Below, piece after piece: positions 1 to 47,820 of a stretch of DNA of 47,820 nt. Numbering within the stretch: position 1 is the first letter of the stretch; every line of letters begins with the position of its first letter. The translations under genes were made by a program, and so were the position numbers. The notes below the pieces were generated by a model, which did no database searches, was not told where the DNA came from, and was given only the letters and a program-made list of their open reading frames with translations. Source of the DNA: a virus; IMG/VR virus record IMGVR_UViG_3300044617_002280, positions 1 to 47,820 of that record, one strand, 5' to 3'.

Positions 1-115
1 CCCCGACCCGTACAGTAACCCCAACGGTAACCCCGACTCCAACTGTAACCCCGAGTATAACACCAACAAGCACAGTAACACCAACCGTAACACCAACAGT
101 AACACCGACCTTACC
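1..115 (+). repeat. Degenerate 12-base repeat coding V-T-P-T
   Basis: Short tandem units of the type ACAGTAACACCA with synonymous and near-synonymous drift encode an extended Pro/Thr linker. It continues past the left edge, so copy number is unknown. Confidence 0.7.
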
Positions 116-296
116 TGAATGGTTAAACTGGATATTATACGATGCTACTTGGAATGATTCTAAAGTTTGGAATGATTTTGCCCCGTGGAGGGACATACCT
201 CTACCGAGTCATCCGTTTTATTCTATTTTATATACAGGTTTTTGGAACGATAGCTTTGGATGGAGAGATGATGTACTGTGGAAAGATGGTCCGTAA
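1..296 (+). CDS. Partial Pro/Thr-rich virion protein with W-D-rich C-terminus (5' end missing)
   Basis: An open frame enters from the left edge (first full codon at base 3) and ends at TAA 294-296; the start lies outside the window. The visible part opens with about 35 residues of alternating V-T-P-T units, a flexible stalk-like linker encoded by a degenerate 12-base repeat. It closes with a roughly 60-residue aromatic segment in which Trp-(x)-Asp recurs (TWND, VWND, FWND, GWRDD, LWKDG). I do not recognise the family. The position before a run of fibre genes and the linker-plus-terminal-domain layout suggest a virion appendage protein. A different ATG-initiated frame at 142-330 overlaps it and is a shadow. 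Confidence 0.8.
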   Translation, partial: PTRTVTPTVTPTPTVTPSITPTSTVTPTVTPTVTPTLPEWLNWILYDATWNDSKVWNDFAPWRDIPLPSHPFYSILYTGFWNDSFGWRDDVLWKDGP

Positions 297-335
297 TTTT
301 GTAGAGAATAACAACATTAGGATTAAATAAAAAAT

Positions 336-812
336 ATGGCAAGACAAACTTTTTCAGTTGGAGATGCAGGCTCTCAGGTGAGAGCGGTTATAGATAGCAA
401 CTTTACAGAGCTTTACGATACCTATTTACCAAAAGCAGGTGGTGATCTAACAGGGCCTTTAGACACTACTATCGCAACACAAAATAGACAGATTGCTTTT
501 ATTACAGGTAACAATCTTACGTTATCGCTTTCTGGGTGTTCTTTTTTTACAGTTACACTTTCAAGTAGCATTAATAGTATTACGCTTAATAATGTTCCAG
601 CGAGCCCAAAGGTTTTTTCGTTTAATCTTCAGTTTATTTATAATAGTGATACATCGTATACAGTTAACTGGACCGGAACAGGAAATTATAGGTGGTCAAG
701 TGGTATAGCGCCTACATTAACTTGTTTGAATAATAAATCTGATCTATTTACGTTTTTAACGTACGATGGTGGAGTAAATTGGTTTGCGTTTGTTTCGGAT
801 CAAAATCAATAA
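336..812 (+). CDS. Short tail-fibre-like virion protein
   Basis: This 158-residue protein begins with a phage-fibre type N-terminus: VGDAGSQVRAVIDSNFTEL at residues 8-26 resembles the 'GDS..IN.NF' docking segment found in other genes of this window. It is followed by LPKAGGDLTGPL at about residues 31-42, the 'KAGG.mtGpl' motif common in tail fibres. The remainder is beta-rich and Ser/Thr/Asn-rich with no recognisable enzyme motif. It sits directly before a tail-assembly-chaperone-like gene, the usual fibre/chaperone pairing. The start at 336 has no Shine-Dalgarno sequence, only an A-rich leader, as for most genes here. Role as a fibre component is likely; the receptor is unknown. Confidence 0.7.
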   Translation: MARQTFSVGDAGSQVRAVIDSNFTELYDTYLPKAGGDLTGPLDTTIATQNRQIAFITGNNLTLSLSGCSFFTVTLSSSINSITLNNVPASPKVFSFNLQFIYNSDTSYTVNWTGTGNYRWSSGIAPTLTCLNNKSDLFTFLTYDGGVNWFAFVSDQNQ

Positions 813-823
813 TAATTAAAAAT

Positions 824-1279
824 ATGAAACTTTACTGTGAAATTGAAGAAAAAAATGGTATTAAAACAATAAAAAGAGGTCCATGCCCTTTACCTCAAAA
901 TACAGAAACTATATCTAACTTTAACGCAATAACAGACGTTAATATTTTAAAACAACACGGGTGGTTGCCTTATAGTAAAATAACAGACAATAAAAAAGTG
1001 ATAGTTAGTAGTAATGTAGTTATTTTGGATGATGTTGTACAGGAGACATTCGTTACAAGAGACGAAACAACAGAAGAGAGTGAAGCTTTAAAATGGATTG
1101 AAATACGAAAACAAAGAGATATACTTTTAAGTGAAACCGATATTTTAGTTCTTGCAGATAGATGGGAAAAATTATCAACTACGCAAAAACAAAAGCTCTC
1201 AACTTACAGACAATCTTTACGTGATTTACCACAAACATATGAATTTTCATATGATGTTGTTTGGCCAATAAATGATTAA
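824..1279 (+). CDS. Tail-fibre assembly chaperone-like protein (Phag_tail_APC type)
   Basis: This 151-residue protein carries the signature of the phage tail assembly chaperone family (Pfam Phag_tail_APC): WIEIRKQRDILLSETD at 91-106, YRQSLRDLP at 128-136 and VVWP near the C-terminus. The N-terminal half has the 'LKQHGWLPY' pattern often seen in fibre-assembly partner proteins. Such proteins help fold or trimerise fibre tips. I chose ATG 824 because the upstream in-frame ATG at 779 would overlap the preceding fibre gene by 34 bases and adds a non-conserved Cys-rich peptide. The gene is 11 bases after the fibre gene and 2 bases before the LamG adhesin, so it could serve either or both. Confidence 0.75.
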   Translation: MKLYCEIEEKNGIKTIKRGPCPLPQNTETISNFNAITDVNILKQHGWLPYSKITDNKKVIVSSNVVILDDVVQETFVTRDETTEESEALKWIEIRKQRDILLSETDILVLADRWEKLSTTQKQKLSTYRQSLRDLPQTYEFSYDVVWPIND

Positions 1280-1281
1280 TA

Positions 1282-2148
1282 ATGGGTCTTTTTCTAAACA
1301 CACTCTTAGGTTCAGGTAAACGTGTTATCGACCCACTATCTATCGACGGGTGCACGTTATGGTTAGATGCTACAACAAATGTGCTTGACGCAGCTAATAA
1401 CCCTGTTACTCTTAATGGCGCGGCAATTGCAAAATGGAAAGATCGTACAAGCAACGGATACGAATTCACACAAACAACCGCTATTCGTCGGCCTACATAT
1501 TCAAGCAATTCGTTAAACGGTTTACCAGGAATAAGCTTTGATGGTAGTCAAGCCCAAATACTCGACGGAGGCACAACTGTCGGTAATTTAGAAAATAAAT
1601 GTTTATATATAGCGTTAGTGCATAAATTTAATATTGGTTCTCCAACTGGTTTTTTTGAAAATGTAATTTCTAAATCTGGAGGGTACCCTTCAGCTCCATT
1701 TACCCCAGGGGGATGGAGAATTGCACGATGGGATTATCAGGCAGCAGCGTTTACACCTTCAACTTATGCCTATTACCATATGAGGTATGATGCTAATGGT
1801 AATTTTGAATACGGTACCGGTAACCATACAACCACGAGTGCAACATACACACTCTTTTCAATTCCACGCTCAACCGGTCGAACACCGTTTGATGTCCTGT
1901 TAGACATTAATAATACAAGACTCGCTTCAGTTAGCGTTAACGATAACAACACTAATTACAACACAAATCATAGATTAACTATAGGGGGAAGTTACATATG
2001 GACCTCTACCAATCCGTATGTTGTAAATCCTACAACACCGTTTTATGGGGATGTGTATGAAATAATATTTTATCAAAGAAATTCACCTCTTAAAGCAAAA
2101 GAAATTACAGGGCTTTCACAGTATATTAAAAGAAAATGGGGTATCTAA
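1282..2148 (+). CDS. LamG/concanavalin-like adhesin
   Basis: This 288-residue protein has the hallmark opening of LamG-like jelly-roll domains in marine phage adhesins: CTLWLDATTNVLD near residues 24-36, then IAKWKDRTSNGY and LPGISFDGS. It ends with the typical strand EIIFYQRNSPL and a terminal helix ending YIKRKWGI. The whole protein is one such domain with a short N-terminus. Three large - strand genes (24642-27275, 27296-29260, 29546-33052) use the same domain as their N-terminal part. These folds usually bind carbohydrate, so a role in host-surface recognition is inferred. It follows the chaperone-like gene by 2 bases. Confidence 0.75.
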   Translation: MGLFLNTLLGSGKRVIDPLSIDGCTLWLDATTNVLDAANNPVTLNGAAIAKWKDRTSNGYEFTQTTAIRRPTYSSNSLNGLPGISFDGSQAQILDGGTTVGNLENKCLYIALVHKFNIGSPTGFFENVISKSGGYPSAPFTPGGWRIARWDYQAAAFTPSTYAYYHMRYDANGNFEYGTGNHTTTSATYTLFSIPRSTGRTPFDVLLDINNTRLASVSVNDNNTNYNTNHRLTIGGSYIWTSTNPYVVNPTTPFYGDVYEIIFYQRNSPLKAKEITGLSQYIKRKWGI

Positions 2149-2174
2149 CATAAAGTACCATTAAATATTTATTT

Positions 2175-3239
2175 ATGGTATCTATGATTGAATATCGCCC
2201 ATTAAGCGCATTACAACCTATTACGCTTGAATATTCTTACGGATACGAAGAAAAACTCAACAGAGATAGCATGCTTTATGCCGGGGGTATACGCGTCGAA
2301 AGCACAAAAGCGTTTAGAAAATTTAGAGATGTTTCCTTAAACAAAGGTAATTGTTTAGTATTGACAAACACAGTTAAATTAAGCGATGTGTTTATTGGTA
2401 AATCAGATACGTTTGAGACCGTATCTGGTACTGTTTTATTACAACTCGGTACATCAACATCGTATTTTTTAGCAGAAGATATAACAACCGGTAGAGTAAC
2501 AGTGTCTCGTACCCCTTCATTTATACATGCTGTAAATATAGAAGAAACTAATGAAGTTGAGTTACTTATTAATGGTAAATATCTTCAACTTGAAAAAACA
2601 TACCCATACACAGTATATCTTTCTGAAAATACTTTAATTGGAAGTGAATTATATAGACAGAGATTTAAAGTTGTAAGAAGTAAGAATACGGTTAGTTTTA
2701 GAGCGTCTGTAGCGGAAGGTCAAAGATTTTTAGCATTTAATAATGACGACATACTTCGAGCTACCGGGGTTGTATTAAACAATACAATAATCAATAATTA
2801 TAAGTTTAACGTTTTTGAAGTTGCATCATATGTAAACTCAGTACCTAAAGGTTTTATACCAGAAACAGGTATTGTTTCATATTTTATGAGTTTTGAAGAT
2901 AAAAAATATAATAAAAACGTTTATGTGAGAGAAAGAAAAAATGTAGAAACTAATTTATTAGCTAGTTTTTCTTTATATGAAGCTGCAATAAACGGTACAG
3001 CTGTTGTGAATTTCGCTAATTTACGGACCAACTACACCCCAGAGGGTACACCTATTACAATCCCGCTTACATCTAGTAAAGTACCAGATATTAAGGTAAC
3101 ATCAGAACCTATTACTGTCATTGTACCGCCTTCAGAACCTCCTCCTCCACCACCTGAAGTTATACCAGAAAACGTACTTTTAAAAGAAGATAATCGCCCA
3201 CTTGTACAAGAAAATAAATACTATATTGAGCTGGAATAA
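2175..3239 (+). CDS. Hypothetical virion protein with Pro-rich C-terminal linker
   Basis: This 354-residue protein is not recognised. It is predicted beta-rich throughout with no membrane segment, and ends with a poly-proline stretch (SEPPPPPPEVIPEN, about residues 316-330) and a short charged tail. The length, composition and position between fibre genes point to a structural virion protein. Two ATGs compete: 2175 and 2184 (giving MIEYRPLSAL); no ribosome-binding sequence distinguishes them and the second gives a more ordinary N-terminus. An AT-rich TTAAATAT lies at 2161, close to the start. Confidence 0.6.
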   Translation: MVSMIEYRPLSALQPITLEYSYGYEEKLNRDSMLYAGGIRVESTKAFRKFRDVSLNKGNCLVLTNTVKLSDVFIGKSDTFETVSGTVLLQLGTSTSYFLAEDITTGRVTVSRTPSFIHAVNIEETNEVELLINGKYLQLEKTYPYTVYLSENTLIGSELYRQRFKVVRSKNTVSFRASVAEGQRFLAFNNDDILRATGVVLNNTIINNYKFNVFEVASYVNSVPKGFIPETGIVSYFMSFEDKKYNKNVYVRERKNVETNLLASFSLYEAAINGTAVVNFANLRTNYTPEGTPITIPLTSSKVPDIKVTSEPITVIVPPSEPPPPPPEVIPENVLLKEDNRPLVQENKYYIELE

Positions 3240-3270
3240 ACCTATATGTTTAGCATAAGTAAAACAAAAA

Positions 3271-3957
3271 ATGAGTGCATGTAATTTTACCACAGAAATT
3301 AACGGAACAGATTGTATTGGAGATTCAAGAGGTCTTATTAATCAAAATTTTTTAAATTTAGATACTGCTATTTGTGAGCTGTCTGCTTCTACATTTTTAA
3401 GAGATGCAATAGGTGGTCTCGAAGAAACAGACTTCAATCAAGTACGGCTCAATTCTTCTTTGCGTACATGTTATAACTTTTACCCAGCTAAGTTTAATAA
3501 TTCTACAAACCCGTATGAAAATAGAGTATTAGGTACATATAGCAGTACACATAATTTACCAGCTTCGTTTACGTCTCCAACACAGAATGTTCTTTTAGAA
3601 CCTCTTAATAACGAGTACCCTAATTTAGATATACCGTTAATTGATGCAGCATTAATTAAATTCCGTGTACATGGTACTCTTTTTAGACCTGATGGTAGCC
3701 TGGGTATACGTACAAGAAGAAAAAACACTGAGCCATGGTATACAGTTTTAGAAACTTTTGCAGCGGGCCCGGAAAATATTTTTAACGTAGGAGAGTCAAC
3801 AACTGAAATAATTTATTTCGATAAAACCACAAATCGTTTTGAATGGGAGTTATTTGATACAGGGGTAACCCCATTCCCGGTTTCAGGCGGAATCACGCAA
3901 AACGCAGAATATAATGTAACAATAGAGTTACTCGGGTATTATTTCAGAGTTGAATAA
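3271..3957 (+). CDS. Fibre protein with 'GDSR..IN.NF' docking module
   Basis: This 228-residue protein opens with a Cys-containing segment, DCIGDSRGLINQNFLNLDTA at about residues 14-33. The same motif heads the three beta-propeller genes at 42962-47108 and the tail-collar gene at the right edge, so it is probably a shared virion-attachment module. The rest is a beta-rich domain (FRVHGTLF, LGIRTRRKN, YNVTIELLGYYFRVE) that may be a receptor-binding or decoration domain. The next gene starts 3 bases after its stop. Specific function unknown. Confidence 0.65.
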   Translation: MSACNFTTEINGTDCIGDSRGLINQNFLNLDTAICELSASTFLRDAIGGLEETDFNQVRLNSSLRTCYNFYPAKFNNSTNPYENRVLGTYSSTHNLPASFTSPTQNVLLEPLNNEYPNLDIPLIDAALIKFRVHGTLFRPDGSLGIRTRRKNTEPWYTVLETFAAGPENIFNVGESTTEIIYFDKTTNRFEWELFDTGVTPFPVSGGITQNAEYNVTIELLGYYFRVE

Positions 3958-3960
3958 TTT

Positions 3961-5871
3961 ATGCCATCTGGAATTGTAACTAAACCAGACGTAACATCTC
4001 AACCGCCAAATTTTGGAGTTGGGGATACCTATTCATGGATTAAAGTTAACGGTCTTGAAGACTATAGACAAATGTTTGCAAGAGCGGTTTATGTAACTAA
4101 TTTAAGTGAATTATCTTTATCGTTAAGTGCTTCTGATGTTAATATTGGGGGTGTTGAAATTGTAGATCATGATTCTGGGTTAAGATGCGATGTTACATCT
4201 TTTAGTTATGAAGATGGCTCGTATAACGCGTTAAGAGTAGTTACTCAAGATTTAGATCCATCATTTGATGGAGTTCATCTCGGGGACACAGAAGGAAATG
4301 TTGTCGGTGTTAACCCGGATACATCATCCCTTCTTACAGAAATTACAAACTTTAACACGCTTTCATCCTTATTAAAATTTGATAATATCATAACACTTTT
4401 AAACGTGTTAACCGCTAACGACCCCACTCTTGATCTTAATACAGATGCTATTGAAGATCAGCTTAATACGGTAAATAGTTTATTAAACGCATTAACAGCT
4501 AGAGAGTATGAAATTAATATTAACGCAGACCATATTAATATTAATACAGATGAAATTGAAGGTCAGTTTGATACCGCAAATAGTTTATTAAACACACTAA
4601 CAAGTTATAATGTTTATGGTACAACTAATACTCTACCACTACATATAACAGGTAATTTAGTAAATCAGCAATTTTCGTACACTGATAATTCAGGTTTAGA
4701 TGCTTTCGGGCGCTTGAGAGTTTCTGAACCATACACACTTTTAGATGCGAAGCATTTATACGATAAATTGCCGTTTATTTTTGATGAAAAAGTAAACGGA
4801 ACAGCAACATCTTCTTTCTCATCAAATGATTCGATGGTTGTGATGTCGACAACTAACCCAGGAGACTATGTAATTAGACAAACTAAAAGTCGTTTTAACT
4901 ATCAACCCGGTAAAAGTCTTCAAGCTTTTTTTACAGGTTTTTTTAAACCTGAAGACGGGGTAATAAAACGGGTCGGTTTATTTTATGGAGCTTCAGCCGC
5001 TCCATATGACCCAGTTGATGGTATATATCTTGAAGTAATAAAAGATGGACCGCGTTTTTGTATCGTAAAAGAACAAGGATACAAAAACACTATAACGATA
5101 CCACAATCTGCATGGAATGTAGATAGACTAGATGGTACAGGTCCTTCAAAAGTTAATGTTTCTCTTTCTGCTGCGCAAATATTTGTTATTGACTATGAAT
5201 GGCTTGGTTTAGGAAGAGTAAGATTAGGTTTTGCTCAAGCTGGAAAGATTCATTACGCGCATTATTTTAACCACGTTAATGAGCTTGATCGACCATATAT
5301 CACATCACCGAATCAACCTGTGCGTTATGAAATAAGGCAAACTAAAAATCAACCAGGAAATTTACACCATATATGCTCTACAGTTATGGTAGAAGGCGGA
5401 GAAGAAAATATCGGTAAACCTATTTCCCTCATGGGTGAGAGTGTTACAAATATTAACACTGCAAATTATAAAGCTTTAATTGCGGTTCGTTTAAAAGATA
5501 TTGCATATAATTCATCAGTTACATTAAAATCCGTAGATGTTTTAAATTACGGGCAAAATCAAGGATATTATTCTGTTTTATTGAATCCTACCATTATTTC
5601 AGGTACTTTGACATGGGCCGATGTACCAGGCACAGCAATACAATATTCAACGAGTAACGTTGTTGTAAGTGAGGGTTATTCTCTTTTTAAATCACTAATA
5701 CCGGCAGGGTTAGGAGGAGCATCTATATCTCAAAATATTGCGGTGTTAAGTGAGCTTACTCGTTTAGGGGTAAATATTAATTGGTCAAAAGATTTTGTTG
5801 TAATTGCAGGTAGGTCATTGAATCAACTTACAGACATGATAGCAACCATGCATTTATTAGAACGTTCGTAG
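3961..5871 (+). CDS. Large virion protein with 'AFGRLRVSEPYTL' module
   Basis: This 636-residue protein has three parts. Residues 15-50 hold a TYSWI...FARAVYVTN segment that recurs in the next two fibre genes. Residues about 140-205 are two diverged copies of a Leu/Asn-rich heptad-like repeat (NTDAIEDQLNTVNSLLNALT and NTDEIEGQFDTANSLLNTLT), likely trimeric coiled coil. Residues about 245-495 form a module beginning AFGRLRVSEPYTL, with RQTKSRFNYQPGKS and DYEWLGLGRVRLGF, which I know from structural proteins of marine phages and some giant viruses; its molecular role is not established to my knowledge. A C-terminal domain of about 140 residues follows. Fibre or baseplate decoration is inferred. 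Confidence 0.65.
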   Translation: MPSGIVTKPDVTSQPPNFGVGDTYSWIKVNGLEDYRQMFARAVYVTNLSELSLSLSASDVNIGGVEIVDHDSGLRCDVTSFSYEDGSYNALRVVTQDLDPSFDGVHLGDTEGNVVGVNPDTSSLLTEITNFNTLSSLLKFDNIITLLNVLTANDPTLDLNTDAIEDQLNTVNSLLNALTAREYEININADHININTDEIEGQFDTANSLLNTLTSYNVYGTTNTLPLHITGNLVNQQFSYTDNSGLDAFGRLRVSEPYTLLDAKHLYDKLPFIFDEKVNGTATSSFSSNDSMVVMSTTNPGDYVIRQTKSRFNYQPGKSLQAFFTGFFKPEDGVIKRVGLFYGASAAPYDPVDGIYLEVIKDGPRFCIVKEQGYKNTITIPQSAWNVDRLDGTGPSKVNVSLSAAQIFVIDYEWLGLGRVRLGFAQAGKIHYAHYFNHVNELDRPYITSPNQPVRYEIRQTKNQPGNLHHICSTVMVEGGEENIGKPISLMGESVTNINTANYKALIAVRLKDIAYNSSVTLKSVDVLNYGQNQGYYSVLLNPTIISGTLTWADVPGTAIQYSTSNVVVSEGYSLFKSLIPAGLGGASISQNIAVLSELTRLGVNINWSKDFVVIAGRSLNQLTDMIATMHLLERS

Positions 5872-5874
5872 TGT

Positions 5875-6108
5875 ATGAAAAAATATGCAAAAGTAAGGAG
5901 ATACCGAGACATCGGTGGTAGAGAAAGTAATAGAAAAATTGTAAAAAATAAACAAACTATTAAAGAACACATAAAAACTCAAAAAACAAACTTTAATAAT
6001 AAGTTTAAAAAAAGAAAGAAAAAATTTACTATATTAGAGCGTATTTTTATGTTGATAATCGGGGCATTAGTCGGCTTATTTAGTGGTTATTTTTTCTTAT
6101 TGAGGTAG
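5875..6108 (+). CDS. Small basic protein with C-terminal membrane segment
   Basis: This 77-residue protein has an extremely Lys/Arg-rich N-terminal half (residues 1-49) and one strongly hydrophobic segment at about 53-74 (FMLIIGALVGLFSGYFFLL). The topology suggests a tail-anchored inner-membrane protein with its basic part in the cytoplasm. It starts 3 bases after the preceding virion gene and is cotranscribed with fibre genes, an odd context for a membrane protein. Family not recognised; a holin-like or assembly role is only speculation. Confidence 0.6.
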   Translation: MKKYAKVRRYRDIGGRESNRKIVKNKQTIKEHIKTQKTNFNNKFKKRKKKFTILERIFMLIIGALVGLFSGYFFLLR

Positions 6109-6132
6109 AGGTATAACTTAACTGTTAAAAGT

Positions 6133-6140
6133 AATAAATA
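6133..6140 (+). promoter_or_regulatory. AATAAATA late-promoter-like motif
   Basis: AATAAATA ends 9 bases before ATG 6150. It matches the (A/T/C)ATAAATA element seen before many block-leading genes here. Confidence 0.4.
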
Positions 6141-6149
6141 TATCTATCT

Positions 6150-6545
6150 ATGGCTACTTTTAACCCGCAAATATCTTCAACTCCAGGTGTAAGACCAACC
6201 TATAACCCAGCACTCGCTGAAACGTTTTCGTGGATACCAATACATAATGATAGCGATAGACCGCTTTTCGCTAAAGCGGTCTATTCTGTTAATAGAAATA
6301 ATCAGCTCGGTCAAGATGGGTTTGATTTTATTGGGGCTGGTAAAACATCGATACAAAATTATAACGCAATCCAAACTATTGTTACAACATTAATAAGAGA
6401 TATAACAGCTACTAACAGTTTTTTAGGAGATGGGTTAACATCAACATCTCATTTAACCGCAACCCCTATACCGGCTAATTTTATTTTACACGGCCCTATA
6501 AAAGGAGTTTCTATTGCAACTGGAGCAGTTATAGGTTACAAATAA
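6150..6545 (+). CDS. Short fibre-type protein with 'FSW..KAVY.VN' module
   Basis: This 131-residue protein begins with FSWIPIHNDSDRPLFAKAVY at residues 26-45 followed by SVN, matching the N-terminal segments of the genes at 3961 and 6545. The rest (about 80 residues) is small and beta-prone, ending in FILHGPIKGVSIATGAVIGY. It could be a minimal version of the same docking protein, perhaps an adaptor for the long repeat fibre that follows. Its stop overlaps the next start by one base (TAATG), indicating translational coupling. A perfect 12-bp inverted repeat lies within the conserved motif-coding stretch (6256-6284). Confidence 0.65.
   Translation: MATFNPQISSTPGVRPTYNPALAETFSWIPIHNDSDRPLFAKAVYSVNRNNQLGQDGFDFIGAGKTSIQNYNAIQTIVTTLIRDITATNSFLGDGLTSTSHLTATPIPANFILHGPIKGVSIATGAVIGYK
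6256..6284 (+). repeat. Perfect 12-bp inverted repeat inside a coding region
   Basis: ATAGACCGCTTT (6256-6267) and AAAGCGGTCTAT (6273-6284) enclose the 5-base loop TCGCT. No T-tract follows, so it is not a classical terminator. Confidence 0.75.
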
Positions 6546-9496
6546 TGGCGTCATTTTACCCAAAATTTTTATCTCGCACACAGTTAAATTTTAATGGTGA
6601 AATAGCAAATACGTTTAGCTGGGTACCAAACTCTGTCAGCACGCACCCAGAATACTCTCAAACTGTATTACACGTAAATACTGGGTACCCGGAAGGTTTT
6701 GTCTATGTACCGAGAGGTTTTATCGCTATTGGAGATTTTCGCTCCTTACGAGTTGTAACACCAAATACTTTTCTTGTTAACCTTTTTTCTAAAAGTATAC
6801 CTAGCATCGATAGTCTTGACAACGTACCACTCCCTTTTGGTTTATATTTACAAGGCGAAATTAACAACGCAACGGTGTTTGTAGGAGGTATTATTTTAGA
6901 ACCTTTAAATGCTTTCTACTCCGTAATAAGGGACCCCTCTATACCTATAGATTTTGAAGCAGATATCTTAGAGCTTGGTTCAGCTGATACAAACACCGAT
7001 TTTAGTGGTAGTGATACAACCTACACTAAGTTAAGTGCAAGTAAAGAAATACCGACTCATTTTCTTCATGACTCTACAGCTACAGTGATACCATCAGGTA
7101 TCACTGCTTTTTTTGAAGATACATCTTGGATTAACACTATTATAAAACAAATTAACCAGAGTACGGTTAACATTATATTAACTGGTTATAGTTCCGATTA
7201 CAATACTTTAGAAATAACAAACAAAGAAATAAAAATAACAGATGTAGTTAATTATAACTCACTTCTTTCTGGAGCAGTTGGTTGGGCAGAAATTATAGAA
7301 GGTGTAGACTATAACCACATAACGCTTGCTACACAAACAATTATATTAACAGCTACTAATGCTGACTATTCTAATTTTTTATCTTCAAACAAACAAATAA
7401 AACAAATACTCTTTTCAACAGTCTTTACAACCCCAACAGGTTTTAGTTCTGATTTTGTAGATTTAGAAATAGTTAATAAAGTAATTAGAGACCCTAGTTT
7501 TTTTACAGTAATTTCTAAACTTACAGGTTTTAGTTCTGATTTTGTAGATTTAGAAATAGATAATAAAGTAATTAGAGATCCTAATTTTTTTACAGTCTTT
7601 ACAACACCAACAGGTATACAAGCTCAGTTTGAAACTTTAAGTACAATTGATAAAAGAGTTATTAGTCCTAATTTTTCAACAGTCTTTACAACCCCAACAG
7701 GTTTTAGTTCTGATTTTGTAGATTTAGAAATAGTTAATAAAGTAATTAGAGACCCTAGTTTTTCTACAGTCTTTACAACACCGACAGGGTTTAGTTCTGA
7801 TTTTGTAGATTTAGAAATAGTTAATAAAGTAATTAGAGACCCTAGTTTTTTTACAGTAATTTCTAAACTTACAGGTACACAGACATGGTTTGAGTCTCTT
7901 AGTACGTTAGATAGTAGATTACCAGAACCCAACACTTCTTTAGTGACAGCTATTCTTACAGGGCTTAATTATGATTTCTTAGATTCAGAAGTAGTTAACA
8001 AGATTGTTAAAAATATTAATTTTTCTACGGAGACAGCTACTTTTACGGGCACTCAAACATGGTTTGAATCTCTTAGTACGCTAGATAGTAGATTACCAGA
8101 ACCCAACACTTCTTTAGTGACATCTATTCTTACGGGCACTCAAACATGGTTTGAATCTCTTAGTACGCTAGATAGTAGATTACCAGAACCCAACACTTCT
8201 TTAGTGACAGCTACTATTACGGGCACTCAAACATGGTTTGAGTCTCTTAGCACGTTAGATAGTAGTTTACCAGAACCCAACACTTCTTTAGTGACAGCTA
8301 TTCTTACAGGTACAAACACCTGGTTTGAGACACTTAGCACATTAAAAGATCTTTACTATCATGAAGAAACATATAATTTACCGTATTTATATTTTCAAGC
8401 TTCAGGAACAAATACTTGGTTTGAAACACTTAGTACTTTAAAAGATTTATACTCTCATAAAGACGTCCTTTTTTTACCTACTTATTTTTATGAAGCCTCT
8501 GGTACAAACACCTGGTTTGAGACACTTAGCACATTAAAAGATCTTTTCTCCCACTATGAGTACTACATACTACCAACCATTAACTATGAAGTTACAGGTA
8601 CAAACACCTGGTTTGAGACACTTAGCACATTAAAAGATCTTTTCTCTCATCAAGAGTATTATATCTTACCTAGTATTAATTTCGAAGCCTCTGGTACAAA
8701 CACCTGGTTTGAGACACTTAGCACATTAAAAGATCTTTTCTCTCATCAAGAGTATTATATCTTACCTAGTATTAATTTCGAAGCCTCTGGTACAAACACC
8801 TGGTTTGAGACACTTAGCACATTAAAAGATCTTTTCTCTCATCAAGAGTACTACATACTACCAACCATTAACTATGAAGTTACAGGGTCGCATATTCGTT
8901 TTGAAACACTTAGCGGGTTAGATAATCTTTTCTCTCATCAAGAGTACTACATACTACCAACCATTAACTATGAAGTTACAGGGTCGCATACAACAATAGA
9001 ACTGTTAACAAGTTTAGGCATGCTCTTTCAGGCTTCCGAATTTTGTAATAATACTACCCAGCTTTCAGGTATTAACACGGTTTCAACACAAATAACTGCA
9101 TCACCCACCACCACAAAATATTTCTTTGAAAATAATAATACATCATCTATCAAGCTAACCGGTGTAAGTACAATTTTAACACGATTAAGTGCATCTTCAT
9201 CGAATAATAGATATTATTTTGAAGGAAAAACAGTGCTCGAACAAATAACAGGTGTAAGTACAATATCAACAAGACTTTCTGCAAACCCGTTAACAATAAA
9301 GTCTTTTGGAGAAAATAAAACCATTTATAATATCCTAACAGGTAGAAACGGAGACTATACGTTGCTTTACGAAAAAAATATAACACCGTTTATAGAAAAA
9401 ACAACTACTTTACAAACAACCACTCTTGGTGGCTCTTGTTTAGATATTTCTCAAGTTTTTTTAATTGGAAAAGTAGTTGTACCTTCAAGTCTTTAA
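6545..9496 (+). CDS. Long repeat fibre protein (87/96-bp tandem array)
   Basis: This 983-residue protein starts with FSWVP (24-28) and TVLHVN (40-45), the docking module shared with 3961 and 6150. From about residue 210 to the end it consists of about 29- to 32-residue repeats beginning with Thr-Gly. In order these are TGFSSDFVDLEI..., TGTQTWFESLSTLDSRL..., TGTNTWFETLSTLKDLF... and finally TGVSTISTRLSA... types. The repeat core is W-F-E-(S/T)-L-S-T-L. Several neighbouring units are identical or nearly so in DNA, implying recent duplication. Such a regular array suggests a long rod or superhelical fibre. Translation start overlaps the preceding stop by one base. An intrinsic-terminator-like hairpin sits inside the gene at 7083-7114. 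Confidence 0.7.
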   Translation: MASFYPKFLSRTQLNFNGEIANTFSWVPNSVSTHPEYSQTVLHVNTGYPEGFVYVPRGFIAIGDFRSLRVVTPNTFLVNLFSKSIPSIDSLDNVPLPFGLYLQGEINNATVFVGGIILEPLNAFYSVIRDPSIPIDFEADILELGSADTNTDFSGSDTTYTKLSASKEIPTHFLHDSTATVIPSGITAFFEDTSWINTIIKQINQSTVNIILTGYSSDYNTLEITNKEIKITDVVNYNSLLSGAVGWAEIIEGVDYNHITLATQTIILTATNADYSNFLSSNKQIKQILFSTVFTTPTGFSSDFVDLEIVNKVIRDPSFFTVISKLTGFSSDFVDLEIDNKVIRDPNFFTVFTTPTGIQAQFETLSTIDKRVISPNFSTVFTTPTGFSSDFVDLEIVNKVIRDPSFSTVFTTPTGFSSDFVDLEIVNKVIRDPSFFTVISKLTGTQTWFESLSTLDSRLPEPNTSLVTAILTGLNYDFLDSEVVNKIVKNINFSTETATFTGTQTWFESLSTLDSRLPEPNTSLVTSILTGTQTWFESLSTLDSRLPEPNTSLVTATITGTQTWFESLSTLDSSLPEPNTSLVTAILTGTNTWFETLSTLKDLYYHEETYNLPYLYFQASGTNTWFETLSTLKDLYSHKDVLFLPTYFYEASGTNTWFETLSTLKDLFSHYEYYILPTINYEVTGTNTWFETLSTLKDLFSHQEYYILPSINFEASGTNTWFETLSTLKDLFSHQEYYILPSINFEASGTNTWFETLSTLKDLFSHQEYYILPTINYEVTGSHIRFETLSGLDNLFSHQEYYILPTINYEVTGSHTTIELLTSLGMLFQASEFCNNTTQLSGINTVSTQITASPTTTKYFFENNNTSSIKLTGVSTILTRLSASSSNNRYYFEGKTVLEQITGVSTISTRLSANPLTIKSFGENKTIYNILTGRNGDYTLLYEKNITPFIEKTTTLQTTTLGGSCLDISQVFLIGKVVVPSSL
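7083..7114 (+). terminator. Intragenic intrinsic-terminator-like hairpin
   Basis: CAGTGATACC (7083-7092), loop ATCA, GGTATCACTG (7097-7106), then C and seven T. This has all elements of a factor-independent terminator on the coding strand, but it lies about 540 bases into the 983-codon gene. Confidence 0.5.
7439..9067 (+). repeat. Tandem array: ten 87-bp units then 96-bp units
   Basis: Units start at 7439, 7526, 7613, 7700, 7787, 7874, 7961, 8048, 8135 and 8222 (87-bp spacing), then at 8309, 8405, 8501, 8597, 8693, 8789, 8885 and 8981 (96-bp spacing; the last is 87 bp). Two successive 96-bp stretches around 8645-8836 appear identical. All are in frame within the fibre gene. Confidence 0.9.
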
Positions 9497-9515
9497 AGAA
9501 AAAGTATTTTTTTTG

Positions 9516-9523
9516 AATAAATA
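9516..9523 (+). promoter_or_regulatory. AATAAATA late-promoter-like motif
   Basis: The motif ends 14 bases before ATG 9538, in a 41-base intergenic gap after the repeat fibre gene. Confidence 0.4.
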
Positions 9524-9537
9524 AAATATATAACTTT

Positions 9538-10638
9538 ATGGAATTACAACTGCACACCAAAGCTGAAGGAACGTATTATTTTTATTCCCCCGATGAAAGC
9601 GGAGACTTAACACTCATCGGGCAATCTGATAACGCTATTACACAGGAAGGCTTAGAATACGTTAAAACTTATGAGTGGGTTAAACTGTTCACAACTTTAA
9701 GAGTTGGATCTGCAGATCATGTACCTGTACCTGATCATTATTACATGAAAGGTCTATCCGGAGAATATACAGCTGTTGGATCTCTTGAATTGTATGCAAA
9801 CCCTGGTTGTGGTTCTTATGTGTTTGGAGACACAGATAATAGTTTAACATATGTGCATCGCAGAAGTTGGAGAGTTAATAATTCCACTTCAACTGATTGG
9901 GTTATTAAAGAAGTTGGTGCTGCTCCTCTCACCCCTGCAGATAATAAAGATTTATTTAGTTATTCTGTTTTACCGCCAGCGGCTCAGGTTACTCTTTCCG
10001 CTGGTAAGTTTATTATAGCGATGTACGAGCTACGACTTACAACAACTTCTGTAGCATCCGGTAAAGATATTAAATTTTTTACAGGGGGAGTTGATTCTTA
10101 CCAGATCCCAGCAACAAATTACCATGGAGTATTAGCTTCACCGTTTGCTCTTCTACAAAACGCTGGTACCGAAATATATTACGCGAACACTGCTGCAGAT
10201 GGTAATTTACTTTTTGAACCAAGTAACACATCCATCTACGGAGGGTTTATTGTACCACCAACTTCCCCTACGACTTCAACTACTTTTGTAAATCAATTTT
10301 TAAATGCAAGAAATGAATTTAAAAAGTTAAGTGCAGCTGGGCCATTACAAGCCGTAAACCCCGCGCCGCCGACATATGTAGTAAACTCTCTAGGTAACTC
10401 ACCACACCTCTTTCATGCAGAACCTACAGATAAATATATCTTTAAAAGGTCGTTTAGATTAACCACTGGCCCTATAACTGGCGCAAGATATAACGGGTTG
10501 GTTATTACAACTAAAGCGCCTACCAGTTTAGCCGATCCTGAAATTTCAGGCACTGGTTGGCAATTAGTTTTTAGCGACACCTGGCTGAGACCAAACAACA
10601 CATACCTTGAACTTTCAGTGACACATACGTGGTCTTAA
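9538..10638 (+). CDS. Hypothetical tail/baseplate structural protein
   Basis: This 366-residue protein is not confidently recognised. It is soluble, beta-rich and begins MELQLHTKAEGTYYFYSPDE, with a Gly-rich middle (YANPGCGSYVFGD) and a C-terminus LELSVTHTWS. The composition is that of a phage structural protein. It has its own upstream AATAAATA motif and lies before an unknown protein and the gp5-like hub, so a baseplate- or tail-associated role is plausible. No enzyme motif seen. Confidence 0.6.
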   Translation: MELQLHTKAEGTYYFYSPDESGDLTLIGQSDNAITQEGLEYVKTYEWVKLFTTLRVGSADHVPVPDHYYMKGLSGEYTAVGSLELYANPGCGSYVFGDTDNSLTYVHRRSWRVNNSTSTDWVIKEVGAAPLTPADNKDLFSYSVLPPAAQVTLSAGKFIIAMYELRLTTTSVASGKDIKFFTGGVDSYQIPATNYHGVLASPFALLQNAGTEIYYANTAADGNLLFEPSNTSIYGGFIVPPTSPTTSTTFVNQFLNARNEFKKLSAAGPLQAVNPAPPTYVVNSLGNSPHLFHAEPTDKYIFKRSFRLTTGPITGARYNGLVITTKAPTSLADPEISGTGWQLVFSDTWLRPNNTYLELSVTHTWS

Positions 10639-10651
10639 TAGTGTGGTTTTT

Positions 10652-10687
10652 AATTTGAAGGCATAATTAATTTTATGCCTTCAAATT
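10652..10687 (+). promoter_or_regulatory. 15-bp inverted repeat burying a start codon
   Basis: AATTTGAAGGCATAA (10652-10666) is perfectly complementary to TTATGCCTTCAAATT (10673-10687), with loop TTAATT. The ATG at 10675-10677 lies within the 3' arm, so the RNA hairpin would sequester the start codon of the next gene. No T-tract follows, arguing against a simple terminator. Confidence 0.75.
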
Positions 10688-11982
10688 GGTTAATAGATTC
10701 TGATAACGGGGAAAACGCTTATAAATTAGCTCTCAGACAGACACCGGAGCTTTCTCCAACTGTTTCAAAATTAACAGGTTTATTTTCTCCGGAAAGTGGT
10801 AGTATAAAAATGTCATTAAACGGCATGCAAACAAATTTAGAAAACGGTAGTAATAATTTAACCGGGCAGCCAGCTATTGAAAATGTTGATTTAGATACGT
10901 ACAGAAGATTGAGGTATCAATATTCAACTATATACTCTAACGTAGTTAATAACTCAACAACTACAACTGATAAAAACCAAGATACTTCATCAGAAGAAGA
11001 TTCGAGGGTCAATAACTTAGGTGAAAAACTTAGAGAAGTTTTAAAACCTGTTTCGAGTTTCTTAGGTTCAACAACCGGTAATATCACTGGGGTGTTACAG
11101 TCTCCTCTCGGATCCGAACTTTCTTTACCTAAAACTATACAGGCTATGATGAATGAGTTAAATCCGAGTGTGTCAGCAAAATATGAAACTTGCTATAAAA
11201 AATGCTGTGCAGATAAACTCGGAGAATACCCAGGTTCGTTATTAGGTAGTGTACAGCAAATTTTAAGAACATCTAAAACCGGAGAACCGACACCAATAAA
11301 TTTTGTTTTAGATATGTATCACGGCTCAATGGACGCTTTAAAGTCGATTAAAGAGCTTTCAGAATCTATTTCTACAATTTTAGAGACTTTTTTTAATAAT
11401 ATTTTAAGAAATGCTTTACCAGATGTAGGTAGGTTATTAGATTCAGTTACAAGTTTTTCAAATCAATTAAACGGGTTATCGCAAGTATTTTCTGGTATTC
11501 AACAAATTAACACACTCACCGATCAATTACAAACTTATACCTCTCAAATAGACAACTTTGTACAAAACCCTTTCGAAGCAGTCAGCTCATATATGCCATC
11601 TCAATCTTTAGGTGGTTTTTCTTTTCAAAACCCTGAACAATTTTTTAAAAAATTTATACCTCCAGATATACAAAACGGATTAGATAAAATACAAGATATT
11701 GCAGGGGGTAGTTTTAGTGGTAAAATGGGGTTTGGTTTAGAAAAAGCTTTAAAGGGCATTCGTGGGAGTGCGATATCAAGTATCGTGGATGGTTACGCAA
11801 CCCAGTTTTCAATGCTATCTCCACTCTTTACAGGCGCACCTCCAGGCGCAATAGCGGAATCTCACGATAATATTGCAGGAGTTTTACAAGCACCAGGTGG
11901 GCCAGAGTATAATATAGATAAAACAACTGGGCAGGTTATACGGGTTAAAAAACCTGAACCACTCTATACCCCTAAATATTAA
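10675..11982 (+). CDS. Hypothetical tail/baseplate protein upstream of the hub
   Basis: This 435-residue protein is not recognised by family. Most is helical and Ser/Asn/Gln-rich; a Cys cluster YKKCCADKLGEYPG lies at about residues 173-186, and a long helical stretch with periodic Leu (SITTILETF-like, FSNQLNGLSQVF, LTDQLQTYTSQI) spans about 225-305. Residues 380-435 contain a Gly/Pro-rich tail. It ends 2 bases before the gp5-like hub gene, so it may be a partner of the hub (for example in the gp27 position), but no similarity to gp27 can be claimed by eye. Its start codon is buried in a perfect 15-bp inverted repeat. Confidence 0.55.
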   Translation: MPSNWLIDSDNGENAYKLALRQTPELSPTVSKLTGLFSPESGSIKMSLNGMQTNLENGSNNLTGQPAIENVDLDTYRRLRYQYSTIYSNVVNNSTTTTDKNQDTSSEEDSRVNNLGEKLREVLKPVSSFLGSTTGNITGVLQSPLGSELSLPKTIQAMMNELNPSVSAKYETCYKKCCADKLGEYPGSLLGSVQQILRTSKTGEPTPINFVLDMYHGSMDALKSIKELSESISTILETFFNNILRNALPDVGRLLDSVTSFSNQLNGLSQVFSGIQQINTLTDQLQTYTSQIDNFVQNPFEAVSSYMPSQSLGGFSFQNPEQFFKKFIPPDIQNGLDKIQDIAGGSFSGKMGFGLEKALKGIRGSAISSIVDGYATQFSMLSPLFTGAPPGAIAESHDNIAGVLQAPGGPEYNIDKTTGQVIRVKKPEPLYTPKY

Positions 11983-11984
11983 AC

Positions 11985-14183
11985 ATGGTCAACGAAAGTC
12001 ATTATAAAAAATACGGTAATTATTTAGGTATTTGTGTAGAGAATAGAGATCCGGAGTGTCGTGGCCGCGTAAAGATTTTTATACCAGGTATAATGCCTGG
12101 TATGCAAGAAAATTGGAACGACGTTGGGCAAGATATTACTATTGAATGTGTAGGTAATAATTTACAAAACTCCTTAGACAGTGCAATTATCGATAAGTTA
12201 AATAAAATACTTCCATGGGCGGAATGCGCGTCTCCGGTTTTTGGATCTTCTACAGCAGGATCTTACGACCCGGTTACAGGTAATTTCAACCAAACCAACT
12301 ACAATGAAGGTGGTGATAGTGTTACAGAGCCAGTTTCTGTAAGTGCACAATTAGGAGAAGATATTGATCAAAATTTAGCAAATTATGTGATGAGTATTGG
12401 AGCAAGAGAAACGAGTTTCAACGAAAAAGAAGCAAATTCTGATTTTTATAATGGCACAGAGACCGTAAAAGGAAAATCTTATAGAAACGCAAATGTTCTT
12501 CGAGGTGTACAAAAAGAAGGTTTAACACTTGAACAATCTCAAGCAAAATACGGAGATTATGGGTTTTTTCAAACCAATCAAAACGATGTTGAACATGCTG
12601 TGCGTTTAGGAGTACCACGAAATGTAGCTTCTGCAATGAATAACGGCGGGGGTAGAGGAAATTACACCCCCGAGCAACAAGCAAGAGCGGTTGCTCAGTA
12701 TATTAAGGCGTTTAAACCTGAAGCTGCAGCAGCAGCTTCTAGAGGAGATTTTGCAACAGCTAATGCTCTTTTAAAGGGAAAATGGCCGAGCTTACCAGGT
12801 GGAAAAAGCCATAGACCGGGGCAAGATGCTAAAGCAAATGTTTGGTTAAATGGCTCTAAGTCTGCTAATATTAATGATCCTGCTAGTAACCCGGATCCTT
12901 CATCATTAGCGCCACCACCACCCCCTCAAAGTTCTTCTGAGGGCGGAGACTATACTTCTAATTCTCAAACACCTTTACCCAATGTTAATGTACAAACAAC
13001 ATCAATGCCATCATTTTCAGGTAAGGCTACTACAGGTACAGGGTTTGAGCAAGCGTTTAAAGATAGAGTTCTTCAAGGTAAGAGCGGGCTTAAAAGTGCA
13101 AATGGCATTACTCTCTGTGGGCAAGGAACACGAAAAGCTGTCGGTTTGGCATTAGGAGATTCTTATTATTCAAATACCGGATTCGGAACAAGCATTACCG
13201 CTCAAACAGCTACTAATGGATATTGGACTAAAAAAGGAGATTTTTTTAATGCAGGTACTGTTAAATCTGATTATAAACCCCAACAAGGAGATGTATTGAT
13301 ACATTCAAAAAACAAAGGAGGGACAGCATACGGGCATGCTCAAGTTTTTTTAGATGGGAAATGGCATTCTTGGAAATCTGGAGACGATGTTCAAGGGTAT
13401 CTTAACAAACCAGGGCAAGAAACAACATTAATGAGATTGACCTCGCAAGGTCAACAAAAACTTGCAAATGCAGGGATAGCAGATGCTACAGCTTTAGGAA
13501 AAGATGGAGAGGTATTACCTGTAACTCCAACTTCAACAAATGATGAAGTAAATGGAGTGGAAGGAGATTATAATAGCAATATTAATAAACATACAACAGA
13601 TACAAAGGCGACACCGATGGATACGACGGGTATGGCGCAAGGGCTTTTTTCAGTACCTAATCCAGGGGCTATGCTTTGGGTATTTTTTAGAGAAGGTAAC
13701 CCGTTATTTCCGGTTTATTTTGCAGCTTCATATGGTGCTAAAGAATGGGGTAGTGTATACACCCAGCAATCGAAACCTGCTTTTTACCCTAAAGGAGATA
13801 ACACCGAAGGGACAGATATTTCACCAATTAACAATCAAGCTATTTTTAGACCTAATAGTTGCGGCGCAATAAAGTTCACAGGGACGGTTACGCCTGAAAA
13901 AGATTATAGAAGTATAAAAATAGGACATGCTAACGGCGGTTTTCACGAACTTCATTCAAAAGGCACGATACATTATTCCCCTAACGAGCATATGTCTCAG
14001 ATTGCTGGAACACATTTTAGTAGTTGCTTAAATAGAGAAGCTTGGACACAAGGTACAGATAATAAAGTTGTTATTGGTAATCAGTACATCGTTATTGGAA
14101 ACCCAACAAACGCTAATATTAAAACTATTGATGAACTAACCGAGAAAGTTAAAAAAATAAACGCAGAAATGCTTAAAGACTAA
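11985..14183 (+). CDS. Baseplate hub/tail lysozyme, gp5-like, with two wall-degrading-type domains
   Basis: This 732-residue protein begins like T4 gp5: GICVENRDPECRGRVKIFIP at residues 15-34 and LPWAECASP at 76-84 form the first part of an OB-fold. Residues about 125-285 resemble a lytic transglycosylase or lysozyme (IGARETSF with candidate catalytic Glu142, and GDYGFFQTNQ at 190-199). After a Pro-rich linker (about 309-314), residues 365-480 look like a CHAP/NlpC-type amidase or peptidase (LCGQGTRKAVG with Cys378; QQGDVLIH; GHAQVF with His451). NPGAMLWVFFREGNPLFPVY (559-578) resembles the closing OB-fold strands of VgrG/gp5, so both enzymes appear inserted into the OB-fold. The protein would pierce the outer membrane and locally open peptidoglycan during injection. 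Confidence 0.8.
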   Translation: MVNESHYKKYGNYLGICVENRDPECRGRVKIFIPGIMPGMQENWNDVGQDITIECVGNNLQNSLDSAIIDKLNKILPWAECASPVFGSSTAGSYDPVTGNFNQTNYNEGGDSVTEPVSVSAQLGEDIDQNLANYVMSIGARETSFNEKEANSDFYNGTETVKGKSYRNANVLRGVQKEGLTLEQSQAKYGDYGFFQTNQNDVEHAVRLGVPRNVASAMNNGGGRGNYTPEQQARAVAQYIKAFKPEAAAAASRGDFATANALLKGKWPSLPGGKSHRPGQDAKANVWLNGSKSANINDPASNPDPSSLAPPPPPQSSSEGGDYTSNSQTPLPNVNVQTTSMPSFSGKATTGTGFEQAFKDRVLQGKSGLKSANGITLCGQGTRKAVGLALGDSYYSNTGFGTSITAQTATNGYWTKKGDFFNAGTVKSDYKPQQGDVLIHSKNKGGTAYGHAQVFLDGKWHSWKSGDDVQGYLNKPGQETTLMRLTSQGQQKLANAGIADATALGKDGEVLPVTPTSTNDEVNGVEGDYNSNINKHTTDTKATPMDTTGMAQGLFSVPNPGAMLWVFFREGNPLFPVYFAASYGAKEWGSVYTQQSKPAFYPKGDNTEGTDISPINNQAIFRPNSCGAIKFTGTVTPEKDYRSIKIGHANGGFHELHSKGTIHYSPNEHMSQIAGTHFSSCLNREAWTQGTDNKVVIGNQYIVIGNPTNANIKTIDELTEKVKKINAEMLKD

Positions 14184-14184
14184 T

Positions 14185-15828
14185 ATGGCAGATTTTGAAA
14201 AAAATATACCTGTAGGAGATCCGTCAAATGCTTCATTTAAAGAGCTTGTAAATACTACGACAAGTAAAAACGAAGATAAAAAAAATACTTTATCTCAACC
14301 AAAAATAACAAAGACAAATTTAGACGCAATACCGAAAACATCAGCTCAAATGGCAGGTGCTGTTTCTCAAATAAGCAACATTGCTGCTAACGCTCAGGCA
14401 AAAGTTGAGTCGATGCTTCTAGGTTCAGGGAGTAAATCTTTAAGCAAGATAAAATGCCCGACATGCACTGGTAAAGCTACACCGAGTGTATACAAGCAAA
14501 AAGAAGAAACCCAAGAAGGGTTTACAGGTAATACAGGTTTTGCTGCGCGTATACCTCTTTTAGGTATGCTACAAACAAACCCTGTAAAAATTTCTAGTCT
14601 TTTTGATAAAAAGTGCCCGACATGCAATGGTAAGGAATTTATTGAAGATAAAACTGATTTATCTAAACAGCAAACCCAAGCGGCAAAAATAGCAGAACAA
14701 GAAACAAAAAGTATTTTAGAACTTGAATCTAAACTCGGACCTGTAGGTGGTAATCGACATATTGTAGTAGTTGGGGATGATTTACTTGAGGTAGGGATCG
14801 GTATGAACGACTCGAAATCGTATAAAGTAATAAAAGAAGGTCAAGTAGCACCTTCTGGAGGTAAAATAGAATCTAAGGGTACAGTACCTGTGTACAGAAA
14901 AAGCACTAGCGTTGTCGGTACAAACCCACTCGCTACACCAGGAGGACATTACCACATAAAGTGTAGTAATAAGTTCAGCTTATACACTGGCGCGCAAGGT
15001 ATAGATATTACAACTCATGGCCCACTTACAATAAAAGGAGGAATAACCCAAATAGTTGGACCAGAGGTTACAATTGGTTCAGGTACAGGGCAAGTTACAA
15101 TTGAAGGAGATCACTTACAATTAACTGGTAAAAGTATAGCGCTTACACCTGACGGGTCTGGATCTGGTCAGGTTACTATACAAGGTACATTACATACATC
15201 TGGCAATATGGTTGTTACAGGCGGTATGCATATTGATGGAGATGTTTCTCTTAATGGTGCTACTTGTACAGGTAAGATTGATAGAACGAGAGTTTCCTCG
15301 GACCCTAATCAAGTTACTGGTCCTGCTCAATGGAGATTTGCAGCATTGTCGAATGCAATTAAAGATTTTAAAAGAAAGCTTGCAACACAGATAGCAGACC
15401 CAACAAGTGTACTCTTGAGCCCGCGAGGTATGCAGAATTTAAAATTAGAAGCTAAAGCATTAGTAAAAAAAGCTTTACCATATGAAGATGTAGTTACTGG
15501 TTGGATAATACCTGGCACAAGAGTAAGTTTAGTTGGTAGTGTACCTTGTTGTTATTGTGGTACCGCATTCGGACAAATTGATGCTGTTGTTTCGAGACCA
15601 ATAGACTTAAGAAATTTTCCTCATCATCATACATTAGCAGACAGTGCACATAGTCACGATATGTTTGTACCGAATATAAAATTAGTGAAGACATCTGAGG
15701 AAGTAAGAAAAGACGCAAAAGCAAAAGAAAATATAGCACCTGTAGCGATAAAAAACGATAAAAGTAATCTTTTTAGTAAAATAGGTAGTAGTATTTTAAG
15801 CTTACTTACAAGACGAGTAGCTCCTTAA
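14185..15828 (+). CDS. Tail needle/spike protein (gp5 C-terminal beta-helix-like)
   Basis: This 547-residue protein follows the hub by one base. Residues 91-97 and 144-150 are paired CPTCTGK and CPTCNGK knuckles, a likely zinc site. Residues about 255-360 are short beta repeats rich in Gly, Thr and Ile (GPLTIKGGITQIVGPEVTIG, GQVTIEGDHLQLTGKSIALT), as in the triple-stranded beta-helix of gp5/VgrG needles. A downstream segment has CCYCGTAFGQ and a His-rich HHHTLADSAHSHD, which may bind metal as in phage spike tips. Together with the hub it would form the membrane-piercing device. The gene ends on a TTAA shared with the convergent gene's stop. Confidence 0.7.
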   Translation: MADFEKNIPVGDPSNASFKELVNTTTSKNEDKKNTLSQPKITKTNLDAIPKTSAQMAGAVSQISNIAANAQAKVESMLLGSGSKSLSKIKCPTCTGKATPSVYKQKEETQEGFTGNTGFAARIPLLGMLQTNPVKISSLFDKKCPTCNGKEFIEDKTDLSKQQTQAAKIAEQETKSILELESKLGPVGGNRHIVVVGDDLLEVGIGMNDSKSYKVIKEGQVAPSGGKIESKGTVPVYRKSTSVVGTNPLATPGGHYHIKCSNKFSLYTGAQGIDITTHGPLTIKGGITQIVGPEVTIGSGTGQVTIEGDHLQLTGKSIALTPDGSGSGQVTIQGTLHTSGNMVVTGGMHIDGDVSLNGATCTGKIDRTRVSSDPNQVTGPAQWRFAALSNAIKDFKRKLATQIADPTSVLLSPRGMQNLKLEAKALVKKALPYEDVVTGWIIPGTRVSLVGSVPCCYCGTAFGQIDAVVSRPIDLRNFPHHHTLADSAHSHDMFVPNIKLVKTSEEVRKDAKAKENIAPVAIKNDKSNLFSKIGSSILSLLTRRVAP

Positions 15829-16310
15829 TTAGTAAAAGTTCTTAAAACAGTATGCCCGATTTTAAGAGCTATTTCTTCACAGTTTTCTTCTGTGATGTTA
15901 TCCATATCTATACTTTGTAAGATCTCTAAAGTCTCAATATACGAGCAATATTTTTTTTCAGGAATAACAAATTTATTATCACTTGATAAAACAGAAAGTA
16001 AGTTAACTTGATTATTTGAGCTTGTCAAGTCGTATTGAGAAGGTTCCGATAAATAATCGATAACCATGTTTTCATATTCTTGCTGTCTTTTATCAAACTG
16101 TTTTAATAATATTTCTAAGGTTACGTTTTCTGGTACTTGTACATCATTTATTGTTTGAAAAACATGGTCTGGTTCAAAATATAAACTCTTTGCGTAGTCA
16201 TACGGATGCTGTGCGAGAGCGGTGATAGCTCTTGTTGTTGTATCTATAGCGCTTGTAAGTGAAAAGAGCGTAGACGTTAATTCAGGTGAAAGAGTGTTAT
16301 ATTCTTCCAT
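15825..16310 (-). CDS. Hypothetical small helical protein
   Basis: This 161-residue protein is predicted mostly helical, without membrane segments or known motifs (MEEYNTLSPELTSTLFSLTS at the N-terminus). It is the last gene of a three-gene - strand unit downstream of PhoH and ends tail-to-tail with the needle gene, sharing TTAA as both stops. I do not recognise it. The neighbourhood of tail genes suggests a small structural or assembly factor, but this is inference. Confidence 0.6.
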   Translation of the reverse strand: MEEYNTLSPELTSTLFSLTSAIDTTTRAITALAQHPYDYAKSLYFEPDHVFQTINDVQVPENVTLEILLKQFDKRQQEYENMVIDYLSEPSQYDLTSSNNQVNLLSVLSSDNKFVIPEKKYCSYIETLEILQSIDMDNITEENCEEIALKIGHTVLRTFTN

Positions 16311-16328
16311 AACCTGTAATTATGCTGG

Positions 16329-16820
16329 TTATATAAAAAATTCACCTAAGAACCCTTCCCATTGTTCGTGATGAGTTGCGATATCTTCTTGCCCGTTTTG
16401 TTTAAAAATACTTTTTGAAAGTTTTCGATAGAATTGAGGGGATGGTGCACCTCTATACCTCCAACGCTTTTCTAAAGCTTTAGAAAAGAGAGCTAACGAG
16501 ATTAGTGTTTTACTTGCAAATCGTAAATCCATACCTTCAGTTATATACGGTAGTAAGTTTTCTTGATTTAAATTTATATATTGATAAACAGTAATAGCAA
16601 CACGATGACATTCATCATCAGACACTGCAAACTTACTTGTTAGACAGATAAGGTAAATAATATCTAACGGGTTAGTTGAAAGTATTTTTTCTTTACTTAA
16701 AATAATTTTTTCTCCGATAGCTCTCTTTATAATATCCTTTACCGATCCATCTTCATTAAAAAGAGATTTTATGTATTGACACTCTTTTAATGTGTAGATG
16801 TCTTCGATAAGCGCTCTCAT
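16329..16820 (-). CDS. Hypothetical phage protein
   Basis: This 163-residue protein is helical with a conserved-looking C-terminal stretch: RWRYRGAPSPQFYRKL at about 118-133, then a terminal HHEQWEGFLGEFFI. That pattern is reminiscent of small proteins in large marine T4-like phages, but I cannot name a family. It lies 2 bases after the PhoH gene and 18 bases before the next gene on the same strand, so it is likely cotranscribed with both. Function unknown. Confidence 0.6.
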   Translation of the reverse strand: MRALIEDIYTLKECQYIKSLFNEDGSVKDIIKRAIGEKIILSKEKILSTNPLDIIYLICLTSKFAVSDDECHRVAITVYQYINLNQENLLPYITEGMDLRFASKTLISLALFSKALEKRWRYRGAPSPQFYRKLSKSIFKQNGQEDIATHHEQWEGFLGEFFI

Positions 16821-16822
16821 AA

Positions 16823-17617
16823 CTATGGAAGTTTTTTATTTTGTTGAAATTGTTCGATTTTTTCAACAATATATTTTAAAAGCTCAGAACGCATAATATC
16901 TTCTTTAGTAAATTCAACACAGTAAATACCGTTGGATTGAGATTGTTCGTCGTTAAAAAGATCAAACATAGGTTTAAACCCTGAGTGTTCTTTATGTTTA
17001 AGATCGGTTTGCATTGGATCACCAAGAATAAAAAATTTACTAAATTTACCAATACGGGTAATAGTCGTTATTAATTCCGATGCAGTAAAGTTTTGAGCTT
17101 CATCAACTACAACAACATTTGCGTTGTAAGAAGCGCCTCGTAGGTAATTTACAGGTGTAGGTTTTATTCTTTCATCTGCGAATAGTTTTTTAATATCACC
17201 CGTAGGGAGTAATTCTTCAAGTTTATCGAGAACAACATTTGCAAAAGGTTTAAACTTTTCTCCCATTTCTCCTGGCAAAGAACCGAGAGAATGAGAAGCA
17301 CTTTCAACAATAGATCTTACATAAATTAATTCACTCGCTCTTTTTTGATTTAATAATTCAAGAGCAGCGTATACAGCAAGTATAGATTTAGAAGTACCAG
17401 CAGGACCTGAAAGGAATATAATTCGTGTGTTTTTATTAGTAGCAAGCTCAATAAATGCTTTTTGTTTTTCTGTCCAATCTAAACCTCTTAAATTTATTGA
17501 ATAGTCTAATTTTTCTCTTTGATGCACTTTAGGAGATGTGTCTTTTTTTTCTTTTGAGCACGAAGCTGATTTACAGTCCGTATTTTTGCAGTGCTGATTT
17601 TTTTGTGGTTGTTTCAC
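16823..17617 (-). CDS. phoH: PhoH-like ATPase
   Basis: This 264-residue P-loop protein matches the PhoH family: Walker A GPAGTSKS at 71-78, the family segment SLGSLPGEMGEKFKPF at about 110-125, Walker B VVVVDEAQN at 168-176, and the sensor-like FFILGDPMQTD near 196-206. PhoH proteins are frequent in marine phages and are linked to RNA metabolism and phosphate stress, though the phage role is unproven. The start is GTG at 17615-17617, overlapped at -2 by an ATG followed immediately by TGA. Residues 1-35 form a Cys-containing extension (C10, C15, C20) not typical of the core. An AATAAATA motif lies 6 bases upstream. Confidence 0.92.
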   Translation of the reverse strand: MKQPQKNQHCKNTDCKSASCSKEKKDTSPKVHQREKLDYSINLRGLDWTEKQKAFIELATNKNTRIIFLSGPAGTSKSILAVYAALELLNQKRASELIYVRSIVESASHSLGSLPGEMGEKFKPFANVVLDKLEELLPTGDIKKLFADERIKPTPVNYLRGASYNANVVVVDEAQNFTASELITTITRIGKFSKFFILGDPMQTDLKHKEHSGFKPMFDLFNDEQSQSNGIYCVEFTKEDIMRSELLKYIVEKIEQFQQNKKLP

Positions 17618-17623
17618 ATATAA

Positions 17624-17631
17624 TATTTATT
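17624..17631 (-). promoter_or_regulatory. AATAAATA late-promoter-like motif (phoH)
   Basis: On the - strand AATAAATA ends 6 bases before the GTG start of the PhoH gene. If it were a -10 element the transcript would be nearly leaderless. Confidence 0.4.
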
Positions 17632-17668
17632 CTTATTTTAATTGTTAAAAAAAAATATAGTGAAAGAC

Positions 17669-17676
17669 AATAAATA
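17669..17676 (+). promoter_or_regulatory. AATAAATA late-promoter-like motif
   Basis: The motif lies 15 bases before ATG 17692, divergent to the phoH motif about 40 bases away. Confidence 0.4.
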
Positions 17677-17691
17677 AAAGAATTAAAGTTT

Positions 17692-17859
17692 ATGTCATTC
17701 AAGCAAAGTGAAATCGAATCAATAATGGATCAAGCAATAGAAGATATTTTAGAGTTAACTATTGCAGGTAATTTTACCAAAATAAAAGATATTGAATATG
17801 CGTTTGATTATCTTAAAACTAAACTAGATGAAATTGATTTATCAGATTTTATTTCTTAA
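17692..17859 (+). CDS. Small acidic helical protein (55 aa)
   Basis: ATG 17692 opens a 55-codon frame ending TAA 17857-17859. The product (MSFKQSEIESIMDQAIEDIL...) is acidic and amphipathic-helical with no Cys and one short Gly turn. Support for reality: it has its own AATAAATA motif 15 bases upstream, fills an otherwise empty divergent gap, and its third positions look coding. It overlaps the 3' end of the opposite-strand gene by 11 bases. Function unknown; a small regulatory or assembly factor is possible. Confidence 0.65.
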   Translation: MSFKQSEIESIMDQAIEDILELTIAGNFTKIKDIEYAFDYLKTKLDEIDLSDFIS

Positions 17860-18376
17860 GAGCTTGAAGATAATCGTTAGTCTTTGAAGTTGGAGATTCT
17901 GAATTAGGTTCTTTTTCCGCTCCAGGTAATTTTGATGTATTTGTGTTACCGAGCTCTAAAGGCGTCTCAACTCCTATTTCTTCTTTTTTGTCTGACTGTT
18001 GTATTAGTTTTTCAATTTCACTAAAAACACTGTTTTCAACTTCATGCTCCGGGCTATTAGATGTTGGGGTACTGTAAATTAATTTATCCTCTTTGATGTC
18101 GTAAATATAAATGTTCTCTTCTGTAACTTTTATTTCAACAAAAATATTGTTACCGTATCGCCATTCAAATTTAAACCCACCCTCATCTTCTTCTTCCTTT
18201 TTAATAAATTTTTTTACATCAACAGGCGGTAAAAGTTTTCTTGGATCTTCTATCATTCTTTTAACAATATGAGAAATAACATCAAAAGATGTTGTATTAT
18301 TCATATCTTCCGGGTTAGTTATCACTTCTTGCTCGGATAGTATACTATTTATAATTTTGTCGAATTCGCTATTCAT
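17849..18376 (-). CDS. Hypothetical acidic protein
   Basis: This 175-residue protein has a helical N-terminus (residues 1-50), a beta-rich middle with FKFEWRYGNNIFVEIKVTEE at about 69-88, and a disordered Ser/Asn/Glu-rich C-terminus ending YLQALKK. No membrane segment or enzyme motif. It may be a structural or scaffold-like accessory protein; I do not recognise it. It is a single-gene transcription unit with a CATAAATA motif 13 bases upstream and its end overlaps the small + gene. Confidence 0.6.
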   Translation of the reverse strand: MNSEFDKIINSILSEQEVITNPEDMNNTTSFDVISHIVKRMIEDPRKLLPPVDVKKFIKKEEEDEGGFKFEWRYGNNIFVEIKVTEENIYIYDIKEDKLIYSTPTSNSPEHEVENSVFSEIEKLIQQSDKKEEIGVETPLELGNTNTSKLPGAEKEPNSESPTSKTNDYLQALKK

Positions 18377-18389
18377 GGGTATATAATTA

Positions 18390-18397
18390 TATTTATG
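18390..18397 (-). promoter_or_regulatory. CATAAATA late-promoter-like motif
   Basis: On the - strand CATAAATA ends 13 bases before ATG 18376. It overlaps the possible + strand start codon at 18395. Confidence 0.35.
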
Positions 18398-18520
18398 AAG
18401 AATACGTTTTATTGGTTCTGGTATTTATATTTTCTTGTTGTAAAAAGCCCGGAAATAGTTTATTTAGTATTATTAAGAGAGTGGGAATATTTTAAAATGA
18501 TTGTAAGATCTTTAAAATAA
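18395..18520 (+). CDS. Possible 41-aa hydrophobic peptide
   Basis: ATG 18395 to TAA 18518-18520 encodes MKNTFYWFWYLYFLVVKSPE and 21 further residues. The first half is strongly aromatic and hydrophobic, compatible with a single membrane-inserted helix, and the second half is mixed charged. It lies in the only open space between two - strand genes and next to the lysis cassette. It is short and lacks a ribosome-binding sequence, so it may be spurious; a small holin-like or antiholin-like peptide is only a guess. Confidence 0.3.
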   Translation: MKNTFYWFWYLYFLVVKSPEIVYLVLLREWEYFKMIVRSLK

Positions 18521-18575
18521 AAGAATATAAAGGGCTAGCACGTTATTGCACACGAGAAACTATATATTCTTTTAT
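18517..18575. repeat. 13-bp inverted repeat flanking the end of the lysis cassette
   Basis: ATAAAAGAATATA (18517-18529) and TATATTCTTTTAT (18563-18575) are perfect inverted copies separated by 33 bases. The right arm spans the endolysin stop codon. It may act as a weak AT-rich terminator or RNA-end stabiliser. The loop holds nothing else recognisable. Confidence 0.5.
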
Positions 18576-19045
18576 AAAACTGCAGCTTGAAAATGCATCC
18601 AATCAAAGTTTCTTACTTTTCCGAGACTGACCCAGCCTTCTGCTTGTACGATTTTCCAAAAGTCATTATACTCTGGTCTTGCAAAAACAGCTTGTTTATC
18701 TGTCATTCTTAATGCGTTTCTATCTGGATCTAAATCTACAGCTGCTCCCCAGGAGTGAATAGACCAATTTGTACCGCCTCTCATTTTACGGACATTCAAA
18801 CAACCACCAAAATTATCAAGTTTAAGTTTTTGAATTTCCTTTAAACCGTAAGCTTTTAAAGTGTTTTCGAAAATTGTATATAAGGATTTATGAATCTTTT
18901 CGTTACAAGTAATTTTTTTTATTACTATGTTTTGATCCCATGCTAACTTTAACGAATATGGTAAATCCAAACGAGCCTGATTCTCGCCAATATTACCGTA
19001 AAACTCAACCATTGATTCATAATTTTGTTTAGGCCATTTATTCAT
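18572..19045 (-). CDS. Endolysin: M15-family (VanY/L-Ala-D-Glu type) peptidase
   Basis: This 157-residue protein carries the metal site of peptidase family M15: SIHSWGAAVDLD at about 95-106 (His97 and Asp104) and FDWMHFQ at 147-153 (Asp148 and His151), with EGWVSLG between. Such enzymes cleave peptidoglycan stem peptides, and the size is typical of single-domain phage endolysins. It is the last gene of a - strand cassette of two membrane proteins and a lipoprotein, one base downstream of the previous gene. There is no signal peptide, so it would need a holin for release. Alternative role as a virion-associated enzyme is less likely. Confidence 0.85.
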   Translation of the reverse strand: MNKWPKQNYESMVEFYGNIGENQARLDLPYSLKLAWDQNIVIKKITCNEKIHKSLYTIFENTLKAYGLKEIQKLKLDNFGGCLNVRKMRGGTNWSIHSWGAAVDLDPDRNALRMTDKQAVFARPEYNDFWKIVQAEGWVSLGKVRNFDWMHFQAAVL

Positions 19046-19046
19046 A

Positions 19047-19508
19047 TTATCTTTTTTCTATCCAATCTAAGGGTGCGTATGAAAGATCGCTTTTATATTT
19101 TTCAGCATAGTCTACTATTATTTTTTGATCTATTTCCTCTTTAGAGTAAGAATTTTGACCTTCTAAATTAACTGAACCATTAGATTGCATTTTATAATCT
19201 AACACTGTTTGCACCCCTAAATAGCTAGCAATAATAATTGCTAGTATTTTTATAGTCTCTGTAAAAATAGAAACAAACGGCACTGTTAAATTAGGAGAAG
19301 CAGCAGTCAAGAATAAAACCACTATACTGGCAGCGTAAAATAATGCTAAAATGATTACAGAACAAAATACAACATAAAATTTTTTAGAAGCTAAAAAATT
19401 TATTTTACTTAAATCTTTTATATGTTCAGGTGGCGTGTGTGGAGGTACTTTACCACTATGTAACATAGCGCTTGCTGTCTTAGCGATATCTATAATCTTT
19501 TCCCACAT
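19047..19508 (-). CDS. Two-TM membrane protein, holin candidate
   Basis: This 153-residue protein has two hydrophobic segments, about 44-69 (FYVVFCSVIILALFYAASIV) and 80-102 (ILAIIIASYLGVQTV), between a 40-residue N-terminal and a 50-residue charged C-terminal soluble part. It is immediately upstream of the endolysin gene on the same transcript, so holin function is a reasonable inference, although it is longer than most holins. No family motif recognised. Confidence 0.55.
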   Translation of the reverse strand: MWEKIIDIAKTASAMLHSGKVPPHTPPEHIKDLSKINFLASKKFYVVFCSVIILALFYAASIVVLFLTAASPNLTVPFVSIFTETIKILAIIIASYLGVQTVLDYKMQSNGSVNLEGQNSYSKEEIDQKIIVDYAEKYKSDLSYAPLDWIEKR

Positions 19509-19541
19509 AACTTTGAATACTTATTCAAAGTTATATATTTT

Positions 19542-20039
19542 TTACAAAATTAACCAAACACCGAAGAATGCAATAACAGCGGTTATAATTGGTAACGCAA
19601 AAGCGTACGCTGCATAGATAGGTGGTACGTACCGCATACACCAAATACCAAAAGTAAAACCATATATTGCAGCAATTATACCTGTCACGTTTTTGAGAAA
19701 ATGATATCTTTTTTGCATCTTATCGTGTTTTTCCATCCACTGAAGAGCAGATTTTTGTTGTTCAATTCCCCAGGTTCTTAAAATAGTAATTTCTTTTTGT
19801 AAAGTATTTACTTGTTTGTTTGCTGTTGTTAAATTAGTTTCTGCTGTATCTAATTTTACTTTTAAACTCTCACTATTTTTTTTTGCAGTATTTAACTCAA
19901 CATTCATTTCGTTGATTAAAGCTCTTGCTTGTTGTAAAGTGGTTAGAGTTGTTTGTTTTTGCACTAATTCAGGTTTTGATTGTGCAAAACCTGTAACACA
20001 AAAAACAAAAACCCACAAAAAAAGAATTATTTTTTTCAT
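19542..20039 (-). CDS. Secreted coiled-coil protein with C-terminal TM segments, spanin-like candidate
   Basis: This 165-residue protein starts with a signal peptide (MKKIILFLWVFVFCVTGFAQ, cleavage likely before Gln20), a pattern typical of Bacteroidota. Residues about 28-85 form a coiled coil (heptads in LNTAKKNSESLKVKLDTAET). Two hydrophobic segments follow at about 117-134 and 141-165. Start ATG overlaps the preceding lipoprotein stop as ATGA, so the two are translationally coupled like i-spanin/o-spanin pairs. The C-terminal anchors are reversed relative to a classical i-spanin, which has its anchor at the N-terminus. Confidence 0.5.
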   Translation of the reverse strand: MKKIILFLWVFVFCVTGFAQSKPELVQKQTTLTTLQQARALINEMNVELNTAKKNSESLKVKLDTAETNLTTANKQVNTLQKEITILRTWGIEQQKSALQWMEKHDKMQKRYHFLKNVTGIIAAIYGFTFGIWCMRYVPPIYAAYAFALPIITAVIAFFGVWLIL

Positions 20040-20323
20040 AATTTTTCAGGTAAAATAACTGTCTTGTCGATATATTTTTTTTGTTCTTCTTCTATTTTAT
20101 CTAATAAAATAGTTAATCTTTCAGCTAGAGTTAAAGCTCTATCTATATTTACGCCAATTTTTGAATTTTCTAAACCAATCTCTTCAAGTTCTTGCTGTGT
20201 ATCTTTTAAAGACTTTACTACAGCAGCTGTAGTTATCGAAGGAGGCTCTGGATCAGGTTTTGTAGACTTACAAGATGTAAAAAGTAAACAGATAGTAAAA
20301 AACGTGATTAAATAAATTTTCAT
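20036..20323 (-). CDS. Small lipoprotein, o-spanin candidate
   Basis: This 95-residue protein has a lipoprotein signal with lipobox LFTSC and lipidated Cys18, then a Pro-rich stretch (KPDPEPPS) and a helical, coiled-coil-prone remainder to the C-terminus. An outer-membrane lipoprotein coupled by a four-base ATGA overlap to a periplasmic coiled-coil protein, upstream of an endolysin, fits the outer-membrane half of a two-component spanin. The Pro-rich region is common in o-spanins. Sequence similarity alone would not prove it. Confidence 0.6.
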   Translation of the reverse strand: MKIYLITFFTICLLFTSCKSTKPDPEPPSITTAAVVKSLKDTQQELEEIGLENSKIGVNIDRALTLAERLTILLDKIEEEQKKYIDKTVILPEKL

Positions 20324-20368
20324 AACTTTTATTTAATTAATATTTTTTAAAAAATCTAATTAAAAGTG

Positions 20369-21016
20369 TTATGTTTTTTCTACTGACACTGTTGCAATAT
20401 AACCTGAAAGTAATTTTGCTTCTAATTCAAACTCTCTATATAATCCTTCTGGTAAAAACCCATCTCTATTAACATAATCTATTCCTAATATCGCAATAAA
20501 ACCTCCTTCAAGACACATTATAGGAAAAAGATATGATCTTCGTACCCCTCTTTTTACCCAAAAATCTTTAAATGCATTATCATCATTTAACCCCGTGGTA
20601 TCAACGACGTAACTAAGTTGATCGGTATTCATTACCTGTAACACGCTACTAAAAAATGATACCGGTATACTTTGTAACTTTAGTATATCGGAAGATATAC
20701 CAGGTTTTGTTGATTCAAAGGTAACCGATATTTTTTTCATGCTTTTGTTACCAGGGTAAAAATTTCCCCCGTTATGAAATTGAGCTACCCAAACCCGATC
20801 AAGATTATGTTTTTGCTGTATATCGTTTAAGGATTTGTTTACTTTTTGTTGCAAGTCTATCGTCACGTTAAAATCTTTACGACGTCTTGCTAGTTGTATA
20901 TTTCTTTTAAGACTTAACCTATATTTTACATACGCAACCATTAATGGCCCTGCTACTCCCGTTAAAAAAGCTATTACTAAAGGTATATAATGCGAAAAAT
21001 TGTCTAAAGCACTCAT
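20369..21016 (-). CDS. Membrane-anchored GAF-like protein
   Basis: From ATG 21016 this 215-residue protein has one N-terminal membrane segment (about 9-30, IPLVIAFLTGVAGPLMVAYV), a basic/helical linker (KRNIQLARRRKDF...) and a GAF-like alpha/beta domain. That domain has VWVAQFHNGGNFY, a central SFFSSVLQVM helix, SYLFPIMCLEGGFIAILGID and a final helix. Comparable 'FHNGG' proteins occur in other phages. An upstream ATG at 21034 adds MYQYVN but lies 1 base from an AATAAATA motif; the 21016 start gives 19 bases, so I prefer it. It is upstream of the lysis cassette and could sense a ligand or host state; this is speculation. Confidence 0.6.
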   Translation of the reverse strand: MSALDNFSHYIPLVIAFLTGVAGPLMVAYVKYRLSLKRNIQLARRRKDFNVTIDLQQKVNKSLNDIQQKHNLDRVWVAQFHNGGNFYPGNKSMKKISVTFESTKPGISSDILKLQSIPVSFFSSVLQVMNTDQLSYVVDTTGLNDDNAFKDFWVKRGVRRSYLFPIMCLEGGFIAILGIDYVNRDGFLPEGLYREFELEAKLLSGYIATVSVEKT

Positions 21017-21035
21017 ATTTACATATTGGTACATT

Positions 21036-21043
21036 TATTTATT
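21036..21043 (-). promoter_or_regulatory. AATAAATA late-promoter-like motif
   Basis: On the - strand AATAAATA lies 19 bases before ATG 21016 and 1 base before ATG 21034, favouring the inner start if it is a promoter. Confidence 0.35.
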
Positions 21044-21123
21044 GTTTTTATCTTCAAAAATAAACTTTTACATACTCTGTTTATATGAAAAATACCTTAA
21101 ATATATGTCTACACCGGTAACTT

Positions 21124-22542
21124 ATGGCAACACGCTTCCATTCAAAATTTCATAGACATAACCACCACACAGACCCGACTCTGGATGTACGGTATCCAGA
21201 TTCTTCAAATGACCCTATTGCGTCTCCAGATTCTCCTTTTCGTGGTACGTTTGTATTAAATGGAGCGCTTTCTGCTTTTACAGGTCTTAGCGCTTTTACA
21301 GGTAATTTTACTAACCCTAATACAGCTCTTATTTTAAAGGGTGGTGTTTGGGGGCTTATTGTTGATCAAGGTAGAACTCTTGTTAGAGACATTACAGCTA
21401 GTAATATTGTTATTACCCAAAATTTTACATTAAACGGTGATGGATTTTTTAAAGGTAATGTAGATATTTCAAAAAACTTAACTGTAGATACAAATACGTT
21501 ATTTGTTAATTCAGTTTTAGATCGAGTTGGTGTTAACACATTATCCCCTAATCAAGCTTTAACGGTAGTTGGAAGTATATCAAGTACGCAAAGTCTTTTT
21601 AGTGGCCGGATATTTGAGGCTAACTCAGTTACTTCAAGAATTTCACTACGTGCAAACACAGATGTAACTGGAGATTTAACAGTAACAGGAACAGCTACTG
21701 TTAATGATGATTTAATAGTAGACGACAGTACCACTATTCATGGAAACCTTGATGTAGGGGCAAATAGTCTTTTTGTTGATACAGCAAACAGAAAAGTCGG
21801 TATTAATAACCCTACCCCTAGTAAAGAGTTAGATGTTATTGGGGAATTTCTTTGCACTGAAAACGCATTTATTGAAAAAAATCTCTACGTTGATACAAAC
21901 ACATTATTTGTAGACGCAGATAATAACTATGTTGGAATCAATACCACCACTCCAAATGAAGCATTAACAATTACCGGTAACGTATCAAGTACTCAGTCAT
22001 TATATGTTTCAGAAAATGCATACATTAGAGTACCAGCAGACTATTGGTCTGCTGAAACATACTACGGTATATCCGATCACGGTCAAATTGATGTTGTAGA
22101 AAACGGAGAAATTGCATTTACTGTTAACGGTTACAGAGACCTTAACGGTAATTGGGTTTCTCAGGCTGCAGCAAACTTCGGTCTTCAAGGAGCTGCTCAA
22201 GTTGCTTTAAACGCTGACGGTATTATAGATTTACGGACAGAAAAAATTAAAACAACTGGTAGTTCTGCAACTATTTTAAATCGAGTCAGAATTACCCCAG
22301 AGGGTAGAGTTGGCATTGGTACTATAGATCCAAACCACGAGCTAACTATTATTGGTAGTTTATCTACTACTGATTATGTAATGACGAGCGCGTTATTAGC
22401 AAAAAACTTAGATATAGTTCCTTCAAATGTGAATCTTGTTAGTGATATTCGTACTTTTACTACCCCAGTAACAGCTACAGGTGATTTTTTAATAGTCAAA
22501 GTTAACCATCAAGAAAAAGCAATTAGACTCTGGAATTTTTAA
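21124..22542 (+). CDS. Tail fibre with 'FHSKFHRHNHHT' N-terminus
   Basis: This 472-residue protein opens with FHSKFHRHNHHTDPT (5-19) and SPDSPFRGTFVLNGALSAF, an N-terminus I know from fibres of marine phages. The shaft is made of repeated beta modules of the form VGINT..PNEALTITG.VSSTQ, also seen in the gene at 38847-39791. A less repetitive domain around residues 300-370 (YWSAETYYGISDHGQIDV, FTVNGYRDLNGNWVSQAA) may be the distal receptor-contact part. No SD is present at ATG 21124. Trimeric fibre function is inferred from the repeats and N-terminus. Confidence 0.75.
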   Translation: MATRFHSKFHRHNHHTDPTLDVRYPDSSNDPIASPDSPFRGTFVLNGALSAFTGLSAFTGNFTNPNTALILKGGVWGLIVDQGRTLVRDITASNIVITQNFTLNGDGFFKGNVDISKNLTVDTNTLFVNSVLDRVGVNTLSPNQALTVVGSISSTQSLFSGRIFEANSVTSRISLRANTDVTGDLTVTGTATVNDDLIVDDSTTIHGNLDVGANSLFVDTANRKVGINNPTPSKELDVIGEFLCTENAFIEKNLYVDTNTLFVDADNNYVGINTTTPNEALTITGNVSSTQSLYVSENAYIRVPADYWSAETYYGISDHGQIDVVENGEIAFTVNGYRDLNGNWVSQAAANFGLQGAAQVALNADGIIDLRTEKIKTTGSSATILNRVRITPEGRVGIGTIDPNHELTIIGSLSTTDYVMTSALLAKNLDIVPSNVNLVSDIRTFTTPVTATGDFLIVKVNHQEKAIRLWNF

Positions 22543-22570
22543 TAAAAACATTTATAATAAATTATTAAAA

Positions 22571-22840
22571 ATGTTTAGTTTTTTTAAAAAACGTGTACGT
22601 TGTACACCAAAAGCACGCGGCTTGTACGCGTTTACAAAGTATAAGCGTGGAGATTTTATTTTGTTTATAAAGCCAGTTGATGAGGGTACATTAGAATTTA
22701 TGCGTCTTCCATCTCAAGAACAAGTATTTCTTACAGAAGAAGATTTTAAAAGCGGGGTTATTTCTAATCTTTTAGAGTTTGTAGAGAGTATTCCTCAAGA
22801 AGTTTTCGAGGTGTGTAGTGCGAATATAAAAATAGTATAA
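22571..22840 (+). CDS. Hypothetical small protein
   Basis: This 89-residue protein has a basic N-terminus (MFSFFKKRVRCTPKARGLYA) and a beta-rich, acidic remainder (YKRGDFILFIKPVDEGTLEF, FVESIPQEVFEV). No membrane segment or motif. A TATAATAA sequence lies about 11-18 bases upstream. It starts 28 bases after the fibre gene and may be cotranscribed with it. Not recognised. Confidence 0.6.
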   Translation: MFSFFKKRVRCTPKARGLYAFTKYKRGDFILFIKPVDEGTLEFMRLPSQEQVFLTEEDFKSGVISNLLEFVESIPQEVFEVCSANIKIV

Positions 22841-22883
22841 GTATTGCTTGTTTGTGCCTCTTATATATGGTATATTTCTTTTT

Positions 22884-23117
22884 ATGAGTAAAATAGAAGA
22901 CAGAAAAAACGATAAAGTTAGCGATGTTAATATTGACGAATATAGCTTATATCAACTCTGTAGGTGGTCTGCCCTCGAAGAAGCTGTTAATATTATAGGA
23001 GATAAATGCGAAGACCGAAACATAGACTTTGAAACTATACAGTTAAACCCTCTCGACATTTATGATTATGTAGAGAAAGCGACTGATCTCATTTACGCTA
23101 AATATTTCACTACTTAA
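22884..23117 (+). CDS. Hypothetical small acidic protein
   Basis: ATG 22884 gives a 77-residue acidic helical protein (MSKIEDRKNDKVSDVNIDEY...). An in-frame TTG at 22848 would add a hydrophobic dodecapeptide but is a poor start, so I chose the ATG. No motifs. Its stop is 1 base before the next gene's ATG, suggesting coupling with the zinc-ribbon membrane protein. Function unknown. Confidence 0.6.
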   Translation: MSKIEDRKNDKVSDVNIDEYSLYQLCRWSALEEAVNIIGDKCEDRNIDFETIQLNPLDIYDYVEKATDLIYAKYFTT

Positions 23118-23118
23118 T

Positions 23119-23565
23119 ATGAAAATTAAAATAAAAGAATTTACAAAGAAACCAGAATTTATTGTATTAGGTTTATCTCTACTTTTTACTGGTGTAATAA
23201 GCACTGTTGTCGGGTTAGGGGGTATGCTGCTTTCGTTAAATTTTTGGGGAATGTTTTGTTTTGCGTTTAGTGTACAGTTTGTTGTCTTTTTTGTTATTAA
23301 CACTATTTTACAAAAAAAAGACGAAGCTATAACTACAAAATTAATTAACGAGCAATTAAACGCTCTTTCAAAATATGTGGTTAGATTAACGTGCTCGTAT
23401 TGTGATAGACCGAACAGTGTACCAATTGTGCTTAATAGAGAGAATCGTTATAAGTGTGAGTTTTGCCAGCAAACTAACGGGGTTAAGATGCAGTTTATTT
23501 CAACTCAAATAACAACCCCCCTCGAAAAAATTATTTTACCTGTTTCCCCGGAAACAACTAATTAA
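23119..23565 (+). CDS. Two-TM protein with C-terminal zinc ribbon
   Basis: This 148-residue protein has two membrane segments (about 14-39 and 42-64), a helical linker and a zinc ribbon formed by CSYC (Cys92, Cys95) and CEFC (Cys113, Cys116), followed by a beta strand with FISTQITTPLE. The topology would place the ribbon in the cytoplasm next to the inner membrane. Similar short membrane/zinc-ribbon proteins occur in marine phages, but the role is unknown to me. It overlaps the 3' end of the convergent gene by 8 bases. Confidence 0.65.
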   Translation: MKIKIKEFTKKPEFIVLGLSLLFTGVISTVVGLGGMLLSLNFWGMFCFAFSVQFVVFFVINTILQKKDEAITTKLINEQLNALSKYVVRLTCSYCDRPNSVPIVLNRENRYKCEFCQQTNGVKMQFISTQITTPLEKIILPVSPETTN

Positions 23566-23857
23566 CCCAAAAAGTATCTAAATCTTTTACTAACCGTTTT
23601 ACAAAACTCATAGCAGTGCTAATTTTATATTGCATTTTTTTTATTTTTGTATAACGTGTAGAAGTTTTAGATGTAACATTATTTCTCTTTACAACTTCAA
23701 TTCTTTTACGTACTAAATCTAATTTAAAATAAATGTCCGCTAAATCTTCTTCTATATTTTCTAAAGGGAAAGGTAATATTTTTTTATTTTGCGGTACCTT
23801 GTCCGCAAAATTTAACGTACTTCCAGGAGAATGAAATTTGTAATCGTCAGGAATCAT
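23558..23857 (-). CDS. Hypothetical helical protein
   Basis: This 99-residue protein is mostly helical and basic at its C-terminus (EDLADIYFKLDLVRKRIEVV, KKMQYKISTAMSFVKRLV). It is the only - strand gene in this block, lies between two + strand units and overlaps one convergently by 8 bases. No family recognised; coiled-coil interaction is plausible. Confidence 0.55.
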   Translation of the reverse strand: MIPDDYKFHSPGSTLNFADKVPQNKKILPFPLENIEEDLADIYFKLDLVRKRIEVVKRNNVTSKTSTRYTKIKKMQYKISTAMSFVKRLVKDLDTFWVN

Positions 23858-23882
23858 CTGATATCTTTATTTATTCGTAAAT

Positions 23883-23890
23883 TATAAATA
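23883..23890 (+). promoter_or_regulatory. TATAAATA late-promoter motif
   Basis: An exact T4 late-type TATAAATA ends 14 bases before ATG 23905. Confidence 0.5.
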
Positions 23891-23904
23891 CTATTAATAT
23901 ATAT

Positions 23905-24339
23905 ATGAAGCTTTTTGTTAAAAAACAATCTAAAGATGAGCTTAAACAGAGTATAAAAGCGTTTGCAAAAAGCACTGGGGTTAAGAAAGTTACCTATAAC
24001 TGTAAAGCGGTTTATATAGAAGGTTCCTACAACCATAAAACACGTATTATCTTTATAAGTAGTAGATTACCTAAAAAAGATACTCTTTCAACGTTTTTTC
24101 ATGAACTTGCCCACCACATTGCTTGTAAACGAGGTATATGGAAAAAGTACCATACTCAAGTTGTAACAAACCCCGAATATGCATTTTTAGTTGAAAACCG
24201 TATTGATTATTTAGCAAAAAAACTATGGAATAAATACGTAGATAGTGCGATTTGGGGCAAATATCAATATACATATAAAAAAGCTAATAGACGTAAACAT
24301 TTAAATTTTTTAAAGATTTTTTATGGTATCGATAGTTGA
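23905..24339 (+). CDS. Putative zinc metalloprotease (HExxH)
   Basis: This 144-residue protein holds FFHELAHHIA with HExxH at residues 66-70 on a predicted helix, preceded by a beta strand (TRIIFISSRL). This is the layout of small SprT-like or ImmA/IrrE-like metallopeptidase folds. A third ligand could be a later His or Glu, for example in EYAFLVENRIDY. The C-terminus is basic (KKANRRKHLNF). A processing role (for example of a virion protein) or a host-directed role cannot be distinguished. It has its own TATAAATA motif, so it heads a short transcript with the following gene. Confidence 0.7.
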   Translation: MKLFVKKQSKDELKQSIKAFAKSTGVKKVTYNCKAVYIEGSYNHKTRIIFISSRLPKKDTLSTFFHELAHHIACKRGIWKKYHTQVVTNPEYAFLVENRIDYLAKKLWNKYVDSAIWGKYQYTYKKANRRKHLNFLKIFYGIDS

Positions 24340-24369
24340 TTATAAAAAATATTTGAGTAATATAATAAT

Positions 24370-24645
24370 ATGAGTTATCAACCAACAGTTTATTATGTTT
24401 CTCCAGAGCAAGTAGGTCAGCAGGATATTAATTATTTTTTACAGCAAGCTATAGCTAGACAATTTGAAGGTCATCCGTATTGCATTGTAAACGAACAAAC
24501 TTTAGATCGTTTAGATCGTAATCGCCCTGGCACTCTACGCAAGATAAAATCTTATTTAGTTGAGGCTAGCGGTACCACACACAGTTTATATTTTGACATA
24601 ACCGATGTCTCTATTGTTAATAGTAAGACAGCTGGATGGGCTTAA
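24370..24645 (+). CDS. Hypothetical small protein
   Basis: This 91-residue soluble protein (MSYQPTVYYVSPEQVGQQDI...) is alpha/beta with no recognisable motif. It follows the putative protease by 30 bases and ends tail-to-tail with the first giant adhesin gene, both stops sharing TTAA at 24642-24645. Function unknown. Confidence 0.6.
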   Translation: MSYQPTVYYVSPEQVGQQDINYFLQQAIARQFEGHPYCIVNEQTLDRLDRNRPGTLRKIKSYLVEASGTTHSLYFDITDVSIVNSKTAGWA

Positions 24646-27275
24646 TTTGTGGTAAAGGAAGCTATTAAATGTCCAACTGATTGATTTGTAGTTAGGGCAT
24701 TTGCTACTCTATAACCGATTGAACTTGTTAGAGGTGGTGTAGAAAATGCAGAAACAGGCACCATAAACAATGAATTAAGCAGATCTAATGTTAATATAGC
24801 TGTACCGGTTGTATTATCAACAAGGGTACCGTATGAAACAGCTGCTGGTGGTGGTATAACCGCTGTACCTACTAGATACCCACCTGCGTACGGGGTACCA
24901 AATCTTACCGCTGAAACATCTGGCATAGAGAAAGCGCTTAATGAATCTACGGTATATTGATATGTAAATGCATCAAATCCTACACCAGTACCGTTGGTTG
25001 CATAACGTATATATGAATTTTTTGTTACAGGGTTTATAAAAAATCTAGGAAGAGTGATAGCCCTATAACCTGTAAAACTATCTTCTATTATTTGACCTGC
25101 GATATTAACAGTTTGGTTTGTTGTACCGTTGATTGCGTTTGACACTGGACCGGCATAATATTTACAATTAAACGTATTTACCCCACCGCTACTGTTTATA
25201 TGGATTCCCTGCCCTCTACTTACTGAACTACCGTTGATTGTACAGGAGCTAAGAGTGAGGTTAGAAGTTGCTCCGGTAAGACGTATGGCTGCCGGGTAAG
25301 TCGCTAGTTGATCATAACGCTGTGTGGTATTGGTAAGTGTACCTTCACCAGCACCCCCTGTGATTATACATTCATTAAATAGTGCAAATCCACCACTTCT
25401 TACATTTACCCCTGCATTACCTAGAACCCCAGTAGGGGTTGAGGTATTAAACGAAGAACCATTAATTATACATCTGTCAAATGTTGCAGTTGCTCCACCG
25501 TTAACAATATCTACCCCGATTCTATCCCGAACTATTAATTGAGATGTCACTAAATCACATTGTATTAAACAATCAGTAAAGTTCGCTTGAGTTACCCCAG
25601 TAGTAGCGTTTAATAGAACCCCTACTCCGTTAGCCTCTGGGTTAGTTAGAGACCAACTACCATTAGTACCGTAACCGCTAATTCTACAGCCAATAAAGTT
25701 TGTTGTAGCGTTATTGTTGTAAACATGTGTACAATTGTTTACCGCGTTTGCATTAGGAAAAGACCCCCCTTCTGTTAATAAGTTAGGTACATGAGTCGGA
25801 GAAAGAGTACAAGAAAGCAAGGTACATGTTGTACCTGATTGCACGGTTATAGCAGTACCTTGCGTAGTAGCGTTGGTGTTCCATCTGTTTGTGGTTGCCA
25901 AAGTAGAGTTAGTAATTGTTATTGACGAGTTAGTTTCTCCTACTATAGCAGAACTCGTTGAGTGACCATAAAGTAACGGTACGGTTGTATTTAACGTACC
26001 GTTAGTCACTCGAACTACAGGTACATTGTACGATAAAGCCTGTATTCTTTGCGCACTTAAATTTAACGTTGCACCGGTAGGTATTGTTAAAACAGGAGAT
26101 ACAGCAAACCCGCCTGTTTGCCCCATGTTTGGGGTTCGAGTAAGCCCGCCCCAAGGTACATCCTGTAATACGTATTCAGTAACCATATCCACCCCACCGT
26201 TTATTATAAACGTGCCCCCTTTACTTATACCCGGGTCAGCAAAGCCCCAATTTGTAAAATTTTTATTTTGCAATCTCGGATATACTCCACTTGTATTAAT
26301 AGTGATATTAAACCCGTTTGGTATTACTACAGCTGTAGATAGAGTCGGTACAACATTATTAAACCAAATGCTTCCGTCACCAAAATTACCACTAGAATCC
26401 GCATAAGAATTATAACTCGCTTTCCATTTTTCTCCGAGATACGCTTCAACCATTTTTTGTTGTTGAAAAGTTAACTGTGTGTTATAAACAATGATCTCTC
26501 TAATTCTTCCAATGTATGGATTGTTTGGAGTAAGTATGTTATTTAAATCCGCCCCGATGCGCAAACGTCTAACAGTGGTATCGGGGTTGTTATGTATCGA
26601 AGCACTTGTGGTTTGAGTGTTACCACCACCCACCGGGTTACCACCAACCATAAGCTGTAAGGCACCGTTATACGCATATACAGTCGTTATAATAGTTCTA
26701 GTAGGGGTTAATACAGTAAGATAATCTGGTTCGAGACCATGGGTGAGTCTTTGAATACCTAAAGTGTGTACTTGAAACGAATTACTTGTTTGTATTAAAT
26801 TTGGCACTGTAATACCTGTACTGTTATATGCAAGAGGGGTATTTGTTGTCGTAAGTGCAGCAACAATAGTACGAATACTAGAGGTATTTGTTGAAGTTTC
26901 TGATACCACAAAATATGTTAACCCTGAAAGTGGGTCCGTTGTATTTGTTCTATATGTAAATATACCTGTATCCTTTACAACTTCTAACCACTTTGTTGTA
27001 ATTCCATCAAAAAAAACTGAGAAATTCTGATATGTAGGTCTGTTAGTCGTGGTTGAAACACCAGCATGGTTCCCATACATAGATTTATCTAACCAAGCAC
27101 CTATTGGATCTCCATCACTAACAACCGGAGTACTATAACCAGGCCCTGTATTTGTAGATAATTGATAGAACGTAGAAACATCAGATCCGTCGAGCCACAA
27201 TACACAATTACTTGGCGATATGCCAACACCTGGGGTAGAACTGATTGTTGTTGGGTCTGTAAAAATTGCTGACAT
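24642..27275 (-). CDS. Giant adhesin 1: LamG + G8-like + beta-helix
   Basis: This 877-residue protein has an N-terminal LamG-like domain (CVLWLDGSDVSTFYQL near residues 23-38, through VEAYLGEKWKASYN at about 280-293). A G8-like element follows (SSGNFGDGSIWFNNVVP, then VVIPNGFNITINTSG), then about 400 residues of short Thr/Asn/Gly-rich rungs typical of a right-handed parallel beta-helix, and a C-terminal module with VRFGTPYAGGYLVGTAVIPP. Beta-helix fibres often bind or cleave polysaccharide; no catalytic residues can be assigned by eye. Paralogous to the two following adhesins. A TATAAATA motif lies 6 bases upstream of ATG 27275. Confidence 0.75.
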   Translation of the reverse strand: MSAIFTDPTTISSTPGVGISPSNCVLWLDGSDVSTFYQLSTNTGPGYSTPVVSDGDPIGAWLDKSMYGNHAGVSTTTNRPTYQNFSVFFDGITTKWLEVVKDTGIFTYRTNTTDPLSGLTYFVVSETSTNTSSIRTIVAALTTTNTPLAYNSTGITVPNLIQTSNSFQVHTLGIQRLTHGLEPDYLTVLTPTRTIITTVYAYNGALQLMVGGNPVGGGNTQTTSASIHNNPDTTVRRLRIGADLNNILTPNNPYIGRIREIIVYNTQLTFQQQKMVEAYLGEKWKASYNSYADSSGNFGDGSIWFNNVVPTLSTAVVIPNGFNITINTSGVYPRLQNKNFTNWGFADPGISKGGTFIINGGVDMVTEYVLQDVPWGGLTRTPNMGQTGGFAVSPVLTIPTGATLNLSAQRIQALSYNVPVVRVTNGTLNTTVPLLYGHSTSSAIVGETNSSITITNSTLATTNRWNTNATTQGTAITVQSGTTCTLLSCTLSPTHVPNLLTEGGSFPNANAVNNCTHVYNNNATTNFIGCRISGYGTNGSWSLTNPEANGVGVLLNATTGVTQANFTDCLIQCDLVTSQLIVRDRIGVDIVNGGATATFDRCIINGSSFNTSTPTGVLGNAGVNVRSGGFALFNECIITGGAGEGTLTNTTQRYDQLATYPAAIRLTGATSNLTLSSCTINGSSVSRGQGIHINSSGGVNTFNCKYYAGPVSNAINGTTNQTVNIAGQIIEDSFTGYRAITLPRFFINPVTKNSYIRYATNGTGVGFDAFTYQYTVDSLSAFSMPDVSAVRFGTPYAGGYLVGTAVIPPPAAVSYGTLVDNTTGTAILTLDLLNSLFMVPVSAFSTPPLTSSIGYRVANALTTNQSVGHLIASFTTN

Positions 27276-27281
27276 ATTATG

Positions 27282-27289
27282 TATTTATA
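27282..27289 (-). promoter_or_regulatory. TATAAATA late-promoter motif
   Basis: On the - strand TATAAATA ends 6 bases before ATG 27275; the gap to the upstream gene is only 20 bases. Confidence 0.5.
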
Positions 27290-27295
27290 CTTATT

Positions 27296-29260
27296 TTAAA
27301 TGTTTTGAGCTGCAAGATAATCTCCAAATTCTTTTATTGTTGCTGCGGCATTACCTCTTCTTCCTACTGTATTGTTTATCTTTAAAGAACTAGACGGAGC
27401 ATGCCATACTGCATGCAAGCTCTTAAGACTCACTATTCCTACTCCAAGGGTGTTTCCTACAGGGGTGTTGTATTCGACTGCGGTACGATCCGGTATACCC
27501 ATAGTGCCTTCTAATTGAAACGGTATACCGCTAAGGGTGAGTGCACCGTAGCGTACCCCAAGAGCGGTATCTTTTGCTTCTGGATGTAGATATATTGTCC
27601 AATCATCAACTGCAGAGTATTGTACAAGGCTTGAATTCACCCCTGTTAAGTGTTGGGTAAAGGAAGCATAAGGTTTTGGAAAAAGTAAAAACTTACGAAG
27701 ATCTATTGCTTGTAAACCAGTACTTCCTGATCTAAAACTACTACATAAATTTATTGTTGAGATATCAGTTTGTGTGACCCCTACATCTCTAAGACCACTA
27801 GAACCACTTGAAGCAAAAATATTACCCGTAACGTAAAGTATACAAGGTAAATCGATACCCCCGTTAAACGCAACACCCGGGCTTTGTGTGCCTGCAAAGA
27901 TATTTCCTACAATATTTACATACCCTATATATGGAATGAAAACACCGTAAGCGTTTGAAACCGCATCACTCCCGTAGCATGGACCGGTGATAAATAGAGT
28001 ACCGGTATCTCCTGGCGTCGCACCATGCGCTCCGGCTAGAGCACCAGCTCTTACACCATTAGGAGATATACAGCGTATTACACCTGTTTCAGCATTATAC
28101 ACCCCCACCATATTCGCGGTAGTTGAACTACCGCGAATAGTACCCAAAACTGTTAAAGTATTTGTGCCACCGAGAAAACTTGTAACACAATGATTTGTAC
28201 CGGTTATAATACCGTCCCCTAACATGTTTATAGTTAATGGTACTTTTACGTTGAAACCACCGCCGTTGAGTGTTGTACGAAGTGAAAGTACAGTAACATC
28301 AGTATCAATATCTATACTTCGACCATTAGCCCATACGTCTGAAGCGGATGTCGGTAAAGTGGAGTTTAGCCATGTCGAAGAATTAGACCAGTTCCCGTTT
28401 GCATTCCCGTATGCGTTATAAACCGGTGTTTCTAAATTCCACTTTGCTTTAATATAATCTTCTACTTCCACTCTCTCCGACAAAGATAACGCTCTATTGT
28501 ATATAATAAATTCTTGCCATTTAGTTGCTGGCCCCGGAGTTATTCTACCATTTTCTCGAATACCATTTAAGACCATATTATCACTAAAAGTGTTTCCTGC
28601 AGCTGACGGAGCTGTATTCGAGGTTATAGTGATTTGACTCGTTAAATCTAAAGGCACAAGTAGGCTGTTTTGATAAACTTGTGTACCGGTATTTGCGATA
28701 GTAATAGTTATAATTTCACTTATATCAGCGTAACGGCGATATGTACTTGAACCTAAACGCCCTGATGTCGCAACACTAGAATCATGTGCAAACACAATTT
28801 TTTCTGTGTTAAATATACTGGTTGATGTAAAAACCCCCAACCCTCTATTTGCCGTGAACCCGCCACCAGCGGTGCCGATATTACCGACACCCCAGTATAC
28901 AGCTGAGTTAACATTTATTTCAGCCGCAGTTAGTGGTTGACACACCGAAAACACTGTGGCACCTCCGGTTAAATAACGAAAGCCTGTCACAGCGCCTGTG
29001 AGAAAATTTGCAAAAGTATTATTAAAAAAAACCGCGCTTAATTGGTTTTGCATTCCTATAGCGCATAAAGTCGGCTTACTACTTAAAAGCCAATTATTAC
29101 TAAAATGATTATTTTTTGTCGATTTATCTACCCATAAACTTACCCGGGTATTATTAGTACATGGTATAGTACCTGCAGTGTCTTGAAACAAAGTTAAAGG
29201 GTCTGCAGCATCTAACCACAGCACGCAGTCTTCTATAGTTGTTGGATTGGAGACAGGCAT
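27296..29260 (-). CDS. Giant adhesin 2: LamG + G8-like + beta-helix
   Basis: This 654-residue paralogue has CVLWLDAADPLTLFQDTAGT near residues 12-31 and a LamG domain to about 275 (EFIIYNRALSLSERVEVEDY). The G8-like NANGNWSNSSTWLNSTLP with SIDIDTDVTVLSL follows, then a shorter beta-helix region (Gly/Thr-rich rungs) and the family C-terminal module (VEYNTPVGNTLGVGIVSL, HAVWHAPSSS). It is shorter than adhesins 1 and 3 mainly in the helix part. A perfect 13-bp inverted repeat occurs in its coding sequence at 28111-28139. It starts 8 bases after a small gene on the same strand. Confidence 0.75.
   Translation of the reverse strand: MPVSNPTTIEDCVLWLDAADPLTLFQDTAGTIPCTNNTRVSLWVDKSTKNNHFSNNWLLSSKPTLCAIGMQNQLSAVFFNNTFANFLTGAVTGFRYLTGGATVFSVCQPLTAAEINVNSAVYWGVGNIGTAGGGFTANRGLGVFTSTSIFNTEKIVFAHDSSVATSGRLGSSTYRRYADISEIITITIANTGTQVYQNSLLVPLDLTSQITITSNTAPSAAGNTFSDNMVLNGIRENGRITPGPATKWQEFIIYNRALSLSERVEVEDYIKAKWNLETPVYNAYGNANGNWSNSSTWLNSTLPTSASDVWANGRSIDIDTDVTVLSLRTTLNGGGFNVKVPLTINMLGDGIITGTNHCVTSFLGGTNTLTVLGTIRGSSTTANMVGVYNAETGVIRCISPNGVRAGALAGAHGATPGDTGTLFITGPCYGSDAVSNAYGVFIPYIGYVNIVGNIFAGTQSPGVAFNGGIDLPCILYVTGNIFASSGSSGLRDVGVTQTDISTINLCSSFRSGSTGLQAIDLRKFLLFPKPYASFTQHLTGVNSSLVQYSAVDDWTIYLHPEAKDTALGVRYGALTLSGIPFQLEGTMGIPDRTAVEYNTPVGNTLGVGIVSLKSLHAVWHAPSSSLKINNTVGRRGNAAATIKEFGDYLAAQNI
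28111..28139 (-). repeat. Perfect 13-bp inverted repeat in coding sequence
   Basis: TATTCGCGGTAGT (28111-28123) and ACTACCGCGAATA (28127-28139) with a 3-base loop. GC-rich for this genome; no T-tract. It lies in the beta-helix part of adhesin 2. Confidence 0.75.
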
Positions 29261-29268
29261 TATTTATT

Positions 29269-29535
29269 TTAGTAAGGACGTTTTAAAAGTTTTTTAATTA
29301 AAGTGTGTACATCTTTAATAATTTCGCCATCAAAATCGCCAGGTCTTTTAACATCAGAGTTTATTAAAAATGCTTTTATATTCGTGTTTTGCTCAGAAGG
29401 TGTGAGTTGATGGTCAAATGGTGGTGCAATATGCACAGATATGTATGTATGAGTGGTACCGTCTTCTTTGTAATCTAAAGTTATCGATAAACGTACATCG
29501 TTTTCAATAATTGTTTCATTATCTATCTCTTCCAT
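29269..29535 (-). CDS. Hypothetical small protein between adhesins
   Basis: This 88-residue protein is beta-rich in its first half (VRLSITLDYKEDGTTHTYIS) and helical at its end (EIIKDVHTLIKKLLKRPY). It sits between two giant adhesin genes with 8-10 base gaps, so it could be a small chaperone or linker for them, by analogy with fibre/chaperone pairs. No family recognised. An AATAAATA motif is 7 bases upstream. Confidence 0.6.
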   Translation of the reverse strand: MEEIDNETIIENDVRLSITLDYKEDGTTHTYISVHIAPPFDHQLTPSEQNTNIKAFLINSDVKRPGDFDGEIIKDVHTLIKKLLKRPY

Positions 29536-29542
29536 ATATGTT

Positions 29543-29550
29543 TATTTATT
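29543..29550 (-). promoter_or_regulatory. AATAAATA late-promoter-like motif
   Basis: On the - strand the motif ends 7 bases before ATG 29535 and overlaps the stop region of the upstream adhesin gene. Confidence 0.3.
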
Positions 29551-32500
29551 GTAGTGGTGGAGGTATATCTGTTAAGCTACGCACTATAGCTGATAGAGAT
29601 ACTGATGTCATGGGGTTAATAAATTTATTGAATATTGTTGTAGAAAGTTCAACACCGTATGTTGAAGATAAGGCTTGAATTGATGTTATGGGTTGATTCC
29701 AGAATGCATCAACTGTTATAGGTCTAACGGTACCGAAGATAGAGCGTACCGGTACACCAATAATAACTGTGGAAACTTCTGGGATAATAGATGTACCTGT
29801 AAGAGAATTGTTTGGCCCGAAAACGTAATCTTTTAAAACGTTTGTGGAGAGGGGTAGATCGAGTGTGTAATTTTTATCAAAAAACACTGTCTTTTTAAGC
29901 ACACCGTCAACAGAAAAATCACTATAAAGACTATCACTACAAAGCGGAATAAACACACAATGTAGAGCTTGTATAGGTACAAACCCTCTAATAGATGAAA
30001 TAAAAGGCTCTGTATACCACGCTGATAATAACCCTCTTGAAGTTATTGTGTTACATATTGGCCCGCCAGGAGCTATTTTTCCAAATATGTACGCTGTACC
30101 GTTAGATTCATTATCAATAGCTTGCGACCCGCTGTAATTTGGCGCAATATCCGCATTAACAGCTACTAGTGTACCGCGATTATATATACCAGGAAATGAC
30201 GTACCTACAGCTCTATAACCACCCCTTATTTTAGTTCCAGTAAGCCCTAAAAATCCTACATTATGTATTCCTCTATTAAAACGGGTAATAGCTTCATTAT
30301 TTACATCTGTATTTGTAAATTGAGCTACACACCCCTCATCTATATATAACCCCACTTTACCGGTTGTATTTTCTAAATCCGTGTTAGAGTTACGAGCCCC
30401 AAAAATTTTACAAGAAGTACCAGATAAAACTGTATTAGTTGAAAGTCTTACAGCTTGATTATTACCAAGTCTAGTGTTGACAAAATCGTCACCATTTGAA
30501 GCAAGCCTTCTTGGTCCTTCTAAATAACAATTTGTAAAAATGAGATTCGATGAAGATCGGGCCCACAGAGCTGTACCGGCATGTCTATTACTACTACTTA
30601 CACGCATAAACCATTGCCCGGTCCCGACTAGGATAGCAGATGATGTAACACTAAGAAACATCGTATCTACCGCAGTCAATCCTGTATTTTCACACATCAT
30701 ACAGACTCCACCGGTAACTAAATTAGCTGGAGCGTTAGTTATATGTGATACGGTTCCGCCGTTATTTAATACAGCTTCGATAGCACAATTTTTTAGTAAG
30801 ATATTGCAGTTATTCGTATAAACCCCGGCGGAATTTAACCCTTGTTGTACCCTATTATTTGTAAAATTTATAAACGTGTTTATCGCTGAAACCCCGTAAG
30901 CGCTCAATCCCCCATAGGGTTGGTATCCAGCATTCAAAGAATATTGAATACCACTACCCTGTATTACCCCTGTTGAAGCGTAAAATAAAGTACCACCGTC
31001 AATCCCTACCCCAATACTTCGTTCATTAAACCCCCCGTAGATTGAACCAGATAGATAGAGAGTTGCATTTTTATCAATAAAAACCCCTGAGTTAAAAGAT
31101 GTCGAAATAGGAAGAACGATAGTATTATCATGATATGTACTACCCCCGTATACAGCACCAACTATACTACATGTTGTATTTGATGGCACTAAAACAGTGT
31201 AGGGAGCGGTACCCCCGACAATCGAAGCACTTAGCGTCACTCCTTGAGACATTACAACATGCCCTCCAGCGCGCCCAGTAACCGGTGTTCTTGCATTAGT
31301 TATTTTATTTACTAGTTGGTCAGTAACCGCTGTGAGTGTATACCCGTTTGTGAAAATAAAATCTGAGGATAAAAGAGTGTTAAAAGGCGCAGGCTCTCCC
31401 GATATTGAAAAAATAGAACTTGATGAAAGTAACCCATTATCAAGAGCCCAAACTTCTCTTGGGGTATTACTACGCCACTTTGTATAGAGGTATGTTTCAA
31501 CATCATTGATTTCTTCTTGTGTAAGAGCACGGTTATAAAATATAATCTCCCCGTAATTTATATACTGCCCTTTATTACCTGTAGAGTTACCTCCACCGCT
31601 ATCCCTAAATGAATTTGCCAACGTCCATCCAAACCCGTCTCGTAATTCCAACATGGTTCTGCCAATTGATGTACCAAGGCGAATTACGTCGACTGCGGAA
31701 AGACATGTTAGGTTTTCAGTTAATGTAAAATTAACACTATTTCTAGTACCCGCTAAATATTCATTTACAAATCTATTATACGCGATTCTATACGTATTAG
31801 TTGCAGTTTTTGTAGATCTGTAAACATTAAATTGATTATTATTCTCTTCAATAAAATAAGATGCTGTGTTATAAGCTGTACCACCAGGGTTACGGTACAA
31901 CCAGCTGTTATTTAGAGGTATTCGCTCAAAACTCGTTAACCCGACAGACATACACGTATTATTACCCGCTGGTCTAACTAACGGTGTATATGTCCCTGTA
32001 TCTCCTGCCCCTGAAACACCTGAAAGTATTTGACTAAACATAGGCACGTTTTGTCTAAATCTAATATCGGTAAGGGTATCATCCCCATATCTTGCGGCCA
32101 CAAAAACTGTTTGCTCAGCTGTTGAAAGCGGTGTTATTAACACAGATGTTGAAAGATAATCTACATCAAAATACACACTTGATAAATTACCAAGCACATT
32201 GTAAGTAGGTCGAAAGGGTGAATTTTCTTCGTACACATGTAAACCTGAAAGCCCAACAACTGATGCACTTAAAGATTTATTTGCCCAATATGCGACAAAG
32301 TGGTTATTTGCACTAACTCTTAATACAGGTGTAAAAAAAGAAGGAGAAGAAGTTACATCTACATTATTCTCAAATGTTTGTTGTTGGTTTGGAGTAGGAA
32401 TGTACGTAGTGATACTGTTAGTTTCTTCTAACATTGCACCCCAAATTAACACCCCGTTAGGGTTAACCCCCGCTCGGCTTGTTGTCGTACCGGTTGTATC

Positions 32501-33052
32501 TGAGCGTGGGTATATATCAAGGAATTTTCCTAACGTGCTACCTGTTAATGTTTTTGTTACCCAAACCCTATACCACCCGCTAGCTGTTGGAGATGTTGGA
32601 AAATCAACTGTTGCTTGTCTTGTTGATATGGTGCCCCCACTAGGGCTACTCACACTCCCGTTGCTGAGATCTATATAACCTGTGACACCATCATATGAAA
32701 TATAAATATATCTAGTCGGGTTCGCTCTTGCAAAGAACGATAATGTGTATGTAGACGTTCTTGGCGCAAAAAACCACCCTCTGAGATAGCGTACGTTGAT
32801 GGTAAAATCTACATCAAATATTTGAAAAGTTCCCCCTGGGGTGTTATCGGGTCTAGGTACACCAGTTGCAGATAACGATATGAAGGATTCATGATTAACC
32901 GCCCATCTCGTATTACTAAAAAGAGTATGCGACATTGGGTGGAGATTACGTCTTAACGTAGATGTTACACTTATGTCTTGAAATAGTGTGCTTGTATCTG
33001 TTGCGTCTAGCCAAAGTAAGCAGTTTGGTATTTCGTTCGGAGTTGTAATCAT
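29546..33052 (-). CDS. Giant adhesin 3: LamG with inserted CBM-like domain + beta-helix
   Basis: This 1168-residue protein is the largest here. CLLWLDATDTSTLFQD at about residues 10-25 opens the LamG domain, but a second domain interrupts it at about 35-220. That insert has the signature of phage carbohydrate-binding beta-sandwich modules: GWFFAPRTSTYTLSFFARA, SGWYRVWVTKT, VLIWGAMLEE and TTYIPTPNQ. LamG then resumes (YWANKSLSASV to EIIFYNRALTQEEINDVETY). A G8-like element, a long beta-helix region and the shared C-terminal module (GTSIIPEVSTVIIGVPV) follow. Two potential sugar-binding domains plus a beta-helix suggest a tailspike-like receptor protein. Confidence 0.75.
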   Translation of the reverse strand: MITTPNEIPNCLLWLDATDTSTLFQDISVTSTLRRNLHPMSHTLFSNTRWAVNHESFISLSATGVPRPDNTPGGTFQIFDVDFTINVRYLRGWFFAPRTSTYTLSFFARANPTRYIYISYDGVTGYIDLSNGSVSSPSGGTISTRQATVDFPTSPTASGWYRVWVTKTLTGSTLGKFLDIYPRSDTTGTTTSRAGVNPNGVLIWGAMLEETNSITTYIPTPNQQQTFENNVDVTSSPSFFTPVLRVSANNHFVAYWANKSLSASVVGLSGLHVYEENSPFRPTYNVLGNLSSVYFDVDYLSTSVLITPLSTAEQTVFVAARYGDDTLTDIRFRQNVPMFSQILSGVSGAGDTGTYTPLVRPAGNNTCMSVGLTSFERIPLNNSWLYRNPGGTAYNTASYFIEENNNQFNVYRSTKTATNTYRIAYNRFVNEYLAGTRNSVNFTLTENLTCLSAVDVIRLGTSIGRTMLELRDGFGWTLANSFRDSGGGNSTGNKGQYINYGEIIFYNRALTQEEINDVETYLYTKWRSNTPREVWALDNGLLSSSSIFSISGEPAPFNTLLSSDFIFTNGYTLTAVTDQLVNKITNARTPVTGRAGGHVVMSQGVTLSASIVGGTAPYTVLVPSNTTCSIVGAVYGGSTYHDNTIVLPISTSFNSGVFIDKNATLYLSGSIYGGFNERSIGVGIDGGTLFYASTGVIQGSGIQYSLNAGYQPYGGLSAYGVSAINTFINFTNNRVQQGLNSAGVYTNNCNILLKNCAIEAVLNNGGTVSHITNAPANLVTGGVCMMCENTGLTAVDTMFLSVTSSAILVGTGQWFMRVSSSNRHAGTALWARSSSNLIFTNCYLEGPRRLASNGDDFVNTRLGNNQAVRLSTNTVLSGTSCKIFGARNSNTDLENTTGKVGLYIDEGCVAQFTNTDVNNEAITRFNRGIHNVGFLGLTGTKIRGGYRAVGTSFPGIYNRGTLVAVNADIAPNYSGSQAIDNESNGTAYIFGKIAPGGPICNTITSRGLLSAWYTEPFISSIRGFVPIQALHCVFIPLCSDSLYSDFSVDGVLKKTVFFDKNYTLDLPLSTNVLKDYVFGPNNSLTGTSIIPEVSTVIIGVPVRSIFGTVRPITVDAFWNQPITSIQALSSTYGVELSTTIFNKFINPMTSVSLSAIVRSLTDIPPPLQ

Positions 33053-33065
33053 GTTACTTTTTTAA

Positions 33066-34307
33066 TTATATATAAATTACACTAGTTGCACGGTTATCCC
33101 ATACCGCGTTTACCGCTTTTTTTATTGAACTTACACCTCCAGAGTTATTATATTCAATTTTTTTAATAACCCAAACACTATCTGAGGTATTTGCCCCGTA
33201 TAGAGCGGTACCTGAAAACGATGTCCAAACACTACCAATAAGCACATAATCAAAGAGCTTGGTTGGATTTAACCATGCAGTAGAAAACGTTTCAACAGTA
33301 GTTTTTATATTTTGTAAATAACCTATTGCAAGAGAACTAGCTGTATCAACAATAGTTTCTGTGTTTGATAGAGGTATAAATTTACTATCCCCGTAATTAT
33401 TTGAAAGAGCACTCGCTGTATTTATGATGCTACTTACAACCGATAACGGTACAAATTTACTATCCCCGTATATTACTGATAAGGAACTTGCTGTATCAAC
33501 AATTGTTTCTATATTCGATAACGGCACAAATTTACTATCCCCGTAGGCTACAGAAAGAGCGCTTGCAGCATGTACTATTGCAGGTATATCAGAAATATTA
33601 ATAAAACCACTTGTACCGCCACCAAGTAACAAGTTTGCATACGCTGCAGCTAGAGAACTAGCAGTGTAGATGATAGTTTCTGTGTTTGATAAAGGTATAA
33701 ATTTACTATCTCCGTGCGATACAGCTAAAGAACTAGCTGTATGGATAATAGTTTCTGTACTCGAGAGAGGTATAAAGAAATCATGAGAATAGTTTTTACT
33801 TTGAGTGAACGCCTCTTCAATAATAACTGGACGATCAAATATCGTTATAAAATTCGTTTCAGTATATTCCTTACTTGCTTCTAAAGCTGATGCACTAGCT
33901 TCATCAATAATAGTTTGCCGATCAGTTAGCGGTATAAAATTATTATAACCTTCCGTAATAGCATCATTTATAATAACAGGTCTATCAACAAGAGGTATAA
34001 ATGTTCCATCAACATATGTAAATGAAGCATATTGACTGCTTATAACTCCAGAGAGTAAATCTATCTGCGTGTCAGTGTAATCATTAGCAAGGGTACTTAC
34101 AGTAGCGGCTAACGAATCAACATACACAAGCGGGGCATAATTTAAAAGCAAGTTATTTACATAACTCGCCATAGTTATACTTGCTTGTTGTATAATTACA
34201 TCAAGGGTTACTTTTTTTGTTTCCCCACTATTTACAATAGGAAGTACGTCTTCAATCGACGGGCTAGATACCTCGTTAAGTTGTGATATTTTTTGACTAG
34301 AAGCCAT
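33066..34307 (-). CDS. Repeat tail fibre with 'KISQLNE...DVLPIV' N-terminus
   Basis: This 413-residue protein begins KISQLNEVSSPSIEDVLPIV (6-25) then GETKKVTLDVI, the N-terminal signature of many phage fibres. Residues about 75-325 contain about 22- to 35-residue repeats of the type SKFIPLSNTETIIDTASSLA, probably a trimeric coiled or beta stalk. The last 85 residues (LIGSVWTSFSGTALYGANTS, VWDNRATSVIYI) form a compact C-terminal domain. It ends 13 bases before adhesin 3 and may be the shaft on which adhesins mount; that is inference. An AATAAATA motif lies 9 bases upstream. Confidence 0.7.
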   Translation of the reverse strand: MASSQKISQLNEVSSPSIEDVLPIVNSGETKKVTLDVIIQQASITMASYVNNLLLNYAPLVYVDSLAATVSTLANDYTDTQIDLLSGVISSQYASFTYVDGTFIPLVDRPVIINDAITEGYNNFIPLTDRQTIIDEASASALEASKEYTETNFITIFDRPVIIEEAFTQSKNYSHDFFIPLSSTETIIHTASSLAVSHGDSKFIPLSNTETIIYTASSLAAAYANLLLGGGTSGFINISDIPAIVHAASALSVAYGDSKFVPLSNIETIVDTASSLSVIYGDSKFVPLSVVSSIINTASALSNNYGDSKFIPLSNTETIVDTASSLAIGYLQNIKTTVETFSTAWLNPTKLFDYVLIGSVWTSFSGTALYGANTSDSVWVIKKIEYNNSGGVSSIKKAVNAVWDNRATSVIYI

Positions 34308-34316
34308 GTACAGTTA

Positions 34317-34324
34317 TATTTATT
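34317..34324 (-). promoter_or_regulatory. AATAAATA late-promoter-like motif
   Basis: On the - strand the motif ends 9 bases before ATG 34307, first gene of the adhesin block. Confidence 0.45.
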
Positions 34325-34360
34325 GCAAAAAAACAGTAAAAAATATTAACATTTAATAAA

Positions 34361-34393
34361 TCTATTGTAAATCTATTGTAATTCTATTAAACT
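34361..34393. repeat. Three 11-bp direct repeats upstream of a glycosyltransferase
   Basis: TCTATTGTAAA (34361-34371), TCTATTGTAAT (34372-34382) and TCTATTAAACT (34383-34393) are head-to-tail with a helical-turn period in the divergent 103-base gap between the repeat fibre and the glycosyltransferase. They could be an operator or a promoter-proximal element. Confidence 0.55.
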
Positions 34394-34410
34394 ATAATAT
34401 ACTTTTATTT

Positions 34411-35296
34411 ATGGATAAAATTGCTCTATATCGCCCAGGCGCTCTTGGGGATATCATTATGACGTTTAATTTTTTATCTCAATTATTAAAAAAATACGAG
34501 GTACATTATTTTTGCCATAGTTCTTCGTATAATATTTTAAAACCTTTTATCACACAGTGTAACATTTTAACAAATTTTTTTGCATTAGAAAATTACAAAA
34601 AAGAAAATTTTAATAAAACAGTAAACCTTATAGGGTACCCTTTACATGAAGGGTACCCCTATAAACCTATGAAAGCACATCTTTTAAAATACTTTGCAAA
34701 AGAATTGAATTGTGAATTTACTTTTGATGGCTTTGAACTCGATCCACCACCTTTACCAGAAAAAATTAAAAATAAAAATACCCCAAGGTATATAACTATA
34801 CAAACAAAAACTGGTTGGTCTGTTTATAAGGAATGGTGGGGTTGGCAAGAATTAGTTAATTTATTAAAAGATAATCATCCAGAGATAGAGATTTATCAAA
34901 TAGGAGGCCCAGATGACCCTCAGTTAAAGAATATTGATGGTACATTTTGCGGGGGCTCATTTTATGAAAACGTAAGTGCACAAGCCTGGGCTACTCTTCA
35001 TATAGGGTTAGATTCTGTTTTTAATCATACAACTAATATTATATGGAGAAATAAGGGTAAAACAAAGTCGGTTATTTTATTCGGTTCAACACAAGCAGAT
35101 GCGTTTGGGTACCCGCATAACAAGAATATAACCATGAATTTACCTTGTCAGCCTTGTTTTAGAGAAAACCCGAAATTAAGTAGAATACCACAAACCCCTT
35201 GCAATAATCCGCCAAATCAGACTTATGAAGCCCCTAAACATGAATGCATGTCTTTAATTACACCAAAAATAGTTTATCAAAAAATTAATATACACA

Positions 35297-35304
<8 letters not shown>
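34411..35304 (+). CDS. GT9 (heptosyltransferase-like) glycosyltransferase
   Basis: This 297-residue protein follows the glycosyltransferase family 9 pattern: RPGALGDIIMTFNFL at residues 8-22, WWGWQELVNLL with IYQIGGPDDPQ in the middle, HIGLDSVFNH as the nucleotide-sugar binding segment, and VILFGSTQADAFGYPHN. It ends with a Cys-rich tail (PCQPC and two further Cys) as in some environmental members. Substrate is unknown: host envelope glycan, phage virion protein or DNA are all possible. The stop overlaps the next gene by 8 bases, so both products probably act in one pathway. A strong imperfect hairpin with GGTACC cores is at 34628-34664. Confidence 0.75.
34628..34664 (+). repeat. Inverted repeat with a one-base bulge inside the GT9 gene
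   Basis: TTATAGGGTACCCTT (34628-34642) pairs with AAGGGTACCCCTATAA (34649-34664) with a single bulged C in the 3' arm and loop TACATG. Confidence 0.7.
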
Positions 35305-38787
<3,483 letters not shown>

Positions 38788-38795
38788 CTAAAAAT

Positions 38796-38832
38796 AAAAA
38801 AAAGCGAAAGTTTTTAACTTTCGCTTTTTTTA
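38796..38832 (-). terminator. Intrinsic terminator after the MTD-like fibre gene
   Basis: AAAGCGAAAGT (38801-38811) pairs with ACTTTCGCTTT (38817-38827), flanked by A-run and T-run so that it can function on both strands. It lies between the stop of the 38847-39791 gene and the promoter-like motif of the collagen gene. Confidence 0.85.
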
Positions 38833-38846
38833 ATATTATTTTTTTA

Positions 38847-39791
38847 TTAGAAAGTACCGCAGTCAATTATAAAATTTTCAATTACAGAAGAGTCTTTTGT
38901 ACCAGAAAGATTATTGGTTATTGTTAAACTACCAGCTCCATCTGTATATATAGTGTTATTATCGAGTGTTGTAGTTCCTGTTACAGAAAGATTATTACCG
39001 AGTGTAACAGCTTGATCAACGTTAAGTGTGGAATCTATATCAACAGCACCGACAACATTTAAGTTACTACTTAAATTTGTTACAGATGTTACGGTTAAGG
39101 AAGAGCCAAGTGTTGTAGCACCTGTAATGTTCGCTGTACCCCCTATTGTTAAATCTCCAGTACCGGTGTAGTTACCAATGGCGGAAATATTACCAGAAAC
39201 GGTTAATCTCTCGTTAGGAGTTGCGGTATTAATACCAATGTACCCAGGAGCCTCTACACTACCTTTAATGATTAAAGCAGATACCCCATCATCTTTAAAT
39301 TCAGCAATATCCGTTGTACCTTCTTGATTAACGACTAATGCGGTTTCAGAACCGGCATTAGTTATGTTAAAAGATCTAGTCTGGTATGTAGTTGTTTCTA
39401 AAGTTGTTGTATCACCTAAAACAGTAAGATTACCAGTAACGGTAACGTTACCACTTGCATCAATGTTTGTAAAAGTACCTTCACGAGAAGAATTTATTAC
39501 GTTAGTACCGTTGATAGAAAAACTATTTGCATCAACATTGCCATCAACTTCAACATCTCCGAGCGCGCTTACTGTGTTAGTGAATGTCTTGATACCGCCA
39601 ACTGTTTGATCTGTGACACGGTCAACAAATAAACCAGGACCAGCAATACCAATTGTATTACCTTCACCTCCACCATTAGCACCGTAGTAAAGTACTTTAT
39701 CTACTTCGTTAAATGCTATTTCACCACCAGAGAGCGCTGGACCACCGGGTAGTCCGACTAAACGACGTTTAATTTGAATAATGTTGTTCAT
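38847..39791 (-). CDS. Tail fibre with MTD-like N-terminus
   Basis: This 314-residue protein starts IQIKRRLVGLPGGPALSGGE with IAFNEVDKVLYYG, the N-terminal virion-attachment pattern seen in major-tropism-determinant and other fibres. The shaft is made of short beta repeats (GNVTVTGNLTVLGDTTT; YIGINTATPNERLTVSGNIS) like those of the fibre at 21124. It ends FIIDCGTF, one of four successive genes with a similar C-terminal tag. No C-type-lectin variable domain is present, so there is no sign of a diversity-generating retroelement. An intrinsic terminator follows. Confidence 0.75.
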   Translation of the reverse strand: MNNIIQIKRRLVGLPGGPALSGGEIAFNEVDKVLYYGANGGGEGNTIGIAGPGLFVDRVTDQTVGGIKTFTNTVSALGDVEVDGNVDANSFSINGTNVINSSREGTFTNIDASGNVTVTGNLTVLGDTTTLETTTYQTRSFNITNAGSETALVVNQEGTTDIAEFKDDGVSALIIKGSVEAPGYIGINTATPNERLTVSGNISAIGNYTGTGDLTIGGTANITGATTLGSSLTVTSVTNLSSNLNVVGAVDIDSTLNVDQAVTLGNNLSVTGTTTLDNNTIYTDGAGSLTITNNLSGTKDSSVIENFIIDCGTF

Positions 39792-39806
39792 ACTTGTTTG
39801 TATATA

Positions 39807-39814
39807 TATTTATG
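39807..39814 (-). promoter_or_regulatory. CATAAATA late-promoter-like motif
   Basis: On the - strand the motif ends 15 bases before ATG 39791. Confidence 0.4.
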
Positions 39815-39834
39815 CTAAGTTACTATTTTTTTTT

Positions 39835-40077
39835 TTAAAAGTAACCACCATCTCTTACATTTAAATTAATAACTTCAGGGGTACGCGGAAAAAACGGACC
39901 ATCTGATGGTAGAGCTGAAGTTGAAAATTGTAAGAGAGAAACCGGGTAATCTACAAATCTTAACATTTTTGATTTTGTTTCTTCAGTAAAAAAAGCGCTT
40001 AAGTTAGGTATCAGAGCTATTATCTTTACAAGCTCATTATCTTTTTTTGTAAAAACAACTCGTTTGAATATACTCAT
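39835..40077 (-). CDS. Small virion-associated candidate ending DGGYF
   Basis: This 80-residue protein (MSIFKRVVFTKKDNELVKII...) has a mixed alpha/beta composition and ends INLNVRDGGYF, matching the C-terminal tag of the neighbouring 154-residue protein. It is 3 bases from that gene. Function unknown; location between the neck protein and fibre genes suggests a minor virion component. Confidence 0.55.
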   Translation of the reverse strand: MSIFKRVVFTKKDNELVKIIALIPNLSAFFTEETKSKMLRFVDYPVSLLQFSTSALPSDGPFFPRTPEVINLNVRDGGYF

Positions 40078-40080
40078 AAA

Positions 40081-40545
40081 TTAAAAAAATCCTCCATCAG
40101 TTATTCTTAAATCTAGCGCTGTTGTTGAAGGTGGCATTGTATATGTGACAATGTGATTAGGGTACGCGGTTGTTAAAACTGCAAACGTCCGCGCGGTAAC
40201 ACCAGTAAGAGAATCAGTACGAGTTCTTAAAAATATATAATTAACATTCATTACCGGGCTATCAACATCCGCTAATACTTGTAATTTTTCACGATCATCA
40301 ATGGTAAATGGTATTGAAGCTGGATGAGGTATATACCCAGGAACAACAGGTGGAATGTACTTAGATTTCGGCTGCACAAACGATGGATGCGGAACGTAAT
40401 TTTGCACAGGGGAAGGTTTATATCTAGTCTTACCTGTATTTGTTATAGTGGTTGGTTGTGGTACGTAGTCAGGTACAGGTGGAGGTACATATTTTGTTGT
40501 GTTATTCACCCCTCCATATCCACCATAAACATCTGTAACATTCAT
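40081..40545 (-). CDS. Proline-rich protein with three KYxPxxVPxYxPHP-like repeats
   Basis: This 154-residue protein has three tandem units of about 21-23 residues in its first 85 residues: KYVPPPVPDYVPQP, RYKPSPVQNYVPHP and KYIPPVVPGYIPHP. A beta-rich C-terminal domain of about 60 residues follows and ends LRITDGGFF. The repeats look like polyproline-II ligands or an extended spacer. It starts 4 bases after the neck protein gene and may connect neck or whisker structures; that is inference. Confidence 0.6.
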   Translation of the reverse strand: MNVTDVYGGYGGVNNTTKYVPPPVPDYVPQPTTITNTGKTRYKPSPVQNYVPHPSFVQPKSKYIPPVVPGYIPHPASIPFTIDDREKLQVLADVDSPVMNVNYIFLRTRTDSLTGVTARTFAVLTTAYPNHIVTYTMPPSTTALDLRITDGGFF

Positions 40546-40549
40546 AGGT

Positions 40550-41530
40550 TTAGAATGTTGAACCGTCTAAGTTAAATAAATCAAACTGTCCTGCAGCTGC
40601 AGTATATGTAAGCTTACCAGTCGTACCGCTACCTGTTATTGTAAATGTTGTTAACCCGTTATTTTGGGTAACTGGTTTACTAATTACAGTCCCTGCAATT
40701 TCTTTATTATATTCTTCTACGGAGTTAATAAATTGATTCATCTCGTTATTAAAGATACCTCCTAATAATGTAGACGATGTGTCAGCGGTAAACGTTGAGG
40801 CGTTTTGGGCGTTTGCTAACTTATCTGTAAGCGGTATAAAATGACCTGCTGTATATTGTGGAGCAGCTTCCCCGCCACTATCATAGTAATCGTATATACA
40901 CTGTGCGCTATTGTCTGCACTATCTGGATACGGTTGAGTAAGTTCTTCTGGGTTTTCTCCGCCTGAGAGTCTACCATAATCCCCACCGTCATTGATTTGT
41001 ATATTAACAGGTTCACTGTGCATACCAGGCTCGTACGAGTATTCCCATCTTTTGCATTTTATATACCATACATAATGCCCCATTAAAGAATTTGTAAGTT
41101 CAAGATTTTGATCATCTCTTTCAGTAATTTCATATATTGGTGCCCCTCTAAACCCAGGTCTATCCCCGAAACCACCATACTCATGCATTTCAATTAAGTC
41201 CCCAGCTTTAGGCTCTCTACCTGCCCCGAAGAGTTCTGAAAATGCAGAAATATGTACTACAGCGGTCATATCACAATCAGCCATTATACCGAACTTAGAA
41301 AGCATAATGGAATCATTAGTTATACTAGTAAACATTATTATTTCACCGGTAGCTTCAAACGCTGAAGTAGGATCTTCCCCGTAAATAAAATTATGACTTG
41401 TAAGCGTGTAACCGTTTGTGTAATACCTTACTTTAGTACCATAGTGATTAATCTGTTCACGCCACCACCCGCTGTAATTATTACGCTCATTGCTATTGAT
41501 GTCCTTATTAAGGTAGCGCACCGTATTCAT
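40550..41530 (-). CDS. Neck protein, gp14-like
   Basis: This 326-residue protein matches the layout of the T4-type neck protein gp14: WWREQINHYGTKVRYYTNGY at the N-terminus, then FIYGEDPTSAFEATGEI, MLSKFGIMADCDMTAVVHIS, a PKAGDLIEM loop and IYEITERDDQNLELT. In T4 the gp13/gp14 complex closes filled heads and joins them to tails. Residues after about 190 (including INDGGDYGRLSGG and a helical stretch) extend beyond the part I can align with T4 gp14, ending FDLFNLDGSTF. Neighbours are an unrecognised gene upstream and small proteins downstream. Confidence 0.75.
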   Translation of the reverse strand: MNTVRYLNKDINSNERNNYSGWWREQINHYGTKVRYYTNGYTLTSHNFIYGEDPTSAFEATGEIIMFTSITNDSIMLSKFGIMADCDMTAVVHISAFSELFGAGREPKAGDLIEMHEYGGFGDRPGFRGAPIYEITERDDQNLELTNSLMGHYVWYIKCKRWEYSYEPGMHSEPVNIQINDGGDYGRLSGGENPEELTQPYPDSADNSAQCIYDYYDSGGEAAPQYTAGHFIPLTDKLANAQNASTFTADTSSTLLGGIFNNEMNQFINSVEEYNKEIAGTVISKPVTQNNGLTTFTITGSGTTGKLTYTAAAGQFDLFNLDGSTF

Positions 41531-41539
41531 AGCGTTTTT

Positions 41540-42031
41540 TTATTTGCCAAGGTATCTTGGACTCTTAAGCCAGGTATTTGTAAAAGGATGAAAAGCAGAT
41601 GAGTAATCGTCGAGATTAATTTTTCGTACAGTTAAACGGTAATATAAAGGATGGACTGTACCTGTTAATAACCGTTTTTTAGTAGAGGTACTGCTAAGAT
41701 TTCTTGAAACAAGGTTAAGTATTTTTTCTTTTAAGACGTCGGTTAAATTTGCTGTATTAAGTTGAACAATTATATATACCGGGCATGTAGATTTAGAACC
41801 CTCTTCTAGAACAGGGCCAACCATAACATAATCTAAAACCCGGGTGTTAATACCTTCAATATCGTTAATAGCTTGTATATCGTAAAGTATATGCCTCTGA
41901 GCGCTTTCAGTAAGCACAGGGTTTAAACCATCTATACACCGAAACATTCCAGCATCTAAATTATGCACTGATATCGGTTTATGATGATAGTAAAAATATT
42001 TATCTTTATATGCTTTGTCGAATTTACTCAC
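41540..42031 (-). CDS. Hypothetical protein upstream of the neck gene
   Basis: This 163-residue protein is alpha/beta: VLDYVMVGPVLEEGSKSTCP, VYIIVQLNTANLTDVLKEKI, then GTVHPLYYRLTVRKINLDDY. That arrangement is faintly like small nucleotidyltransferase-fold phage proteins (a 'GT.HP' segment), but no catalytic Asp pair is visible, so I leave it unnamed. The start is GTG at 42029-42031, again preceded by an overlapping ATG-TGA. It follows an intrinsic terminator and begins the neck gene unit. Confidence 0.5.
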   Translation of the reverse strand: MSKFDKAYKDKYFYYHHKPISVHNLDAGMFRCIDGLNPVLTESAQRHILYDIQAINDIEGINTRVLDYVMVGPVLEEGSKSTCPVYIIVQLNTANLTDVLKEKILNLVSRNLSSTSTKKRLLTGTVHPLYYRLTVRKINLDDYSSAFHPFTNTWLKSPRYLGK

Positions 42032-42069
42032 ATTGTTATTTAATCAAACCTCAGTAAACAAAAACTTAA

Positions 42070-42100
42070 AACCCCTCGCAAGCGAGGGGTTAAGCATTTT
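42070..42100. terminator. Intrinsic terminator after the acidic protein gene
   Basis: AACCCCTCGC (42070-42079) and GCGAGGGGTT (42082-42091) form a 10-bp GC-rich stem; T-runs flank it on both strands. It ends the - strand transcript of 42124-42921. Confidence 0.85.
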
Positions 42101-42123
42101 TTTTCTTATTTGTAATTACTTTT

Positions 42124-42921
42124 TTATTTGAAAAAATCTCCAGGTTTAATGTTGGATGTTTTAACCTTTGTGTTCTTACAGAGTTCTTTTTCAGAGCCTG
42201 TTAATTTTTTAGGCTCTGGCTCTTCGGTGAACTTACCAGTATGGGCTGTCCCTTTTTTAACTTTTAATTTACTCGCAACTACATATTTTTTCTTTGTTTC
42301 GAGATCTTTACCAGATTTTAAATTAACAAGAGGGGTACCGTGAGTTTCTACTGATTCAACAGCCTTTACATTTTTTTGATCTTCTTCTCCCTTTTCCTCT
42401 TCACCTTCTTCATAATTAAATTCTTCTTCTGGAGAGACTTCACTATTTTCTTCTTCAGTTTCTTCTTCAGCCTCTTCGCTGATTTTATTTAAAATATCAT
42501 TAAGCTTATCAACTACACCCTGAAGATCAGATACTAAATCAGAAACTTCATCTTCTGTGCTTTCAATTTCGTCTACTGCTTCTTCGTTTGAAGTCGGAAC
42601 TTCAAAATCTAATGAAGTAGAAGAATCGGTTTCAGGTTTCTTACTTGTTAATTCGTCTTCCTCGTTAATTGTTGACTTGAATAATTTTTCGAATGAATTA
42701 TAGGATTCCATAGGTTTTGTTTTTTTCTGTTTTAAAGGGGTTACTTTTTGTGGGAGTTTTACTTTTTCCGGTCCGTCTCCAACAAGTTCAGCGTCTCCAA
42801 TACTTTGTTTTTTTGTAACAACAATATCTTTTTTCACCGGTTTTGCAACTTCTTTATCTTTTTTACCTTCAGATAAAAGAACTTGATTGTAGATATCTGT
42901 AAGAGTTGGAGCTGTTTTCAT
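42124..42921 (-). CDS. Acidic Lys/Glu-rich protein, possible prohead core/scaffold
   Basis: This 265-residue protein opens LTDIYNQVLLSEG, then is dominated by Lys/Pro-rich and later Glu-rich runs (residues about 115-185, with helical LVSDLQGVVDKLNDILNKIS), ending KPGDFFK. Very acidic helical proteins near neck and capsid genes of T4-like phages are often prohead core (scaffold) proteins, and the N-terminus resembles cyanophage examples, but this is weak evidence. It has two overlapping late-type motifs upstream and an intrinsic terminator downstream, so it is a single-gene transcript, possibly strongly expressed. Confidence 0.45.
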   Translation of the reverse strand: MKTAPTLTDIYNQVLLSEGKKDKEVAKPVKKDIVVTKKQSIGDAELVGDGPEKVKLPQKVTPLKQKKTKPMESYNSFEKLFKSTINEEDELTSKKPETDSSTSLDFEVPTSNEEAVDEIESTEDEVSDLVSDLQGVVDKLNDILNKISEEAEEETEEENSEVSPEEEFNYEEGEEEKGEEDQKNVKAVESVETHGTPLVNLKSGKDLETKKKYVVASKLKVKKGTAHTGKFTEEPEPKKLTGSEKELCKNTKVKTSNIKPGDFFK

Positions 42922-42931
42922 ATAATGTGTG

Positions 42932-42945
42932 TATTTATATTTATG
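42932..42945 (-). promoter_or_regulatory. Double late-promoter motif (CATAAATATAAATA)
   Basis: On the - strand TATAAATA (42932-42939) overlaps CATAAATA (42938-42945), 10 bases before ATG 42921. This is the strongest example of the motif in the window. Confidence 0.5.
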
Positions 42946-42961
42946 CTACTTAGCTATTTTT

Positions 42962-44362
42962 TTATAGTGTTTCTTTAAAAAACACACCTGTAACTGTCGC
43001 TCTCATAAACCCTTGTTGATTGCCCGTGTTAATAATAACAGCTTTATCCTCCACGCACGGAGCAACAAAAATATCTCCGTTTTCAAGAACAGTAGCACCG
43101 ATGTATTTTTGTAATGCTGAGCCTACAGGCGGAGAAAACAAAACTGTATCGTCTTTAAAATTGTAAAAGGCGAATTTACCAGCGCCATACGGCACCATAC
43201 ACACTCGCCCGTCTGGTAATAGTATACTTGTAATATAATTCCATGCACCGGCAACAAAGCTATTCACGCCTACTGGTGTAAACGTATCAGTATCTGGATC
43301 ATATACCATAGCACTAGATGAATTATACGGTGTTAAAAATATTTTACCATTTGGTAATAAAACCGCACTACTAAAAGCTCCTAGTTGAGAGTTATTTAAA
43401 ACTCCAGAACCAACAAACTCTACAACATGTGGCTCGTTTACAGAAATTCTTACCATTTGTGTTGCGTCGTGCGGGGTTAAATAAACATACTTTCCGTCTA
43501 AAGACAGTGTACCACTAAAAAAACTTTTATTACCGGTTGTTGTGAAAACAGAACTTTTAATTTCTTTTATAGTATCGGTACTTGGATCGTAAATTATTGT
43601 TCCGTCTTGACGACCAAACGGGGTAAGTAAAATTCTACCATCAGGTAAAAGAGTTCCACCGTTATATGGATTAGATACCCCTGGAATAGATAAATCTATT
43701 TTAGAGATGAAAAGAGTGTTTGTTTGCGGGGACCATATGTAAATATTTTTTGGTGTACCGGGTATTAAACATACTTTACCGTCTGGTAGTAGTATTGCGT
43801 TTGCAAAGCCAATAGGTATAGGTACGTTTATTTTTGTAAAAAGCCCGTTATATGGGTTATATATCGACCCGGTACCGAGCGCTCCTGGAAATAGTAATAA
43901 ACGACCGTCCCCGATTGTTAATACTCCGAGATACTGCATCACGGGGTTTATATTATTTGTATTAATAAATGTATATGATTCTGTTCCACAAAGCACCGGA
44001 GTTAAAGTCATTAGTTGATTAAAATAATCTAGTAAAAGAGCTGATTTTGTAACTTGCTGGGAAAATTTATTTTCTTTTTCTTCTGCATATAAAGAAGAAT
44101 TTGTTGCACCAACGTGCCACGGCGGGCTATAAGACTGCGACACAGTTACAATACCGGTTTCTGGTTCTGTTACGACACCGTTTTTACCGGTTATACGGGT
44201 AATTGACCCGGTGCCGGTTTGATTTAATTGTTGTGCAACCCCGTAAACCCCGCATGCTATATCTGCTAAAATATTAAAGTTATCATTTATCGTTTTTAAA
44301 GAGTCTCCGATAACTTCATCTTCAGATATTATTTTTATATTAGCAACACAATTTTTTTTCAT
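42962..44362 (-). CDS. Beta-propeller fibre protein A (seven blades)
   Basis: This 466-residue protein has an N-terminal docking module (VIGDSLKTINDNFNILADIA at about 17-36), a short linker, and seven repeats of the form 'G..LLPDGRV.L.P.....IYDP.TDT', for example NGGTLLPDGRILLTPFGRQD and SSAVLLPNGKIFLTPYNSSS. Seven kelch-like units predict a complete seven-bladed beta-propeller. No enzyme active site is apparent. It would place a propeller at the virion surface as a receptor or glycan binder. Start overlaps the upstream paralogue stop by 4 bases, implying coupled, stoichiometric expression. Confidence 0.75.
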   Translation of the reverse strand: MKKNCVANIKIISEDEVIGDSLKTINDNFNILADIACGVYGVAQQLNQTGTGSITRITGKNGVVTEPETGIVTVSQSYSPPWHVGATNSSLYAEEKENKFSQQVTKSALLLDYFNQLMTLTPVLCGTESYTFINTNNINPVMQYLGVLTIGDGRLLLFPGALGTGSIYNPYNGLFTKINVPIPIGFANAILLPDGKVCLIPGTPKNIYIWSPQTNTLFISKIDLSIPGVSNPYNGGTLLPDGRILLTPFGRQDGTIIYDPSTDTIKEIKSSVFTTTGNKSFFSGTLSLDGKYVYLTPHDATQMVRISVNEPHVVEFVGSGVLNNSQLGAFSSAVLLPNGKIFLTPYNSSSAMVYDPDTDTFTPVGVNSFVAGAWNYITSILLPDGRVCMVPYGAGKFAFYNFKDDTVLFSPPVGSALQKYIGATVLENGDIFVAPCVEDKAVIINTGNQQGFMRATVTGVFFKETL

Positions 44363-45759
44363 ATATATAACCCGGTTAGATAGTTTAAGGAAAAACTATT
44401 TTGATGGTAATACTGCAAATAAGCGGCGTATCTGCTATCTTTTGGAGCAAAAAATACATCCCCGTTACCAAGAACAATGCCTTTAGCGTGAGAAGTACCA
44501 GGTCCTAATTTTATACCTGTGTCGTGAAGTGTGTCGGTTCTCGGATCGTAGATTTTAATGGTGTGGTTGTTTTTCGGTGTAATTAAAACTCTTCCATCAA
44601 CAAGAAGACAGCCACCTATACTTGAATCTCCAAGTGGGTATTCTCCACTTGTAGGAGTAAACACACGAGTTACCGGGTCAAATATACACGCATCCGGTCT
44701 ATTCGTCGGTACTAAAAACACTCTACCATCAGACAACATAACACCACCAGAGAACCACCCTTCACCTGTTACAACTGTAGATTGTATAAACGTTAAAGGC
44801 ATTATTGGAGATTCTGGATGCGAAAAATCAACATTTAAATCAAATAAAGCAGGTACCTTATTTCTATACGGTATCAGCAATATTTTATTATCGGGGAGAA
44901 GCACCCCGTCAATATAACCTTCATCTCCAGGATACGAACCTTGGGAATTTCTTATCGTGCGCAAATAAGGGTTATAAACTATATCTTTTGTACTATTGTA
45001 CGGTATGTGTAAAATTTCACCACTCGGGGTTAATATACCTTTTGAAAATCCTCCGGGTAAATTGTAAATATTTGTATCCGGTATTACAGTTAATGTATCT
45101 TGCCCAGGATCATATATTCTAGAATATATTGTATTAAAAGGTGTAAGATACACTCTACCGTTAGGAAGATAAACCGTGCTTGAGTGCGCACTATGTACCT
45201 CTGGGTAACTTTTATCTTTTGATTCAAATATAGTGTTTGTAAACGGATCATAAATTTTTGCAGTATCTAAATAATTTGCTGCAAGGTACACTCTACCGTC
45301 CATTAATAATCTGCTACCTACATATTTATCTTGCTCTATTCCGTAATCATACTCTAAAAAAGTTACAGTTTCACTACCAGGCATTGGGTAGTTTTGTGCT
45401 ACAATACTTTGTAGATGCTGTAGCACTAAATCAGATCTTAAATATTGCATAGAAACTCTATTAGAAGGAGTTTCCTCGTATAATGGTTTATTAGTTTTCC
45501 CGACAAACCAATACGGGCAGACAGCTGTTGAAATTGTTACATCTCCGGTACCTGAATTGTCATTTGTATAAACCGTAATACCTGTTCCAGCTATAATTTT
45601 ACCAACGCTTGCACCTGTCTTTCCTGTAACAATACTTGATACTTGATAAAGGGTTGTATCTATATTTTCAAAATTTTTATTTAACGTAGTTCGAGAATCT
45701 GATAAGCATTCAGTATCATTAATTCTTGAAACATTATTTGATGGACAAGGAGCACTCAT
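44359..45759 (-). CDS. Beta-propeller fibre protein B (seven blades)
   Basis: This 466-residue paralogue has docking segment ECLSDSRTTLNKNFENIDTT at about 16-35. A small beta region (TGKTGASVGKIIAGTGITVY) follows, then seven blades (SSTVYLPNGRVYLTPFNTIY; SGGVMLSDGRVFLVPTNRPD; GGCLLVDGRVLITPKNNHTI and others). It has the same length as protein A but is clearly diverged, so duplication is old or diversification is fast. The stop overlaps the next start by four bases and its own start overlaps the upstream stop by one base. Confidence 0.75.
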   Translation of the reverse strand: MSAPCPSNNVSRINDTECLSDSRTTLNKNFENIDTTLYQVSSIVTGKTGASVGKIIAGTGITVYTNDNSGTGDVTISTAVCPYWFVGKTNKPLYEETPSNRVSMQYLRSDLVLQHLQSIVAQNYPMPGSETVTFLEYDYGIEQDKYVGSRLLMDGRVYLAANYLDTAKIYDPFTNTIFESKDKSYPEVHSAHSSTVYLPNGRVYLTPFNTIYSRIYDPGQDTLTVIPDTNIYNLPGGFSKGILTPSGEILHIPYNSTKDIVYNPYLRTIRNSQGSYPGDEGYIDGVLLPDNKILLIPYRNKVPALFDLNVDFSHPESPIMPLTFIQSTVVTGEGWFSGGVMLSDGRVFLVPTNRPDACIFDPVTRVFTPTSGEYPLGDSSIGGCLLVDGRVLITPKNNHTIKIYDPRTDTLHDTGIKLGPGTSHAKGIVLGNGDVFFAPKDSRYAAYLQYYHQNSFSLNYLTGLYI

Positions 45760-47108
45760 TATAGTTTATTTAAAAACGGGCTATTTAATACAGAGTAGTG
45801 AAAGCTTTCGGTACAAGGTATTGAGAGAACAACCCCGGTGTTTGAATTACTCGGGAACAAAAATACCCGGTTATTATCTAAAAGGGTGCAACCATAATAG
45901 CTTTTATTAAAAGAGTCAATATTCGGGGTTTCAAATTCTTCAGTCACTGTATCAAAAATAACGGCATTTTTACCGTTAGCTGCAACAAGAAGTATTCTTC
46001 CGTCTGGTAAAAGTGTTCCACCTTCATACATCGCTGTACCTATAAAAACATTACCTGTATATCTTACAGCATCCGTGACAGGGTTATAGATCGCTGCTTT
46101 TAAAGAATTGTATGGAATACAAAATATTTCCCCCGTACGTAACAACACTCCACCTCGAAAAGCCCCAAGAACAGGATCAGTTAATGTATTCGCTGTATAT
46201 ACCGTGTTGTTTCGTAACACCCAAAATTTATCTGTATTATACGGTATAAATAACACTTTACCGTTTGGCGCTAAACAACACCCATAAACAGATTGAGGGG
46301 TTGTAGTTGGCATTGCAAAATTAGAAGCTGTATTTGTTCTAGGGTTATAAACACCGTAGCTTGTCATATTATGTGGGCATAATAAAACCCTACCATCTGG
46401 TAAAAGTGTACCCCCAATAAATGCTCCGCTAACTATATTCGGCCACGGTACAAATGTGACTCTATTAGCTCCAACTTCATTTATATTGTAAATTGCAGCA
46501 CTTGTATTATTAAACGGTACAGCGAAAACTTTACCGTTTGATAAAAGAACACCTCCCCAAAAAGCTGAAAGCGTAACACCAAACCCTCCAACTGTTTGAG
46601 AAAAACTTTTTCTATAATCAAATAAATATGAATCAGCTGAATTAAATCGAGGTATAAACACTTTACCGTCTAACATTCTTACCCCGCCTCTAAATGCGTT
46701 TACTGTTGATGTATTATTTATACCAGAAACAAACCCTACAACAGTAGACATATTTTTAAGTGGGACGTTGTAACCGGTTACATCCTGTATGTGTTTTAAG
46801 AAATCCGCAGACAATGTATTTGCTAATGAAACACTGTTATTATTTTCACTCAATAAAGGCACCTTTCTTTGGTTTATATACCATTTCGGACAATCTTCTC
46901 TAGTAGCAGTAACTTCTTGATTTAATGTTTTTATGGAAATACCTGGACCACCAATAACTGAATTTACACCAAACTCTGTGACTTCACCTAATGTAGCACA
47001 TAGGGTGCACGCTATAGTTTGTAATTTATCAAAATTAAAATTTATAGAAGAAAGAGATTCCCCTATATATTCTCTACTACCAATGGTTGTAGTGTAGCGG
47101 TTTGCCAT
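45759..47108 (-). CDS. Beta-propeller fibre protein C (seven blades)
   Basis: This 449-residue paralogue has docking segment YIGESLSSINFNFDKLQTIA at about 14-33, then 'GPGISIKTLNQEV', then seven blades (WGGVLLSNGKVFAVPFNNTS; IGGTLLPDGRVLLCPHNMTS; EGGTLLPDGRILLVAANGKN). Several loops contain Cys not found in A and B. Three adjacent propellers with different loops look like parallel receptor-binding options or a hetero-oligomer. It starts 5 bases after the tail-collar gene stop. Confidence 0.75.
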   Translation of the reverse strand: MANRYTTTIGSREYIGESLSSINFNFDKLQTIACTLCATLGEVTEFGVNSVIGGPGISIKTLNQEVTATREDCPKWYINQRKVPLLSENNNSVSLANTLSADFLKHIQDVTGYNVPLKNMSTVVGFVSGINNTSTVNAFRGGVRMLDGKVFIPRFNSADSYLFDYRKSFSQTVGGFGVTLSAFWGGVLLSNGKVFAVPFNNTSAAIYNINEVGANRVTFVPWPNIVSGAFIGGTLLPDGRVLLCPHNMTSYGVYNPRTNTASNFAMPTTTPQSVYGCCLAPNGKVLFIPYNTDKFWVLRNNTVYTANTLTDPVLGAFRGGVLLRTGEIFCIPYNSLKAAIYNPVTDAVRYTGNVFIGTAMYEGGTLLPDGRILLVAANGKNAVIFDTVTEEFETPNIDSFNKSYYGCTLLDNNRVFLFPSNSNTGVVLSIPCTESFHYSVLNSPFLNKL

Positions 47109-47113
47109 GACAC

Positions 47114-47820
47114 TTATGTAAGAGGAACACGCATTATATAACCAAGAGCAATATATGGCGGACGGTTTTCATGTTTAGTACTACCACCCTCATTATCTAT
47201 TATAATACCTGTTGTTGAATAGTCAGTATGAAAAACTTTTTCCCAATGTCCAGATCTTGCAAGATCTCTAGGCTCTGGTAACGGGCCAGCTCCAAGTGTT
47301 GCGTTATTATCTATTAATTTAGTTACAAACCCGTCACCTTGAGCGGGTGTACCAGGAGCGTGTCTATGACCTCTTTGCCCGCCTGCTGCAGTTGGCTCAG
47401 TTATTGTGTGTTTATGTGTTGGCATTTCACTAACAGATAAACGTACCGAACTAAATTCTAATGAAAGTGTATCGTTTGTATACGAAACATTATCACCTGG
47501 ACCGAATGTTCTTTGTTCGTAGTTTCTACCAGCACCCACGACAAAGCGATCTTGCATATTTGGAGTACCGTTCCTACCGTCGCAAATAGCAAATGCCTGT
47601 AAATTTTTTTCAGGTTTTCCTCTACCCGATGAGAGAAAATCTGTACCCCCTGGAGTTATATCTCCATAGTACATTATTATACCGTATAAAGGCACATCGA
47701 ATATTGTTTTACTTTCAGTTGTTTTTTGTTCTATGTCTAAAGAGCAAATCTTGTCTTTTACTACAGAGAAATTTTCATTTATAGTTTCCCTTGAATTCCC
47801 AATACAATCCGATTTATTAA
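47114..47820 (-). CDS. Partial tail-collar fibre protein with docking module (5' end beyond window)
   Basis: The frame is open to the right edge. The outermost visible residues read NKSDCIGNSRETINENFSVV, the same docking module as in the propeller genes, followed by a linker and a tail-collar domain. That domain shows FAICDGRNGTPNMQDRFVVG, SEMPTHKHTI, GHRHAPG and HENRPPYIALGYIMRV. The GTG at 47693-47695 that begins the shorter reading is internal, not the start. Collar-domain fibres form short tail fibres or distal tips; the His-rich pattern (HKH, HRH) often coordinates metal. Confidence 0.8.
   Translation of the reverse strand, partial: NKSDCIGNSRETINENFSVVKDKICSLDIEQKTTESKTIFDVPLYGIIMYYGDITPGGTDFLSSGRGKPEKNLQAFAICDGRNGTPNMQDRFVVGAGRNYEQRTFGPGDNVSYTNDTLSLEFSSVRLSVSEMPTHKHTITEPTAAGGQRGHRHAPGTPAQGDGFVTKLIDNNATLGAGPLPEPRDLARSGHWEKVFHTDYSTTGIIIDNEGGSTKHENRPPYIALGYIMRVPLT

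Follow-up and report, generated by a model that had tools for sequence, protein, structure and literature searches.

A 39-residue N-terminal dock before unrelated distal domains in an uncultured T4-like phage lineage

The window analyzed here, the whole 47.8-kb (47,820-nucleotide) stretch, is a fragment of an uncultured T4-like phage. Five of its proteins, g06 on the plus strand and g40 to g43 on the minus strand (Table 1), share a 39-aa N-terminal dock, D1, that fronts three unrelated distal types. The reading that we favor, with moderate confidence, is that the window genes make up a modular set of attachment proteins for a T4-like tail, in which exchangeable modules are carried on D1 as a dock to the baseplate wedge.

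About 17 genes are candidates for fibre, adhesin or decoration proteins (g02, g04, g06, g07, g08, g09, g23, g28, g29, g30, g31, g34, g35, g40, g41, g42 and g43). A reading made from the sequence alone had claimed at least fourteen receptor-binding or decoration genes, and that number therefore stands. Family or fold evidence is direct for fewer of them, namely g02, g43, g23 and g34 (tail-fibre or collar PHROGs) and g41 (propeller model); the others were called from common modules or layout. The same reading placed the set far above that of a typical T4-like phage, which is not special to the window: each of ten related records (39 to 217 kb) encodes 2–8 D1 proteins, and several have further docks, so a D1 repertoire is normal for the lineage. 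Its observations thus held in part (number, dock re-use and several domain labels, but not G8, C1q or CBM), as did its interpretation, where distal exchange was recovered across related records and a set size peculiar to the window was not. A megablast of window positions 1–25000 and tblastn searches with g12, g13 and g28 gave no match among phages. The searches gave no family name for g32. An assembly artefact was set aside given the synteny with several records, and a diversity-generating retroelement was set aside as no reverse transcriptase was found in the 30 of 43 window proteins scanned with Pfam.

Table 1 Attachment-related and neighboring genes of the window
Gene	Position	Strand	Feature	Support
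g02	336..812	+	small fibre; weak gp9/gp10-like N-terminal motif	PHROG 9017 E 9e-12
g03	779..1279	+	tail-fibre assembly chaperone	PF16778 E 1.2e-13
g04	1282..2148	+	Laminin_G_3-like (concanavalin A-like) domain alone	named via G004 213111-213926
g06	3271..3957	+	D1 dock 3271-3387, then distal part of ~190 aa, singleton class	D1 profile E 8e-21
g07	3961..5871	+	D2 dock 3961-4146, then virion structural domain	PHROG 1645 E 7e-77
g08	6150..6545	+	D2 dock, short tail	
g09	6545..9496	+	D2 dock, then tandem Trp-containing repeats	
g23	21124..22542	+	tail-fibre repeats behind dock of ~75 aa	PHROGs 9942, 5342
g28	24642..27275	-	LamG-like domain ~26403-27245, then repetitive part, perhaps beta-helical (putative)	
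g29	27296..29260	-	LamG-like domain ~28418-29260, then repetitive part	
g30	29546..33052	-	LamG-like domain with large insert, then repetitive part	
g31	33066..34307	-	another N-terminal dock type, repeats 33330-33589, C-terminal module	
g33	35297..36994	+	glycosyltransferase, GT2 ~35903-36304	PF00535 E 1.3e-13
g34	36991..38766	-	collagen-like fibre, Gly-X-Thr-rich	PF01391 E 2.8e-36; tail PHROGs
g35	38847..39791	-	N-terminal dock, then repeats common to g23	
g37	40550..41530	-	neck protein, gp14-like; synteny anchor	PHROG 679 head closure E 6e-12
g40	42962..44362	-	D1 dock ~44240-44362, then Kelch-like propeller	D1 E 4.6e-14; full-length paralogue of g41/g42
g41	44359..45759	-	D1 dock ~45634-45759; seven-bladed propeller ~44413-45369	D1 E 3.2e-13
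g42	45759..47108	-	D1 dock ~46995-47108, then propeller	D1 E 3e-13; paralogue of g40/g41
g43	47114..47818	-	5' end cut by window; D1 dock ~47735-47818, then tail-collar tip	D1 E 1.4e-10

The D1 dock and its distal domains

A profile of 88 docks from outside the window ranks g06, g40, g42, g41 and g43 at the top of the 43 window proteins (E values 8e-21 to 1.4e-10; next protein 0.19). The outside docks were collected with a profile seeded from the five window docks and two docks of the relative G002, so the test is not fully independent. Behind the dock, similarity among g06, g43 and the propellers is at the level of shuffled sequences (z −1.1 to 1.6). Re-use of a dock before unrelated distal domains, as proposed from the sequence, is thus borne out for D1, and non-homology of the N-termini is rejected for it. 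Including the window and counting near-duplicates, 109 D1 proteins were found among 1725 ORFs of 63 records, with the dock in the first 30 residues in 107 of them.

Convergent low complexity, an Asn/Ser/Ile-rich helix, could in principle produce such a likeness, since the motif is short and reversed proteins yield 4 to 6 matches at E ≤ 0.01. Those re-listed were, however, all reversed D1 docks; none of 8625 shuffled proteins matched the first D1 profile at E ≤ 0.01, and the position is almost exclusively N-terminal. A loose form of the motif stands in the first 60 residues of 85/109 D1 proteins versus 5/1616 other ORFs, a count that is illustrative only, the motif having been picked after the T4 match described below was seen. 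We consider convergence very improbable and treat D1 as a homologous dock. A tblastn search with the D1 consensus against 50,697 phage records gave no match at E ≤ 10, but a 40-residue query is weak and this result therefore does not establish that D1 is absent from known phages. A degenerate DNA pattern for D1 was poor and matched nothing in the window, its own docks included, and the D1 profile found nothing credible among solved structures. Among loci of a distant neck group D1 is absent from 18 of 18, with two weak matches elsewhere in one record (G006).

Two distal domains named from the sequence were recovered. The collar tip of g43 matches PHROG 1800 (E 4e-15) and PHROG 8469 (E 9e-16), and a relative of the same distal class (G014 3015-3710) matches T4 gp12 341-524 at E 5e-9; g43 lies upstream of the neck genes, the place that comparison with T4 gp12 calls for. 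The model of g41 (mean pLDDT 70, low in the dock and high in most of the propeller) has seven strand groups forming four-stranded blades in a closed ring, and its best Foldseek matches in the PDB are streptogramin/virginiamycin B lyases (top 2qc5, E 5.6e-15), in agreement with the predicted seven-bladed propeller. Against phages, tblastn with g41 found two Cylindrospermopsis phages, weakly.

Across the 63 records, 84 non-redundant distal parts behind D1 fall into 28 BLAST classes, which overstate the number of folds. For these counts the D1 proteins were thinned at 80% identity (109 to 93), nine with <40 distal residues were removed, and locus copies of records also present whole were excluded beforehand. 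The classes include Kelch-like and RCC1 propeller (PF13540), collar, pectate-lyase-like spike (PF12708) and tail-fibre families. The modules would be exchangeable units (collar tip, propellers, spikes and others) whose probable task is to bind the cell surface or to process it. Many of the proteins might instead be structural decoration or spacers that engage no receptor, their diversity reflecting drift and hitch-hiking mobile domains, and it is consistent with this that Pfam matched nothing in 6 of ten distal-class representatives and that 7 of 25 proteins in the first gene slot described below leave no room for a distal domain. Yet collar, pectate-lyase-like spike and tail-fibre families, among the named classes, are typical of receptor-binding tips, and chaperone genes adjoin D1 genes (homologues of g03 in G004, G005 and G009). 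We regard the decoration account as quite improbable and retain a role in attachment as the likelier function of the D1 proteins.

Gene slots and exchange behind D1

D1 genes recur in two places. The first is immediately upstream of the neck block (g39-g38-g37 in the window) and would correspond to the region of genes 9 to wac in T4; in 34 records, one to four D1 genes stand upstream of the neck gene. The second, upstream of hub-type genes (g11-g12 in the window), is seen in 7/8 records that hold g11 or g12. The order gp6-like genes, D1 genes, neck is found in G004, G007 and G009, and the neck protein g37 is 41–73% identical across 62 loci.

The neck-proximal slot (slot 1) shows 14 outcomes among 25 dereplicated records. 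Dereplication at 98% neck identity dropped 9/34 records; in three of these, slot 1 was unlike that of the representative record. Six records with necks 73–95% identical have two neighboring D1 genes of one class in common and six different slot-1 classes, and L020 and G002, with necks 98.6% identical to that of L014, yet carry a different slot-1 class. Among dock pairs at least 60% identical, 99 have differing distal classes and 23 the same class. For 31% of docks, the closest dock from a different record belongs to the same distal class (shuffled expectation 9%), and docks thus appear in part to keep company with their own distal class. Exchange of C-terminal domains behind constant N-termini, which had been suggested as a check, is supported across related records. 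The window cassette itself has a collinear counterpart in G003, the relative with the most similar neck (73% identity): four D1 genes in the same order, encoding proteins 41–48% identical. The window cassette was therefore inherited and not recently swapped.

The reverse exchange, one propeller behind many N-termini, is also supported by sequence comparison. A scan of viral contigs with three propeller sequences confirmed none, and a scan with ten gave 110 confirmed stretches, the best 80 of which correspond to 75 loci; 80 propeller proteins fall into 35 N-terminal clusters, with D1 in only three. The phage would be re-fitted by recombination falling between the dock, which stays constant, and the distal part, which varies.

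Likeness to T4 gp9/gp10 and the place of docking

Over 20 columns, D1 is similar to the N-terminal 40 residues of T4 gp9/gp10. In hhalign the two N-terminal profiles scored 22.1, against 15.9 for the best of 300 column shuffles and 8.9 for the reversed profile; the local E value was 4e-5 (one pairwise comparison), with 0/300 column shuffles as good, and the local probability was about 70%, falling to only 1.2% in global mode. The gp9/gp10 profile took in seven of the 30 gp10 matches listed. Against 601 reference ORFs the D1 profile reached S-RIM2 gp9 only at E 0.041. As in T4, where genes 9, 10 and 12 offer the comparison, D1 genes have gp6-like wedge genes on one side and the neck on the other, a GD-x-L ... 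IN-x-NF (KIN-x-NF) motif stands near residues 15–40, and a collar tip like that of gp12 is present in g43. Unlike gp9/gp10, D1 proteins are without the PF07880 domain, their motif is about four residues shorter, and it occurs in several copies before many unrelated distal modules. Searched at E ≤ 10, neither the window nor any of nine related records matches PF07880 (gp9/gp10, 175 positions), while T4 gives two matches; the domain is also absent from cyanophage S-RIM32.

D1 is thus probably a docking peptide, related to the N-terminal 40 residues of gp9/gp10 but shortened. Because the N-terminal domain of T4 gp9 binds gp7 of the baseplate wedge (described in PMC3004832), we infer that D1 would plug a trimer into a wedge position. 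The main D1 slot, directly upstream of the neck block and in the place corresponding to T4 wac, would also suit neck or collar fibres, that is, fibritin-like whiskers docked at the neck and not at the baseplate. The second slot beside the hub-type genes and the likeness to gp9/gp10 N-termini argue against such whiskers, as does the part of T4 wac compared (290 aa), which scored as chance; we think them unlikely and prefer docking at the wedge. A fuller version of wedge docking, possible but in our view doubtful, is that a gp9/gp10 wedge dock was made into a universal 39-residue plug, that adhesin trimers compete for or share wedge sites and so give mosaic tips, that the neck-proximal slot is an exchange cassette that changes its distal part but keeps dock and flanks, and that the collagen fibre is glycosylated by the phage enzyme.

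Further docks, a collagen-like fibre and known systems

D2, LamG modules and the docks of g23, g31 and g35 may supply further adhesins, which would be displayed jointly with the D1 proteins on the virion. D2 is an N-terminal dock of about 60 aa common to g07–g09. Its proposed re-use holds for g07–g08 (z 10.5) and g08–g09 (z 10.0) and less so for g07–g09 (only 2.1), and the distal parts retain slight similarity (z 0.7, 3.0 and 3.8). Re-use of docks on both strands was likewise found for D1 and the LamG module, but D2 is confined to the plus strand. Cyanophage relatives of g07 are ~31–34% identical among the matches listed; small g08-like D2 proteins occur in G009 and G004, and G008 has a D2 protein of 125 aa. 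The repeats of g09 (87 and 96 bases within 7412-8975) correspond to the Trp-rich array that had been noticed.

The LamG label stands only through a relative: a profile of the window module finds the G004 protein listed for g04 (E 1.6e-19), which passes Laminin_G_3 (E 1.6e-8), whereas a LamG search on g04 and g28–g30 themselves gave no match, and the profile found nothing credible among solved structures. The shared module is real but appears to be of lectin type, with no clear sign that it serves as a dock; the term fits it poorly, since the module makes up all of g04 and stands in G004 as separate ORFs. Two other labels were not confirmed: G8/beta-helix (G8 has no Pfam match, and the g29 model has pLDDT 31) and a CBM-like part of g30 (GLEYA E 0.45).

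The N-terminus of g02 matches the gp9/gp10 N-terminal profile weakly (E 0.056) and gave no tblastn match in phage records. The g23 dock is common to proteins of 106 to 1328 aa. That of g31 recurs in G004 (97830-98723), with its C-terminal module in G003 (42900-43847) and G004 (129967-130815), and that of g35 in G004 (136800-139451, 883 aa) and L034 (10082-11248, 388 aa).

For g34 the collagen half of a collagen/C1q-like label holds, and C1q was not found at its end. The gene abuts g33, a glycosyltransferase of protein-modifying type that overlaps it tail to tail, and the same pairing is seen elsewhere. The nearest solved structures to g33 are GmaR and SunS. In Clostridioides difficile, SgtA, whose gene likewise adjoins a collagen-like gene, adds O-GlcNAc to Thr of BclA3 collagen repeats (as described in PMC7157674). 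SgtA has a GT-A type domain with TPR repeats; in g33 the GT2 match is above its cut-off and the TPR signal is weak (TPR_14 E 0.0038, below the cut-off), and an additional N-terminal region is faintly similar to methyltransferases. By this likeness in description, and with an activity predicted from sequence, g33 is a candidate modifier of the g34 shaft. Some records speak against the link: W06 encodes the enzyme but lacks collagen, and W05 and G016 have the pair widely separated or on different contigs. Also against it, collagen turns up in 3/14 control genomes; 11/13 negatives are from related phage records gathered here.

Among known systems, the branched tailspikes of Ackermannviridae (CBA120 TSP1-4) come close: their N-terminal parts are related to T4 gp9/gp10 (XD domains), their distal spikes vary, and a virion bears several. 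Anchor and XD domains there take up 335 residues of TSP4 and there are four spikes (per PMC8825819), whereas in the window the dock has 39 residues and the PF07880 profile detects no gp9/gp10 domain. Klebsiella phage RaK2 (Alcyoneusvirus) also has a very large set, its single adsorption complex comprising ten proteins that, unlike those of the window, were located by experiment (as reported in PMC10253068). Phage receptor-binding proteins are described as pronouncedly mosaic, unrelated proteins sharing fragments (PMC10684548); here, by difference, one defined dock stands at defined slots in one uncultured lineage. The principle of a mix-and-match attachment kit is thus known, and its tag and scale appear to be new.

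As a defined and very short sequence, D1 flags probable receptor-binding genes across a large uncultured phage group. Many distal domains of that group have no family name, so genes for host recognition become findable by their N-terminus. D1 proteins are also a natural record of the distal folds that are exchangeable on one dock. If the link to gp9/gp10 is true, a wide adhesin repertoire would be tied to a known position in the T4 wedge, and mosaic display on one virion would become directly testable.

Candidate adhesins and the dock D1

In the window, 17 genes are candidates for fibre, adhesin or decoration proteins. The number in the sequence-only reading, at least fourteen adhesin-type genes, therefore stands, while the functional label is putative for most of them. 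Four candidates (g02, g23, g34 and g43) have tail-fibre or collar family matches, the predicted structure of g41 is a propeller fold, with g40 and g42 its full-length paralogues, and the others were counted on common modules or repeat layout. The truncated g01, which encodes a Pro/Thr repeat linker and then a Trp-rich segment, may be the last part of a further fibre.

Within-window BLAST linked the first 40 residues of g06 (plus strand) and g40–g43 (minus strand), which carry the 39-residue dock D1. A profile of 88 non-window docks searched against the 43 window proteins retrieved exactly these proteins (E 8e-21 to 1.4e-10; best other protein, E 0.19), a test that is not fully independent because the 88 docks were collected by a profile seeded with the window docks. 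D1 pairs in the window reach z of 4.2 to 15.0. The distal parts, behind the dock, show no similarity between g06, the collar-tip protein g43 and the propellers (z −1.1 to 1.6); those of the propellers are paralogous over their full length (z 39–54 among themselves). The iterated profile detected 109 D1 proteins among 1725 ORFs of 63 records (window included), and the dock starts at most 30 residues from the N-terminus in 107 of them. None of 8625 shuffled proteins matched the first profile at E ≤ 0.01. Reversed proteins gave four matches at this threshold with the first profile and six with the iterated one; relisted per stretch these are four and five, every one a reversed D1 dock.

Exchange of distal domains

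Dereplication at 80% reduced the 109 D1 proteins to 93, and single-linkage BLAST divided the 84 with at least 40 distal residues into 28 distal classes. Ten proteins, one from each of ten classes, were scanned against Pfam and PHROG, revealing one RCC1-type propeller, one pectate-lyase-like spike, one HINT/intein-like insert and one very weak propeller match. Pfam gave nothing at E ≤ 0.1 for six of the ten, and three have tail-fibre or tail-spike PHROG matches. In locus L020, the insert in a D1 protein matches PF07591 at E 3e-5, below that family's cut-off. Dock pairs at least 60% identical have different distal classes in 99 cases and the same class in 23. For 31% of docks, the nearest one in a different record has the same distal class; shuffled labels give 9% on average and 23% at most, so docks and distal parts have been inherited together in part and exchanged in part.

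In 34 of 63 neck-bearing records, the 9 kb upstream of the neck contain one to four D1 genes. Among the 29 records without D1 near the neck, 11 have at most 1,709 bases of sequence upstream of the neck, and the other 18 are a distant group with necks 41–50% identical. Slot 1, which adjoins the neck block (g39-g38-g37), has 14 outcomes in 25 dereplicated records: 13 classes and, in seven records, no distal domain. Together with the classes found on D1, this comparison of related records bears out the earlier proposal that distal domains are exchanged behind a constant N-terminus. Six records (L019, L020, L070, L042, L034 and G007) with necks 73–95% identical have six different slot-1 classes, and all of them share a pair of adjacent D1 genes belonging to a single class. 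The most recent change seen is that separating L020 and G002 from L014 (necks 98.6% identical), where a slot protein of 88–94 residues stands against one of 283 residues and another class. D1 genes also occupy a second slot, upstream of hub genes g11–g12, in seven of the eight records having these genes. Separately, L173 carries seven tandem D1 genes, three of them propellers, and G004 has five copies of the tail-fibre chaperone gene (g03 homologues), three adjoining D1 genes.

A propeller search with a ten-sequence alignment yielded 75 loci (from the best 80 of 110 confirmed stretches) and 96 propeller ORFs, of which 80, in records new to the analysis, have their start codon inside the locus. 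D1 is on only three of these 80; L173 is the sole record of this set listing D1 propellers, two of the three and one further. The N-termini of the 80 fall into 35 clusters, so that one distal fold is found behind many N-termini and one N-terminus before many distal folds. Propeller genes of the D1 lineage come in threes (window, G003, G004, G009 and L173), and three are also found in four other loci without D1. The triplets of the window and G003 are one-to-one orthologues and that of G004 is a separate clade with full support, suggesting that the threes either arose more than once or were homogenised by gene conversion. As a guess, three different propeller subunits per trimer would account for the number three.

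Other modules and the g33–g34 pair

A second dock, D2 (about 60 residues), is present in g07–g09 and in G002, G004, G008, G009 and G014. A LamG-like module, named via a G004 relative over the Laminin_G_3 cut-off, makes up all of g04 and the N-terminal front of g28–g30, and occurs in G004 as stand-alone ORFs. The docks of g23, g35 and g31 recur in relatives before differently sized proteins. One G009 protein joins a KISSL-type N-terminus to a GLEYA lectin-like domain (E 2e-7).

The glycosyltransferase gene g33 and g34, encoding a Gly-X-Thr-rich collagen-like fibre, are convergent and overlap by four bases at their 3' ends. The solved structures closest to the GT2 part of g33 are SunS and GmaR, which modifies flagellin; the match to the SunS peptide S-glycosyltransferase model is below cut-off. 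Homologues occur in two Chlamydiae MAGs, phage Tunturi_5 and huge phages. On a Chlamydiaceae MAG contig (L129), separately from phage, a SunS/GmaR-like glycosyltransferase adjoins a Gly-X-Thr collagen-like gene. Collagen repeats were found in 6 of 7 enzyme-bearing records versus 0 of 13 without the enzyme (hand-computed exact test, about 2e-4, 11 negatives being one group and two positives whole MAGs) and a collagen signal in 3 of 14 control genomes. Enzyme and collagen share a short contig or are no more than 7 kb apart in four of the six records with both (window, G015, W03 and W07). According to PMC7157674, a C. difficile TPR-repeat glycosyltransferase, encoded beside a gene for a collagen-like protein, glycosylates Thr in the repeats of that protein, an arrangement that g33–g34 resemble in the adjoining of the two genes. 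We tentatively propose that g33 may glycosylate the g34 shaft. No credible match to g32, directly before g33, was found in Pfam, NCBIfam or solved structures.

Coordinates of features in the window and in related records
Record	Position	Feature
Window	3-296	g01, truncated by window start
Window	34411-35304	g32
Window	35297-38766	g33 and g34
Window	42962-47108	Three propeller genes
G009	33148-36567	KISSL-type/GLEYA protein, 1139 aa
L020	18841-20250	HINT/intein-like insert in D1 protein
L129	3422-6329	Glycosyltransferase and collagen-like gene
L173	1-10412	Tandem D1 genes, 10.4 kb
G004	111724-112077	g03 homologue
G004	114300-114650	g03 homologue
G004	115500-115829	g03 homologue
G004	142752-143138	g03 homologue
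G004	170987-171373	g03 homologue

Placement in a T4-like lineage

The whole virus record is 47,820 bases long and groups with IMG/VR records; a comparison of window bases 1–25,000 with 50,697 phage records found no closely similar DNA. Family matches identify g37 as a gp14-like neck protein, g16 as PhoH and g03 as a tail-fibre chaperone, and the hub-type g12 matches Phage_base_V slightly under cut-off. The neck protein as query reached 62 related loci, and the hub protein the syntenic record G002 (39.5 kb). The order in G004, G007 and G009 is a gp6-like wedge protein, large structural proteins, g05, two more large proteins, D1 genes, g39, g38 and neck; in G005 the gp6 block is on the opposite side. 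T4 gp6 matches the gp6-like proteins at E 1.8e-6 (G004), 2.5e-5 (G009) and 0.001 (G007), and best at 1e-11 (G014). The T4 map runs 6, 7, 8, 9, 10, 11, 12, wac, followed by genes 13 and 14. The neck, hub and gp6-like matches, with gene order as in T4, indicate that the window comes from a T4-like lineage; D1 genes, lying between gp6-like genes and neck, sit where T4 has its wedge, pin and short-fibre genes.

Among the matches listed for T4 gp10 residues 1–180, only residues 2 to 38–88 matched in six cyanophage records. D1 was aligned with a profile built from 11 N-termini of gp9 and gp10 (T4, Aeromonas phage CC2, a Vibrio phage and five cyanophages). The match spans GD-x-L and IN-x-NF in 20 columns, with a score of 22.1 and a probability of about 70%; the best of 300 column-shuffled D1 alignments scored 15.9, and the reversed alignment 8.9. 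When global alignment was forced, the match was weak (probability 1.2%). In T4, gp7 is bound by the gp9 N-terminal domain (PMC3004832). We infer that D1 is probably a shortened gp9/gp10-type plug. A profile search of the window and nine related records found no full PF07880 domain, so strictly speaking the D1 proteins are neither gp9 nor gp10.

In literature searches, which had no direct name for the dock or lineage to work with, none of the listed titles and abstract openings described either. Constant docks with variable tips are already known, as is shuffling of receptor-binding domains (PMC8825819, PMC10684548 and PMC10253068). The principle being known, the D1 kit is thus a variation on a known theme.

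Follow-up and report, generated by a model that had tools for sequence, protein, structure and literature searches.

A contractile-tailed, T4-like phage known only from a metagenome encodes, back to back, three paralogous proteins (P1, P2 and P3) that each combine a shared N-terminal dock with a predicted seven-bladed β-propeller, and that are probably fibres of the virion whose heads can be exchanged, acting most likely as non-catalytic adhesins. Phage adhesins with exchangeable heads are already known, and P1-P3 add a new example; the novelty lies in three seven-bladed propellers that share one dock, follow each other without interruption and persist as separate orthologues in a distantly related phage. 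The window analyzed here comprises 47,820 nucleotides and is the entire metagenome-derived virus record IMGVR_UViG_3300044617_002280 (positions 1-47,820); its relevant features are listed in Table 1.

Table 1. Features of the propeller locus and related genes in the window, with strand and the evidence for each assignment.
Feature	Position	Strand	Evidence
228-aa protein with the dock of the trio and a short, different head	3271..3957	(+)	dock HMM E=1e-21; sequence
T4 gp14-like neck protein (head closure Hc2), synteny anchor	40550..41530	(-)	PHROG 679 Hc2 E=6e-12; 73% to G014
Terminator-like hairpin ending the presumed operon	42070..42091	(-)	9-pair stem, then T-rich tail; consensus match only
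Acidic 265-aa protein directly downstream of the trio	42124..42921	(-)	51% to G014 homologue; weak homologues in L060, L062, L064
P1, propeller fibre paralogue 1	42962..44362	(-)	intact ORF, 466 aa; outside-trained HMM gives 7 blades; AF2 model
Predicted seven-bladed propeller of P1, about residues 129-447	43022..43978	(-)	closing strand and seven blades; TM 0.84 to lyase
Dock of P1, residues 1-45	44228..44362	(-)	dock HMM E=6e-19; AF2 helix 18-47, low confidence
P2, propeller fibre paralogue 2	44359..45759	(-)	intact ORF, 466 aa; 7 HMM blades
Predicted seven-bladed propeller of P2, about residues 131-450	44410..45369	(-)	seven HMM blades
Dock of P2, residues 1-46	45622..45759	(-)	dock HMM E=5e-20
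P3, propeller fibre paralogue 3	45759..47108	(-)	intact ORF, 449 aa; 7 HMM blades; AF2 model
Predicted seven-bladed propeller of P3, about residues 122-432	45813..46745	(-)	strand pattern; TM 0.84-0.86 to lyase
Dock of P3, residues 1-42	46983..47108	(-)	dock HMM E=4e-21; AF2 helix 15-41, low confidence
Tail collar / gp10-gp12-like fibre with the dock of the trio, cut by contig end	47114..47818	(-)	dock HMM E=5e-9; PHROG tail collar fibre E=4e-15; full-length homologue adjoins G014 trio

P1, P2 and P3 are paralogous along their entire length, at about 28-30% identity, and are all ordered from N- to C-terminus as helical dock, stalk-like segment and propeller. The junction sequences show overlaps of four bases between P1 and P2 (ATGA) and of one base between P2 and P3 (TAATG). 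The original prediction, made from the sequence of this locus, of a tandem, overlapping and coexpressed trio with a common dock is borne out as three tandem, probably co-translated paralogues, and the dock HMM places the common dock in residues 1-45 of P1-P3. The dock carries the motif 'IGDSL.TIN.NF..L..C' and is predicted to be helical. Residues 46-125 include a segment, 'G.GI.V....G.VTIS', of a type presumably common in the stems of trimeric tail fibres.

That each protein holds exactly seven units of the form 'LLPDGRV.L.P...IYDP' had also been predicted, and because this claim was to be tested without circularity, the blade HMM was trained exclusively on sequences from outside the window, namely those of two Cylindrospermopsis phages and of the metagenomic contig G017. 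The model finds exactly seven domains in each of P1, P2 and P3 (106.7, 145.7 and 146.4 bits, respectively) with a repeat length of ~45 residues, compared with a best score of 9.4 bits and never more than three domains among 300 composition-matched shuffles. The count of seven stands, but the units are more degenerate than the proposed consensus, as exemplified by blade 4 of P1 (0.2 bits). Pfam yielded sub-threshold matches of P1 to Kelch_6 (19.4 bits, cut-off 25.3) and Kelch_1, and no match for P2 or P3.

AlphaFold2 models of P1 and P3, calculated from a six-sequence alignment, have low mean pLDDT values (69 and 64, with pTM 0.68 and 0.65, respectively) because the dock and stalk are poorly predicted, and the propeller blocks mostly reach 70-94. 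Both models start the propeller with an N-terminal strand, continue with six blades and end in a set of three strands, as in a ring that its first strand closes. Foldseek aligned them to the seven-bladed virginiamycin/streptogramin B lyase with target-normalized TM-scores of 0.84 (P1) and 0.84-0.86 (P3), and also to WD40 and galactose oxidase propellers. Structure prediction had been proposed as a check on the fold, and both modelled proteins close as seven-bladed propellers. P2 presumably adopts the same fold, judging from its HMM blades and its homology to the other two.

The trio is flanked by a tail collar gene on one side and, on the other, by the gene for a T4 gp14-like neck protein. In addition to P1-P3, the dock HMM matches the adjoining tail collar protein, the 228-aa protein encoded elsewhere in the window and further structural genes in related phages, including a 607-aa protein with up to three docks in the relative G014 described below. 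The copy of the collar protein in a relative matches the C-terminal domain of T4 gp10 weakly, and the gene for the acidic protein downstream of the trio has a conserved position among relatives. Searches of isolated phages with the dock consensus and with the neck protein gave no named relative, and no trio was found in Flavobacterium phage immuto, where the collar protein has a match.

As queries against viral contigs, neither P3 nor an alignment of all three proteins retrieved anything, but a scan with a degenerate blade pattern found G014 (IMGVR_UViG_3300042332_001032), in which the same trio is present in the same order and between the same neighbours; the suggestion to look for this triple in related phages has thus been fruitful. 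Identity between orthologues is about 48% for P1 (47.6), 46.9-48% for P2 and 41.6-44% for P3, with 73% for the neck protein. Each of P1-P3 pairs with its G014 orthologue in the tree (99-100% support), and since the orthologue pairs are clearly closer than the paralogues are to each other (about 27-33% identity), the triplication is old and predates the split from G014. Other relatives were found via the neck protein (63-71% identical): L061, L062/L063/L065 (here one gene layout) and L064. In all of these, the slot is occupied by two short proteins of 176-222 aa that carry the dock of the trio and a different C-terminal head, so that, of the four distinct close relatives with full coverage, G014 alone carries the trio. 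A search of isolated phages with one such short protein gave no named relative. Judged by sequence, the same slot with a common dock and differing heads fits a dock-plus-exchangeable-head array. One phage group encodes three diverged propeller heads where its relatives place other heads on the same dock, which makes dock-and-head exchange directly testable. The next large gene in G014 and in the L061, L062/L063/L065 and L064 relatives encodes an NHL propeller.

We propose that P1, P2 and P3 each plug into the phage particle via the short helical dock, which the neighbouring gp10/gp12-like collar fibre would use as well, and that a short stalk extends from the dock and presents the propeller at the tip of the fibre. 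The three propellers would most likely bind three different host-surface ligands, probably glycans. The trio would have arisen by an old duplication and been retained as three distinct proteins, with related phages putting other heads on the dock slots. The proteins are presumably present in the virion, at either the baseplate or the neck, likely as trimers with ligand-binding tips. Fibres with non-catalytic binding heads are supported by the shared dock, by the gene position next to those for collar and neck proteins, by the exchangeable slot and by the lack of the catalytic motifs tested. Many receptor-binding tips engaged in an arms race evolve fast, and it speaks against adhesins that orthologous propellers differ no more than their docks do: identity between the window and G014 is 46-51% in the propeller and 45-58% in the dock, so this comparison gave no sign that the tips evolve rapidly. 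A binding role is made plausible by the propeller heads of phi11 gp45, the receptor-binding protein, and phiKZ gp131C (4GBF), both baseplate-associated (PMC4901313), and by the kelch-propeller protein CBB_552, which was found in virions (PMC5259590).

In sequence, P1-P3 come nearest, among proteins of solved structure, to galactose oxidases and to copper oxidases related to these (profile E-values down to 3e-10); in fold they come nearest to the streptogramin B lyase, at only 10-16% identity. Both could point to fibre-borne enzymes that modify surface sugars in the manner of galactose oxidases, lyases or sialidases, and an enzymatic homologue had been named as an outcome that would overturn the adhesin idea. 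The sites tested gave no sign of an enzyme. The columns of galactose oxidase Cys228 and Tyr272 hold L/V/R and F/H/F in P1/P2/P3, so the Cys-Tyr cofactor pair is missing and galactose-oxidase activity is rejected on motifs; sialidase activity is likewise rejected, as P1-P3 contain no Asp box (S-x-D-x-G-x-x-W). Histidines are few in the propellers, with a single one in that of P3; catalysis by the streptogramin B lyase involves a His pair and a Glu. The six aligned proteins have no invariant His or Cys, an alignment-level observation that may bear on the other copper ligands of galactose oxidase (Tyr495, His496 and His581). Most positions that are invariant in the propeller have a structural character (G, P, L, N and D). 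Catalytic propellers therefore seem very unlikely. A role in defence was also considered, and is unsupported as far as PADLOC reaches.

The position of the trio is open to another reading, in which P1-P3 would serve mechanics or sensing as whiskers of the neck or fibres of the collar, similar to T4 fibritin (wac), and the propellers would hold or retract the tail fibres instead of binding the host. In T4, wac stands between gene 12 and gene 13, and the location of the trio, upstream of the gp14-like neck gene, is comparable to that of wac. The neck fibres of A-1(L) are likewise the products of three genes in one operon (gp80-gp82), and the carbohydrate module of gp80 did not bind host cells, which indicates that fibres at the neck can be non-adhesive and, by analogy, may weigh against adhesion by P1-P3 (PMC10966104). 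However, position alone is not decisive, P1-P3 have no fibritin-like match in Pfam or PHROG, and the dock is common to the tail collar/gp10-like protein, which fits the baseplate better than the neck. Whiskers of this kind are an unlikely explanation.

The similar lengths, the overlapping genes and the unchanged order in which G014 keeps the complete set would suit a 1:1:1 hetero-oligomer, in which the three chains build a single platform with three propeller heads in place of one homotrimeric fibre each, and the phi11 receptor-binding protein indeed gathers three propellers in one platform (PMC4901313). That platform is a homotrimer, however, and the dock of P1-P3 is also found on single-copy proteins; the sequence is silent on hetero-assembly, and no heteromeric propeller adhesin was found in the literature searched. 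We consider such a hetero-oligomer improbable, and equally doubtful that P1-P3 are obligate partners whose propellers read different ligands at once from a single platform; if true, attachment would require a combination of host surface features.

The view that no phage system with three neighbouring kelch-like propellers had been described turned out to be wrong in part. Pectobacterium phage vB_PcaM_CBB has three kelch-propeller genes, CBB_550, CBB_552 and CBB_554, the second of which was detected in the virion (PMC5259590). In the gene map these span about 4 kb, and sequence comparison shows that the propeller genes and their laminin-G-headed neighbours have a short N-terminus in common (MLPF...EYGN). 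The CBB cluster (including CBB_548/549/551/553) resembles the present locus in having three neighbouring paralogous propeller genes and an N-terminus common to differing heads. In contrast to P1-P3, the CBB propellers are 265-285 aa long and described as six-bladed, the dock is different, the propeller genes alternate with laminin-G-type genes, and there is no significant sequence similarity (best E 0.05). RCC1-type propeller genes occur in multiple copies in 121Q and PBEC04 (PMC5259590).

Other known systems share single aspects with the trio. The propeller of phi11 gp45 is five-bladed, and that of phiKZ gp131C, although seven-bladed like those of P1-P3, belongs to a single gene of a different fibre family. 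The same-length tandem paralogues gp133-135 of phiKZ were set aside, as they represent a different fibre family and show no propeller signal by sequence. The Ackermannviridae tail spikes TSP1-4 are similar in being a set of adhesins whose N-terminal domains are conserved and whose receptor-binding heads can be exchanged (PMC11414711), but they form one branched complex, whereas P1-P3 show no evidence of branching. The T4 gp10/gp12/wac region and the A-1(L) neck fibres have a comparable place beside tail collar and neck genes and a fibre role; a propeller is described for neither, and the paper on A-1(L) mentions none (PMC10966104). Galactose oxidase and the AA5 copper oxidases belong to the same superfamily of kelch-like seven-bladed propellers, but P1-P3 lack the cofactor residues and the accessory domains and are mounted on a phage dock.

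The propeller family is absent from most isolated phages, as tblastn against 50,697 isolated phage records matched only two Cylindrospermopsis phages. In these, a homologous seven-bladed propeller lies at the C-terminal end of a protein of 1130-1138 aa (CrV-01T gp012 and Cr-LKS4 g13) that is encoded beside virion structural genes. The LLPDGRV-type blades and their C-terminal location are as in P1-P3, but the propeller is part of one large gene with near-identical blades and another N-terminus, and there is no trio. Loci with the blade pattern were confirmed by the HMM in all 17 viral cases and in none of the six from the cellular genomes scanned with the same pattern, and the family looks virus-enriched. 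Neighbouring propeller genes recur in a second phage lineage. Among the viral contigs, eight have a pair of adjoining propeller-like ORFs, one of about 330 aa and the other of 341-349 aa.

A C-terminal extension of the T4 gp14-like neck protein was found together with the propeller trio, both in the window and in the divergent relative that carries the same three genes (G014), where the protein measures 306 aa versus ~227 aa in relatives with non-propeller proteins in the slot of the trio. Related C-terminal tails are borne by four adjacent proteins of the window, the neck protein included, and read DCGTF, RDGGYF, TDGGFF and LDGSTF; one G014 protein ends comparably in LDGGTF.

Viral LLPDGRV-type propellers from unrelated contigs (loci L049, L051, L052, L053 and L010) were seen to have a common C-terminal motif, in the variants LSPYWNHN, LAPYFNKL, LSPHFNKR, LSPFYNRS and LGPYLNKR. 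The third propeller fibre of the window (P3) terminates in NSPFLNKL and its G014 orthologue in NPLFNKL, and the C-termini of the other two, P1 and P2, are without the LSPYWNHN/LAPYFNKL-type motif.

One G014 protein contains three tandem copies of the N-terminal dock, the middle copy being weak (iE 0.18), followed by a further domain. Upstream of the collar gene lies a large gene that encodes an NHL propeller, in trio-bearing G014 as in relatives with the non-propeller slot (L061, L062 and L064). The G014 adhesin cluster is broken by a gene on the opposite strand, apparently for a TnpB-like transposon protein, as judged by eye. The products of the phage vB_PcaM_CBB cluster share one short N-terminus, on which laminin-G-type and kelch heads alternate.

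Coordinates of the features in the window, G014 (L074) and phage CBB (L077)
Source	Coordinates	Strand	Feature
Window	6545-9496		983-aa gene
Window	7412-8975		Tandem repeats, 87 + 96 bases, within the 983-aa gene
Window	35297-36994		Glycosyltransferase family 2 gene
Window	36991-38766		Collagen-like gene, 591 aa, adjoining the glycosyltransferase gene
Window	38847-41530	-	Four proteins with related tails
Window	40550-41530	-	gp14-like neck protein, 326 aa
Window	45759-47108	-	P3
L074	857-2680		Triple-dock protein, 607 aa
L074	4268-6451		NHL propeller gene
L074	6466-7728	opposite	TnpB-like gene (apparent), 420 aa
L077	1197-6465		CBB_548 to CBB_554
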